Positions 1 through 42,054 of a stretch of 42,054 nt of DNA are shown here, one piece after another. The stretch spans positions 1 to 42,054 of the forward strand of contig CAMLMQ010000006.1 in the NCBI GenBank assembly GCA_946481135.1. Direction: 5' to 3'. Both the position numbers and the translations under genes were made by a program. Under the pieces are notes generated by a model, which worked only from the letters and a program-made list of their open reading frames with translations, was not told the origin of the DNA and ran no database searches. Position 1 is the stretch's first letter. Every line of letters starts with the position of its first letter. The stretch comes from an uncultured Microbacteriaceae bacterium (GTDB lineage Bacteria > Actinomycetota > Actinomycetes > Actinomycetales > Microbacteriaceae).

Positions 1-852
1 GCCCTCGCGCTCAAGAGCGGCAACGCCGTCGTGCTGCGCGGCGGCTCGGCGGCGGAGAACACCAACCGTGTGCTCGTCGAGTTGCTGCAGGAGGCGCTCG
101 AGAGCGTCGGACTGCCGGGCGACGCCGTGCAGACCATTGACGAGTTCGGCCGCGACGGCGCGACCCAGCTCATGCAGGCCCGCGGCTACGTGGATGTGCT
201 CATCCCGCGCGGTTCGGCGAACCTCATCGACACGGTCGTGCGCGAGTCGAAGGTGCCGGTCATCGAGACCGGGGCGGGCGTCGTGCACCTCTACCTCGAC
301 GCGTCGGCCGACGAGGAGATGGCGGTCGACATCGCCGTCAACGCGAAGGTGCAGCGCCCGAGCGTGTGCAACGCGCTGGAGACCCTGCTCGTCGACGCGC
401 GGTCGGCCGAACGCCTGCTGCCGCCCGTGCTGTCGGCGCTCCGCGAGCGCGGGGTGACGGTGCACGCCGACGAGCGCGCCCTCGGCATCTTCCCGGATGC
501 GGTGCCCGCCACCGACGACGACTGGGCGACCGAGCACATGAGCCTCGACCTCAACGTCGCCGTCGTCGACGACCTCGACGACGCGCTCGCGCACATCCGC
601 CGCTACTCGACGCACCACACCGAGTCGATCGTGACCAACGACATCCGCCGCGCGGAGCGCTTCCTCGCGGAGGTCGACTCGGCGGTCGTCATGGTCAACG
701 CGTCGACGCGGTTCACCGACGGCGGCGAGTTCGGGTTCGGCGCGGAGGTGGGCATCTCGACGCAGAAGCTCCACGCGCGCGGCCCGATGGGGCTGCCCGA
801 GCTCACGAGCACCAAGTGGCTCGTGCGCGGCGCCGGCCAGGTGCGCCGCTAA
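1..852 (+). CDS. proA: glutamate-5-semialdehyde dehydrogenase (gamma-glutamyl phosphate reductase), C-terminal part
   Basis: NADPH-dependent reduction of gamma-glutamyl phosphate to glutamate-5-semialdehyde, the second step of cytosolic proline synthesis. The reading frame is open from base 1, so the N-terminal part (about 130 residues) lies outside the window; 283 codons remain. The visible part starts in the nucleotide-binding region ([18 protein letters not shown]) and contains the catalytic-cysteine motif [10 protein letters not shown] near base 370 and the typical end [20 protein letters not shown] followed by [19 protein letters not shown]. It is followed closely by a small membrane protein and nadD, the usual actinobacterial proA-nadD-rsfS neighbourhood. 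Nothing is odd apart from the window cut. Confidence 0.95.
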
Positions 853-862
853 GGTGGACGGT

Positions 863-1054
863 ATGCCGTTCCTCCCGATCGAGACGCATCACGAGCTCGC
901 CGAGCTGGTCATGCCGCTCTGGGCCTTCCCGGCGATCGCCGCGGGCATCTTCCTCGTGCTCGGGCTCGTCACCTGGAGCTACCGCGACGTCTACCACCGC
1001 CACGGCGACCGCACGTCGGCCGACGCCGGCAGCCACCAGGACGCCCACCACTAG
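863..1054 (+). CDS. small single-pass membrane protein, unknown function
   Basis: A 63-residue protein with one hydrophobic segment (about residues 19-38, [20 protein letters not shown]) followed by a hydrophilic tail rich in His, Asp and Arg. I chose the ATG at 863 because AAGGTGG at 851-857 is a well-placed ribosome binding site; a GTG at 854 would add three residues but sits on that site. It lies between proA and nadD, with 10 bases to each side, so it is probably co-transcribed. I do not recognise a family. The predicted topology is a short outside N-terminus and a cytoplasmic basic tail, an inference from the charge distribution. Confidence 0.7.
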
Positions 1055-1064
1055 GCCCCTCACG

Positions 1065-1685
1065 ATGACCGAGGGCGCGGCGCGCCGACCGCGCGTCGGC
1101 GTCATGGGCGGCACCTTCGACCCCATCCACCACGGTCACCTCGTCGCCGCGAGCGAGGTGCAGCAGTCGTTCGACCTCGACGAGGTCGTCTTCGTGCCGA
1201 CGGGGCAGCCGTGGATGAAGGATGCCGTGTCGCCCCCGGAGCGACGCTACGAGATGACGGTCATCGCCACCGCATCCAACCCGCGGTTCACGGTGAGCCG
1301 CGTCGACATCGAGCGCGGCGGTCCGACCTACACGATCGACACGCTGCGCGACATCCGACGCGAACGTCCGGATGCCGAACTGTTCTTCATCTCGGGCGCC
1401 GACGCGGTCGCGCAGATCCTCGATTGGAAGGATGTGCAGGAGCTCTGGGACCTCGCCCACTTCGTCGCGGTGTCGCGTCCTGGGCATTCCCTGAGTATTC
1501 GCGGATTGCCGGAGCAGCGCGTAAGCTCGCTCGAAGTACCCGCTCTGGCGATCTCGTCCACGGACTGCCGGGAGCGAGTCGACCGGGGATTCCCGGTGTG
1601 GTACTTGGTCCCCGACGGTGTCGTGCAGTACATCTCCAAGCACCACCTGTACCGGGGCCCGCACTACTCGGAGTTAGGCGCATGA
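1065..1685 (+). CDS. nadD: nicotinate-nucleotide adenylyltransferase
   Basis: Adenylates nicotinate mononucleotide to deamido-NAD in NAD synthesis. The 206-residue protein has the nucleotidyltransferase signature [12 protein letters not shown] (the (H/T)xGH motif) at about residues 14-25 and the second signature [10 protein letters not shown] near residue 165, close to the canonical ISSTxxR. Length is normal for the family. The start at 1065 gives a short basic N-terminus; an internal ATG at 1104 begins directly at MGGTFDP and would cut the first strand, so the upstream start is preferred. The stop overlaps the next start (ATGA, 1682-1685), indicating translational coupling to the proline-rich protein. 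Confidence 0.95.
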
Positions 1686-3040
1686 CGACATTCCAGGACC
1701 CGCCGCTGCAGTCGCGGCGCGCGGTCCGGCAGAGTGAGCGCCCCGACGGCCAGCAGGCTTCGCCGTTCGCGCCGCCTCAGGTGCCGCGCACCGCCGCGGG
1801 AGCCGGCGAGCCGCTCAGCTACGTCACGCAGAACCGTCCGCCGCTGCCCGGCTACGAGGCCACCCCCGCCCCGGCGCCCGAGAAACGGGATGCCGACGCC
1901 CCGTCGACGCCGAGCTTCCGCCCGCGCGACTACAGCCCCGAGGCCCGCACGGCGCCTCCGGCGTGGACGCCCGAGCACGACCGCGCCGGCGTCGTGGAGT
2001 ACCACACGCAGGCCCGCTCCGCCGTGACGCCGCCGACTTCGCTCGCGGCCTCCCTCGCCGGGGAGCCGTCGGAGCAGACCCTCACCCGGCGAGAGCTGCG
2101 CGCGCTGCGCGACGCCCACGGCATCACCGCCGCACCGCCGACCGACGTGCAGCCGATCGTGCCCGCGGCCCCGCCGGCGCCCGCCCCCGCTCCGCAGGCG
2201 CCGAGCCCCCAGCCCTCCACCCACCTCGACTCGGCGATGGCGGAGTTCGACGCGCTCACCCGTCGGCCCGCCGAGCCGGCCGCTCCCGCATCCGCTCCGG
2301 GTGACCCCGCGCTCTCGCGCCGCGGTCGCCGGGCTGCCGCTCCGAGCGAGCCGGAGTCGCCGGCCCCTGCGGCTGCCGAGCCGACTCCGCCGGCGCTCGT
2401 CGAGCCCGCACCGACGTTCGTGGCGCCGCCCCCGGCAGCCCCCGTTCCGCCCGTCGCGCCGACCCCCGTGGCATCGGCTCCCGAGGCGCAGGCCCCGGCC
2501 GCCCCGGCATCCGCTGCGCCGGTCCCGGTCGCGCCGCCGCCGGTCGCACCGGCCCCCGTCGCCCCGACCACGGGCGAGCGTCCCGTCGGCCACTGGACGA
2601 ACCAGTCCGAACTCGACGAAGCCACCCAGGTCAACGGCACGACCATCTCGCGCAGCGTCGGCGTCGGGTCGATCACGACGAGCGCCCTCGTGCTGCCCGC
2701 CATCCCCGGTCAGCACATGGACACGGGCGAGGTGCTGCTCACCGGCTCGGTGTCGCTGCCCGCGAACCTGGCCGCGACCGGCGCGCACCACGCGATCGAC
2801 GAGTCCGACCTCGACCACCTGCTCGACCCGGGCGACCACCAGGCGGTCAACACCGACTCGGTGCCGATCCGCGCCATCCGTGCCGTGTCGAGCCACACCA
2901 ACTCCCGCGACTCGCTCATCGCGCACTCGAAGCCCCACCGCGGCAACCGCGCCCTCACCGCCCTCATCGTGTCGGCATCCGGCATGGTCGTCGTGGTCGT
3001 GACCCTGCTCGTCGTCGCCCTCTCGACGGAAGTCATCTGA
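1682..3040 (+). CDS. proline/alanine-rich protein with a C-terminal membrane anchor
   Basis: A 452-residue protein of low complexity: residues about 1-300 are dominated by Pro, Ala and Val repeats ([24 protein letters not shown] type), and a more ordinary region of about 120 residues follows. The last 25 residues form one strongly hydrophobic segment ([20 protein letters not shown]), suggesting a tail-anchored or single-pass membrane protein with a long disordered N-terminal portion. It starts inside the nadD stop codon and is followed after 21 bases by rsfS, so it is in the same operon. No enzyme motif is visible. A hypothetical protein between nadD and rsfS is common in Microbacteriaceae-type genomes (recollection, not checked). 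Confidence 0.85.
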
Positions 3041-3061
3041 TCCTGAACGCCGGAGTGCACC

Positions 3062-3433
3062 GTGGCCGCGAGTGACCGGGCCCGCGAGTTGTTGCGCGTC
3101 GCAGCCCTCGCCGCCGACGCCAAGCAGGCCGAAGACCTCGTCGCCCTCGACGTCTCGGGTCCGCTGCCGCTGACCGACGTCTTCCTGCTCGCGACGGGAC
3201 GCAACGAGCGCAACGTGCTCTCGATCGCCGGCGAGATCGAGGACAAGCTGATCGAGGCCGGCGCGAAGCCGATCCGCCGGGAGGGCCGGTCCGAGGGCCG
3301 CTGGGTGCTGCTCGATTTCGGCGACCTCGTCGTGCACGTCTTCCACGAGGAAGACCGGATGTACTACTCCCTCGAGCGGCTCTGGAAAGACTGCCCCGTC
3401 ATCCCTCTCGACTTGCCGGCCGCCGCGTCCTAG
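3062..3433 (+). CDS. rsfS: ribosomal silencing factor RsfS
   Basis: Binds ribosomal protein uL14 and blocks subunit joining during nutrient limitation. The 123-residue protein starts with GTG and has the family features: the N-terminal helix region (RELLRVAALAADAKQAEDLVALDVS), the segment LTDVFLLATGRNERNV, and the conserved DFGDLVVHVFHEEDRMYYSLERLW near the C-terminus, including Trp just before the tail. Full length for the family. Last gene of the proA-nadD-rsfS unit; spacing to the next gene is 53 bases. Confidence 0.96.
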   Translation: MAASDRARELLRVAALAADAKQAEDLVALDVSGPLPLTDVFLLATGRNERNVLSIAGEIEDKLIEAGAKPIRREGRSEGRWVLLDFGDLVVHVFHEEDRMYYSLERLWKDCPVIPLDLPAAAS

Positions 3434-3486
3434 CGTTCGCAGCCGCCACACAGCGGAGACAGAGAATTCGACGCTTCACTGCTTCC

Positions 3487-3768
3487 ATGCAGTGTCCCAC
3501 CGACGGATCCACGCTCGTCATGAGCGAGCGCAGCGGCATCGAAATCGATTACTGCCCCCAGTGCCGGGGCGTCTGGCTCGACCGGGGTGAACTCGACAAG
3601 ATCGTCGAGCGCTCGACCGCGATGTCGGGGCCGCGACGCGTCGACGACCGTGTCGACGACCGCCGTTCCGACGACCGACGCTTCGGGGACGGTCGCTCAC
3701 GCGACGGGCGCCGCCGGGACGACGACGACCGCGGGTTCGGCGGCTTCCTCGGCGACCTCTTCGGCTGA
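3487..3768 (+). CDS. zf-TFIIB domain protein
   Basis: A 93-residue protein with a zinc-ribbon half (CPTDGSTLV then CPQCRGVWLDRGELDKIV), four cysteines in two CxxD/CxxC pairs within the first 30 residues, as in the zf-TFIIB (PF13453) family. The C-terminal half (residues about 50-90) is a highly charged Arg/Asp repeat ending in GFGGFLGDLFG, typical of these proteins. Function is not established; zinc binding is an inference from the cysteines. The gene is convergent with the membrane protein at 3771-4334, with only two bases between the two stop codons. Confidence 0.85.
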   Translation: MQCPTDGSTLVMSERSGIEIDYCPQCRGVWLDRGELDKIVERSTAMSGPRRVDDRVDDRRSDDRRFGDGRSRDGRRRDDDDRGFGGFLGDLFG

Positions 3769-3770
3769 GT

Positions 3771-4334
3771 TCAGCCCGCGACGCGTCCGCGCAACAGCCA
3801 GGGTCGCAGCGCCCGCGTGACGAACGGCAGCGCCGCGTACGTCATCACGGGCGTCACGAGCACTACGGCCACGAGCACGCGCGCCCACAGCGGCCAGTCG
3901 GGGATCAGCCAGCCGAGCAGCGCGTTCGCCCCGAGGCTCAGCGGGTAGAACACGAGGAAGATCGCCACCATCTGCTTCCACCGCGGCGGGGCCGGGGGAG
4001 CGGCGGCGATCACCTCGACCGACGACGGGGTGTCGAACCATCCCTCGATGCCCGTGAGCCGCTCCTGCCGGGCGTCGGCGACGAGCCCCTGCGCCGACGC
4101 GATCCACCACGCCCGCTCGGGCGACCGTTCCCACGCGGCGAGGCTGTCGGCATCCGCGAACCGGAACAGCATGTGCCACTCGGTGCTCGCCGGGTCGGGG
4201 CGGATCCAGCCGTTGCCGAGGAACCCGGGACGCGCCCGCAGCAGCTCCTCGCCGGCGCGGGCCCACGCCGCCACCTCGGCGGCGCGCTCCGGATCGACCT
4301 GACGCGTGATGGCGACCGTGACGGGAGAGCTCAT
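3771..4334 (-). CDS. antibiotic biosynthesis monooxygenase-fold protein with C-terminal membrane segments
   Basis: A 187-residue protein. Residues 1-100 resemble the ABM dimeric ferredoxin-like fold: VTVAITRQVDPERAAEVAAW, a PGFLGN segment and WHMLFRFADADSLAAWERSPE. Residues about 120-175 contain two hydrophobic helices (MVAIFLVFYPLSLGANALLGW and a second after WARV), as in the group of ABM proteins with a membrane tail. The start at 4334 is chosen because the longer open frame runs back through the tRNA gene and is not coding. No catalytic assignment is possible; enzyme activity is unproven for this subgroup. Confidence 0.8.
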   Translation of the reverse strand: MSSPVTVAITRQVDPERAAEVAAWARAGEELLRARPGFLGNGWIRPDPASTEWHMLFRFADADSLAAWERSPERAWWIASAQGLVADARQERLTGIEGWFDTPSSVEVIAAAPPAPPRWKQMVAIFLVFYPLSLGANALLGWLIPDWPLWARVLVAVVLVTPVMTYAALPFVTRALRPWLLRGRVAG

Positions 4335-4360
4335 CCCGCCAGTCTGCGGGCTGCGCCGGG

Positions 4361-4389
4361 TGAACGCACGTCGTGCGGTGGTGTAATCT
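4361..4389 (+). promoter_or_regulatory. possible promoter of tRNA-Ala
   Basis: TGTAATCT (4382-4389) is an extended -10-like element, and TGAACG (4361-4366) sits 17 bases upstream of TAATCT as a weak -35. The tRNA begins 26 bases after the -10. The -35 match is poor. Confidence 0.35.
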
Positions 4390-4415
4390 AGGGTGGTTGC
4401 CCTCCGGGGCGGCGC

Positions 4416-4491
4416 GGGTCTGTGGCGCAGCTGGTAGCGCACCTGCATGGCATGCAGGGGGTCAGGGGTTCGAGTCCCCTCAGATCCACCA
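4416..4491 (+). tRNA. tRNA-Ala (anticodon GGC)
   Basis: A 76-base cloverleaf with encoded CCA. The acceptor stem pairs GGGTCTG (4416-4422) with CAGATCC (4481-4487) and includes the G3:U70 wobble that is the alanine identity element. The anticodon stem CCTGC/GCAGG encloses the loop ATGGCAT, giving anticodon GGC, which reads GCC, a preferred alanine codon in this DNA. The T arm is GGGG/CCCC around TTCGAGT. The 3' end (4477-4491) is repeated at 5784-5798, on the far side of an insertion sequence; the tRNA itself is left intact. Confidence 0.97.
4477..4491 (+). repeat. target-site duplication, left copy (tRNA 3' end)
   Basis: CCCTCAGATCCACCA, identical over 15 bases to 5784-5798. The two copies flank the segment 4492-5783, which begins TGT and ends ACA, so this reads as the target duplication made when the IS481-family element inserted. 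Confidence 0.75.
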
Positions 4492-4493
4492 TG

Positions 4494-4534
4494 TGATGTC
4501 TCGCGACATGTGTCTCTCATGTCGCGAGACATCA
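4494..4534. repeat. 17-bp perfect inverted repeat near the left IS end
   Basis: TGATGTCTCGCGACATG (4494-4510) and its exact reverse complement at 4518-4534 are separated by 7 bases, immediately beyond the transposase stop codon. It may bind transposase through the TCGCGACA core and would also fold as a hairpin terminating transposase transcription or blocking read-through from the tRNA. Confidence 0.8.
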
Positions 4535-4535
4535 G

Positions 4536-5711
4536 TCATTTCTGGGGCCATCTGCCGGGTGCGGTGAGCGTGTTTCGCCAGTAGGCGCGTGTGGGGTCGA
4601 TTCGGTGTTCGCTGAGGATCTCGCTGGTGTCGAGGTGGATGACGGTGATCGTGGTGGTGTCGGCGATGGCGAGGATGCGGGTGCCGCGGTGGCGTCGGCC
4701 GATTCCAAGGTGGTGCATGCGGCCGGCTCGGCGGATGCTGACGTGTCCGTCGAGGTCGACGCGGTCGTAGCGGAGCCGGTAGCGGTCGGAGATGCGTCCG
4801 GCGGCGGGGAGCGCTTTTGGTGTGGCGTGGTAGGCGGCGGCGGGGGTTGCTCGATCGAGTGCTCGGTGGGGTCGGTGCTCGTTGTAGCGGCTGCGGAACC
4901 GGTCGAGGTCGGCTTGCAGCTCGCGCAGGGTCTTCGGGGTCGGCTGTTGGGTCAGCCATCGTTTCTGGGTCTGGTGGAGACGCTCGATCTTGCCCTGGGT
5001 CTGCGGATGGCCGGGGTGGCCGTTCTTCTGCCGCACTCCGCGGATCGGCAGGAGGTGCTCGAACGCGTTGCGTCCGCCGCCGAGTCGGGCGGTGTAGACG
5101 CACCCGTTGTCGGTCAGGGTGGACGCGGGGGTTCCGTGTTGCTCGATGGCGGTGAGGAACGTGGTCACGATGTCGTCGCCGGTGACCGAGTGGTGGGCGG
5201 TGCAGGAGATCAGGAACCTCGAGTGGTCGTCGAGCCAGTTCAGGATCTCGACGTCGGTGCCGTCGGCGAGGCGCCAGTGGGTGAAGTCGGACTGCCAGGT
5301 CTCGTTCGGTTGCGCTGCCTCGAACCGGACGTAGGACGAGCGCGGTCGCTTCCTCGGCTCCGGGGTGACGAGACCTGCGCGGGTCAGGATCCGATGGATC
5401 GTGGCGCGGGATGGTGCGGCGAGATGCTCCCGGTTCAGATGCCAGGCGATCGTGTCAGCGCCGGCGTCAAGACCCTCCCCGACCAGTTCCCTGCGAAGTT
5501 GCACGATCCGGTCGACGACCTCCGCAGGCGTCTGCGTCGGGTTCGATCTCGGCCGACGCGATCGCGGATCGACTCCCTCGATGCCGCCCGCACGGTAGCG
5601 AGCTAACAGTCGCTGCACGTGCCGTCTGGAGATCCCGTACCGCTCCGCCGCCTCGGTCACGGTGAGTTGCTTCGCGACGATCTTCATGACCACAACCCGA
5701 TGCTTCGACAT
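4536..5711 (-). CDS. IS481-family transposase
   Basis: DDE transposase of 391 residues. Residues about 10-60 form the N-terminal helix-turn-helix (LTVTEAAERYGISRRHVQRLL), followed by a second DNA-binding part. The integrase core has the DDE triad at about D142 (WQSDFTHW), D201 (LTDNGCVY) and E243 (GKIERLHQTQKRW), with the typical YNEHRPHRAL after it. Length is normal to slightly long for the family and no frameshift is seen, so the protein could be active. The start at 5711 leaves about 70 bases to the right end. Confidence 0.93.
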   Translation of the reverse strand: MSKHRVVVMKIVAKQLTVTEAAERYGISRRHVQRLLARYRAGGIEGVDPRSRRPRSNPTQTPAEVVDRIVQLRRELVGEGLDAGADTIAWHLNREHLAAPSRATIHRILTRAGLVTPEPRKRPRSSYVRFEAAQPNETWQSDFTHWRLADGTDVEILNWLDDHSRFLISCTAHHSVTGDDIVTTFLTAIEQHGTPASTLTDNGCVYTARLGGGRNAFEHLLPIRGVRQKNGHPGHPQTQGKIERLHQTQKRWLTQQPTPKTLRELQADLDRFRSRYNEHRPHRALDRATPAAAYHATPKALPAAGRISDRYRLRYDRVDLDGHVSIRRAGRMHHLGIGRRHRGTRILAIADTTTITVIHLDTSEILSEHRIDPTRAYWRNTLTAPGRWPQK

Positions 5712-5723
5712 GCCCCGGACTGT

Positions 5724-5744
5724 GACGCATGTCCCGAGACATCA
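5724..5744. repeat. inner inverted repeat near the right IS end
   Basis: The reverse complement of this 21-base segment matches 4494-4514 with two mismatches and carries the TCGGGACA variant of the core. It lies 39 bases inside the inferred terminus. Confidence 0.75.
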
Positions 5745-5783
5745 GCGACCTATCACCTGTGACATATCTCGTGAGAGCTGACA

Positions 5784-5798
5784 CCCTCAGATCCACCA
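5784..5798 (+). repeat. target-site duplication, right copy
   Basis: Exact 15-base copy of the tRNA-Ala 3' end (compare 4477-4491), directly after the right terminus ACA of the insertion sequence. Confidence 0.75.
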
Positions 5799-5799
5799 A

Positions 5800-5870
5800 T
5801 GTGATGAGTCGCGACATAGGCGACAGCCGAGTCGCGACACAGGTCTCCCTGAGTCGCGACATGTGTCATC
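5800..5870. mobile_element. decayed end of a second, related IS element
   Basis: After the duplicated tRNA tail comes TGTGATG and then TCGCGACAT, which differs from the left end of the intact IS only by AG for TC in between. GAGTCGCGACA is then found three times in direct orientation (5806-5816, 5829-5839, 5851-5861), 22-23 bases apart. No transposase remains beside it. This looks like a solitary terminus of an older IS481-type insertion at the same tRNA. Confidence 0.5.
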
Positions 5871-6208
5871 GAGAGTCGGGCTATCGGCCGAGCTCTTGTC
5901 GTTGGTTGCGTCACTATCCGCGGGTGGGTCGGAGAGTTGTTCGGCGGAACTTCGTCGGCGTCCAGCGCGGTCACAGTGATGTAGTTTCGTCGACGAAGAC
6001 CCGGCCGCTGGCGGGTTGGGTCTCGTTCCGGGGCGTTCCCTGGATGGTGGTCGCCAGGCTGGGCGACTCGAGATCTGGGCGACTCGAGATCAAGGCGACT
6101 CGAGATGTCATCCCTGGCCGATGTGGCCCGCCGCGAACCCGTCCAGCTGCGCTCGTGCCGGCGATCGGGAGCCCGTGCGGGGCGCTACCGCCGTCCCCGG
6201 GCCGTGGT
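5871..6208. other. gene-poor stretch between the IS remnant and the SDR gene
   Basis: I see no convincing gene in these 338 bases. Short open frames on both strands lack family resemblance and a ribosome binding site. The minus strand between about 5990 and 5900 has coding-like composition and could be a fragment of a lost gene, but I cannot name it. The segment contains the 16-base tandem repeat listed separately. Confidence 0.5.
6062..6106. repeat. three tandem copies of a 16-base unit
   Basis: GGCGACTCGAGAT occurs at 6062-6074, 6078-6090 and 6094-6106, an exact 16-base period with three variable bases between copies. Each unit contains the palindrome CTCGAG. It lies about 100 bases beyond the stop of the SDR gene. 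Confidence 0.8.
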
Positions 6209-7015
6209 CTACAGCCCGAGTCCTTCGAATGCGATCGTTGGCAGATCGACCGCGCCGGCGCCCCCGTCCGCTACGATCACGGCGCCCGTGACATACGAGG
6301 CTTCCGGCGAGAGCAGGAAGCGCGCGACGGCGGCGATCTCCTCGGCTGCGGCCGGTCGGCGGAGCGGGACGTGCCGGGTGGCCTCGGCGTATGCGGCGGC
6401 GACCGTCGGGTGCCCGGCCACGGCGGCGAACTGCTGCATCTCGGCGTCGGCCATCGGGGTCACGGTCCACCCCGGGCAGAGCGCATTGGCGCGCACGCCG
6501 ACTGCGCCGTAGTCTCGCGCCACCGAGCGCATGAGTCCAAGCAGCGCGTGCTTCGCGGTCGTGTAGCCCGCGGTATCCGGCCCGGCCGACAACCCGGCGA
6601 TCGACGACACGATGACGATCGCGCCACGGGACTTGATGAGCGACGGCAGGCTCTCGCGTACCGAGACGAAGGCGGTCGTGAGGTTGGCGTGGAGACTCGC
6701 GGCCCACTCGTCGTCGTGGGTCTCGCCCACAGACGAGAAGCCGTGCCCGCCCGCGTTGGCGACGAGCCGGTCGACTCCGCCGAACCGATCGATCGCGGTC
6801 TCCACGACCCGCCGCATCGAGTCGGGATCGCCCGCATCGGCCTCAACCGCGACCGCGTCAGCGCCTCCCGCGATGCCGCGCAGCTCTTGCGCCGCGCTCT
6901 CGACGACCGCTCCGGTGCGCCCGACGAGCACGACATCCGTGCCGTCGGCCACGAGGCGGCGTGCGATTGCGAGCCCGATCCCCGTGCCGCCACCCGTGAT
7001 CACCGCCGCGGTCAT
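6209..7015 (-). CDS. SDR-family NAD(P)-dependent oxidoreductase
   Basis: Classical short-chain dehydrogenase of 268 residues. It has the Rossmann glycine motif TGGGTGIG (7-14), NAG (87-89), catalytic Asn near 111, Ser138 (VIVSSIAG), Tyr151 and Lys155 (GYTTAKH), and the end segment YVTGAVIVADGG. The start overlaps the stop of the upstream class-III PLP enzyme by four bases (ATGA type), so the two are translationally coupled. The substrate cannot be read from the sequence. Given the preceding kinase and phospho-lyase, it may handle the aldehyde or alcohol they produce (inference). It is the last gene of the minus-strand unit. Confidence 0.9.
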   Translation of the reverse strand: MTAAVITGGGTGIGLAIARRLVADGTDVVLVGRTGAVVESAAQELRGIAGGADAVAVEADAGDPDSMRRVVETAIDRFGGVDRLVANAGGHGFSSVGETHDDEWAASLHANLTTAFVSVRESLPSLIKSRGAIVIVSSIAGLSAGPDTAGYTTAKHALLGLMRSVARDYGAVGVRANALCPGWTVTPMADAEMQQFAAVAGHPTVAAAYAEATRHVPLRRPAAAEEIAAVARFLLSPEASYVTGAVIVADGGAGAVDLPTIAFEGLGL

Positions 7016-8286
7016 GTGGCGGCCTCGGCTTCGAGCGCGCGGTCGAGCGCGGCGATCAGGATGGCGGACTCGTCGGGCCCGAATGGCATCGGCGGTCGGA
7101 TCTTGAGCACTGAGTCGTCGCGCCCGATCCTGCTGATGAGGATGCGATCCGCCTTCACCGCCTCGACGATGCGTTTGGTGCGCGCCGCGTCCGGCGACCC
7201 GTCGGCGCCATTCACGGCGAACCCGGTGAAGAGTCCGGACCCGCGAGCATGACCGATGAAGCCGTAGCGTTCGGCGAGGGCGTCGAGCTCGAACCGCAGC
7301 CCTTCACCGGTGACGCGCGCGCGTTCGACGAGGTGCTCGTCGCGGAGCACATCGAGCACGGCGAGGCCTGCAGCCGACGAGACAGGGTTCCCGCCGAACG
7401 TGTTGAAGTACATGTTGCGGGGCCCGAACTCGTCGAGCAGGGCTGCGGGGAGCACGACACCGCCCAGCGGATGCCCGTTGCCCATCGGCTTTCCCATGGT
7501 CACGAGATCAGGCACGAGTCCGTGAAGCTCATGCCCCCAGAACCGTTCGCCGGTGCGACCGTAGCCCGACTGGACCTCGTCGGCGATGATGAGTCCTCCG
7601 GCGGCGCGCACGCGTTCGACGAACCCCCCGACGTAGCCCTCCGGAAGCACGTTGAGGCCCTCGGTCGAGAACAGTGGGTCGAACAGCCATGTCGCGACGC
7701 CGTGGCCGCTGCGACGCAGCGATTCGATCGCGACATCGACCTCGTCGAGGGCGGTGGCGAGGATCTCGGCGGCCTGTCGGCCCCGGTCCCTTCCGGCGAG
7801 GTCCGGAATGCGGACGGTGCGTACGTTGCTCCCGATTCCTTCGAAGGTCGTGAGACCCGTCGTGAGTCGGGCGAGCTCGATCGTGTGGCCGTGGTAGCTG
7901 AAATCGGAGATCAGGATGCCGTGAGCGCCCGTGTGCTGGTAGGCGATCCGCAGGGCAAGATCGTTCGATTCCGAGCCGCTGTTGGTGAACATGACCCGGT
8001 CGAGGCTCGGCTCGAAGGTCGCGAGGAGGCGTTCGGCATACTCCACGACTCGGTCGTTGAGGTAACGGGTATGGATGTTGAGCCGAGACGCCTGATCGCG
8101 GATCGCCTCCACCACGCGGGGATGGGTGTGCCCCACGTGGGGCACGTTGTTGTAGCCGTCGAGATAACGCTCCCCGCGCACGTCGGTCAGCCAGAGCCCC
8201 GCAGCGCTCACAAATTCGAGCGGCTCGTCGTAGAACAAGGGCGAGTAGGGCCCGATCGTCGCAGCGCGCCGTTGCCACGTCGTCAT
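7012..8286 (-). CDS. class-III PLP enzyme, amino-alcohol phosphate phospho-lyase type
   Basis: PLP-dependent fold-type I protein of 424 residues. The PLP lysine is K266 in VTMGKPMGNGHP and the cofactor aspartate is D236 in IIADEVQSGYGRTG. Ordinary annotation would say aminotransferase class III, but YNNVPHVGHTHPRVV (45-59), TMGKPMGNGHP, YFNTFGGNPVS and LKIRPPMPF match what I remember of human ETNPPL and PHYKPL, which do not transaminate. They eliminate phosphate and ammonia from phosphoethanolamine or phosphohydroxylysine to give an aldehyde. The neighbouring kinase (4-base overlap at 8283-8286) is the partner such an enzyme needs. Exact substrate unknown. An omega-aminotransferase remains the alternative. 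Confidence 0.85.
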   Translation of the reverse strand: MTTWQRRAATIGPYSPLFYDEPLEFVSAAGLWLTDVRGERYLDGYNNVPHVGHTHPRVVEAIRDQASRLNIHTRYLNDRVVEYAERLLATFEPSLDRVMFTNSGSESNDLALRIAYQHTGAHGILISDFSYHGHTIELARLTTGLTTFEGIGSNVRTVRIPDLAGRDRGRQAAEILATALDEVDVAIESLRRSGHGVATWLFDPLFSTEGLNVLPEGYVGGFVERVRAAGGLIIADEVQSGYGRTGERFWGHELHGLVPDLVTMGKPMGNGHPLGGVVLPAALLDEFGPRNMYFNTFGGNPVSSAAGLAVLDVLRDEHLVERARVTGEGLRFELDALAERYGFIGHARGSGLFTGFAVNGADGSPDAARTKRIVEAVKADRILISRIGRDDSVLKIRPPMPFGPDESAILIAALDRALEAEAAT

Positions 8287-9320
8287 CGGGATGCCTCCGT
8301 GACTCGACTACGGGGCGACGACCAGCCCGTCTCACCGCTCGCCAGATAGGTCGCGGCCGCGTCGATCACCCACGGGGCAATCACCTGCTCGTGGAAGTCG
8401 CTCGTGGGGTCGCCCGGCCGGTCGGCGGCCCAGCCGAGATAACTGAGTCCGCGAGCGAGCAGGAGGGCGTGCCACGCGCGCACGTCGGGCAGCGGTCGCA
8501 CGGTCTCGTAGCCGGCCGCCATCGCGGCGATCAGCCGCGCGCCATCGGGATGCCGAGTGCACCAGAAGGCGGGGGTGGCGAGGTCGAAGAGATACCAGCC
8601 CAAACCCGAGTCGTCGAAGTCGAGCGCGACGAGCCCCTCCTCGGTGACGAGGACGTTCTCGAACGAGAAGTCGGCGTGGATGACGCCGAAGCAGTCGGGC
8701 GTCCGCGGTAGCGCGGCCAGCGAGCGTCCGACCTGTTCTTCGGCCCGGTCGAGCGTGCGTCGGTCGGACTCGGAGAGCGACGGCAGGCGAGAGGCGCGCC
8801 CCCAGAGCGCGCCGGGGCCCGCGAGCCCGTCAGCATCCCAGGCCGCGCGTGCGTACCCGTCGGGGGTTCCGGTCTCGGCGATCGTATGCATGCGCGCCAT
8901 GAGGCGGCCGAGCGCGCGGAGCCACTCGTCGGCAGGGGCTTCGCCTCCCGTGAAGACCGACCCGACGTCGCCGAACGCCCGACCGCCGTCGACCCAGTCC
9001 TGCATCGTGGCCTGGCGGCGGGCGCCAGAGTCATCGACGATGACCACGACATGCTGGCCGTCGGGAGCGACAGCGGGCGTGGGGACGGCGATGCCGCCGT
9101 CGCGGAACGCGGCGATCGAGGCGATCTCCGATCGTAGTTCGTCGTCGGTGCGATATCCGACGCGGTGCATGCGGAGCGCGCGATCGAGGCCCTCGGCGCG
9201 CACGCGGTACACGTGGTTCTCGCGATGCTTCACGAAGGTGATCTCGGCGTCGGCACACACGCCGAACGCGTCGAGAGCGCGGCGCGCGGCGACCAGTTCC
9301 TGCGGAGGCACGTGGGTCAT
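8283..9320 (-). CDS. APH-fold phosphotransferase, putative amino-alcohol kinase
   Basis: Kinase of 345 residues of the aminoglycoside phosphotransferase/choline kinase superfamily. Catalytic loop HADFSFEN (H215, D217, N222) and the metal-binding DFDD (D234-D237) are intact, and an N-terminal KHRENHVYRV strand fits the nucleotide-binding lobe. I chose the ATG at 9320; the frame continues upstream to 9440 but that part is Arg/Pro-rich and runs through a terminator hairpin. The family includes hydroxylysine kinase, which works with the phospho-lyase PHYKPL; the same pairing here (4-base overlap with the PLP gene) suggests phosphorylation of an amino alcohol. Resistance to aminoglycosides is unlikely from the context. 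Confidence 0.85.
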   Translation of the reverse strand: MTHVPPQELVAARRALDAFGVCADAEITFVKHRENHVYRVRAEGLDRALRMHRVGYRTDDELRSEIASIAAFRDGGIAVPTPAVAPDGQHVVVIVDDSGARRQATMQDWVDGGRAFGDVGSVFTGGEAPADEWLRALGRLMARMHTIAETGTPDGYARAAWDADGLAGPGALWGRASRLPSLSESDRRTLDRAEEQVGRSLAALPRTPDCFGVIHADFSFENVLVTEEGLVALDFDDSGLGWYLFDLATPAFWCTRHPDGARLIAAMAAGYETVRPLPDVRAWHALLLARGLSYLGWAADRPGDPTSDFHEQVIAPWVIDAAATYLASGETGWSSPRSRVTEASR

Positions 9321-9417
9321 GTGCTCGACGCTATTTCGTGGATGCTCACCGCCGCGAGGCCCCGGCGGATGCCTGCGCGCCCTTCCTAGAGCCGGTCGCT
9401 CCTCGACAACGCGGCGA

Positions 9418-9448
9418 GAGGGGGCGCGCCGTCTCGGCACGCCCCCTC
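9418..9448 (-). terminator. hairpin between permease and kinase genes
   Basis: On the minus strand a 13-base-pair stem (9436-9448 with 9418-9430, one G:U pair) encloses a 5-base loop, 12 bases after the permease stop. There is no U-tract, as is usual in high-GC actinobacteria. It may separate, or set the ratio of, permease and kinase expression. Confidence 0.7.
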
Positions 9449-9459
9449 GTGAGCCGGAC

Positions 9460-10941
9460 CTACTTGCGTGTCATCTCGTCGAAGCGCTCGAGATCGGCTT
9501 CGAGACCCGCGTAGACCTCGGGCTTGCGCGCCTTGAGCACTTGGGCGTAGATGACTCCGGCGACGACGACCACCACGAGCAGCCATGGCAGCACGCGCAC
9601 GTAGAGCGCGTCCGAGCCTGCGACGAAGGTGAAGTTGAAGGCCGCTCCGAGGCTGAACCCGAGGAGGGCGAGGAACCCGAGTCCCGGGGCGATGAGCGTA
9701 CTCCAGAGCCGCTTGTCGCGCTGACGTCGGAAGTGCACCACGACCGAGAGTGCCGCGATCGTCTGCACGATCAGGATTGCGAGCGTCGCGAAGCCGATCC
9801 CGACGGGCACGAGCGTCAGAACGGGCGGAAGGGGGTTGCCGTCGGCGTCTGTCTCGACCGCGACGGCGAAGATTCCGGCGATGAGGAGCCCGAAGAGCAG
9901 GTTCGTGAGCAAGGCCCGCGCGGGAGCGCCGTTGCGGTTCGTGACGGCGAGCCACGACGGCAGGATGCGCGCGCGCCCGAGGGCGTAGAGGTACCGCGCC
10001 GCCGAATTGTGGAATGCGAGTTGCGCGGCGATCATGCTCACGACGAGCAGCACGAGGCCGATGGTCGCGACGATCGGTCCGAGGTAGGTGTCGAGGAGCA
10101 CGAGCACGAGATCTCCCGCCGCCAGGCTCTCGAGCGCGACACCCTGGGCGCCGGGCACACCGGCGGCGCTCACGATCGCCCAGCCGACGATCGCGTGCAG
10201 CACGCCGATCACGATGATGGCGGCGTACGTCGCCCGCGGGACGGTCCGGCGCGGCTCCTTGGCCTCCTCGCTGAAGAGTGCGGTCGCCTCGAAGCCGAGG
10301 AAGAGGGTGGCCACGAGGAGGAACGCGATCCAAACCGAACCGCCAACGAGGATCTCGGGGCTGAGGGCGAGCGTGAAGGCCTGGAGGTCGAACCCTGTCT
10401 GAACGAGCACCGACGCCGCGAACGCGAGGATGATCAGGGTCTCCAGGATGAGTGCGACGCCGAGGATGCGGGCGCTCATGTGGATGCCGGCGCGCGCGAG
10501 CAGGAAGCACCCGATGAAGGCGATCGCGCCGGCGATGAACCAGTGCACTTCGAAGCCGAACAGCGCTGGGAATACGACCGCACCCGTGAAGAAGCCGATC
10601 GTCCCGGTTCCGCCCGCCACGAAGGCGTTGTATCCGAGAGCGGCGATCAGGCCGGTGACAAGGCCGGCGCTGCGGCCGAGGCCCTTGACCGCGATGGCAT
10701 AGAACCCGCCCGCGTTCACGAGCTCCTTCGACATCTGGGCGTACCCGATGGCGAAGAGGAGGAGCGCGATCGCCACCACGATGACCGCGAGAGGGATGCC
10801 GCCCCCGTTGCCGAAGGCGATGGCGAGCGGAAGCACGACGATCGCGCCGGTGAGCGGCGCCACGGCTGCCAGGACGAGGAAGACGATGGAGGGGACACCG
10901 AGTTGGTCGCGCTTGAGCGACTGGGCACTTTCGGAGGACAC
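9460..10941 (-). CDS. APC-family amino acid/amine permease
   Basis: Membrane transporter of 493 residues with about 12-14 hydrophobic helices. The first helix carries the APC feature LVLAAVAPLTGAIVVLPLA, and the loop GFEATALFSEEAKEPRRTVPRA after helix 6 is typical of the amino acid-polyamine-organocation superfamily. The start is a GTG at 10941 with a strong AAAGGAG site upstream on the minus strand. It lies downstream of a TetR gene and upstream of the kinase/phospho-lyase pair, so its cargo is probably the amine or amino alcohol they act on (inference). An ethanolamine-type or aromatic-amine-type permease are both possible. Confidence 0.9.
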   Translation of the reverse strand: MSSESAQSLKRDQLGVPSIVFLVLAAVAPLTGAIVVLPLAIAFGNGGGIPLAVIVVAIALLLFAIGYAQMSKELVNAGGFYAIAVKGLGRSAGLVTGLIAALGYNAFVAGGTGTIGFFTGAVVFPALFGFEVHWFIAGAIAFIGCFLLARAGIHMSARILGVALILETLIILAFAASVLVQTGFDLQAFTLALSPEILVGGSVWIAFLLVATLFLGFEATALFSEEAKEPRRTVPRATYAAIIVIGVLHAIVGWAIVSAAGVPGAQGVALESLAAGDLVLVLLDTYLGPIVATIGLVLLVVSMIAAQLAFHNSAARYLYALGRARILPSWLAVTNRNGAPARALLTNLLFGLLIAGIFAVAVETDADGNPLPPVLTLVPVGIGFATLAILIVQTIAALSVVVHFRRQRDKRLWSTLIAPGLGFLALLGFSLGAAFNFTFVAGSDALYVRVLPWLLVVVVVAGVIYAQVLKARKPEVYAGLEADLERFDEMTRK

Positions 10942-10954
10942 GCGGACTCCTTTG

Positions 10955-10974
10955 ATCGGGAATATTGCCCCGAT
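10955..10974. promoter_or_regulatory. short inverted repeat upstream of the permease
   Basis: ATCGGG (10955-10960) and CCCGAT (10969-10974) flank an AT-rich 8-base spacer (AATATTGC), just upstream of the permease ribosome binding site. It could be an operator or a -10 region. The arms are short, so confidence is low. Confidence 0.3.
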
Positions 10975-11069
10975 TGTTCCGGCCAGCGGTGGGGGTCTCT
11001 TGTCGGCCCGCGACCGGCTCTTGCCCAGGCGCGCAGGAGGTCGAACGAGAGAGGGCGGGCCGCCGCGCC

Positions 11070-11639
11070 TCAGTCCGGCGCGCGGAGCATCGCCCTGAGC
11101 CGTTCCGTGGAGGCCTCGATGTCGTCGGGGGTGGCGGTGTGCATCTGCTGCAGCACGAGGCCGTCGATGGCGGCGGCGACTGCGCGAGCGAGTGCTCTGT
11201 CGGAGCCGTCTGCGCCGAAGCGGGGCAGCATCGCCTGCCAGGCGTCGATGTATGCATCGTACTGACGGACGAGCAGGGGGCGCAGGGAGGGAGTGCGCCG
11301 TGATTCGAGCAGGAGTTCGTACTGGAAGGTCTGGAGCGCGGTGTCGCTTCCGATCAGTCGGCTGACGAGGTCGCGGGCGAGCGGGCGGCTCAGATCCGCC
11401 GATTCTTCGAAGGCCTCGAGAGTGAGGGAGGTGGCGTACTCCAGGGCCGCCTCGATGAGCCCGTCGCGGCTCCCGAAGTGGTGGGCGACGAGGCTGTTGT
11501 TCACGCCCGCGCGCTGAGCGACCGCGCGGTAGGTCAGTCCCCGCAGCCCGCTCTCCGCCACGACATGGATCGCCGCCTCGATCATCGCCTGACGTCCCCG
11601 ACCGTAGGGGATGCGGGCCGGGGCGGACACGCTTCCCAT
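11070..11639 (-). CDS. TetR-family transcriptional regulator
   Basis: Regulator of 189 residues. The N-terminal DNA-binding domain is clear: RQAMIEAAIHVVAESGLRGLTYRAVAQRAG, then NNSLVAHHFGSRDGLIEAAL (about residues 16-65). The rest is an all-helical ligand domain. The gene is divergent from the P450 fusion, and the 47-base gap contains a perfect 16-base palindrome overlapping a promoter, so it probably controls the P450 gene and itself. The permease, kinase, phospho-lyase and SDR genes follow on the same strand. The ligand is not identifiable. Confidence 0.93.
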   Translation of the reverse strand: MGSVSAPARIPYGRGRQAMIEAAIHVVAESGLRGLTYRAVAQRAGVNNSLVAHHFGSRDGLIEAALEYATSLTLEAFEESADLSRPLARDLVSRLIGSDTALQTFQYELLLESRRTPSLRPLLVRQYDAYIDAWQAMLPRFGADGSDRALARAVAAAIDGLVLQQMHTATPDDIEASTERLRAMLRAPD

Positions 11640-11649
11640 CGTAGGGTTA

Positions 11650-11678
11650 TTGACAACAACTAAGCGCGCGCTTAGATT
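11650..11678 (+). promoter_or_regulatory. P450 promoter overlapping a TetR operator
   Basis: TTGACA (11650-11655), a 17-base spacer, then TAGATT (11673-11678): a strong sigma-70-like promoter for the P450 gene. The perfect palindrome CTAAGCGCGCGCTTAG (11660-11675) fills most of the spacer and the first half of the -10, so a bound repressor would exclude polymerase. The predicted transcription start falls within a few bases of the P450 ATG at 11687, with no room for a ribosome binding site, so the message is probably leaderless. Confidence 0.75.
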
Positions 11679-11686
11679 GAGCGGCC

Positions 11687-13840
11687 ATGAGCCGGCGATC
11701 GTTCCTCGATGACATCACGCTCGACGACCTCGAGCGCGATCCCTACCCGATCTACGCGCGCATGCGCGCCGAGGCACCGGTCGCCTGGGTTCCCGCCGCG
11801 GATGTCTGGTTCGTGACCCGGTGGCAGGACTGCTCAGACGTCGGCAATCAGATGTACGGCTTCGTCGCGGCGGCGGGCCACCCCACCGTCGACCGGGTCT
11901 TCAACCGCCCGAACGTCCTCACGACCGACGGCGAACAACACTCCGACCTGCGCGCGGGCATCGATCCTCGCCTCAAGCCGGATGCCGTCACTGCGGTCAT
12001 CGACTCGATCGTGCGTCCGGTTGCCCGACGGCAGCTCGACGCCATCGCGGAGTCCGGTCGCGCCGAGCTCATGTCGACGTACTTCGAACCCGTGAGCGTC
12101 GAGTCGCTGCGACACGTCATGGGACTGGACGCGCTCGTCGATGCCGATACCCTGCGGCGGTGGTTCGCAGGGCTGAACACGGGGATCGCCAACTTCGGAC
12201 TCGATCCGCAGACCTTCGAACAGGCCGACGGCATCTCGCGTGAGATCGACACGGTGGTCTCCCCACTCATCGCCGAATTGTCCGCGCACCCCGACGACTC
12301 GATGATCTCGCACATGATCTGGGCTGGAGTCCGCGACGGTCGGCCCCGCACGCTCGACATGATCATGCCCTCGCTGAAGGTCATTCTGCTAGGCGGGATG
12401 CAGGAACCCGGACACGCGGCCGCGAGCACCCTGCTCGGCCTGTTCACGCGCCCCGACCAACTCGCGCGCGTCGCCGCTCGTCCCGACGAGCTCGCGGCGA
12501 TCGCCGTCAACGAGGGCCTCTGCTGGATCGCACCCATCGGTGCCATCGAACGCGAGGCATCCCGCGACACCGAGGTGTCCGGGGTGCGAATCCCGCGGGG
12601 TGCCATCGTCGAGGTCGTGATCGCATCGGCGAACCGCGACGAGACGCGCTACGACGATCCGGACGTCTTCGATCTCGATCGTGCCACCCGCAACCACCAG
12701 GCGTTCGGTGCGGGTGAGCACTTCTGTGCGGGCCACTTCTTCGCCCGGCAGGTGGAACGCATCATGTTCGAGGAGCTGTTCGGGCGCCTCCCCGGGCTGC
12801 GGCAGCCGGAGGGAGCCCAGGTCAACGTCTCCGGATGGTTCTTCCGCGCCCCCGAGGCCCTCGACGCGGAATGGGATCACGCGAACCCGGCGCGGGAAAC
12901 CATCGTCCTCCCGCTTGGCACCCGGTCGCTCATCGTCTCCAAGGTGCGACGCGAGAGCGAGCACGTTGTCGCGCTCGAGCTGCGCGCTCCCGACGGCGCC
13001 GACCTCCCGGAGTGGAGCCCGGGAGCTCACGTCGACCTCTGGGCGGTCCCCCATCGAGGCGGGCAGTACTCGCTCATCGGCGACCCGGCGGATCGCTCCG
13101 CGTGGCGCGTTGGCGTGCTGCGCGAGGAGGCCAGCCGGGGAGTGTCCCGCACGATCCACGACACCCTTCGCGCGGGCGACCGGATTCCCGTCGGCGGGCC
13201 GCGCAACAACTTCGCCTTGATCGAGGCCGAAGAGTATCTCTTCGTCGCCGGAGGCATCGGGATCACGCCTCTTCTTCCCATGATCGCGGCGGTGGAGGCG
13301 TCCGGCCGGTCCTGGTCGCTGCACTGGGCGACACGAGGTGAGACGGGGCCGTTCGAGTCGTCGCTCGCGGATCGTCCCGAGGTGACCCGCTATCGCGGTG
13401 GAGGCTCGCGCCTCGACCTTCGGGCGATCCTCGCCGACGCGGAGACGCAGACCGCCGTGTACTGCTGCGGGCCCGAGCGCATGCTCGACGAGGTCGAGAC
13501 GATCGGGCGCGAGCTCGGGCTCGACATCCATGTGGAACGCTTCTCGGGAGTCGACGCTGTGCGTGAGGGCGACCGTCCCTTCGAGCTCGAGCTCGCGTCG
13601 ACCGGGGAGCGATTGACGGTCCCGTCGGACCGCAGCGCGCTCGCTGTCCTTCAGGATCGCGGCATCCAGGTGCTCACTGCGTGCGGCGAGGGCAACTGCG
13701 GCTCGTGTGAGACGCGAGTTCTCGCGGGAGCCATTGAGCACCGCGACGTCCTGCTCACCCCGGAGCAGCGCGCGGCCGGCGATCGGATGATGGTCTGCGT
13801 GTCGCGCTCGGCGGGCGGGCCGATCGTGCTCGATCTCTGA
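11687..13840 (+). CDS. self-sufficient P450: GcoA/CYP255-like heme domain fused to a phthalate dioxygenase reductase-like module
   Basis: A 717-residue monooxygenase. Residues 1-400 are a P450: I-helix segment LLGGMQEPGHAAAST (235-248), heme loop AFGAGEHFCAG with Cys347. From memory the domain resembles GcoA, the CYP255A guaiacol O-demethylase. Residues 405-717 are a PDR-type reductase: flavin segment QYSLIGDP (about 460-467), NAD-binding AGGIGITPLLPM (521-532) and a plant-type [2Fe-2S] cluster C666, C671, C674, C704 at the C-terminus. The linker is about 10 residues. Odd: the ExxR arginine is Cys279 (EGLCW) and the flavin RxYS arginine is Gly459. Demethylation of a methoxylated aromatic is inferred, not shown. 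Controlled by the divergent TetR. Confidence 0.9.
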   Translation: MSRRSFLDDITLDDLERDPYPIYARMRAEAPVAWVPAADVWFVTRWQDCSDVGNQMYGFVAAAGHPTVDRVFNRPNVLTTDGEQHSDLRAGIDPRLKPDAVTAVIDSIVRPVARRQLDAIAESGRAELMSTYFEPVSVESLRHVMGLDALVDADTLRRWFAGLNTGIANFGLDPQTFEQADGISREIDTVVSPLIAELSAHPDDSMISHMIWAGVRDGRPRTLDMIMPSLKVILLGGMQEPGHAAASTLLGLFTRPDQLARVAARPDELAAIAVNEGLCWIAPIGAIEREASRDTEVSGVRIPRGAIVEVVIASANRDETRYDDPDVFDLDRATRNHQAFGAGEHFCAGHFFARQVERIMFEELFGRLPGLRQPEGAQVNVSGWFFRAPEALDAEWDHANPARETIVLPLGTRSLIVSKVRRESEHVVALELRAPDGADLPEWSPGAHVDLWAVPHRGGQYSLIGDPADRSAWRVGVLREEASRGVSRTIHDTLRAGDRIPVGGPRNNFALIEAEEYLFVAGGIGITPLLPMIAAVEASGRSWSLHWATRGETGPFESSLADRPEVTRYRGGGSRLDLRAILADAETQTAVYCCGPERMLDEVETIGRELGLDIHVERFSGVDAVREGDRPFELELASTGERLTVPSDRSALAVLQDRGIQVLTACGEGNCGSCETRVLAGAIEHRDVLLTPEQRAAGDRMMVCVSRSAGGPIVLDL

Positions 13841-13862
13841 CGCCCTCGTCTCACCAGGGCGC

Positions 13863-13883
13863 GGCGGTGTCGGCGCCACCGCC
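13863..13883 (+). terminator. hairpin after the P450 gene
   Basis: GGCGGTG (13863-13869) pairs with CACCGCC (13877-13883) around a 7-base loop, 22 bases after the P450 stop. It lies between two convergent genes. Confidence 0.5.
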
Positions 13884-13922
13884 CCGGTATCCCGGCCGGG
13901 TCGCCGGATTCACGCGCCTCCG

Positions 13923-13944
13923 CCGGCCGACCATCGACGGCCGG
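13923..13944 (-). terminator. hairpin after the hpa operon
   Basis: CCGGCCG (13923-13929) and CGGCCGG (13938-13944) enclose an 8-base loop, 13 bases beyond the hpaI stop on the minus strand. The stem is symmetric and could act in both directions. Confidence 0.5.
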
Positions 13945-13957
13945 CCGGACAGGAGTA

Positions 13958-14764
13958 TCAGTAGCTCGTCACCTCGTCGTCGCCGGACCGGACACCGATG
14001 AAGCGTGCGGCGAGTGCCTCGGATCCTCGAGCGAGCAGAGCGACATCGGCTCCCACGAGCACGAAGGACGCACCCGCGGCGAGGTAGCCGTCGGCCACCT
14101 CCGGGTCGAACGCGTTCACGCCGCACGGAACGCCGGCGGAGTGCGCGGCCTCCAGCACGCGGTGGACGTTCGCGACGACGCCCGGATGGGTCTGCTCACC
14201 CAGAAGGCCCATCGACGCCGCAAGGTCGCTCGGCCCGACGAAGATGGCATCGACACCATCGACCGCTGCGATCGAGGCCGCCGCGTCGACGGCTGCAGCG
14301 GTTTCGATCTGCACGACGAGAGACACGTGCGAGTCGGCGGCGGCGAGGTAGTCCGCAACGCGATTCCATCGCGCGGAACGTGACAGTGCGCTGCCGACTC
14401 CTCGTCGACCGCCGGGTGGGTAGCGCACCGCGGCCACCGCATCCTCCGCCTCCGCGGCCGTCGAGATCATCGGCACCATGAGGTTCTGCGCGCCGAGGTC
14501 GAGCACCTGCTTCAGCACGACTGGATCGTTCCACGGCACCCGTACGACGGGGGTCACCGGGTAGGCCGCGACGGCGTGGAGCTGCGCGAGAACCGACTCG
14601 AGACCGTTCGGTGCGTGCTCCATGTCGATGAGCAACCAATCGAGACCGGACCCGGCACAGATCTCCGCGACGAGCGGCGATCCCGTGCACGCCCACATCC
14701 CGGCGAGCGATCTCGGCGACGCCTCGAGGCGGTCGCGGAAGGTCGGCGTCAGTCGAAGCGACAT
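13958..14764 (-). CDS. hpaI: 4-hydroxy-2-oxoheptanedioate aldolase
   Basis: Class-II metal-dependent aldolase of 268 residues, splitting 4-hydroxy-2-oxoheptanedioate to pyruvate and succinate semialdehyde. HpcH/HpaI family features: LLIDMEHAPN with catalytic His50, Arg75 in VVRVPW, metal ligands Glu154 (QIET) and Asp180 (VGPSD). These are the E. coli HpaI residues H45, R70, E149 and D175 shifted by five (from memory). The start at 14764 overlaps the end of hpaH by 16 bases. The final aldehyde is taken up by the semialdehyde dehydrogenase at 22433. It is the last gene of the six-gene minus-strand operon. Confidence 0.93.
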   Translation of the reverse strand: MSLRLTPTFRDRLEASPRSLAGMWACTGSPLVAEICAGSGLDWLLIDMEHAPNGLESVLAQLHAVAAYPVTPVVRVPWNDPVVLKQVLDLGAQNLMVPMISTAAEAEDAVAAVRYPPGGRRGVGSALSRSARWNRVADYLAAADSHVSLVVQIETAAAVDAAASIAAVDGVDAIFVGPSDLAASMGLLGEQTHPGVVANVHRVLEAAHSAGVPCGVNAFDPEVADGYLAAGASFVLVGADVALLARGSEALAARFIGVRSGDDEVTSY

Positions 14765-15534
14765 GTGATCGATCCCATCGGTCCGTAGTCGGCGTGCACC
14801 TCGTCGCCGCGCGCGATCCACACCGGTCGGGTGAACGAGCCCGAGAGGATGATCTCACCGGCCGCGAGGTGCTCGCCGTGCTGATGCAGTTTCCCGGCGA
14901 GCCACGCGACCCCGAGTGCGGGATGGCCCAGCACGCCGGCGGCCACGCCCGTCTCCTCGACCGACCCGTTCACGCTGAGCAGCGCCGCGGTCCATCGGAG
15001 GTCGACCTCCCGGGGTGCCCGGTGATGACCGCCGAGCACCATGCCGCCGTAGGCCGCATTGTCGGAGATGGTGTCGACGATCGTTCGACCATCGAGTTCG
15101 ATGTGCGAGTTCAGCACCTCGAGGGCGGGGGTGACGTACTCGGTGGCGTCGAGCACCTCCTCGAGGGTGCAGTCGGCTCCCGCGAGCGGTGCTCCGAGCA
15201 CGAAGGCGAGCTCGACCTCGATGCGCACGTTGCTGAACGCATCGTAGGGAAGGGTGTCGCCGTCGTTCCACACGGTGTCGTCGAAGATGAGGCCGTAGTC
15301 GGGCTCGGTGATTCCGGTCGCGGCCTGCATCGCCTTCGAGGTGAGACCGATCTTCCGGCCGACGAGGCGGCGGCCCGCGGCGAGCTTGCGCTGTCGCCAG
15401 ATCCCCTGGATGGCGTAGGAGTCGGCGATCGTGGCCTCGGGATGCCGTGCCGTGATCCGGGGGATCAGGGCATGCGTGCGATCGGCTTCGGCGAGTTCGT
15501 CGGCGAGACTCGCAATCGTCGTCGGGTCGAGCAT
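14749..15534 (-). CDS. hpaH: 2-oxohept-4-ene-1,7-dioate hydratase
   Basis: Hydratase of 261 residues that adds water to 2-oxohept-4-ene-1,7-dioate, giving the HpaI substrate. It belongs to the MhpD/HpaH family: [12 protein letters not shown] (about 59-70), [10 protein letters not shown], the metal-binding stretch [12 protein letters not shown] with paired glutamates, and the late segment [12 protein letters not shown]. Length is normal. The gene is 7 bases downstream of hpaD and overlaps hpaI. A 4-oxalocrotonate decarboxylase/2-oxopent-4-enoate hydratase homologue is the alternative, but neighbours decide for HpaH. Confidence 0.92.
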
Positions 15535-15541
15535 CGGCGCG

Positions 15542-16696
15542 TCAGAGTTGATGGCCGAGCTTGTACTCGCCCTGCTTCCAGGACGGCAACTGGTCGGCGT
15601 CGTCGGGACGGGTGTACGAGAACCCGTCGGCTCCGATCGTGACGGCCATCTCCGACTCGTCGGTACGGGCGACGACGGGTTTCGGGTTGCCGTCGAGATC
15701 GAGCACGATCGACCCCTCGGTGTACCAGCTCGGCACCACGGGGTTACCCCACCAGTCCCGACGCTGGTTGTCGTGCACGTCCCACGTCACGACGGGGTTG
15801 TCGGGATCCCCGGTGTAGTAGTCCTGCGTGTAGATCTCGACTCGATGACCGTCCGGATCGCGAAGGTAGAGATAGAAGGCGTTCGATACGCCGTGACGTC
15901 CCGGCCCGCGCTCGATGGCATCCGACCGCCGGAGCGCGCCGAGCTTGTCGCAGATCGCGAGGATGTTGTGCTTTTCATGCGTCGCGAAGGCGACGTGATG
16001 CATCCGCGGACCGTCGCCCCCCGTCATCGCGGTGTCATGCACCGTCGGCTTGCGGCGCATCCATGCCGCGTAGACGGTGCCCTGGTCGTCCTGGATGTCC
16101 TCGGTCACCCGGAAGCCGAGGCTCTGCATGAAGTTCACCGCGCGTGGAACGTCGGGCGTGATCTGGTTGAAGTGGTCGAGCCGAACGAGTTCGCCGGGCA
16201 CCTGGAGGTCGTAGCGCCACGAGAGCCGCTCGACATGCTCTGTCTGGTAGAAGAACTCGTAGGGGAAGCCCAACGGATCCTCGACACGCACCGAATCTCC
16301 GATGCCGCGCGTGAAGCCGGTTGCGCGTCGTTCCACCCGGCAGCCGAGTTCACCGTAGAAGGCGACAGCCTTGTCCAGATCTTCGGGAGTGCGTACCCGA
16401 TAGGAGAACACGGCAACGGCCGCCGTCGGTCCCGCGCGCAACACCAGATTGTGGTGGATGAACTCCTCGGTCGTTCGGAGATAGACGGCGTCGTCGTGCT
16501 CCTCCGTCACGTGCAGGCCGAGGATGTCGACGTAGAACGCGCGCGACGCCGCGAGGTCGGTCACGACCAGTTCCATATAGGCGCATCGCAGGATGTCGGG
16601 CGGCGCCACCGTGGGCGTCGGGACGGGGTTGTCGCTGCGAATGGGCGCCTCCTGGCTGACGAAGAAGCCGGACGATGTGCGCATGCGGTCGGTCAT
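15542..16696 (-). CDS. hpaD: 3,4-dihydroxyphenylacetate (homoprotocatechuate) 2,3-dioxygenase
   Basis: Extradiol ring-cleavage dioxygenase of 384 residues (vicinal oxygen chelate fold, four beta-alpha-beta modules), opening the ring of homoprotocatechuate next to the hydroxyls. Metal ligands are H175 (RLDHFNQ), H234 (MHHVAF) and E287 (HRVEIYT). The acid-base residue H220 (TVHDTA) and Y277 are also kept; all equal the Brevibacterium fuscum enzyme positions plus 20 (from memory). Long runs around EEFIHHNLVL, RVEDPLGFPYEFF and WWGNPVVPSWYTE are nearly those of that enzyme, so the assignment is firm. Metal may be Fe(II) or Mn(II). It lies between hpaE and hpaH with gaps of 11 and 7 bases. Confidence 0.97.
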   Translation of the reverse strand: MTDRMRTSSGFFVSQEAPIRSDNPVPTPTVAPPDILRCAYMELVVTDLAASRAFYVDILGLHVTEEHDDAVYLRTTEEFIHHNLVLRAGPTAAVAVFSYRVRTPEDLDKAVAFYGELGCRVERRATGFTRGIGDSVRVEDPLGFPYEFFYQTEHVERLSWRYDLQVPGELVRLDHFNQITPDVPRAVNFMQSLGFRVTEDIQDDQGTVYAAWMRRKPTVHDTAMTGGDGPRMHHVAFATHEKHNILAICDKLGALRRSDAIERGPGRHGVSNAFYLYLRDPDGHRVEIYTQDYYTGDPDNPVVTWDVHDNQRRDWWGNPVVPSWYTEGSIVLDLDGNPKPVVARTDESEMAVTIGADGFSYTRPDDADQLPSWKQGEYKLGHQL

Positions 16697-16707
16697 CGCT
16701 CTTCCTT

Positions 16708-18225
16708 TTATCGCTTTCCGAACGTGGGGTTGTGAACCTCGCCGAGCGTGATGTGCACGGCCTGCTGATCGGTGTAGAAGTCGATGGACCGGTAGCCGCC
16801 CTCGTGCCCGAGCCCCGACGCCTTGACGCCTCCGAACGGGGTGCGCAGATCGCGCACGTTGTTCGAGTTGAGCCAGACCATGCCGGCCTCGACAGCTTGC
16901 GCGAAGTTGTGGGCGCGGGTGAGGTCGGTGGTCCAGATGTAGGCCGCGAGCCCGTAGCGCACGCCGTTGGCGAGGTCGAGGGCTTCGGCGTCGGTGTCGA
17001 AGGGCGTGATGGCCACGACGGGACCGAAGATCTCCTCCTGGAAGATGCGCGCGTCCGGCGCGACGTCGGCGAACACCGTGGGGGCGACGAAGTTCCCGGT
17101 CGGGAAGCCGTCGGGTCGGCCACCGCCCGCCACCAGGCGACCCTCCGACTTGCCGATCTCGATGTACGACATCACCTTGTCGTAGTGCTCGGGGTGCACG
17201 AGCGTGCCGACCTCCGTGGCGGGGTCGTGCGGGTAGCCAACGACCACACGCGAGGCCTGCGCCGCGTAGCGCTCGACGAACTCGTCATAGACGTCGCGCT
17301 GCACGAGGATGCGCGACCCTGCCGTGCAGCGTTCGCCGTTGAGCGAGAACACGCCGAAGATCGTGGCGTCGATCGCCGCGTCGAGGTCGGCGTCGGCGAA
17401 GACGACCGCGGGGCTCTTCCCGCCGAGCTCCATCGACAGCCCCTTCAGGTACGGTGCCGCGTTGCCGAAGATGAGCTGTCCCGTGCGACTCTCGCCGGTG
17501 AACGAGATGAGGGGCACGTCGGGGTGCTTCACGAGCGCGTCGCCGGCCTCTTCGCCCAGACCGTTGACGAGGTTGAAGACACCCTGGGGAAGTCCCGCCT
17601 CCTCGAAGATGCCGGCCCAGAGGGACGCGGAGAGCGGGGTGAACTCCGCCGGCTTGAGCACGACCGTGTTACCGGTCGCGAGTGCCGGGCCGAGTTTCCA
17701 CGACTCCAGCATGAAGGGGGTGTTCCACGGGGTGATGAGTCCTGCCACGCCGATCGGCTTGCGGTTGACGTAGTTGATCTGCCGCCCGGGGACCTTGAAG
17801 ACGTCGTCCGATTGGGCGACGATCAGGTCGGCGAAGAAGCGGAAGTTCTCGGCCGCGCGTCGCGCTTGACCCAGAGCCTGCGTGATCGGCAGGCCGGAGT
17901 CGAACGACTCGAGTTCCGCCAGGCGGGCATCGCGCGACTCGACCAGGTCGGCGATACGGTGGAGAACCCGCGAGCGCTCCCGAGGGAGCATTCGTGGCCA
18001 GGGTCCGTCGGTGAACGCGCGCCGGGCCGCCGCGACCGCGCGGTCGACATCGGCCTTCGATCCGGCGGCCCCCTGTGCGTACGCCTCGTTGGTCACCGGG
18101 TCGAGGACGTCGAACGTGTGCCCGTTGACGGAGTCGGTGAACTCCCCGTCGATGTAGTGGCGGATGGTCGACGGAAGGTCAGCGGGGACGTGGCCGCGCA
18201 GGGGATCGGTTCGCGTGTCCGTCAT
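16708..18225 (-). CDS. hpaE: 5-carboxymethyl-2-hydroxymuconate semialdehyde dehydrogenase
   Basis: NAD-dependent aldehyde dehydrogenase of 505 residues oxidising the HpaD ring-cleavage product. Aldehyde dehydrogenase superfamily with TPWNTP (N168), MELGGKSP (E266) and the nucleophile C300 in LNGERCTAGSR, plus the late EEIFGPVVAI and PFGGVKASGLGHEGG. The wording MVWLNSNNVRDLRTPFGG is typical of the HpaE subgroup. It stands 11 bases upstream of hpaD and 16 bases downstream of the GntR gene. Alone an ALDH is hard to assign; the position in the hpa operon gives the function. Confidence 0.93.
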   Translation of the reverse strand: MTDTRTDPLRGHVPADLPSTIRHYIDGEFTDSVNGHTFDVLDPVTNEAYAQGAAGSKADVDRAVAAARRAFTDGPWPRMLPRERSRVLHRIADLVESRDARLAELESFDSGLPITQALGQARRAAENFRFFADLIVAQSDDVFKVPGRQINYVNRKPIGVAGLITPWNTPFMLESWKLGPALATGNTVVLKPAEFTPLSASLWAGIFEEAGLPQGVFNLVNGLGEEAGDALVKHPDVPLISFTGESRTGQLIFGNAAPYLKGLSMELGGKSPAVVFADADLDAAIDATIFGVFSLNGERCTAGSRILVQRDVYDEFVERYAAQASRVVVGYPHDPATEVGTLVHPEHYDKVMSYIEIGKSEGRLVAGGGRPDGFPTGNFVAPTVFADVAPDARIFQEEIFGPVVAITPFDTDAEALDLANGVRYGLAAYIWTTDLTRAHNFAQAVEAGMVWLNSNNVRDLRTPFGGVKASGLGHEGGYRSIDFYTDQQAVHITLGEVHNPTFGKR

Positions 18226-18241
18226 CGTGTGCTCCTTGAGG

Positions 18242-18967
18242 TCAAAAGGCGGGGAGACCGAGGGTCTCGTCGGGGTGCTCGTGGATCAGGTAGGCATCGA
18301 GCGTCGCCGCGCGGTGTCGTCGCGCGACCTTCTCGATCTCGCCGAGGGGGGCGCCACGCTCGATGAGGGCGACGATGCTCTCGTGTTCGCGCACCGACTC
18401 CTGCGCGCGGCCGGGCACGAAGCTGAAAGTCGAGTCGCGGAGGTTGCCGAGCCGGATCCACTCCGACTCGACGAGCTCGACGAGGCGCGGATTCGCGCAC
18501 CTGCTGTAGATCGTCGCGTGGAACTCTTGATTGAGTCGCGTGAAGGCCCGCGGATCGAAGTCCTCGAGCGAGGTGATCATCTGTGCGTTGATGCGGCGCG
18601 CGCGGCGGATGTCCTCGGTGGAGAGTCCACGCGCGGCGAGAGCCGTGGCCGCGCCCTCGAGGATCGACAGCGACTGCATGCTGAACCGGTACTGCGTGTC
18701 GTCGACCATCGACACGCGGGCACCGACGTTGCGTTCGAAGGTGACGAGTCCTTCGGCTTCGAGTTGGCGGATCGCTTCGCGGACGGGGACGACGCTCATG
18801 TCCAATTCTGCGGCGATGCTCCCGAGCACGAGTCGGTAGCCCGGGGTGAACTCCTGCCCTGCGATGCGCTCCTTCACCCAGTGATAGGCGCGCTGCGACT
18901 TGCTGAGCTCTCCGAGCTCATCGCGGGTCAGTTCCGCTCCCGCCACGCGCGATACCTCGCCTTCCAC
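18242..18967 (-). CDS. GntR-family (FadR-type) transcriptional regulator
   Basis: Regulator of 241 residues. Residues about 20-90 are the winged helix: SQRAYHWVKERIAGQEFTPGYRL and SVVPVREAIRQLEAEGLVTF. The rest is an FCD-type helical ligand domain with the Asp/His residues expected to hold a metal (HATIYS, REHESIVALI, RHRAATLD). It lies inside the hpa operon, overlapping the upstream HpaG-RraA gene by 40 bases and preceding hpaE, so it is probably the pathway-specific repressor and autoregulated. A candidate site lies upstream of the operon at 20445-20456. A pathway intermediate is the likely ligand (inference). Confidence 0.92.
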   Translation of the reverse strand: MEGEVSRVAGAELTRDELGELSKSQRAYHWVKERIAGQEFTPGYRLVLGSIAAELDMSVVPVREAIRQLEAEGLVTFERNVGARVSMVDDTQYRFSMQSLSILEGAATALAARGLSTEDIRRARRINAQMITSLEDFDPRAFTRLNQEFHATIYSRCANPRLVELVESEWIRLGNLRDSTFSFVPGRAQESVREHESIVALIERGAPLGEIEKVARRHRAATLDAYLIHEHPDETLGLPAF

Positions 18968-20415
18968 TCGTCGTTCATCGGAAAGAGTCCTTCGATCGCC
19001 TCGCCGGCGGCGACCCGGTCCGCGATCCAGGCGTCCGCCGACTCCTGTTCCAGTGCCGCGTCGACCACTTCCTCGGCGAGCGCGGCAGGCAGTACGAGCA
19101 CGCCGTCCGCGTCTCCGACGATGACGTCTCCCGGCTGAACGGTGGCTCCGCCGCAGGCGATCGTCAGGTCGACATCCCAGGGCACGTGCTTGCGACCGAG
19201 CACCGCCGGGTGGGCGCCGGCGGAATACACGGGCATCCCGACCGCCGCGACGGCGTCCGCGTCGCGCACTCCGCCGTCGGTGACGACCCCGGCGGCTCCG
19301 CGCGCATGCGCGCGGATGGCGAGGATGTCGCCGAGCGTGCCGGATCCGGTCTCGCCCCGCGCCTCGATCACGATCACCTCGTCGTCGCCCACGGCGTCGA
19401 AGGCGCGTTTCTGGGCGTTGTAGCCGCCGCCGTGGGCGCTGAACAGGTCGGCGCGATACGGGACGAACCGCAAGGTGCGGGCGACGCCGACGAGCTTGCG
19501 ATCGGGCCGCAGCGGGCGTACGCCGTCGATCGTGACGTCGTCGAGGCCCCGGGCGCGCAACTGTTGGGAGAGCGCCGAGACCGGCGCCCGCAGGAGTTTG
19601 GCCCGCAGTTCGGGATCGAGCCGCGGGCGCTCCGGGGGAAGCCCCGCGGCCTCGCGGGAGCCCCAGGCCTCGGATCTCTGCGTGTCATCGACGGCCGGCA
19701 GCGATCCGAGGGTGGCGTCGAACGGAGTGTCACCGCCGACGACCGTGGTCACGAGCCGCCCCGAGGAGGGGGCCCCGACAGCCGTCGGGGCATCGACCTC
19801 GACTTCGACGCGGTCTCCCGGCCCGACGACTGACGAGCCGGCGGGGGTGCCGGTCAGGATGACGTCCCCCACCTCGAGCGTCAGGTGCTGGGAGACATCG
19901 GCGATGAGCTGAGCGAAGGAGAAGATGAGGCTAGCCGTCGTATCGTCCTGCGCGAGGACGCCGTTCACCCAGGTGCGGAGCCGGAGGGCGCCCGGATCGA
20001 CCGCACGCGCGTCGATGAGTTCAGGGCCGACGGGGGTGTAGCCGTCGCGGCCCTTCGAACGCAGGTTCGATCCGCTGTCGTTCGCGCGCAGGTCGTAGAG
20101 GCCGAAGTCGTTCGCCGCAGTGACCCAGGCGACGTGAGCCCACGCCGAGTCGATCGAGACGCGGTGGGCGGGCGTGCCGATCACGAGAGCGACCTCGCCC
20201 TCGAAGGCGAGCAGTTCGGTGCCCGCCGGCCGTTCGAGCGTGCTTCCGCTCGCGGCCACCGAGCTCGAGGGCTTCACGAAGTACGACGGATGTGCCGGGC
20301 GCCGTCCTCGTTGGGCGGCTCGGGAGGCATAAGAGAGGTGGACGGCGACGACCTTGCCCGGTCGCGCGGGGAGGCCCGCGAAGCGGTCGTCGGTTACCCG
20401 ACTCATCGTGGTCAT
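18928..20415 (-). CDS. HpaG-like fumarylacetoacetate hydrolase-fold isomerase fused to an RraA-family domain
   Basis: A 495-residue fusion. Residues 1-240 are a FAH-fold domain: FEGEVALVIG (metal ligands E72, E74), ND at 102-103, DGYTPVGP and DVILTGTPAGSS. Residues 270-495 are an RraA-like domain of the HMG-aldolase/oxaloacetate-decarboxylase type: SAHGGGYNAQKRAFD, the conserved TDGGVRDAD with R384 and D385, and VQPGDVIVGDADGVLVLP. Enteric HpaG is two FAH domains (decarboxylase and isomerase); here the second partner is RraA. I infer FAH isomerisation plus RraA decarboxylation of the oxopent-ene-tricarboxylate. The ATG at 20415 has a GAGGAG site; a longer start at 20466 would cover the promoter. 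First gene of the operon. Confidence 0.85.
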   Translation of the reverse strand: MTTMSRVTDDRFAGLPARPGKVVAVHLSYASRAAQRGRRPAHPSYFVKPSSSVAASGSTLERPAGTELLAFEGEVALVIGTPAHRVSIDSAWAHVAWVTAANDFGLYDLRANDSGSNLRSKGRDGYTPVGPELIDARAVDPGALRLRTWVNGVLAQDDTTASLIFSFAQLIADVSQHLTLEVGDVILTGTPAGSSVVGPGDRVEVEVDAPTAVGAPSSGRLVTTVVGGDTPFDATLGSLPAVDDTQRSEAWGSREAAGLPPERPRLDPELRAKLLRAPVSALSQQLRARGLDDVTIDGVRPLRPDRKLVGVARTLRFVPYRADLFSAHGGGYNAQKRAFDAVGDDEVIVIEARGETGSGTLGDILAIRAHARGAAGVVTDGGVRDADAVAAVGMPVYSAGAHPAVLGRKHVPWDVDLTIACGGATVQPGDVIVGDADGVLVLPAALAEEVVDAALEQESADAWIADRVAAGEAIEGLFPMNDEWKARYRAWRERN

Positions 20416-20444
20416 GGACTCCTCGTTCTTGCGGCGTATCCCAA

Positions 20445-20456
20445 ATCGTATATCAT
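20445..20456. promoter_or_regulatory. ATCGTATATC element upstream of the hpa operon
   Basis: ATCGTATATCAT lies 30 bases upstream of the HpaG-RraA start, in the gap shared with the divergent flavin monooxygenase. A related element is found about 30 bases upstream of two other minus-strand genes (35599-35608 and 37357-37366). It can be read as a GntR operator or, on the minus strand, as a -10 element (TATACG). A partial second copy, CGTATC, is at 20435-20440. Confidence 0.4.
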
Positions 20457-20520
20457 TCTTTTCCATGTGGCAACGCGCCCTCGAGCGCGGCCATCACGCG
20501 AGTTCGTTCGGGAGGTCGTC

Positions 20521-22431
20521 ATGAAGTTTCACCACCACGGCTACGTGTCAGGCGACCCTCGCGTGGTCGACGCGAGCGGATCGGGGATCGACCGGCCCAC
20601 CGAGTTGCCCGACGATGTCGATGTACTCATCGTCGGCTCGGGGCCCGCCGGCATGTTGCTCGCCGCCCAGCTCTCGTGGTTCCCCTCGGTCACGACCCGC
20701 ATCATCGAGCGCCGCGAGGGCCGGCTCGTGCTCGGCCAGGCCGACGGCATCCAGCCCCGCAGCGTCGAGACGTTCCAGGCCTTCGGATTCGCGGAGCGCA
20801 TCGTTGCGGAGGCATACAACATCGCCTACATGAACTTCTGGAGCCCGGATCCCGACGATCCGAGCCGCATCATGCGCACCACCCGCACCGAGGACTACGC
20901 CCTCAAGATCAGCGAGTTCCCGCACTTGATCGTCAACCAAGCGCGTGTGCTCGACTACTTCGCGGAGGCCGCCGCACACGGTCCGGGGCGCATCGTGCCC
21001 GACTACGGCGTCGAATTCGCCGGACTGACGACACCCGAGCACGCCGACCGACCGATCGATGTCCGAGTCCGGCACGTCACGGGCGGGCGCGCCGGCGAGG
21101 AGCGCATCGTGCGGGCACGGTACGTCGTCGGTTGCGACGGCGCCCACAGCGGCGTCCGAGAGGCGATCGGGCGGCGACACGTCGGCGACTTCGCCGCTCA
21201 CGCTTGGGGGGTGATGGACATCCTCGCGAACACCGACTTCCCGGATTGGCGCACCAAGTGCGCGATCAACGCGCAAGCCGGCAACATCCTGCACATCCCA
21301 CGGGAGGGTGGTTATCTCAGCCGGGTGTACGTCGACCTCGGAGAGGTGCCCGAAGGCGGCAACCGTCAGGTGCGAGCGACACCGATCGACGAGATCGTCC
21401 GCAGGGCGAACGACATCATGCATCCCTACACGATCGACGTGAAGAGCGTCGCGTGGCACAGCGTCTACGAAGTCGGGCATCGTGTGACCGATCGATTCGA
21501 CGACGTGCCCGACGACGCGTCGCGCCCTCCGCGCGTCTTCCTCGCAGGAGACGCGTGCCACACCCACAGCGCCAAGGCCGGTCAGGGCATGAACGTCTCG
21601 ATGCAGGACGGATTCAACCTCGGCTGGAAGCTTGGGTCGGTCCTCATCGGGCGCAGTCCCGAATCGCTGCTGGCGACCTACTCGTCGGAACGGCAACCCG
21701 TCGCCCAGCAGCTCATCGACTTCGACCGCGAGTGGTCGTCGCTCATGGCGCGCAAGCCCACTGAGATCTCGGACCCCGGAGAACTCGCCGCCTACTACCT
21801 CGCGACGTCCGAGTTCCCGTCCGGCTTCATGACCGAGTACTCGCCGTCGATCGCCGTGGCCGAGAACCACCATGCCGACCTCGCGGAGGGTTTTCCCGTC
21901 GGTCGACGATTCAAGTCGGTCGAGGTCTCCCGGGTCTGCGACGGGAATGTCGTGCACCTCGGACACCAGGCGCGCGCCGACGGCCGCTGGCGCATCTATG
22001 CATTCGCCGACCGTGCTCCGTCCGGTGAACCCTCGGCGCTCGAGCGGTGGGCGTCATCGACGGCGGCGCCGGACGGGCTCATCGCACGGTTCACGCCCGC
22101 CGGCGCCGATCTCGACGCGGTCTTCGACGTCAGGGTCGTCTACCAGCAGTCGCATGACGAAATCGACATCCGCAGGGTGCCCGAACTCTTCCTCCCCGCG
22201 ATCGGGCCACTCGGCCTCACCGACTGGGAGAAGGTGTATGCCGCTGGTCCGTCGGGATGGACCGACGTCGACATCTTCACCGAACGGGCGATCAGTCGCG
22301 ACGGCGCGGTCGTCGTCGTCCGGCCCGACCAGTACGTCGCCGCTGTGCTGCCGCTCGAGCAGCCGCACGCCCTCGTCGACTTCTTCTCGGGTGTGCTCGT
22401 CGAGCAGCTGACCGTTCCTCGGCTCGCGTGA
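20521..22431 (+). CDS. FAD-dependent aromatic monooxygenase, MobA/phenol hydroxylase type
   Basis: Group A flavoprotein monooxygenase of 636 residues. FAD-binding GSGPAGM (39-45), the DG motif YVVGCDGAHSGVREAIG (D206) and GDACHTHSAKAGQGMN (343-358) are intact. The C-terminal third is the thioredoxin-like domain of phenol hydroxylases. The N-terminal half (LGQADGIQPRSVE, VNQARVLDYF, HPYTIDVKSVAWHSVYEVG) recalls 3-hydroxybenzoate 4-monooxygenase. Good ribosome binding site GGGAGG before the ATG. Divergent from the hpa operon and one base from the next gene. It probably makes homoprotocatechuate from a hydroxyphenylacetate, replacing the two-component HpaBC (inference). Confidence 0.9.
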   Translation: MKFHHHGYVSGDPRVVDASGSGIDRPTELPDDVDVLIVGSGPAGMLLAAQLSWFPSVTTRIIERREGRLVLGQADGIQPRSVETFQAFGFAERIVAEAYNIAYMNFWSPDPDDPSRIMRTTRTEDYALKISEFPHLIVNQARVLDYFAEAAAHGPGRIVPDYGVEFAGLTTPEHADRPIDVRVRHVTGGRAGEERIVRARYVVGCDGAHSGVREAIGRRHVGDFAAHAWGVMDILANTDFPDWRTKCAINAQAGNILHIPREGGYLSRVYVDLGEVPEGGNRQVRATPIDEIVRRANDIMHPYTIDVKSVAWHSVYEVGHRVTDRFDDVPDDASRPPRVFLAGDACHTHSAKAGQGMNVSMQDGFNLGWKLGSVLIGRSPESLLATYSSERQPVAQQLIDFDREWSSLMARKPTEISDPGELAAYYLATSEFPSGFMTEYSPSIAVAENHHADLAEGFPVGRRFKSVEVSRVCDGNVVHLGHQARADGRWRIYAFADRAPSGEPSALERWASSTAAPDGLIARFTPAGADLDAVFDVRVVYQQSHDEIDIRRVPELFLPAIGPLGLTDWEKVYAAGPSGWTDVDIFTERAISRDGAVVVVRPDQYVAAVLPLEQPHALVDFFSGVLVEQLTVPRLA

Positions 22432-22432
22432 C

Positions 22433-23914
22433 GTGACCGACGAGCGAGAAGCGGCCGTTCTGGAACGCGTGCCGCGCGAACTCTTCATCGGAGGGGCTTG
22501 GCGGCCCGCCTCCGACAGTCAGACGTTCGACGTCGTCGACCCGGCGACCGGAGTCTCTCTCCGGAGAGTCGCGGATGGAGCGCCCGACGATGGCATCTCG
22601 GCGCTCGAGGCGGCGGTAGACGCTTCCGCGTCGTGGGCGTCGACGCCCACGCGGGATCGAGCCGAACTCCTGCGCCGCGCGTTCGAACTCGCTGTCGACC
22701 GGCGGGAGCAGTTCGCGCTCCTCATGACGCTGGAGACCGGCAAGCCGCTCGCCGACGCACGAGCCGAGGTCGACTACGGCGCGGAGTTTCTCCGCTGGTT
22801 CGCGGAAGAGGCGGCCCATGTTCAGGGCAGATACGGACCCAACCCCGCCGGAACGGGGCGGATGATCGTCTCTCAGCACCCCGTAGGGCCGAGCCTGCTC
22901 ATCACCCCGTGGAACTTCCCGCTCGCGATGACGACGCGCAAGATCGCGCCTGCTCTCGCCGCTGGCTGCACCGTCATTCTCAAGCCGGCCGAGCTCACCC
23001 CGCTCACGACGCTCTTCTTCGCGCGCGGCCTCGAGGAGGTCGGACTGCCTCCCGGCGTCGTGAACGTGGTTCCGACGACGCGTGCGGGGGACGTCGCCGA
23101 GCCGATCATCCGCGACCGGCGACTGCGAAAACTCTCGTTCACCGGATCGACGCCGGTCGGCCAGCGTCTGCTCGAGCAGGCGGCGCGGGGGGTGCTCCGG
23201 ACGTCGATGGAACTCGGTGGCAACGCCCCGTTCGTCGTCTTCGACGACGCCGATCTGACGGCGGCGCTCGACGGCGCGATGGCGGCGAAGTTCCGCAACG
23301 TCGGCCAGGCCTGCACGGCGGCGAATCGCTTCCTCGTGCACCGTGCCGTCGTCGACGACTTCACCGCGCGGGTCACGGAGCGGGTCGAGGCGCTCAAGGT
23401 CGGCCGTGGAACGCAGGCCGATGTCGCCGTCGGACCGCTCATCGACGGGCGCGCCGTCGCCAAAGTGCACACCCTCGTCGCGGACGCGGTGGCCCGCGGA
23501 GCTCGCCTGGTCACCGGCGGATCGCCGATCGACGGACCTGGTTCCTTCTATCGACCGACGGTCGTGGCCGACGTCGCGCCCGGGTCCGCGATCCTGCGCG
23601 AAGAGATCTTCGGGCCGGTCCTCGCGATCAGCTCTTTCGACGACGAGGACGAGGCGATCCGGTTGGCCAACGACACGGAGTACGGCCTCGTGTCCTACGC
23701 GTACACCCGCGACCTCGCCCGTGCGCAACGGCTCGTCGACCGGATCGAGACCGGGATGATGGGGATCAACGTCGGCGTCGTCTCGGACGCGGCGGCGCCG
23801 TTCGGCGGGTGGAAGATGTCGGGTCTCGGACGCGAGGGGGGCGCCGAGGGCATCCACGAGTACCTGCAGACAAAGTACACGCTCACCCCGGAGCCATCAC
23901 GTCCAACCCGGTAG
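22433..23914 (+). CDS. gabD: succinate-semialdehyde dehydrogenase
   Basis: Aldehyde dehydrogenase of 493 residues, starting with GTG one base after the flavin monooxygenase stop. Motifs: TPWNFPLAM (N161), SMELGGNAPF (E260), NVGQACTAANR (C294), LTLETGKPLADA and KMSGLGREGG. The ETGKPLAEA-like and CTAANRF segments are characteristic of succinate/glutarate semialdehyde dehydrogenases. Its substrate is exactly the aldehyde released by HpaI, so it closes the route from homoprotocatechuate to succinate. Cofactor NAD or NADP cannot be told. Confidence 0.9.
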   Translation: MTDEREAAVLERVPRELFIGGAWRPASDSQTFDVVDPATGVSLRRVADGAPDDGISALEAAVDASASWASTPTRDRAELLRRAFELAVDRREQFALLMTLETGKPLADARAEVDYGAEFLRWFAEEAAHVQGRYGPNPAGTGRMIVSQHPVGPSLLITPWNFPLAMTTRKIAPALAAGCTVILKPAELTPLTTLFFARGLEEVGLPPGVVNVVPTTRAGDVAEPIIRDRRLRKLSFTGSTPVGQRLLEQAARGVLRTSMELGGNAPFVVFDDADLTAALDGAMAAKFRNVGQACTAANRFLVHRAVVDDFTARVTERVEALKVGRGTQADVAVGPLIDGRAVAKVHTLVADAVARGARLVTGGSPIDGPGSFYRPTVVADVAPGSAILREEIFGPVLAISSFDDEDEAIRLANDTEYGLVSYAYTRDLARAQRLVDRIETGMMGINVGVVSDAAAPFGGWKMSGLGREGGAEGIHEYLQTKYTLTPEPSRPTR

Positions 23915-23932
23915 GGCGACCACGCCGTCGCC
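23915..23932. terminator. small hairpin between convergent genes
   Basis: GGCGAC (23915-23920) and GTCGCC (23927-23932) enclose 6 bases, directly after the dehydrogenase stop and before the stop of the opposing membrane protein gene. The stem is short. Confidence 0.35.
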
Positions 23933-23934
23933 GC

Positions 23935-24510
23935 TCACACCCCGAGGGGTCCGGCCATCGCGAGCGAGCCGAGTGCCATCGCAGCGACCTCGCCGAGCGG
24001 AGCCGGATGTCTCCTGCCGCGCGGACGACGCGTGCGGAGATCCACTGCGACGACGACCGAGTACGCGGTGTACCCGCCCGCGATGACGAGAGCGACGATG
24101 GGAGTGAACTCGGTGGCGGCCGCGTGGCCGTGGGCAGAGTCCGCGGTCGCGGGTGACGCGGCCCGGTGCAGGACGTGCAGGAGCACGAGTCCCGCCATCG
24201 CGAGCGCCCCGAACGCGCGGTGACGCGCCATCGGGTCGTCCCGTCCCCACCGAGCGGCGACGGCCGCGACGGCGAACAGCGCACCAGCGCTCGCCGCCCC
24301 GATCGCGGGGGAAATGGTCGGCGCCATCGCGACGGTCATCGTGACGAGCATTCCGACGGATGCCGCCCAGGCCGACCAGGAGGACGAGCGGGAGGCAGCC
24401 AGACAGGCCGTCGACACGACGGCGAGCCCCACGGCGAGCGCGTGGATCGGAACCCTCCTTCCGGCGACACGACGCCGCCGCCGGGTCGAGCCTACGAAGC
24501 GCCCGGGCAT
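23935..24510 (-). CDS. multi-pass membrane protein of unknown function
   Basis: About 191 residues from an ATG at 24510. There is a basic N-terminus (RFVGSTRRRRRVAGRR) and five or so hydrophobic helices, with His/Met in and between them (HALAVGLAVVSTACLAA, MLVTMTVAMAP, LLHVLHRA, HGHAAATEF). The layout recalls DUF5134-type actinobacterial membrane proteins, but I am not certain. It lies between the dehydrogenase and the amidohydrolase on the opposite strand and has no obvious link to the pathway. Coding support rests on the hydrophobic pattern and composition. Confidence 0.55.
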   Translation of the reverse strand: MPGRFVGSTRRRRRVAGRRVPIHALAVGLAVVSTACLAASRSSSWSAWAASVGMLVTMTVAMAPTISPAIGAASAGALFAVAAVAARWGRDDPMARHRAFGALAMAGLVLLHVLHRAASPATADSAHGHAAATEFTPIVALVIAGGYTAYSVVVAVDLRTRRPRGRRHPAPLGEVAAMALGSLAMAGPLGV

Positions 24511-24619
24511 CGATCCATCGGGCCTGCGAGTGGTGCGCTCAGCGACTAGGGCTCTTCGCGCGACGACAACCGCGTCAGCGCACCGACCGCTGAGACTCGG
24601 GATACCTACATCAGGAGGC

Positions 24620-26269
24620 ATGGTGAAGATCGAGACCCTCATCGTCGGCGCGACGGTGTTGACGCCGGCTCCTGCCCGCGGGGCCAACGCCATCGCGATC
24701 GCCGGCGGGAAGATCGTCGCCATCGGAGAGGCCGACGTCCTCCGCGCGAGGGTGGACTCCGACACCGTCGTGCACGACACGGCCGGGCGGACGATCATGC
24801 CTGGACTCGTGGACATCCACAACCACCATCTCGCCGCGGGGGTGACCGACCTCTTCGAGCTCTCGTTTCCGCCGAGCCACACGCTCGACGAAATGCTCGA
24901 CGCCGTCGCGGAGTATGCGAGCCGTCTGGCCGACGGCGAGTGGATCACCGGCGGGAGCTGGGCGTCGACGATGCTCCCCGAGCTCTCGCGCAGCGAAGCG
25001 CTGACCCGGCTTGACGAGGTGTCCGCGGGTCACCCCGTCTCCCTCAGCGACGACAGCCACCACAACAAGTGGGTCAACTCGCGCGCGCTGGAACTGGGGG
25101 GCATCGACGATGAGACGCCGGATCCGGTCGGCGGTGCGATCGTGCGCGACGCGGCCTCTCGGCGAGCGACGGGACTCCTGCTCGAGACCGGTGGTCTGGG
25201 AGTCGCCGCCGCGATCGCGCGCGACCGGGTGCTCTCGGCCGCGGACTACCGCCGCGCGTCGCGGCGCGCCATCGCGATCCTTCACAGCTATGGAGTGACG
25301 GCGTTTCAAGACGCGGGCGCCTCCGTCGAGATGCTCACCGCTCTCCGCGACCTCGACGACGCCGGCGACCTGCCCGCCTGGGTCGTGACCTCGATGTTCC
25401 TGGCCGATCCCATCTTCGGCACCGTCGTCGTGGGAGAGGAGCTGTGGGACCAAGCGGACCGCCATCGCACCGAGCACCACCGGCCCGACTTCATCAAGAT
25501 CTTCCTCGACGGCGTGCCGCCGACTCGAACCGCCGCCTTCCTCGAGCCATATCTGCCCGACGACGAGCACGGCACCCATTTCCTGGGGGCGACCGCCGTC
25601 GCGCCCGACGACCTCGACCGGTGGCTGCGTGGCGCCGCCGACCGCGGACTTTCCGCCAAAGTGCACTGCACCGGCGACGCCGCCGTTCGTCTGTATCTCG
25701 ACGTGATCGAGCGGATGCGGGCTGACGGTTACCGCGACACACGCTTTCAGGTCGCTCACGGCCAGTTCATCGCGGAGTCGGATCGGCGGCGACTCGCCGA
25801 TCTCGGTGTCAGCGCCGACATCTCGCCCTACCTGTGGTTCCCGGGCATCATCCCCGACTCGATCGCCGAAGTCCTTCCCCGCGAGCGGGCCGAACGCATG
25901 CAGCCCAATCGCGAGCTGCTCGACCTCGGCGTGCTGGTGGCGGGCGGATCCGACTGGCCGGTCTCGGAGGTTCCCGACCCATGGGTCGGGATACAAGGTC
26001 TGGTTACGCGCGCGGACCCGATGGGGGCGCGAGACGGAACGCTGTGGGCCGAACAGGCGATCACCGTCGCGGAGGCGCTGGAGGTGTTTACGATCAACGG
26101 CGCTCGGGCGATGGGGGTCGACGACGTCACCGGATCGCTCGAGGTCGGAAAGTCGGCCGACTTCGTGGTTCTCGATCAGGATCCGCTCTCCGTCGATCCC
26201 TCGCAGCTCGCCCAGACCCGAGTCCTCGAGACCTGGTTCGCCGGAGCCCAGGTCTACAGCCGCCGATGA
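24620..26269 (+). CDS. amidohydrolase family 3 (YtcJ-like) metal-dependent hydrolase
   Basis: Predicted metal-dependent hydrolase of 549 residues with an AGGAGG site before the ATG. It shows the N-terminal composite sandwich (IVGATVLTPA...GGKIVAIGEADVLRAR), the first metal motif PGLVDIHNHHLAAG, a lysine-containing FIKIFLDGVPPTRTAAFLEPY, the histidines KVHCTGDAAV and FQVAHGQFI, and the final metal aspartate in VAGGSDWPVSEV. It ends with the usual GSLEVGKSADFVVLDQDPL. Substrates of this subfamily are amides, N-acyl compounds or formimino groups. It precedes an ABC importer by 32 bases, so it may process the imported compound. Confidence 0.88.
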   Translation: MVKIETLIVGATVLTPAPARGANAIAIAGGKIVAIGEADVLRARVDSDTVVHDTAGRTIMPGLVDIHNHHLAAGVTDLFELSFPPSHTLDEMLDAVAEYASRLADGEWITGGSWASTMLPELSRSEALTRLDEVSAGHPVSLSDDSHHNKWVNSRALELGGIDDETPDPVGGAIVRDAASRRATGLLLETGGLGVAAAIARDRVLSAADYRRASRRAIAILHSYGVTAFQDAGASVEMLTALRDLDDAGDLPAWVVTSMFLADPIFGTVVVGEELWDQADRHRTEHHRPDFIKIFLDGVPPTRTAAFLEPYLPDDEHGTHFLGATAVAPDDLDRWLRGAADRGLSAKVHCTGDAAVRLYLDVIERMRADGYRDTRFQVAHGQFIAESDRRRLADLGVSADISPYLWFPGIIPDSIAEVLPRERAERMQPNRELLDLGVLVAGGSDWPVSEVPDPWVGIQGLVTRADPMGARDGTLWAEQAITVAEALEVFTINGARAMGVDDVTGSLEVGKSADFVVLDQDPLSVDPSQLAQTRVLETWFAGAQVYSRR

Positions 26270-26301
26270 CCCACTCCGGCATCCAACCCCGAAGGAGCAC
26301 C

Positions 26302-27297
26302 ATGTCACGCAACATCCACCGCCTCGCCGCGGTCGCCGGCGTCCTCGTCGGCGCCCTCGCGTTGACCGCATGTGGAACGACGACCGCCGACCCGGAGGCG
26401 GGTCCGGCCGAAGATCGCGGTCCAGTCGACAAGATCCTCTTCGACTACCCCTTCACGGCCCTGCCCGTGTACTCGATTCTCGTTCCGGCGATCGAGGCCC
26501 GCGCGGCCGAGCGCGGGGTCACGGTCGAGTTCACGAATGACGACATGGACCTCGCGAAGCAGGTGACGAACCTCAACACGTACTTGACGAGCGACGTCGA
26601 CGCGGTCGTGTCGTTCCCGGCCGATCCCGCCAGCCTCGAATCGATTGCGGCGGCCTACCGGGCCGCGGGCAAGTACTGGGTGACCTACGGCGGCGATCTC
26701 GAGAACCAGGATGCGACGCTGCAGTTCAGCTTCTACGACTCGGGCTATCAGCTCGGTGAATACGCAGGGCAGTGGGCGGCGGAGAATCTCGACGGCACCG
26801 CGTCGGTGCTGATCCTCGAGGACCAGACCATCCAGATCGGTCGCGAGCGCACCGAGGGTCTGCTCGACGGGCTCGAAGCGTCGGGAGCCGACTATGAGAT
26901 CGTGGCACAACAGCAGGCCGTCACCCCCGACGAGGCTCTCTCCGTGACGTCGTCGGTGCTCGCGCAGAACCCCGACGTGCAGATCGTGCTCGCCGCGGTG
27001 GGCGACGCCGGTCAGGGGGCGTACCAGGCGCTCGTCGCGAGCGGTCGCGACGCGAAGGACGCCGGCACCTTCCTCGGCGGGCTCGACCCCAACATCACGC
27101 TCTTCAAGGCGATGCGGGACGGCGACTTCGTGCGCGGAGTCACCTACTTCGACCTGATGGCGCTGATCGAGCAGATCATCGACATTCCGATCGCACTGGG
27201 TGAAGGGGTCGAAGACGCGAGTGTCGATGTTCCCGTCGAACTCGTCACGCAGGACTCGCCCGAGCTCGACCAGTACATCGCGCAGCTCGGCGGTTGA
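26302..27297 (+). CDS. ABC transporter substrate-binding lipoprotein (sugar/ribose type)
   Basis: A 331-residue exported protein with a lipobox: the signal peptide MSRNIHRLAAVAGVLVGALA is followed by LTAC, the Cys being the lipidation site at about residue 24. The mature part is a periplasmic-binding type 1 fold (Peripla_BP_4): FDYPFTALPVYSILVPAIEARAA, then DVDAVVSFPAD and GFxGG-like FLGGLDPN. It delivers a ligand to the downstream ATPase and permease. The fold is shared by sugar binders and by binders of other small organics (AI-2, purines), so the ligand is open; the context points to an aromatic or amide compound. Confidence 0.92.
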   Translation: MSRNIHRLAAVAGVLVGALALTACGTTTADPEAGPAEDRGPVDKILFDYPFTALPVYSILVPAIEARAAERGVTVEFTNDDMDLAKQVTNLNTYLTSDVDAVVSFPADPASLESIAAAYRAAGKYWVTYGGDLENQDATLQFSFYDSGYQLGEYAGQWAAENLDGTASVLILEDQTIQIGRERTEGLLDGLEASGADYEIVAQQQAVTPDEALSVTSSVLAQNPDVQIVLAAVGDAGQGAYQALVASGRDAKDAGTFLGGLDPNITLFKAMRDGDFVRGVTYFDLMALIEQIIDIPIALGEGVEDASVDVPVELVTQDSPELDQYIAQLGG

Positions 27298-27307
27298 GAG
27301 GTGACAC

Positions 27308-27338
27308 GTGGTGCCGCGCATCCCCCGCGCGGCACCAC
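27308..27338 (+). terminator. intercistronic stem-loop after the binding-protein gene
   Basis: GTGGTGCCGCGC (27308-27319) and its exact complement (27327-27338) form a 12-base-pair stem with a 7-base loop, 10 bases after the binding-protein stop and 23 bases before the ATPase GTG. Placed like the hairpins that stabilise binding-protein messages or partly terminate before transporter genes, it probably sets a high binding protein to transporter ratio. Confidence 0.7.
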
Positions 27339-27361
27339 CTGCGCCACGAAAGGACATCGGC

Positions 27362-28849
27362 GTGACCATTCGGATCGCTCACCTCACGAAGCGCTACGGC
27401 GCCACACTCGCCCTCGACGACGTCTCGCTCGAGATCGAGTCAGGCAGCATCCACGCTCTGCTCGGTCACAACGGCGCGGGCAAATCCACCGTCATCCGGT
27501 GTCTGGGCGGGGCCGTCGAGCCGACGAGCGGGTCGATCACGATCGAGGGGGAGCCTCTCGAACGGTACGAACCCAGAGAATCGATCGCGCGCGGCATCGC
27601 GACGATATACCAGCACCTCAGCCTGATCGACGGGCTCTCGGTCGCAGAGAACCTCTTCCTCGGGCGGGAGCTGCGTGTCGGCGGTCTCGTCGACACGCGG
27701 AGTCAGCATCGCCGGGCGCGGGAGATCCTCGAACGTGTCGGATCGACAGTCGATCCGGGCGTGCTCGTGCGCGAACTCCCGATCGGACAGAGGCAGCTGG
27801 TGGAGATCGCGAAGGCGCTCCAACGCGACGCGCGCCTGCTGATCCTCGATGAGCCGACAGCCGCCCTTAGCGTCGCCGAGGCTTCCCGGCTGGGCGACCT
27901 GCTCCTCGAGCTCCGGGCGAGCGGCATGGCGATCCTGTACGTGACCCACCTGCTCGGCGAGGTCGACAAGCTCGCCGATCGTGTGACGGTGCTTCGAAAC
28001 GGACGCTCGGTGTACACCTCCGAGTGGTCGCGTACCGCCGATCGCAAGACCCTCGTCTCCGTCATCAGCGAAGGTGCTGACGGCCTCGACGCCCGACCGG
28101 AGCCCGTGGCCGACGACACGACCGTACGGTTGCGGCTCGGGGCGTACCGCCCCCAGGGACTCGCGGAGGCCCACCTCGAGGTCCGCGAAGGCGAAGTGGT
28201 CGCGCTGTACGGCCTCATCGGCTCCGGCCGCACGCGCTTGCTCGATTCGCTCTTCGGCCGCCATGGCCGCGCCGCTGGCACGGTGACGGTCGACGGTTCC
28301 GTCGTCGATCCGCGCTCTCCCGCATCGGCGCTGCGAGCCGGGATAGCACTGGTTCCGGGCGATCGGTTGCGCGAGGGGCTCTTCCTGTCACTCCCCGCGG
28401 TGGAGAACGTCGTCATCGCGGTCATGGGACGTCTGACCCGCGGGGGGCTGCGCCGCAGTCGGGCCGAGCAGGCGACGTTCCACCGTGCGACCGGTTCGCT
28501 CGCGCTCCGTCCCGATGCACCCCAGCTGGCGGCGGGCCGCTTCTCGGGCGGCAATCAACAGAAGCTCTTACTCGCCCGGTGGATCAACGACCTCGCGGGC
28601 GTGCGCGTACTGCTGCTCGACGACCCGACCCAGGGCGTCGACGTCGGCGCGCGACACGAGATCTACCGGGTCATCACCGAGCTCGCGCGCGACCAGCGTT
28701 TCGCCGTGCTCGTGGCGACCAACGAACCGGAGGAGGTCATGGCTCTCGCGCATCGCTGCGTCGTGATGGCCAAGGGGCGCATCGTCGACGAACTCGACGT
28801 CGCCTCTACCTCCGCTGAAGAGCTGCTGCACACGATCCACTCCGACTAG
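27362..28849 (+). CDS. ABC transporter ATP-binding protein, two domains (RbsA type)
   Basis: A 495-residue protein with two ATPase domains. The first has Walker A GHNGAGKST (35-43), signature LPIGQRQLVEIAKAL and Walker B LLILDEPTAAL. The second has the degenerate GLIGSGRTRLL (284-294), signature FSGGNQQKLLLARW and LLLDDPTQGVDVGAR. The lysine-less second Walker A is normal for this family. Start GTG at 27362 with AAAGGA upstream; the open frame continues further upstream through the hairpin and is not used. It energises the permease encoded next. Confidence 0.93.
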   Translation: MTIRIAHLTKRYGATLALDDVSLEIESGSIHALLGHNGAGKSTVIRCLGGAVEPTSGSITIEGEPLERYEPRESIARGIATIYQHLSLIDGLSVAENLFLGRELRVGGLVDTRSQHRRAREILERVGSTVDPGVLVRELPIGQRQLVEIAKALQRDARLLILDEPTAALSVAEASRLGDLLLELRASGMAILYVTHLLGEVDKLADRVTVLRNGRSVYTSEWSRTADRKTLVSVISEGADGLDARPEPVADDTTVRLRLGAYRPQGLAEAHLEVREGEVVALYGLIGSGRTRLLDSLFGRHGRAAGTVTVDGSVVDPRSPASALRAGIALVPGDRLREGLFLSLPAVENVVIAVMGRLTRGGLRRSRAEQATFHRATGSLALRPDAPQLAAGRFSGGNQQKLLLARWINDLAGVRVLLLDDPTQGVDVGARHEIYRVITELARDQRFAVLVATNEPEEVMALAHRCVVMAKGRIVDELDVASTSAEELLHTIHSD

Positions 28850-28869
28850 ACCCATCGAAGAGACCCGAT

Positions 28870-29883
28870 ATGAACGCTCCCGTCACCGCTCGTCTGACCG
28901 ACTTCCTTCTGAAGAACCCCCTCCTTGCGCTGCTCGTCGTGATCATCGTCGCGGTTCAGCTCACGACCGGGAGTCTCTTGCAGTGGCCCAGCATCCGCTC
29001 GGTCCTGATCGACGGCGCGATCATCGCGATCGTCGCGGCGCCGGTCGGGATGCTGTTGATCGCGGGGTTCATCGATCTCTCGGTGGGCAGCTCGCTCGCG
29101 CTCGGCGGGGTGGTCGCGGGAATGGTCATGAATGGCGGAGCGGGCTCGCCGATCGTCGCCGTCGTCCTCGCCCTGCTCGCCGGCGCCTCCGTCGGCCTCT
29201 TCAACGCCGTCCTCACGTGCGTGTTCGGTTTCAGTTCCTTCATCACGACGCTCGGCACCCTGACGGCGGTACGTGGAGTCGCACAGTTGCTCAGCCCTCT
29301 TCCGCGCAACTCCTTCGGGCCTGAGTTCGGTTTCCTCGGCGTCGGCACGTTGGCGGGGATTCCGACGTCCGTGTGGATCGCCCTCGTGCTCCTGCTGATT
29401 GCCGCCCTGTTCCTCGCGCGGACGCCGGCCGGTCGGCATGTGTACGCGATCGGCGTCAATCGGGAGGCCGCCTTCCTGTCCGGTGTGAGCATCCGCCGCA
29501 TCCCCTTCGTGCTCTACATCCTCGCCGGGGCTGCGGCGGGTCTCGCCGGTACGATCGTGGTCGCGCGACTGAACTCGGCTCCGGCGGGTCAACTCGGGAT
29601 CGGATTCGAGCTCGCGGTGCTCACCGCCGTCCTCCTCGGTGGAGTCGCGCTGACGGGAGGCGAGGGAACGGTCTTCGGCATCGCGACCGGCGTCCTGTTC
29701 CTCGGCATCCTCAACAGCTCGCTCGTGCTGCTCGGCGTCTCGAGTTTCTGGCAAGGCGTGGCGAGCGGGCTCGCCCTCATCGTCGCCATCGCGCTCAGCG
29801 TGCTCGTGCAGCGGGTGCGTCGGTTCCTCGACGCGCGAGCCGCCCGACGACTCGACCGCACGCCGGACGCGACGCCGAGCTGA
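28870..29883 (+). CDS. ABC transporter permease (RbsC type)
   Basis: Membrane protein of 337 residues with about 9-10 helices. It contains the family signature GFIDLSVGSSLALGGVVAG and a later segment LLGGVALTGGEGTVFGIATGVLFLGIL, both characteristic of the branched-chain/ribose (CUT2) permease group. Only one permease gene is present, as in RbsABC systems, so the channel would be a homodimer. It is 20 bases downstream of the ATPase gene. Confidence 0.93.
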   Translation: MNAPVTARLTDFLLKNPLLALLVVIIVAVQLTTGSLLQWPSIRSVLIDGAIIAIVAAPVGMLLIAGFIDLSVGSSLALGGVVAGMVMNGGAGSPIVAVVLALLAGASVGLFNAVLTCVFGFSSFITTLGTLTAVRGVAQLLSPLPRNSFGPEFGFLGVGTLAGIPTSVWIALVLLLIAALFLARTPAGRHVYAIGVNREAAFLSGVSIRRIPFVLYILAGAAAGLAGTIVVARLNSAPAGQLGIGFELAVLTAVLLGGVALTGGEGTVFGIATGVLFLGILNSSLVLLGVSSFWQGVASGLALIVAIALSVLVQRVRRFLDARAARRLDRTPDATPS

Positions 29884-29911
29884 CCCCCCGCGTCCACGAG
29901 AGAGTGATCCG

Positions 29912-30355
29912 ATGACCGAACCCACGCACCCCGGGCTCCGATTCAGCTTCCGCATCGTCGCGGACGTCGACCACCCGATCCCGCTCGAGAAACGAGACGC
30001 GGAGGAGCTCGTCTATCTGCCGATCGTCGGAGGCACTGTGGAGGGCGACCTCGTCGGCGAGGTGCTCACCGGAGGCGCCGATTGGGCGCGTGTCCGGGCC
30101 GATGAGACATTCGCGCTCGAGGCCCGGTACCTGTTCCGCACGTCGGAGAGTGAGGTGGTCGACGTCGTCAACGTCGGCTATCTCCGCCACGACGAGGGGC
30201 GGAACGGGCCGATGGAGGAGATGACCTACTTCCGCTGCACTCCGAGGTTCCGCACCGCCGCGCCGCGGCTGCAGTGGCTCACGCGGTCGGTCTTCGTCGC
30301 GAGCGCGCGCACGTTCGTCACACGGTCGGTGATCGACGTCTACGAGGTGCTCTGA
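29912..30355 (+). CDS. DUF3237 family protein
   Basis: A 147-residue beta-rich protein with the DUF3237 pattern: FSFRIVADVDHPI, then VGGTVEGDLVGEVLTGGADWARVRAD and LEARYLFRTSESEVVDVVNVGYL, and the end VASARTFVTRSVIDVYEVL. The fold of the family is a lipocalin-like barrel of unknown function, often found beside catabolic genes for aromatic or terpenoid compounds. It is the last gene of the amidohydrolase-ABC unit, 28 bases after the permease, and converges on the amine oxidase gene. A decayed relative appears near 37700. Confidence 0.88.
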   Translation: MTEPTHPGLRFSFRIVADVDHPIPLEKRDAEELVYLPIVGGTVEGDLVGEVLTGGADWARVRADETFALEARYLFRTSESEVVDVVNVGYLRHDEGRNGPMEEMTYFRCTPRFRTAAPRLQWLTRSVFVASARTFVTRSVIDVYEVL

Positions 30356-30374
30356 CGAGCTCGGGGTCGCGTCG

Positions 30375-32357
30375 TCAGGCGCAGCCGCAGGTATCGGAGC
30401 CCGCGCACGAGCACCGCGCATGCCCGCGCGACGACCGGTGGTCGACCGGGAGATCGAGTGCGGGATTGGTGTCGAGGAATCCGTAGGGCTTGAACCAGAA
30501 CCCGGCGTAGTCGACCGGCATGATCGGCCAATCCTCGGGTCGCGGAATGTGGGTGAGTCCGAAGGTGTGCCAGAGCACGAGGTCGGCTCCGTCGAGCGAC
30601 CGGTCACGAGCCGCGTACGCGGGCAGGCCGGCACCCCCTTGGTGCGCGTTGGGGTAGCGGCCGGCCGGCCACTGCTCATCGGGTGCATAGACCGTCGCCC
30701 ACAGATGCTTCGTCGCGAACGCGGCACGTGCGGCGACCGATGAAGCGGGGTCTGCCTGCAGCAGCGCGGTCGGCTGGGGGATCAGGTGGTAGGCCGTCGG
30801 CTTGCCGAGGCGGTTGCGGCGCGACGTCGAGCGCACCTCCCACACGCGCGCGACGGATGTGTCGGCCTCGCGTTGGGCGGCCTTCTCGGTCGCGAGCGGC
30901 GTCTCGGTCCACCCGAAGGCGTTCCCGAACGGATTCTCCGGTCCCATCGGGATGCGCGCGGCGTCCACTTCGACGAGTGCGTTGTCCTCGCCGTCGATCG
31001 CGACGTCGAGTCGGGCGCTGAAGAGGTGCTGGTGGACGGGAGCGAACACGCCGGGCGCGATCTCCGTCGCGTGGCGCTGTGTCGTCCCGGGAGTCCCGGC
31101 CCCCACGAAGACGATCCCCGTCGCTTTCGCCTCGACCTGGATGGACCCGTCGAGGTAGAAGTACCAGAAGAATCCGTAGTCGTAGTTGCCGATGGTCGTG
31201 AAATACGAGACGACGAGGCGCCGTGAGCGGCGCACCTCCGCGCGCCCCTCCAGATCGGTGTGCTTCCAGAGGATCCCGTAGTCCTCCTCGTGCATGCAGA
31301 CCGCGTTGGGGATGCGCACGGGGTTGCCGTGGTCGTCGGCAACGTGTCCGTCGAAGTAGTGGATGACGCCCAGGCAATCGCACCCGAGCTCCAGATGGTT
31401 GGCGTTCTTGCCGAGCAGGTACTCGCCCGCGTCGAAGTAGCTGATCCAGAAGCGGGTGGGGGACGTGTCGCCGTACGGCACCACCATCTCCGGGACACTC
31501 CCGCGGTGCAGCACCGACCTTCCGTCGAAGGAAACCTGGTTGAGCACGAGGCCCTCACGCGCGTTGAAGCCCACCCGCATCGACCACTTCTCCCACGTGA
31601 CGAGGGAGCCATCGACGTGGAAGCTGGGCCCCTCCGGCTGGGTGATCTCGATCGGCTTGAGGCTGGTGCGCGCCGGCCCCACTGCGTCCGCACCGTAGTT
31701 GCCGCCGTCTGCGGGCACGGGCACGTCTCCGTCGTCGGTGATGCCGATGACACGGTTCTCGATCAGGTCGACGTGCACGATGAGACCCTCGACCGGGTGC
31801 GCCCACGGTGAGTCGTCGGGGCTGTCGCGCAGGAACGTCAGGGATCGGATGACGCGCCGCCCGACCTCTTCGGCGCGGCCGACGAAGCCCGGGGCGAGAG
31901 GCGCACAGAACGCGAGATCCCGCCGGTCATCGAGGCCGCGTCGCGCCATCGCGGCCTGCCACTCGGGCGATGCCTTGACGATGTCCGCAGCACGGTCGTA
32001 CTCCTCGAACAGGTACTGCGGTTGTCCGTAGGGCGGACGGGTGACGTCGAGGGATCTCTGCTCCACGACGGTCTTTCGGGTGACCGAGACGGTGGCCTCG
32101 GTCACGGCGCCCGAGACCGTGTCGAGGAGCGTCACGTCGACGCGCCGCTCGAGGGGGCGACCCGGCCATCCGGAGAGTTCCTCCTTGGTGGGTTCGGACG
32201 GAAGGAGCATGGGAACGCGCACGGTCTCGCCGAGCAGACCTGAGTCGGCGAGTACGTCGCGCGCGGTCGCGATCTCGTCCGGGGTCAGCGGATCGAGCGG
32301 GTGAGCGTCGCCCGTCCCGATCGGGGGTACGTCGTGATGGTGATGCGTCATCGTCAT
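30375..32357 (-). CDS. copper-containing primary amine oxidase (tyramine/phenylethylamine type)
   Basis: Oxidises a primary amine to aldehyde, ammonia and hydrogen peroxide. 660 residues with all features of topaquinone oxidases: catalytic base D309 (YFDAGEY), cofactor precursor Y392 in TIGNYDYGF, copper ligands H442 and H444 (VHQHLFS) and H603 (LTHIPRPED). The C-terminus NPALDLPV is typical of actinobacterial tyramine and histamine oxidases, but it continues into an unusual cysteine-rich tail, CSCAGSDTCGCA. No signal peptide, so cytoplasmic. A His-rich N-terminus (THHHHD) is also odd. Start 32357 or 32351. Product would be 4-hydroxyphenylacetaldehyde if tyramine is the substrate (inference). 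Downstream of a TetR gene and its operator. Confidence 0.94.
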   Translation of the reverse strand: MTMTHHHHDVPPIGTGDAHPLDPLTPDEIATARDVLADSGLLGETVRVPMLLPSEPTKEELSGWPGRPLERRVDVTLLDTVSGAVTEATVSVTRKTVVEQRSLDVTRPPYGQPQYLFEEYDRAADIVKASPEWQAAMARRGLDDRRDLAFCAPLAPGFVGRAEEVGRRVIRSLTFLRDSPDDSPWAHPVEGLIVHVDLIENRVIGITDDGDVPVPADGGNYGADAVGPARTSLKPIEITQPEGPSFHVDGSLVTWEKWSMRVGFNAREGLVLNQVSFDGRSVLHRGSVPEMVVPYGDTSPTRFWISYFDAGEYLLGKNANHLELGCDCLGVIHYFDGHVADDHGNPVRIPNAVCMHEEDYGILWKHTDLEGRAEVRRSRRLVVSYFTTIGNYDYGFFWYFYLDGSIQVEAKATGIVFVGAGTPGTTQRHATEIAPGVFAPVHQHLFSARLDVAIDGEDNALVEVDAARIPMGPENPFGNAFGWTETPLATEKAAQREADTSVARVWEVRSTSRRNRLGKPTAYHLIPQPTALLQADPASSVAARAAFATKHLWATVYAPDEQWPAGRYPNAHQGGAGLPAYAARDRSLDGADLVLWHTFGLTHIPRPEDWPIMPVDYAGFWFKPYGFLDTNPALDLPVDHRSSRGHARCSCAGSDTCGCA

Positions 32358-32362
32358 CTCCG

Positions 32363-32392
32363 ATTTATATTGAGCTTGCGCTCAATATAAAT
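32363..32392. promoter_or_regulatory. large TetR-type operator before the amine oxidase gene
   Basis: ATTTATATTGAGC (32363-32375) and its exact complement (32380-32392) are separated by 4 bases. It sits between the stop of the TetR gene (32393) and the oxidase start, overlapping AT-rich -10-like sequence. The oxidase therefore probably has its own repressed promoter rather than depending on read-through. Confidence 0.75.
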
Positions 32393-32983
32393 TCAGCGCG
32401 CGGTCCGCGCAAGCCACGGAGATATCCAGGTCTCGACGACCCGCCGGTGGTCCGCCGCCGTGACGTCGTCCACCACCTCCACCACTTGCTGACCGAGCGT
32501 GAGGGCATGGAACACCTCGGCGAGTCCGTCGATCGGAGCATCCGGACGCAGATCTCCATCGGCCACCGCCTCGGCCAACGCCTCGGCGACGTCCGGCGCC
32601 CACAACTCGCGGTCCCGGGGCGCCTGCGCCGACTCTCCGAGTGCCACACGACCCCACAATCCGACGATGAGAAACGCCTCATCCCGCGTGTCGGGGCGTA
32701 GGGGGAGTAGCTCTTCGACCATCGCGTCGATCCGCGCCAGTCCGCGTCGGCCGCTCGTGGCTGCCCGGATGCGGGCCATCGTGCGGCGCGCGACCTCATG
32801 GCCGGCGTCGTCGACGATCGCATCGAAGTTGTCGTAGTAGTGCCAGAGCGATCCGACGGACACTCCGAGCTCGCCGGCCACTGCACGCGAGGTGACCTGA
32901 GCGAGGCCGGCGCGCGCCGTGACTCGGATGACCGCGTCGACGATCGCGCGACGTCGTGCGTCGTGATCCACGATCTTGGGCAC
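32393..32983 (-). CDS. TetR-family transcriptional regulator
   Basis: Regulator of 196 residues, with the DNA-binding domain at residues about 9-55: RRRAIVDAVIRVTARAGLAQVTSRAVAGELGVSVGSLWHYYDNFDAI. The remainder is helical and contains no recognisable ligand motif. It lies directly upstream of the copper amine oxidase on the same strand; a 30-base inverted repeat starts one base after its stop codon. It is divergent from the aldehyde dehydrogenase at 33150, so it may regulate both. BetI/RutR-like TetR proteins often sense amines or their products; that is a weak guide only. Confidence 0.92.
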   Translation of the reverse strand: MPKIVDHDARRRAIVDAVIRVTARAGLAQVTSRAVAGELGVSVGSLWHYYDNFDAIVDDAGHEVARRTMARIRAATSGRRGLARIDAMVEELLPLRPDTRDEAFLIVGLWGRVALGESAQAPRDRELWAPDVAEALAEAVADGDLRPDAPIDGLAEVFHALTLGQQVVEVVDDVTAADHRRVVETWISPWLARTAR

Positions 32984-33149
32984 GGCACCCTCCCGAACTC
33001 GGCCGCGACGCGGCGCCCGTTATCGTAGCCGCCGGTCCGTGCTTCCCCTGCACTGCACGGCTAGGTCTCTGCGCGCAGGGGCAAGCCGACCGCCGTGTGC
33101 AGCGGCGAGGCTGAGGCGACGTCGTCGTCGACCCACGGAGGAGACTGCC

Positions 33150-34559
33150 ATGACCGACTACTCTGAGCTCATCTCGCGCGTCGAGGCGCCGGAAGGCTCC
33201 GGCCGGGATATCCCGGACGCCGCGACCCGCGCGACCATCGGGCGAGCACCGGAGGCGAGCATCGCCGACCTGGATGCCGCTGTCTCGCGCGCGAAGGCGG
33301 CGCAGCCGGCGTGGCACGCGCTCGGCCACGAAGCGCGGATCCGCTTGTTGAACGCCGCCGCCGATCGGGTCGACGCGTCCGCGGAGGCTCTCGCGACGCT
33401 GCTTTCGCGCGAGCAGGGCAAGCCGCTCAACGGACCGAATGCGCGCTTCGAGGTGGGCGCGTGCTCGGCCTGGCTGCGCGCCACGGCCGCGACTCCGCTC
33501 GAACCGCAGGTCGTGATCGATGACGGAGAGTCGCGCGCAGAGCTCGTCTACAGGCCGGTCGGGGTCGTCGGTGCGATCGGCCCGTGGAACTGGCCCATGA
33601 TGATCGCGATCTGGCAGATCGCTCCCGCCCTGCGGATGGGCAACACGGTCGTGGTCAAACCGTCGGAGTTCACGCCGCTCAGCGTCCTGGCGCTCATCTC
33701 GGTTCTCAACGATGTGCTTCCGCCCGATGTGCTCATCGGCGTGTCGGGAGGCCGCGAGGTCGGTGCTCGCCTCGCGGCACATCCGGATGTCGACAAGGTG
33801 ATGTTCACCGGATCGACCGCGACCGGTCGCAAGATCATCGAGAGCTCGGCGGGCAACCTCGCACGCTTGACGCTTGAGTTGGGTGGCAACGACGCCGGCA
33901 TCGTGCTTCCCGGAAGTGACCCGGCCACGATCGCGGAGGGCCTCTTCTGGGGCGCCTTCATCAACACGGGCCAGACCTGTGCCGCGCTCAAGCGGCTCTA
34001 CGTTCACGACTCGATCTACGACGAGGTGGTGGAGGCACTCGCCGCCGTGGCTCGCACGACGCCCATGGGTAACGGGCTCGACGAGGCCAACGTGCTCGGG
34101 CCGCTCCAGAACCCGCAGCAGTTCGAGATCGTGAAGCGTCTGGTCGAGGACGCGGCCGTGAACGGGGGCCGCATCGTCACGGGCGGCGCACCGGCGAGCG
34201 ACCTGGGCGAGACGTTCTTCCCGATCACGCTCGTGGCCGACGTCGCCGATGGGGTCGCCCTCGTCGATGAGGAGCAATTCGGACCCGCGCTGCCGATCAT
34301 CCGGTACCACGATGTCGAGGACGCCATTCGCAGCGCGAACCGCCTGGACGTCGGTCTCGGCGCATCCGTGTGGGGGCCCGACCCGGCCGAGAATCGCGCA
34401 GTCGCCGAGCGCATCGAGGCGGGGACGGTCTGGATCAACTCGCATGGTGGCGTGCATCCGATGATCCCCTTCGGCGGTGTCAAGGGGTCGGGGTACGGCC
34501 TCGAGTTCGGAGTCGAAGGCCTCAAGGCCGTGGCGGTTCCGCAGGTCATCAACGGCTGA
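33150..34559 (+). CDS. aldehyde dehydrogenase, probably arylacetaldehyde dehydrogenase
   Basis: NAD(P)-dependent aldehyde dehydrogenase of 469 residues. N147 in GPWNWPMM, E243 in LELGGND and nucleophile C277 in TGQTCAALKR are intact, with PFGGVKGSGYGLEFG near the end. The CAALKR surrounding and the overall type recall the group of aldehyde dehydrogenases annotated with benzaldehyde or aminoaldehyde substrates. It lies between the amine oxidase/TetR pair and a FeaR-like AraC gene; in E. coli the equivalent trio is tynA, feaB and feaR, where FeaB oxidises phenylacetaldehyde. Ribosome binding site GGAGGA 8-13 bases upstream. Confidence 0.88.
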   Translation: MTDYSELISRVEAPEGSGRDIPDAATRATIGRAPEASIADLDAAVSRAKAAQPAWHALGHEARIRLLNAAADRVDASAEALATLLSREQGKPLNGPNARFEVGACSAWLRATAATPLEPQVVIDDGESRAELVYRPVGVVGAIGPWNWPMMIAIWQIAPALRMGNTVVVKPSEFTPLSVLALISVLNDVLPPDVLIGVSGGREVGARLAAHPDVDKVMFTGSTATGRKIIESSAGNLARLTLELGGNDAGIVLPGSDPATIAEGLFWGAFINTGQTCAALKRLYVHDSIYDEVVEALAAVARTTPMGNGLDEANVLGPLQNPQQFEIVKRLVEDAAVNGGRIVTGGAPASDLGETFFPITLVADVADGVALVDEEQFGPALPIIRYHDVEDAIRSANRLDVGLGASVWGPDPAENRAVAERIEAGTVWINSHGGVHPMIPFGGVKGSGYGLEFGVEGLKAVAVPQVING

Positions 34560-34569
34560 TCATGCCGTC

Positions 34570-34600
34570 GTGGGCTCCGTCCCCTCCGGGCGGAGCCCAC
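34570..34600. terminator. strong bidirectional terminator hairpin
   Basis: GTGGGCTCCG (34570-34579) and CGGAGCCCAC (34591-34600) form a 10-base-pair stem with an 11-base loop, between the stop of the dehydrogenase (34559) and that of the convergent AraC gene (34602). Confidence 0.8.
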
Positions 34601-34601
34601 C

Positions 34602-35570
34602 TCACGTCCCGCGAGACCCGCCCAGTGCGCTGGCCCGGACGTCGCGCGGGGAAGCCCCATAGGTGGCCTTGAACAGTCGGGAGAAGTGCGCCGCGTCGAC
34701 GAGACCCCATCGGGCCGCGATCGCGCTGACGGCGTGATCCGCGAAGACGATGTCGGTGAGTTCGCGACGACAGTGCTCGAGGCGGCGGGTGCGGATCCAG
34801 GCCGAGACCGTCGTGCCCTCGGAGTGGAAGAGCGCGTGGAGCAGTCGGGTCGAAATGAAGTGCGCGCTGGCGATGCGAGCGGGGTCGAGCGTCGGGTCGG
34901 CGAGATGCTGGTCGATGTACGACCGGATGCGCAGGAAGAGCCGCCCACGATGCCCCGACTCCAGTCGCGTCCCGAGCTCTTGCGCGAGCATCGTCTCGAC
35001 GACGTCGATCGCGTTGCGCGCGAGGCGGAGTCCGATCGCGCTGTCGGTGGCGGTGAGGCCGACGGTGAGCTTCTCGAGGAACGACGCGACGAGCGGAGTG
35101 AGTCCCGACCCGCGGGCGAATCGCACGGCCGTCAACTGAGCGATCGTCTCGGCCGTGAGGTCGAGCTGATCGCGCGGGAACATGAGCACCATCATGCGCA
35201 TGTCTCCCTCGAAGACGAGCGAGTAGGGCCGTGCGGTGTCGTAGAGGGCGATGTCGCCGGGCCGCAGCAGCGCCTCTCTGTCGTCCTGAATGAGGAGGCC
35301 CGTTCCGGCGAGTTGCAGACTCACCTTCAGATGGGGACGCTCGCCGCGCGCGACGAGTTCCGCGGTGCGCTCGACCGAGTGCGGAGTGGCGGCGATCTCC
35401 GACACGTGGATGTCGGGCAGGTCTACGCCGCGGAGGCGACCTGTGAACGTCTCCGGCCGATCGGCGTGCAGCGCGAGCGGCACGAACGTCTGGCTCGCGG
35501 CCGCGCGGAAGGCGGTGAAGTCCAATTGGGTCAGGTCGGCGGCCTGGGGAACCGTCGCACGTGTCGCCAT
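34602..35570 (-). CDS. AraC-family transcriptional regulator, FeaR-like
   Basis: A 322-residue regulator with an N-terminal AraC-type ligand domain (AraC_binding_2 type: FVPLALHADRPETFTGRL, then VSLQLAGTGLLIQDDREALLRPGDIALYDTARPYSLVF) and a C-terminal double helix-turn-helix (about residues 215-315: RIRSYIDQHLADPTLDPARIA, then AIAARWGLVDAAHFSRLFKATYGASPRDVR). This is the architecture of FeaR, the activator of amine oxidase and phenylacetaldehyde dehydrogenase genes in E. coli. It converges on the dehydrogenase gene and is 10 bases downstream of the ThDP enzyme on its own strand, so the two are probably co-transcribed. ATG at 35570; the open frame extends upstream without support. Confidence 0.9.
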   Translation of the reverse strand: MATRATVPQAADLTQLDFTAFRAAASQTFVPLALHADRPETFTGRLRGVDLPDIHVSEIAATPHSVERTAELVARGERPHLKVSLQLAGTGLLIQDDREALLRPGDIALYDTARPYSLVFEGDMRMMVLMFPRDQLDLTAETIAQLTAVRFARGSGLTPLVASFLEKLTVGLTATDSAIGLRLARNAIDVVETMLAQELGTRLESGHRGRLFLRIRSYIDQHLADPTLDPARIASAHFISTRLLHALFHSEGTTVSAWIRTRRLEHCRRELTDIVFADHAVSAIAARWGLVDAAHFSRLFKATYGASPRDVRASALGGSRGT

Positions 35571-35580
35571 CTCAGCCTCC

Positions 35581-37326
35581 TCATCGAGTGAGCCAAACCA
35601 TATACGATCCTTGACCGCTCTGCCAGCCTTCAGGCCGTCGATGGCGGAACTGCGGTCTCGAGCGCGGGGGGTGCGAAGGGCGGCCGGCCTCGAGAATCTC
35701 GGTCTGGTAAGGCGCGACGACGGTCTCGGAGACCCGCAGGTCGAGCAGCAGGAACGCCCGTTCGTCGACGGCTCGGCTGGTCCACTCCGCGAGCGCGTCG
35801 AGATCTTCGGCGCGTCGGACGACGATCGACTCGGCGCCCACCGCGGCGCCGAGCGCGGCGAAGTCGACCTCAGGGATACGCATCGGATCCTGAGCGAGAC
35901 CTTGGGCGCCGTAGAGGGTGAGTTCCGCGCCGTACGCGGCGTCGTTCCACACCACCGCAATGCCCCGGCCTTGCGCGACACGCACCGCGGACTCGAGATC
36001 CGCGAGCGCCATGAGTCCGCCGCCGTCGCCCGTCGTGACGACGATCGTCGATTCGGGTTTCGCGAGCGCTGCCCCCACCGCGCTCGGCCATCCCAGACCG
36101 ATCGACTGGTACGCGGTGCCGACCATCAGCATCCGGTCGGGTGCGGCGATGGGCCAGTACATGTTGGCCCAGCCGATGAAATGCCCGCCGTCGGAGACGA
36201 CGACGCGGTCTCGGGGCAGGAGGTCGGCCAGTCGGGCCGCCGCGGAGCGAGGGTCGAGGCGACCGTCAGGCGCGACGCCGGTGCCGGGATCTCGGTGCCG
36301 TGCGGCCGCGAGATCAACGTCGTCGCGCCACCGTGCGACGGGGGCGTCCTGCGCACGGAGCTCGTCGAGAAGGCGTCGCACGACCCGACTCGCGTCGCCG
36401 CGGAGGAAGGTGCCGACGTGCGGGTGCGTCGCGACGGGCGTGACATCGATCTGCACGACGTCGGAACCGGGGGAGAAAAGTTCGCCGAATCGCATCGTGA
36501 ACTGGTTGAGTGACGCGCCGACCGCGACGACGATGTCGGCGTCGCGCACGAGGGACATCGCCCCCTCCGCACCGAAGCCGCCCGCGACGCCGAGATCGCG
36601 GTCGCGGTCGGTGAAGAGGCCGCATCCGAGCGCGGTCGTCGCCGTCAGCGCACCGGTCGCGGAGGCGAGTTCGTTGAGCAGGCTGCCGGCTCCCGCGAGC
36701 CAGGCTCCCCGCCCCGCCAGGATGAGAGGGCGCCGGGCACGGGCGAGTCGAGCGGCGACGTCCGCGATGCGGTGACGAGTGAATGCGGAGGGCTCGAGCG
36801 GTGGGGGGACCTCACGGGATGCCACGCTCGCCGGCGTGCCAGCTTCGAGGGCAGCGATATCGTACGGCAGAGCCAGGACCGCCGGCACTCGGTAGGTGAG
36901 CGCGTGCGCTACCGCGATGGCGACGGTGGTGGCGGCGTCGTCGCGGCCGACCGTGTAGGTGCGCGCGCCGACCGCGGACGCGAGCGCGCTCTGGTCGACG
37001 TCCCACGGACGCGGGCCGGACGTGGGGTGATCGCCGACGACGAGCACGAGCGGGATGCGGGCCATCGCCGACTCGGCGAGCGCCGTGAGGGTGTTGGTGA
37101 AGCCGGCGCCATACGTCGTGGTCGCCACAGCGAGTCCGCCTCCCGCGCGGTAATGCGCATCCGCGGCGACGACTCCGGCTGCTTCGTGCCGTACGGCGAC
37201 GAATCTCGCCTCGGTCGACGTCTCCCATGCGTCGAGGAAGTGCGCGTTGCCTTGCCCCATGACACCGAACACCACGGAGATGTGCTGCGCGAGCGCGGTG
37301 GCGACGTGGGCGGAGACCGTGGACAT
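35581..37326 (-). CDS. thiamine diphosphate-dependent 2-oxo-acid decarboxylase or acetolactate synthase-like enzyme
   Basis: ThDP enzyme of 581 residues with the three-domain layout. The cofactor-activating glutamate is in AVRHEAAGVVAADAHYR (about residue 45), and the ThDP/Mg motif starts GDGGGLMALADLESAV and ends VVWNDAAYG. The subgroup includes benzoylformate, arylpyruvate and sulfopyruvate decarboxylases as well as acetolactate synthases. In this island a decarboxylase giving an arylacetaldehyde from an arylpyruvate is the attractive reading (inference). The start at 37326 has GAGAGG upstream; a frame-compatible start at 37377 would include the TATA-like element and is less likely. The C-terminus is unusually Arg/Pro/Gln-rich. 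Confidence 0.88.
   Translation of the reverse strand: MSTVSAHVATALAQHISVVFGVMGQGNAHFLDAWETSTEARFVAVRHEAAGVVAADAHYRAGGGLAVATTTYGAGFTNTLTALAESAMARIPLVLVVGDHPTSGPRPWDVDQSALASAVGARTYTVGRDDAATTVAIAVAHALTYRVPAVLALPYDIAALEAGTPASVASREVPPPLEPSAFTRHRIADVAARLARARRPLILAGRGAWLAGAGSLLNELASATGALTATTALGCGLFTDRDRDLGVAGGFGAEGAMSLVRDADIVVAVGASLNQFTMRFGELFSPGSDVVQIDVTPVATHPHVGTFLRGDASRVVRRLLDELRAQDAPVARWRDDVDLAAARHRDPGTGVAPDGRLDPRSAAARLADLLPRDRVVVSDGGHFIGWANMYWPIAAPDRMLMVGTAYQSIGLGWPSAVGAALAKPESTIVVTTGDGGGLMALADLESAVRVAQGRGIAVVWNDAAYGAELTLYGAQGLAQDPMRIPEVDFAALGAAVGAESIVVRRAEDLDALAEWTSRAVDERAFLLLDLRVSETVVAPYQTEILEAGRPSHPPRSRPQFRHRRPEGWQSGQGSYMVWLTR
35599..35608. promoter_or_regulatory. ATCGTATATG element upstream of the AraC gene
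   Basis: Read on the minus strand this is ATCGTATATG, 29 bases before the AraC start. It overlaps the last codons of the ThDP enzyme, so coincidence is possible. It matches the elements at 20445 and 37357. Confidence 0.3.
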
Positions 37327-37356
37327 GGCGGGACCTCTCGAGACGACGGACTTCTT

Positions 37357-37366
37357 TCCGTATATG
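37357..37366. promoter_or_regulatory. TCCGTATATG element upstream of the ThDP enzyme gene
   Basis: Located 31 bases before the ATG at 37326, matching the spacing of the other two copies (30 and 29 bases). Either a shared GntR operator or a shared -10 type (TATACG on the minus strand). Confidence 0.4.
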
Positions 37367-37377
37367 TCTCGCGCCAC

Positions 37378-37688
37378 GCGCTTCGTGCCCTTTTTGCAGG
37401 CACCAACAGGATCCTCTGTCGGACGCGTCGATCATAGCGCTTCCGAGCGCCTCGCTTGCGCTCCCCTCCAGCGTGCGGGCGGGCGCGTCGAAGCGGGTCG
37501 ATGTCGTTGGATGTCCGACGCCTGCAGCCCCGCACCGAGACCGACTCCTGCATCTGCGACAGGTCACAAGCGGCGGGACGACTGGGCTCCCGCCCCACTC
37601 CGCGCCCCGACTCCGACCGCGAGCTCCGAGGAGGTTCTCGGACGAACTGCGCCTGCTCCGACGTCATCGTCGAGGGCGACGCGATCGT
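37378..37688. other. junction region without a recognisable gene
   Basis: These 311 bases beyond the ThDP enzyme promoter show no convincing gene. Open frames on both strands have irregular Arg/Ser/Pro-rich translations and no ribosome binding site. They mark the right edge of the catabolic island. I looked for a copy of the tRNA-Ala 3' end and for the IS core TCGCGACA here and found neither. Confidence 0.5.
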
Positions 37689-37800
37689 GGAACCGTCACG
37701 CCGCTCGGCGCCCCGACTGGAACCTGCTGCGCCCCGACGGCTCCGAGACCATGTCGGCGCGCTTCCTCACCCGCACGCCCGACGGCGTGCCGTTCTCGTG
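37689..37800 (+). pseudogene. decayed DUF3237 family gene fragment
   Basis: GTVTPLGA (frame beginning at 37689) and, after a shift of frame, PDWNLLRPDGSETMSARFL followed by TRTPDGVPF (frame beginning at 37712) reproduce the central DUF3237 pattern, in which a GG(A/P)DW segment leads to RxDG and a DARYxLxTxDG strand. No start codon, N-terminus or C-terminus remains. An intact relative is at 29912-30355. The call rests on one motif and needs a profile search. Confidence 0.4.
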
Positions 37801-37897
37801 CTCAAGGGGGGCTCGCCGACCGCTTGTCAGGGCGCATCGAATTCTCGCCCTCTCAGCACTGCGTCCCATGTCGGCGTCGGGCTCTAGGCTCATCGCC

Positions 37898-39310
37898 ATG
37901 AGCGATCAGCCCGCCGCCGCGACGGCATCCGATCACGTGCCGCCGCCGAACGGCATGCGCACGTTCTTCAACGTGCTCGTCAACACGGCGATCGCCAACG
38001 TGACGACGAGCTACCTCTGGTTCGGCCTCACCTTCTGGGTGTACCTCGAGACGCGCTCGGTGCTCGCGACGGGCATCATCGGCGGCGCCTACATGCTGCT
38101 CGTCGCGCTGTTCGGCATGGTGTTCGGCTCGATCGTCGACCGGCACCGCAAGCACCAGGCGATGCTCTTCGCGAGCGGCACCTCGCTCGCCGCCTTCGTG
38201 ATCGCGGGCGTGATCTACCTGCTCGTGCCCGAGAGCGGGCTGCTCGACCTCGGGGGGCCGTGGTTCTGGCTCTTCTCGGGCATCATCCTCTTCGGCGGCG
38301 TCATCGAGAACATGCGCAACATCGCGCTGTCGACGACGGTCACCCTGCTCGTTCCCGTCGAGCGCCACGCGAACGCCAACGGTCTCGTCGGCACCGTGCA
38401 GGGCCTCGCGTTCCTCGTGACGAGCGTGTTCTCGGGCCTGTCGATCGGACTGCTCGGCATGGGCCCGACGCTGCTCATCGCGATCGTCTTCACGGCGCTC
38501 GCCGTCGGGCACCTCGCGTTGCTGCGCATCCCCGAGGAGAAGCCGCAGGTCGACGAGAAGCAGGCCTTCATCGACGTGCGCGGCGCCGTCGCGGCGGTGC
38601 GGCTCGTGCCCGGGCTGTTCGCCCTCATCCTCTTCTCGACGTTCAACAACCTCATCGGCGGCGTCTACATGGCGCTCATGGACCCCTACGGTCTGGAGCT
38701 GTTCCCGGTGGAGTGGTGGGGCGTCGTGCTCGGCGTCACCTCGACGGGCTTCATCATCGGCGGCGGGCTGATCGCGAAGTTCGGGCTCGGCCGCAATCCC
38801 ATCCGCACGATGCTGCTGCTCGTGATGGTGATGGGCCTGCTCGGCTCGCTCTTCACGATCCGGGAGTTCTGGTGGCTGTACGCCGCGGGCATCTGGGTGT
38901 ACATGATGCTCATCCCCGCGGTCGAGGCGGCCGAGCAGACGGTCATCCAGAAGGTCGTGCCGTACCGCACCCAGGGCCGCGTGTTCGGGTTCGCGCAGGC
39001 GTTCGAGGCGGGTGCCGCGCCGATCACGGCGTTCCTCATCGCGCCGATCGCCGAGTTCGTCATCATCCCCTACATGGAGTCGACGGCGGGTCGCGAGACC
39101 TGGGGCTGGCTGCTCGGCGAGGGGGAGGCGCGCGGCATCGCGCTCGTCTTCCTCATCGCGGGGCTCGTGATGGTCGTGTTCGCCGCGCTCGCGTTCCTCA
39201 CGCGGTCGTACCGGGTGCTGTCGACGACGTTCGCGGGGCAGACGGAGTCGGTGAAGCCCGAGGAGATTCCGGATGCCGGCCTCGACCCGGAGTCGGTGAC
39301 GACGCGTTAG
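37898..39310 (+). CDS. MFS transporter
   Basis: Membrane transporter of 470 residues with about 12 hydrophobic helices. The loop after helix 2 is GMVFGSIVDRHRKHQAM, the MFS motif A, and a central charged loop EEKPQVDEKQAFIDVRGAVAAV separates two six-helix halves. The second half contains GVTSTGFIIGGGLIAKFG. I chose the ATG at 37898 because upstream sequence in frame is the decayed DUF3237 stretch. Helices and composition are typical of drug/proton antiporters of the DHA3 group; the cargo is unknown. It does not look part of the island. Confidence 0.9.
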   Translation: MSDQPAAATASDHVPPPNGMRTFFNVLVNTAIANVTTSYLWFGLTFWVYLETRSVLATGIIGGAYMLLVALFGMVFGSIVDRHRKHQAMLFASGTSLAAFVIAGVIYLLVPESGLLDLGGPWFWLFSGIILFGGVIENMRNIALSTTVTLLVPVERHANANGLVGTVQGLAFLVTSVFSGLSIGLLGMGPTLLIAIVFTALAVGHLALLRIPEEKPQVDEKQAFIDVRGAVAAVRLVPGLFALILFSTFNNLIGGVYMALMDPYGLELFPVEWWGVVLGVTSTGFIIGGGLIAKFGLGRNPIRTMLLLVMVMGLLGSLFTIREFWWLYAAGIWVYMMLIPAVEAAEQTVIQKVVPYRTQGRVFGFAQAFEAGAAPITAFLIAPIAEFVIIPYMESTAGRETWGWLLGEGEARGIALVFLIAGLVMVVFAALAFLTRSYRVLSTTFAGQTESVKPEEIPDAGLDPESVTTR

Positions 39311-39459
39311 TCGCGCGGGCGGTCCGCGACCTCGGGTCCGCCCGGTCGCGGATGCCGGGTCGCATGCAGCGCCCGAGCCCACCGGTCCGCCGCCTCGTCG
39401 CGACGCTTCGACTCGATCGCGGCCTGCAGTTGGCGCGTCGAGAGCGGCGGAAGGAGCAT
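39307..39459 (-). CDS. possible small protein of 50 residues
   Basis: An ATG at 39459 opens MLLPPLSTRQLQAAIESKRR and continues as a charged helix (DEAADRWARALHAT), then a Pro/Gly-rich tail; its stop TAA overlaps the last bases of the MFS gene. Third codon positions are mostly G or C, as in real genes here. I do not recognise a family. It overlaps the MFS terminator hairpin, which weakens the case. Confidence 0.4.
   Translation of the reverse strand: MLLPPLSTRQLQAAIESKRRDEAADRWARALHATRHPRPGGPEVADRPRD
39323..39352 (+). terminator. hairpin after the MFS gene
   Basis: TCCGCGACC (39323-39331) and GGTCGCGGA (39344-39352) form a 9-base-pair stem with a 12-base loop, 12 bases after the MFS stop. 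Confidence 0.6.
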
Positions 39460-39524
39460 CCGGTCACCGTACGCGGGCGACCTGGGGGTGCTCCCAGGCT
39501 CATGGGGCGGGCCGACAACGCGAA

Positions 39525-39552
39525 CGCCCCGCCCACTCGCGTGGACGGGGCG
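39525..39552 (-). terminator. terminator of the cold-shock gene
   Basis: An 11-base-pair GC-rich stem (39525-39535 with 39542-39552, one G:U pair in the minus-strand RNA) and a 6-base loop lie 13 bases beyond the cold-shock stop. Confidence 0.75.
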
Positions 39553-39565
39553 CGGCGTGAGGGGC

Positions 39566-39769
39566 TCAGCCCTGCTGGATGTTCGACGCCTGCAGGCCCT
39601 TCGGGCCCTGCGTGACGTCGTACTGCACCTTCTCGCCCTCGACGAGGTCGCGACGGCCGCTTCCCGCGATCGCGCTGAAGTGCGCGAACACGTCGGGCGT
39701 GTTGTCGTCAGGGGCGATGAATCCGAAGCCCTTGTCGGCGTTGAACCACTTGACGGTTCCGGTTGCCAT
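39566..39769 (-). CDS. cspA: cold-shock protein, CspA family
   Basis: A 67-residue single cold-shock domain: GTVKWFNADKGFGFIAPDD contains RNP1 (KGFGFI) and VFAHFSAI contains RNP2, followed by GEKVQYDVTQGPKGLQASNI. RNA chaperone that melts secondary structure in the cytoplasm. The start at 39769 gives the standard family length with GGAAAG upstream; the much longer open frame upstream is not coding. It has a GC-rich hairpin terminator and a structured upstream region. Confidence 0.96.
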   Translation of the reverse strand: MATGTVKWFNADKGFGFIAPDDNTPDVFAHFSAIAGSGRRDLVEGEKVQYDVTQGPKGLQASNIQQG

Positions 39770-40080
39770 GTTTTCTTTCCTTCTTCTACTGACCCGGTCG
39801 AACTGACCGGGTTCCGGCCGCGAGCGGCCGGCGCGGACGGCGGCTGATGCCGTCCGTCCGACGGGAGTGGGGGTCGAGACGACCCGGGGTGATGCCGCGC
39901 AGGGGGGCGATCGGGAGAGCGTTCGAGCTCGGGATGCGGTCGATCCGATCGATTCGGCGACGCCCTCGGGTGCGGAGGGTGCCGGACAGGCGACCCGGCA
40001 GTTCGCGGGTCGTTTTCCCCACCCTAGCCCCCGCGCGTACGAAAAGGTCCCCGCGCGCGCGAAAAGAGGGAGAGGCGGTC
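39770..40080 (-). promoter_or_regulatory. long structured upstream region of the cold-shock gene
   Basis: About 310 bases without a gene. Near the cold-shock start three hairpins follow each other: 39792-39812 (8-bp stem, 5-base loop), 39814-39831 (8-bp stem with a 2-base centre) and 39835-39855 (7-bp stem, 7-base loop). They would lie in the 5' untranslated RNA; cspA messages commonly have long structured leaders. The outer part contains repeated GATCGATTC-like sequence but no gene. Confidence 0.5.
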
Positions 40081-40869
40081 TCAGCGACCGCGCAGCGCCG
40101 ACGTGAGTCGGTGGGCGTGGTCGAGCAGCAGCCGGCCGAGCTCCGGACGACGCTCGGGGGAGAAGCGCGCCTCGATGCCGGTGAGGCTCAGCGCCCACGC
40201 CGGTTGCTCGGAGGCGTCGAAGACGGCCGCGCCCATGCCGAAACTGCCTTCGACGAGCAGGCCGGGGTTGAGCGACCATCCGGTCGCGCGCGTCTCGGCG
40301 AGCCGCGCCCGGAGCGGGCGGGCGGCGTGCGCGTCGCCGTAGCCGCTGAGATCGGCACGCGTGAGATAGCGGTCGATCGCCGCGTCGGGGAGGAAGGCGA
40401 GGATCACGAGGCCGGCCGACGCGACCCCGAGCGGAAAGCGGATGCCCTCGTGCAGCACGTGCGACCGGATGGGGAACGCCCCGTCCTCGCGCAGCAGGCA
40501 CACGGTCTCGTCGCCGCGGCGGGCGGAGAGGAACGCGCTCTCGCCGGTCGCGTCGGCGAGGGCGCGCACGACGGGACGGGCGAGTGCGGTGATGTCGTAG
40601 CGCTCCGCCGCGACCGCGCCGAGGAGGTAGAGCTCAGGTCCGGGGACCCAGCGGCCGGTGAGTGCGTCGTGATCGAGGAAACCCTCGGCGGCGAGCGACG
40701 AGAGCAGTCGGTGCGCGGTCGGCCGCGAGAGGGCGGTGGCGTTCGCGACCGCGGTCGTGCCGAGTCCGCGGGGTGACGCCGCACCCACCGCGCGGAGCAC
40801 GGCGGCGACCCGCCCGATCACCTGCGTTCCGGGGATCGGCGCCGGCCCCGCGGATCCCCGGTGGCTCAT
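40081..40869 (-). CDS. IclR-family transcriptional regulator
   Basis: A 262-residue regulator with the IclR winged helix (VIGRVAAVLRAVGAASPRG, then ATALSRPTAHRLLSSLAAEGFLDHD, residues about 17-70) and the C-terminal effector domain (FLSARRGDETVCLLRE, FPLGVASAGLVILAFLPD, ATGWSLNPGLLVEGSFGMGAAVFD). The start at 40869 gives a normal length. It is divergent from the CoA-transferase genes; their shared 114-base gap holds a perfect inverted repeat. IclR proteins in this position (PcaR/PcaU type) control 3-oxoadipate genes, which suits the neighbours. Confidence 0.92.
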   Translation of the reverse strand: MSHRGSAGPAPIPGTQVIGRVAAVLRAVGAASPRGLGTTAVANATALSRPTAHRLLSSLAAEGFLDHDALTGRWVPGPELYLLGAVAAERYDITALARPVVRALADATGESAFLSARRGDETVCLLREDGAFPIRSHVLHEGIRFPLGVASAGLVILAFLPDAAIDRYLTRADLSGYGDAHAARPLRARLAETRATGWSLNPGLLVEGSFGMGAAVFDASEQPAWALSLTGIEARFSPERRPELGRLLLDHAHRLTSALRGR

Positions 40870-40900
40870 GCCCACATTATGGACGCGACGGTGGCGAGGA

Positions 40901-40970
40901 GTCCACATCGCGAGCGGAAGTCGACACATCGGTCGACGATCGCTTACCGTTGCGCGACCACGATGTGGAC
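40901..40970. promoter_or_regulatory. candidate IclR operator pair
   Basis: GTCCACATCG (40901-40910) and its exact complement CGATGTGGAC (40961-40970) are 50 bases apart, and a partial copy TCGACACATCG begins at 40921. All lie between the divergent IclR and CoA-transferase genes; the right copy is 13 bases before the transferase ATG. Confidence 0.6.
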
Positions 40971-40983
40971 ACCGAGGAGTGCA

Positions 40984-41688
40984 ATGGCGCAGAAGATCTG
41001 GGCGTCGGCGGCGGAGGCGATCGCCGGCGTCGTCGAGGACGGCATGACCATCGCGGTCGGCGGGTTCGGCCTGAGCGGCAACCCCACGAACCTCATCCGG
41101 GCGCTGCGCGACACCGGAGTCCGCGACCTCACGATCGTCTCCAACAACATGGGCGTCGACGGCAAGGGGCTCGGGCTGTTGTTGGAGAACAGGCAGGTGC
41201 GCAAGGTCGTCGCGTCGTATGTCGGCGAGAACAAGCTCTTCGCCGAGCAGTACCTCTCCGGCGAGCTCGAGGTCGAGTTCGCGCCCCAGGGCACGCTCGC
41301 GGAGCGGCTGCGGGCGGGCGGGGCCGGCATCCCGGGCTTCTACACCGCCACCGGCGTCGGCACCCCGATCGCGGAGGGCAAACCCGAAGCGGAGTTCGAC
41401 GGTCGGCGCTACATCCTCGAACGCGGCATCGTCGCCGACGTCGCCCTCGTGCGGGCGCGCTGGGCCGACCCGTTCGGCAACCTCCGCTACCGGCTCACGG
41501 CGCGCAACTTCAACCCGCTCGTCGCGACCGCCGGCCGGGTGACCCTCGCCGAGGCCGAGGAGATCGTGGAGGCGATCGAACCCGACGACATCATGACGCC
41601 GGGCATCTACGTGCAGCGACTCGTGCAGGCGGAGGACCTCACGAAGGAGATCGAGCAGAGGACGGTGCGGCCCCGTGTGGACGCGTGA
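40984..41688 (+). CDS. 3-oxoacid/3-oxoadipate CoA-transferase subunit A
   Basis: A 234-residue alpha subunit of family I CoA transferases: [20 protein letters not shown] (about 20-39, the GGFGxxGxP CoA-transferase signature), [37 protein letters not shown] and [14 protein letters not shown]. It moves CoA from succinyl-CoA to a 3-oxo acid together with subunit B. Both PcaI (3-oxoadipate) and ScoA (acetoacetate) types fit; the divergent IclR gene favours PcaI. ATG at 40984 with GAGGAG upstream; it overlaps subunit B by 14 bases. Confidence 0.9.
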
Positions 41689-42054
41689 CGAGATGGCCGC
41701 GATCGCGGCCCGCGACCTGCAGGACGGCGACTACGTGAACCTCGGGATCGGTATCCCGACCCTCGTCGCCAACAACCTCCCCGCCGGGGTGTCGGTGACC
41801 TTGCAGAGCGAGAACGGCATCCTCGGCATGGGGCCCTTCCCGATCGAGGGGGAGGAGGATGCCGACCTCATCAACGCGGGCAAGCAGACGGTGACGCTGC
41901 TGCCGGGCGCCGCGGTCTTCGACTCGGCGACGTCGTTCGGCATGATCCGCGGGGGGCATGTGAAGACCGCGATCCTCGGGGCGTTGCAGGTCTCGCAGTA
42001 CGGCGACCTCGCCAACTGGACGATCCCCGGCAAGCTCGTGAAGGGCATGGGCGG
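41675..42054 (+). CDS. 3-oxoacid/3-oxoadipate CoA-transferase subunit B, 5' part
   Basis: Starts with GTG at 41675 inside the end of subunit A and runs off the window after 126 codons. The visible part has [26 protein letters not shown], the catalytic glutamate in [14 protein letters not shown], and [18 protein letters not shown]. These are the hallmarks of family I CoA-transferase beta subunits (PcaJ/ScoB). The 14-base overlap indicates coupled synthesis of the two subunits. Confidence 0.9.

Follow-up and report, generated by a model that had tools for sequence, protein, structure and literature searches.

A gene island in a Microbacteriaceae bacterium with a candidate kinase and phospho-lyase route from aromatic amino alcohols to homoprotocatechuate cleavage

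Gene content of the island

We analyzed a window of 42,054 nucleotides from an uncultured Microbacteriaceae bacterium, scanning 29 of its ORFs with NCBIfam profiles and 10 with Pfam profiles. The 31-kb island at 6209..37326 is confirmed as a real gene set. Every gene of the original prediction lies in an open frame at about its predicted position, with its family assigned by profile search. Four reverse-strand genes form an operon-like set, and all four are of the predicted types: an APC-family permease (9460..10941), an APH-fold kinase (8283..9320), a class III PLP enzyme of the phospho-lyase branch (7012..8286) and, last in the set, an SDR oxidoreductase (6209..7015). The lyase gene overlaps both the SDR and the kinase gene by 4 bp. 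The permease is 52% identical to AAur_pTC20098, the permease of plasmid pTC2. Upstream of it is a TetR regulator (11070..11639, reverse strand) with weak similarity, 35% over 88 residues, to the TetR protein adjacent to the pTC2 lyase.

The predicted homoprotocatechuate meta-cleavage operon follows on the reverse strand. HpaD, the homoprotocatechuate 2,3-dioxygenase (15542..16696), and HpaE, the 5-carboxymethyl-2-hydroxymuconate semialdehyde dehydrogenase (16708..18225), exceed their equivalog cut-offs (427.4 versus 321.4 and 647.2 versus 638.35). The HpaH-type 2-oxo-hept-4-ene-1,7-dioate hydratase (14749..15534; 340.3 versus 351.5) and the HpaI-type 4-hydroxy-2-oxoheptanedioate aldolase (13958..14764; 299 versus 368.8) score below theirs. 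Succinate-semialdehyde dehydrogenase (SSADH), also predicted, is the best family for the forward-strand gene at 22433..23914, at 528.1 versus 646.35. The HpaG-like protein (18928..20466, reverse strand) has a single FAH domain fused to an RraA-like domain and is neither a two-FAH protein nor an HpaG1/G2 pair. The two-domain form of HpaG is described in PMC12718150.

The predicted MobA-type FAD hydroxylase is encoded at 20521..22431 on the forward strand. It belongs to the phenol 2-monooxygenase and 3-hydroxybenzoate hydroxylase family, with 3-hydroxybenzoate hydroxylase as its nearest structure. HpaB and HpaC families were absent among the 29 profile-scanned ORFs. A P450 fused to a reductase and a 2Fe-2S domain (11687..13840, forward strand) is also present as claimed, with a heme motif at residue 340 and an FeS motif at 666; its proposed part in the pathway lacks comparative support, as 0 of 80 hpaD-bearing relatives carry such a fusion. 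GcoAB, an aromatic O-demethylase, consists of a GcoA-type P450 and a separate reductase subunit. The P450 part of the window protein is nearest to 8u09 and GcoA, but its reductase is fused.

The predicted copper amine oxidase (30375..32357, reverse strand) scores 848.7 bits with the primary-amine oxidase profile against a cut-off of 651. It is of the phenylethylamine oxidase type, those enzymes being its nearest structures, and its TPQ motif is intact: residue 391 marks the N-Y-D, and H-x-H follows at residue 442. Profiles also agree with the aldehyde dehydrogenase (33150..34559, forward strand) and AraC regulator (34602..35570, reverse strand) claimed beside it. As the latter scores 154 bits against the FeaR equivalog cut-off of 199, we call it FeaR-like only. 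The aldehyde dehydrogenase is 67% identical to AAur_pTC20102, positioned after the lyase on pTC2, and a 79% relative lies directly upstream of the kinase-lyase pair in Leifsonia.

The island also holds genes beyond those first described. These are an amidohydrolase family 3 protein (24620..26269), an ABC importer of the RbsB/RbsA/RbsC type (26302..29883) and a DUF3237 protein (29912..30355) on the forward strand, and a thiamine-diphosphate enzyme of the acetolactate-synthase/2-oxo-acid decarboxylase superfamily (35581..37326) on the reverse strand. Also in this group are a GntR regulator (18242..18967, reverse strand) and two TetR regulators, the one upstream of the permease and another at 32393..32983 on the reverse strand.

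Identity of the lyase and kinase

The lyase matches Pfam Aminotran_3 (203.3 bits versus 30.5) and has the PLP-lysine motif GKPMGNGHP at residues 265-273. Its best structure match is 5g4i at 511.7 bits, followed by 6tor at 301 and the next at 163, so by sequence it is closer to solved phospho-lyases than to transaminases. The first structure is A1RDF1 (PDB 5g4i/5g4j), a class III 'phospholyase' from Paenarthrobacter aurescens TC1. The second, human ethanolamine-phosphate phospho-lyase (6tor), shares the NNVxHVGH and GKPMGNGHP motifs but carries Gly at the position of Glu209 in the window's clade. A1RDF1 is said to act on ethanolamine phosphate, in work by Cuetos in 2016, and we know of no test of it on aryl substrates.

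The nearest solved relative of the kinase is the aminopropanol kinase 6ef6. As this is a 1,2-amino-alcohol kinase, an unrelated substrate is less likely. In the window's lyase clade, a kinase lies within 2.5 kb of the lyase in 78 of 86 entries, and the two are encoded in one ORF at 8 of 20 Micrococcaceae loci. Sequence comparison supports the original reading of the two genes as kinase and phospho-lyase.

Co-occurrence with aromatic degradation genes

Co-occurrence of the kinase-lyase pair with hpaD was a check set beforehand, and the expectation held in two families but not in a third; the refuting outcome, a pair inherited apart from the hpa genes, did not emerge. In the Rhizobiaceae, hpaD is encoded in 26 of 26 lyase carriers, 13 of them within 7 kb, versus 63 of 247 genomes overall. 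All nine Microbacteriaceae carriers encode it, eight within 50 kb, versus 107 of 299 genomes. Microbacteriaceae with a distant paralogue only, a control made in that family only, have hpaD at the base rate (8 of 29). The Micrococcaceae show no enrichment (19 of 22 carriers versus 180 of 197 genomes), and at least one carrier among the matches listed has hpaD linked within 10 kb. Because the genomes are related and not independent, the P-values for these co-occurrences are too small.

The pair appears to travel with aromatic-acid degradation genes across unrelated bacteria. It heads the hpa genes on three Rhizobium plasmids, and two Sphingobium plasmid regions that are almost identical carry it close to hpc genes. 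A tyramine oxidase adjoins it in Phyllobacterium, as does paaABCDE in Mesorhizobium. On pTC2, the gene for A1RDF1 sits in an island of the same kind as the window's, with kinase, permease, SDR, AraC and hpa genes. Against this, 65 of the 86 clade entries show no hpa gene (HpaB, HpaD, HpaF, HpaH or HpaI type) or amine oxidase within 10 kb, though for 27 of the 86 one flank is shorter than 9 kb. Among 30 neighbor proteins profiled from eight loci of the clade, clear aromatic-ring genes were found at one locus only (L050). The SDRs are not one family, those of the window and pTC2 being 28% identical. Three genomes (G017, G019 and G020) gave no HpaD match at 1e-40; other hpa genes are present at the loci of the last two (L048 and L051). 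One of the nine Microbacteriaceae (G252) has a TAG within its HpaD frame. All three importer genes have relatives in the island of this genome and in one other (L010).

A proposed two-armed pathway

We propose, in agreement with the original interpretation, which the comparisons support, that the island directs aromatic amines to homoprotocatechuate cleavage by two arms, the kinase and phospho-lyase feeding arylacetaldehyde from octopamine-type amines into the hpa pathway. We put the probability of this reading at about three in four. In one arm, the copper amine oxidase would convert arylethylamines such as tyramine and dopamine to arylacetaldehydes. In the other, the APC permease would import a 1-aryl-2-aminoethanol with a free primary amine, of the octopamine, noradrenaline or phenylethanolamine type, and the kinase would phosphorylate its benzylic hydroxyl. 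The amine would then form an aldimine with the PLP lyase, a proton would be taken from the adjacent carbon and phosphate expelled, and hydrolysis of the enamine would release ammonia and the same arylacetaldehyde. N-methylated amines such as synephrine and adrenaline should not be lyase substrates, since their amine is secondary and therefore unable to form the aldimine. From either arm, the aldehyde dehydrogenase is proposed to yield the arylacetate, the MobA-type hydroxylase may complete the catechol, and HpaD, E, G, H and I with SSADH would carry out the final degradation. The amidohydrolase may hydrolyze N-acyl amines.

The proposal draws on the gene content, the pairing and fusion of kinase and lyase, their inheritance alongside genes for arylacetate pathways and amine oxidases, and the amino-alcohol kinase match. 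From these we infer what the substrate is, how the reaction proceeds and what the SDR, hydroxylase and amidohydrolase do. With HpaD and HpaE above cut-off, SSADH and the amine oxidase, the island resembles the hpa meta pathway with tyramine or dopamine oxidation. It differs in its FAH-RraA HpaG, in its MobA-type hydroxylase with no HpaBC among the scanned ORFs, and in the extra kinase-lyase arm.

Alternative readings

The pair might instead belong to an aromatic pathway that is naturally entered not by free octopamine-type amines but by a compound of another shape. An N-acylated amine is one example, and an aminoketone that the SDR would reduce beforehand is another. SDR relatives (51-61%) recur in six of the nine Microbacteriaceae islands and amidohydrolase-3 relatives (51-57%) in seven, both having no role in the simple scheme, and the amino alcohol could arise from upstream steps. 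Nothing we found points directly to an upstream compound. Even with another entry compound, the kinase and lyase substrate would still be a 1-aryl-2-aminoethanol, because established PLP chemistry takes that shape to an arylacetaldehyde in one step. We regard this alternative as unlikely. It is a little less likely still that the second arm is an aliphatic amino-alcohol pathway for 1-amino-2-propanol/aminoacetone or ethanolamine, of the aminoacetone-utilization type and merely beside the hpa genes. There, the SDR would interconvert aminoacetone and aminopropanol, the kinase would phosphorylate the latter and the lyase would form propionaldehyde. The Aut/AAUM microcompartment cluster of Rhodococcus and Mycobacterium has the same set of SDR, kinase, class III PLP enzyme, permease and aldehyde dehydrogenase (PMC6620236), and the first four occur together in the window at 6209..10941. 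The match of the kinase to aminopropanol kinase and the reported activity of A1RDF1 on ethanolamine phosphate also favor it.

However, the Aut/AAUM cluster has shell proteins and an aliphatic substrate, and no microcompartment shell family was found among the 29 NCBIfam-scanned and 10 Pfam-scanned window ORFs. In RHA1 the shell-gene cluster contains the kinase and the class III enzyme; this homologue, the sole microcompartment-associated one seen, groups with 56 entries of the lyase tree and not with the window's 86. All hpa, paa and amine-oxidase linkages seen are on the window's side, and the hpaD counts of 26/26 and 9/9 also speak against an aliphatic pathway. A reading of the class III enzyme as an ordinary transaminase, and of the kinase as an unrelated resistance-type phosphotransferase, is highly improbable. 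Generic annotations fit this, and the majority of class III enzymes characterized so far are transaminases (PMC8154272), but two phospho-lyases are the top solved matches (512 and 301 bits, then 163) and the kinase accompanies or is fused to the lyase in the proportions given above.

Implications

For decades, bacteria have been known to grow on octopamine and noradrenaline. Among the matches listed from the open-licence literature, we saw none that assigns a gene to the step removing the beta-hydroxyl group. A hydro-lyase reportedly described in 1987 gives the same net product as the proposed arm, 4-hydroxyphenylacetaldehyde, but is said to do so without ATP; as far as we know, it has no assigned gene. 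We think it fairly probable that a 1-aryl-2-aminoethanol kinase and a 1-aryl-2-aminoethyl-phosphate phospho-lyase, fused in some Micrococcaceae, are a widespread, unrecognized pair. They would form a general bacterial route from octopamine-, noradrenaline- and phenylethanolamine-type amines to arylacetaldehydes, plugged into the hpa, paa or homogentisate pathway of the host. A1RDF1 would be such an enzyme, so far assigned by a small-molecule side activity. If so, the pair would supply the genes for beta-hydroxyl removal from octopamine and noradrenaline, and a natural substrate could be proposed for A1RDF1, the structure of which has long been public. The two genes together would also mark the breakdown of catecholamines and phenylethanolamine in bacteria that live in soil or in association with plants.

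Gene content of the island

Our comparisons show that genes for a kinase/phospho-lyase pair, predicted to be of the amino-alcohol type, are inherited together with those for arylacetate breakdown and the oxidation of amines. In this high-GC window (66.7-73.2% in 2-kb steps), we listed the ORFs, examined G+C by codon position, and ran family searches, all of which bore out the island genes named in the original prediction. Beyond these, the window codes for a TPP enzyme, an amidohydrolase-3 protein, an ABC importer, a DUF3237 protein, two TetR regulators, and one GntR. TetR, the APC permease, the APH-fold kinase (8283-9320), the class III PLP phospho-lyase (7012-8286), and the SDR (6209-7015) form a run on the minus strand with 4-bp overlaps at kinase/lyase and lyase/SDR. 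The hpa genes for homoprotocatechuate meta-cleavage are contiguous (HpaG, GntR, HpaE, HpaD, HpaH, HpaI). In HpaG (18928-20466), a single FAH domain is joined to an RraA-like one, which sets it apart from E. coli HpaG with its two domains.

An IS481-family transposase gene (4416-5798) lies immediately after tRNA-Ala(ggc). The final 15 bases of the tRNA gene are repeated at 5784-5798, and 21-nt inverted arms (90%) are present at 4494-4514 and 5724-5744. This insertion at the tRNA-Ala end delimits the island on the left. In the compared locus L113 (2951-11699), proB, proA, and an RsfS-like gene are followed by tRNA-Ala (8700-8775), which we judged by eye to be the same chromosomal site; the genes found there instead are a GntR-like one and a distant paralogue of the lyase.

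Co-inheritance of the pair with hpa genes

In 299 Microbacteriaceae genomes (the family of Leifsonia), lyase matches split sharply into nine at 57-70% identity (480 bits or more) and the rest at 48% or less. The best match found is from Leifsonia sp. TF02-11 (70%). HpaD is encoded by all nine close carriers, in one of them (G252) in a frame with a TAG, versus 107 of the 299 genomes overall; it is present in 8 of the 29 genomes with only a distant lyase paralogue. The close lyase is 12-50 kb from HpaD on the same contig in eight carriers, the exception being G067 at 1.9 Mb. At 1e-150, 73 of the 299 genomes have the copper amine oxidase (CuAO), and five of the nine carriers have it no more than 12 kb from their lyase; in G034 and G309 a 40% CuAO relative lies about 8 kb away. 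HpaD, HpaG, HpaH, HpaI, CuAO, and FeaR had no match in 20 stretches around distant paralogues, 17 from the 29 paralogue-only genomes and three around second copies in carriers G034, G016, and G067. These control stretches did contain HpaE-like aldehyde dehydrogenases (38-40%; L122-L125, L128), SSADH (64-66%; L122-L124), and a 40% P450 match (L116), all general families excluded from the hpa count there.

In the Rhizobium family (247 genomes, searched with a Rhizobium lyase and a Rhizobium HpaD), all 26 lyase carriers have HpaD versus 63 genomes overall. The two genes are within 7 kb in 13 carriers, on separate contigs in 11, and far apart on one contig in two. The paralogue control covers the Microbacteriaceae alone. 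The family co-inheritance P-values (8e-5 and 3e-18) are too small because genomes of one family are related.

The Arthrobacter family (Micrococcaceae, 197 genomes) showed no enrichment, with HpaD in 19 of 22 carriers, since it is near universal there (180 of 197); presence or absence in this family was dropped as evidence. The original prediction that the pair and the hpa genes are inherited together held in the Microbacteriaceae and the Rhizobium family; the Micrococcaceae gave a null result. Among the matches listed for the latter, only G323 has lyase and HpaD linked (8 kb). CuAO, counted in carriers alone, is encoded in all 21 of those searched (22 carriers in all); five have it at most 10 kb from the lyase, and in one of these five, G323, the frame holds a TAA. 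In a separate test of 20 genomes, HpaD was found in all 16 actinobacteria (G001-G016) and in Rhizobium, and at 1e-40 in none of Nocardioides, Marinobacterium, and Nitrincola. Among the 13 of these actinobacteria outside the family draw with known positions for both lyase and HpaD, the two genes share a contig in four, separated by 7.5-55 kb.

A recurrent gene set in Actinobacteria

Across the nine Microbacteriaceae islands, compared over stretches of unequal length, gene order is scrambled and the gene set recurs. The kinase adjoins the lyase in all nine. A FeaR-like AraC gene within 1.3 kb of the lyase and a 51-61% SDR relative are each found in six islands. Seven have a CuAO relative, at 59-70% in five of them and at 40% in the other two. 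The MobA-type hydroxylase and a 66-79% relative of the window aldehyde dehydrogenase (33150-34559) are each present in five. Relatives (51-57%) of the amidohydrolase-3 protein (24620-26269), which could hydrolyze N-acylated arylethylamines, are encoded in seven. In Leifsonia, a 79% relative of the window aldehyde dehydrogenase leads co-directionally into kinase and lyase; CuAO and a FeaR-like gene adjoin it. This arrangement fits one aldehyde dehydrogenase common to the oxidase and kinase-lyase arms. Of 20 Micrococcaceae loci (from the 22 carriers), 8 encode kinase and lyase within a single open frame, 788-819 codons long.

On plasmid pTC2 of Paenarthrobacter aurescens TC1, the match to the window lyase is AAur_pTC20101, which from the strain, the kind of gene, and the accession we take to be A1RDF1, the nearest solved relative (5g4i/5g4j). 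A1RDF1 is reportedly active on ethanolamine phosphate, and the neighboring kinase (AAur_pTC20099) is annotated as a homoserine kinase. The surrounding 17 kb or so encodes a PheA/TfdB-type FAD hydroxylase, an HpaG-like gene, GntR, hpaE, hpaH, hpaI, and SSADH; HpaD has no listed gene row and matches at the DNA level at 76%. The same region carries a feaB-named aldehyde dehydrogenase, an SDR, a permease, TetR, a second aldehyde dehydrogenase, and AraC. Because of these neighbors, we regard the A1RDF1 locus as an aromatic island of the kind that holds the window lyase. The window and pTC2 SDRs are only 28% identical, ruling out a single SDR family common to the islands. MoaF is named for the Klebsiella monoamine regulon; relatives of the pTC2 MoaF-type gene (PF10703/PF17409) are encoded in five of the nine Microbacteriaceae islands (G001, G034, G271, G007, G016), and in locus L081 MoaF-family genes (257-1051 and 24616-25428) lie near AraC and lyase.

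The pair outside the Actinobacteria

Of 15 plasmid records chosen by similarity, spread, and kinship, eight have aromatic or amine-oxidase genes near the lyase, six do not, and one is unannotated. Phyllobacterium has the row AraC, aldehyde dehydrogenase, tyramine oxidase, TetR, APC, lyase, kinase, SDR. Lyase-kinase heads the hpa genes in Rhizobium binae, R. ruizarguesonis, and Rhizobium NZLR1, and two near-identical Sphingobium regions combine homoprotocatechuate genes with lyase-kinase-SDR. In Mesorhizobium AR07, permease-lyase-kinase is followed by paaX, pcaF, and paaABCDE, and a proteobacterial bin (L050) has homogentisate dioxygenase and a fumarylacetoacetase-type gene with lyase-kinase. 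Arylacetate is the common entry to the homoprotocatechuate, paa, and homogentisate routes.

No such aromatic genes lie near the lyase in the Haematobacter, Pantoea, Azospirillum, Novosphingobium, and Pseudomonas mandelii records, and the Rhodococcus RHA1 homologue has microcompartment genes nearby and no aromatic set. Among 30 neighbor proteins from eight further loci, clear ring-cleavage genes were found only in L050. On the P. mandelii plasmid (L134), a clade-B lyase and a phosphotransferase gene lie among iron ABC transporter, TonB receptor, and FecR genes, making a siderophore or iron link possible for that lyase. A Tm-1-like/UPF0261 protein accompanies lyase-kinase in alphaproteobacterial records and one proteobacterial bin (L133, L162, L164, L050).

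Phylogeny of the phospho-lyase

In the lyase tree (142 rows, quick method, SH-aLRT; a 350-residue minimum excluded no row), a branch with support 100 separates 56 rows from 86. Aromatic-context labels were assigned by hand from stretches of unequal length, with a uniform 10-kb count beside them. All 27 aromatic-labeled rows are on the 86-row side; the 56-row side has none and includes the RHA1 microcompartment homologue. Counted hpa or amine-oxidase genes occur within 10 kb in 21/86 versus 0/56 rows, in 14/59 versus 0/44 of those that extend 9 kb or more to each side, and in 13/76 versus 0/50 without the window and plasmid records (P = 0.0016). A kinase is within 2.5 kb of the lyase in 78/86 versus 8/56. 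Since the other 65 of the 86 rows have no counted gene within 10 kb, this clade may have more than one substrate.

Residue 209 is Glu in 86/86 rows of the clade and Asp in 55/56 of the others, and the NNVxHVGH motif is found in 70/86 versus 0/56. As the human phospho-lyase shares this motif, including His50, with the window clade, it is no marker of an aromatic substrate; Glu209 and His50 as putative specificity residues are a lead only.

Peripheral enzymes and candidate substrates

The P450 of the P450-reductase fusion (11687-13840) most resembles 8u09 and GcoA-type aromatic O-demethylases, except that its reductase is fused to it. The fusion had been proposed as a pathway member. No relative of it was found at 1e-100 in 80 of the 107 hpaD-bearing Microbacteriaceae, a search without a positive control, so that its empty result carries little weight; on this count we rejected the fusion as a conserved part of the pathway, and the suggested use of homovanillate lacks comparative support. 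The TPP enzyme (35581-37326; acetolactate-synthase superfamily) has relatives of about 48% near kinase-lyase in four Leucobacter loci (L005, L007, L015, L016). Its nearest structures are acetolactate synthases; a role as an arylpyruvate decarboxylase, a third source of arylacetaldehyde, is possible. Because the structure nearest to the MobA-type hydroxylase is 3-hydroxybenzoate hydroxylase (608 bits), conversion of 3- or 4-hydroxyphenylacetate to homoprotocatechuate is a natural guess for it. By analogy with the aminoacetone system, the SDR may reduce an aryl aminoketone or process the other enantiomer.

The closest known systems are A1RDF1, human ETNPPL, and the aminoacetone (Aut) microcompartment, and the parts are already known in kind. 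Among the matches listed in open-licence literature, no title concerned a kinase/phospho-lyase for octopamine, noradrenaline, or phenylethanolamine, and none an aromatic use, a kinase-lyase fusion, or a link to hpa, paa, or homogentisate genes; as only open-licence literature was covered, this is weak evidence of novelty. PLP chemistry takes a 1-aryl-2-aminoethanol to an arylacetaldehyde in one step; 2-aryl-2-aminoethanols and aryl-alaninols would give ketones instead. N-methyl amines should not be substrates. Octopamine, noradrenaline, and 2-phenylethanolamine fit as candidate substrates of the kinase and lyase.
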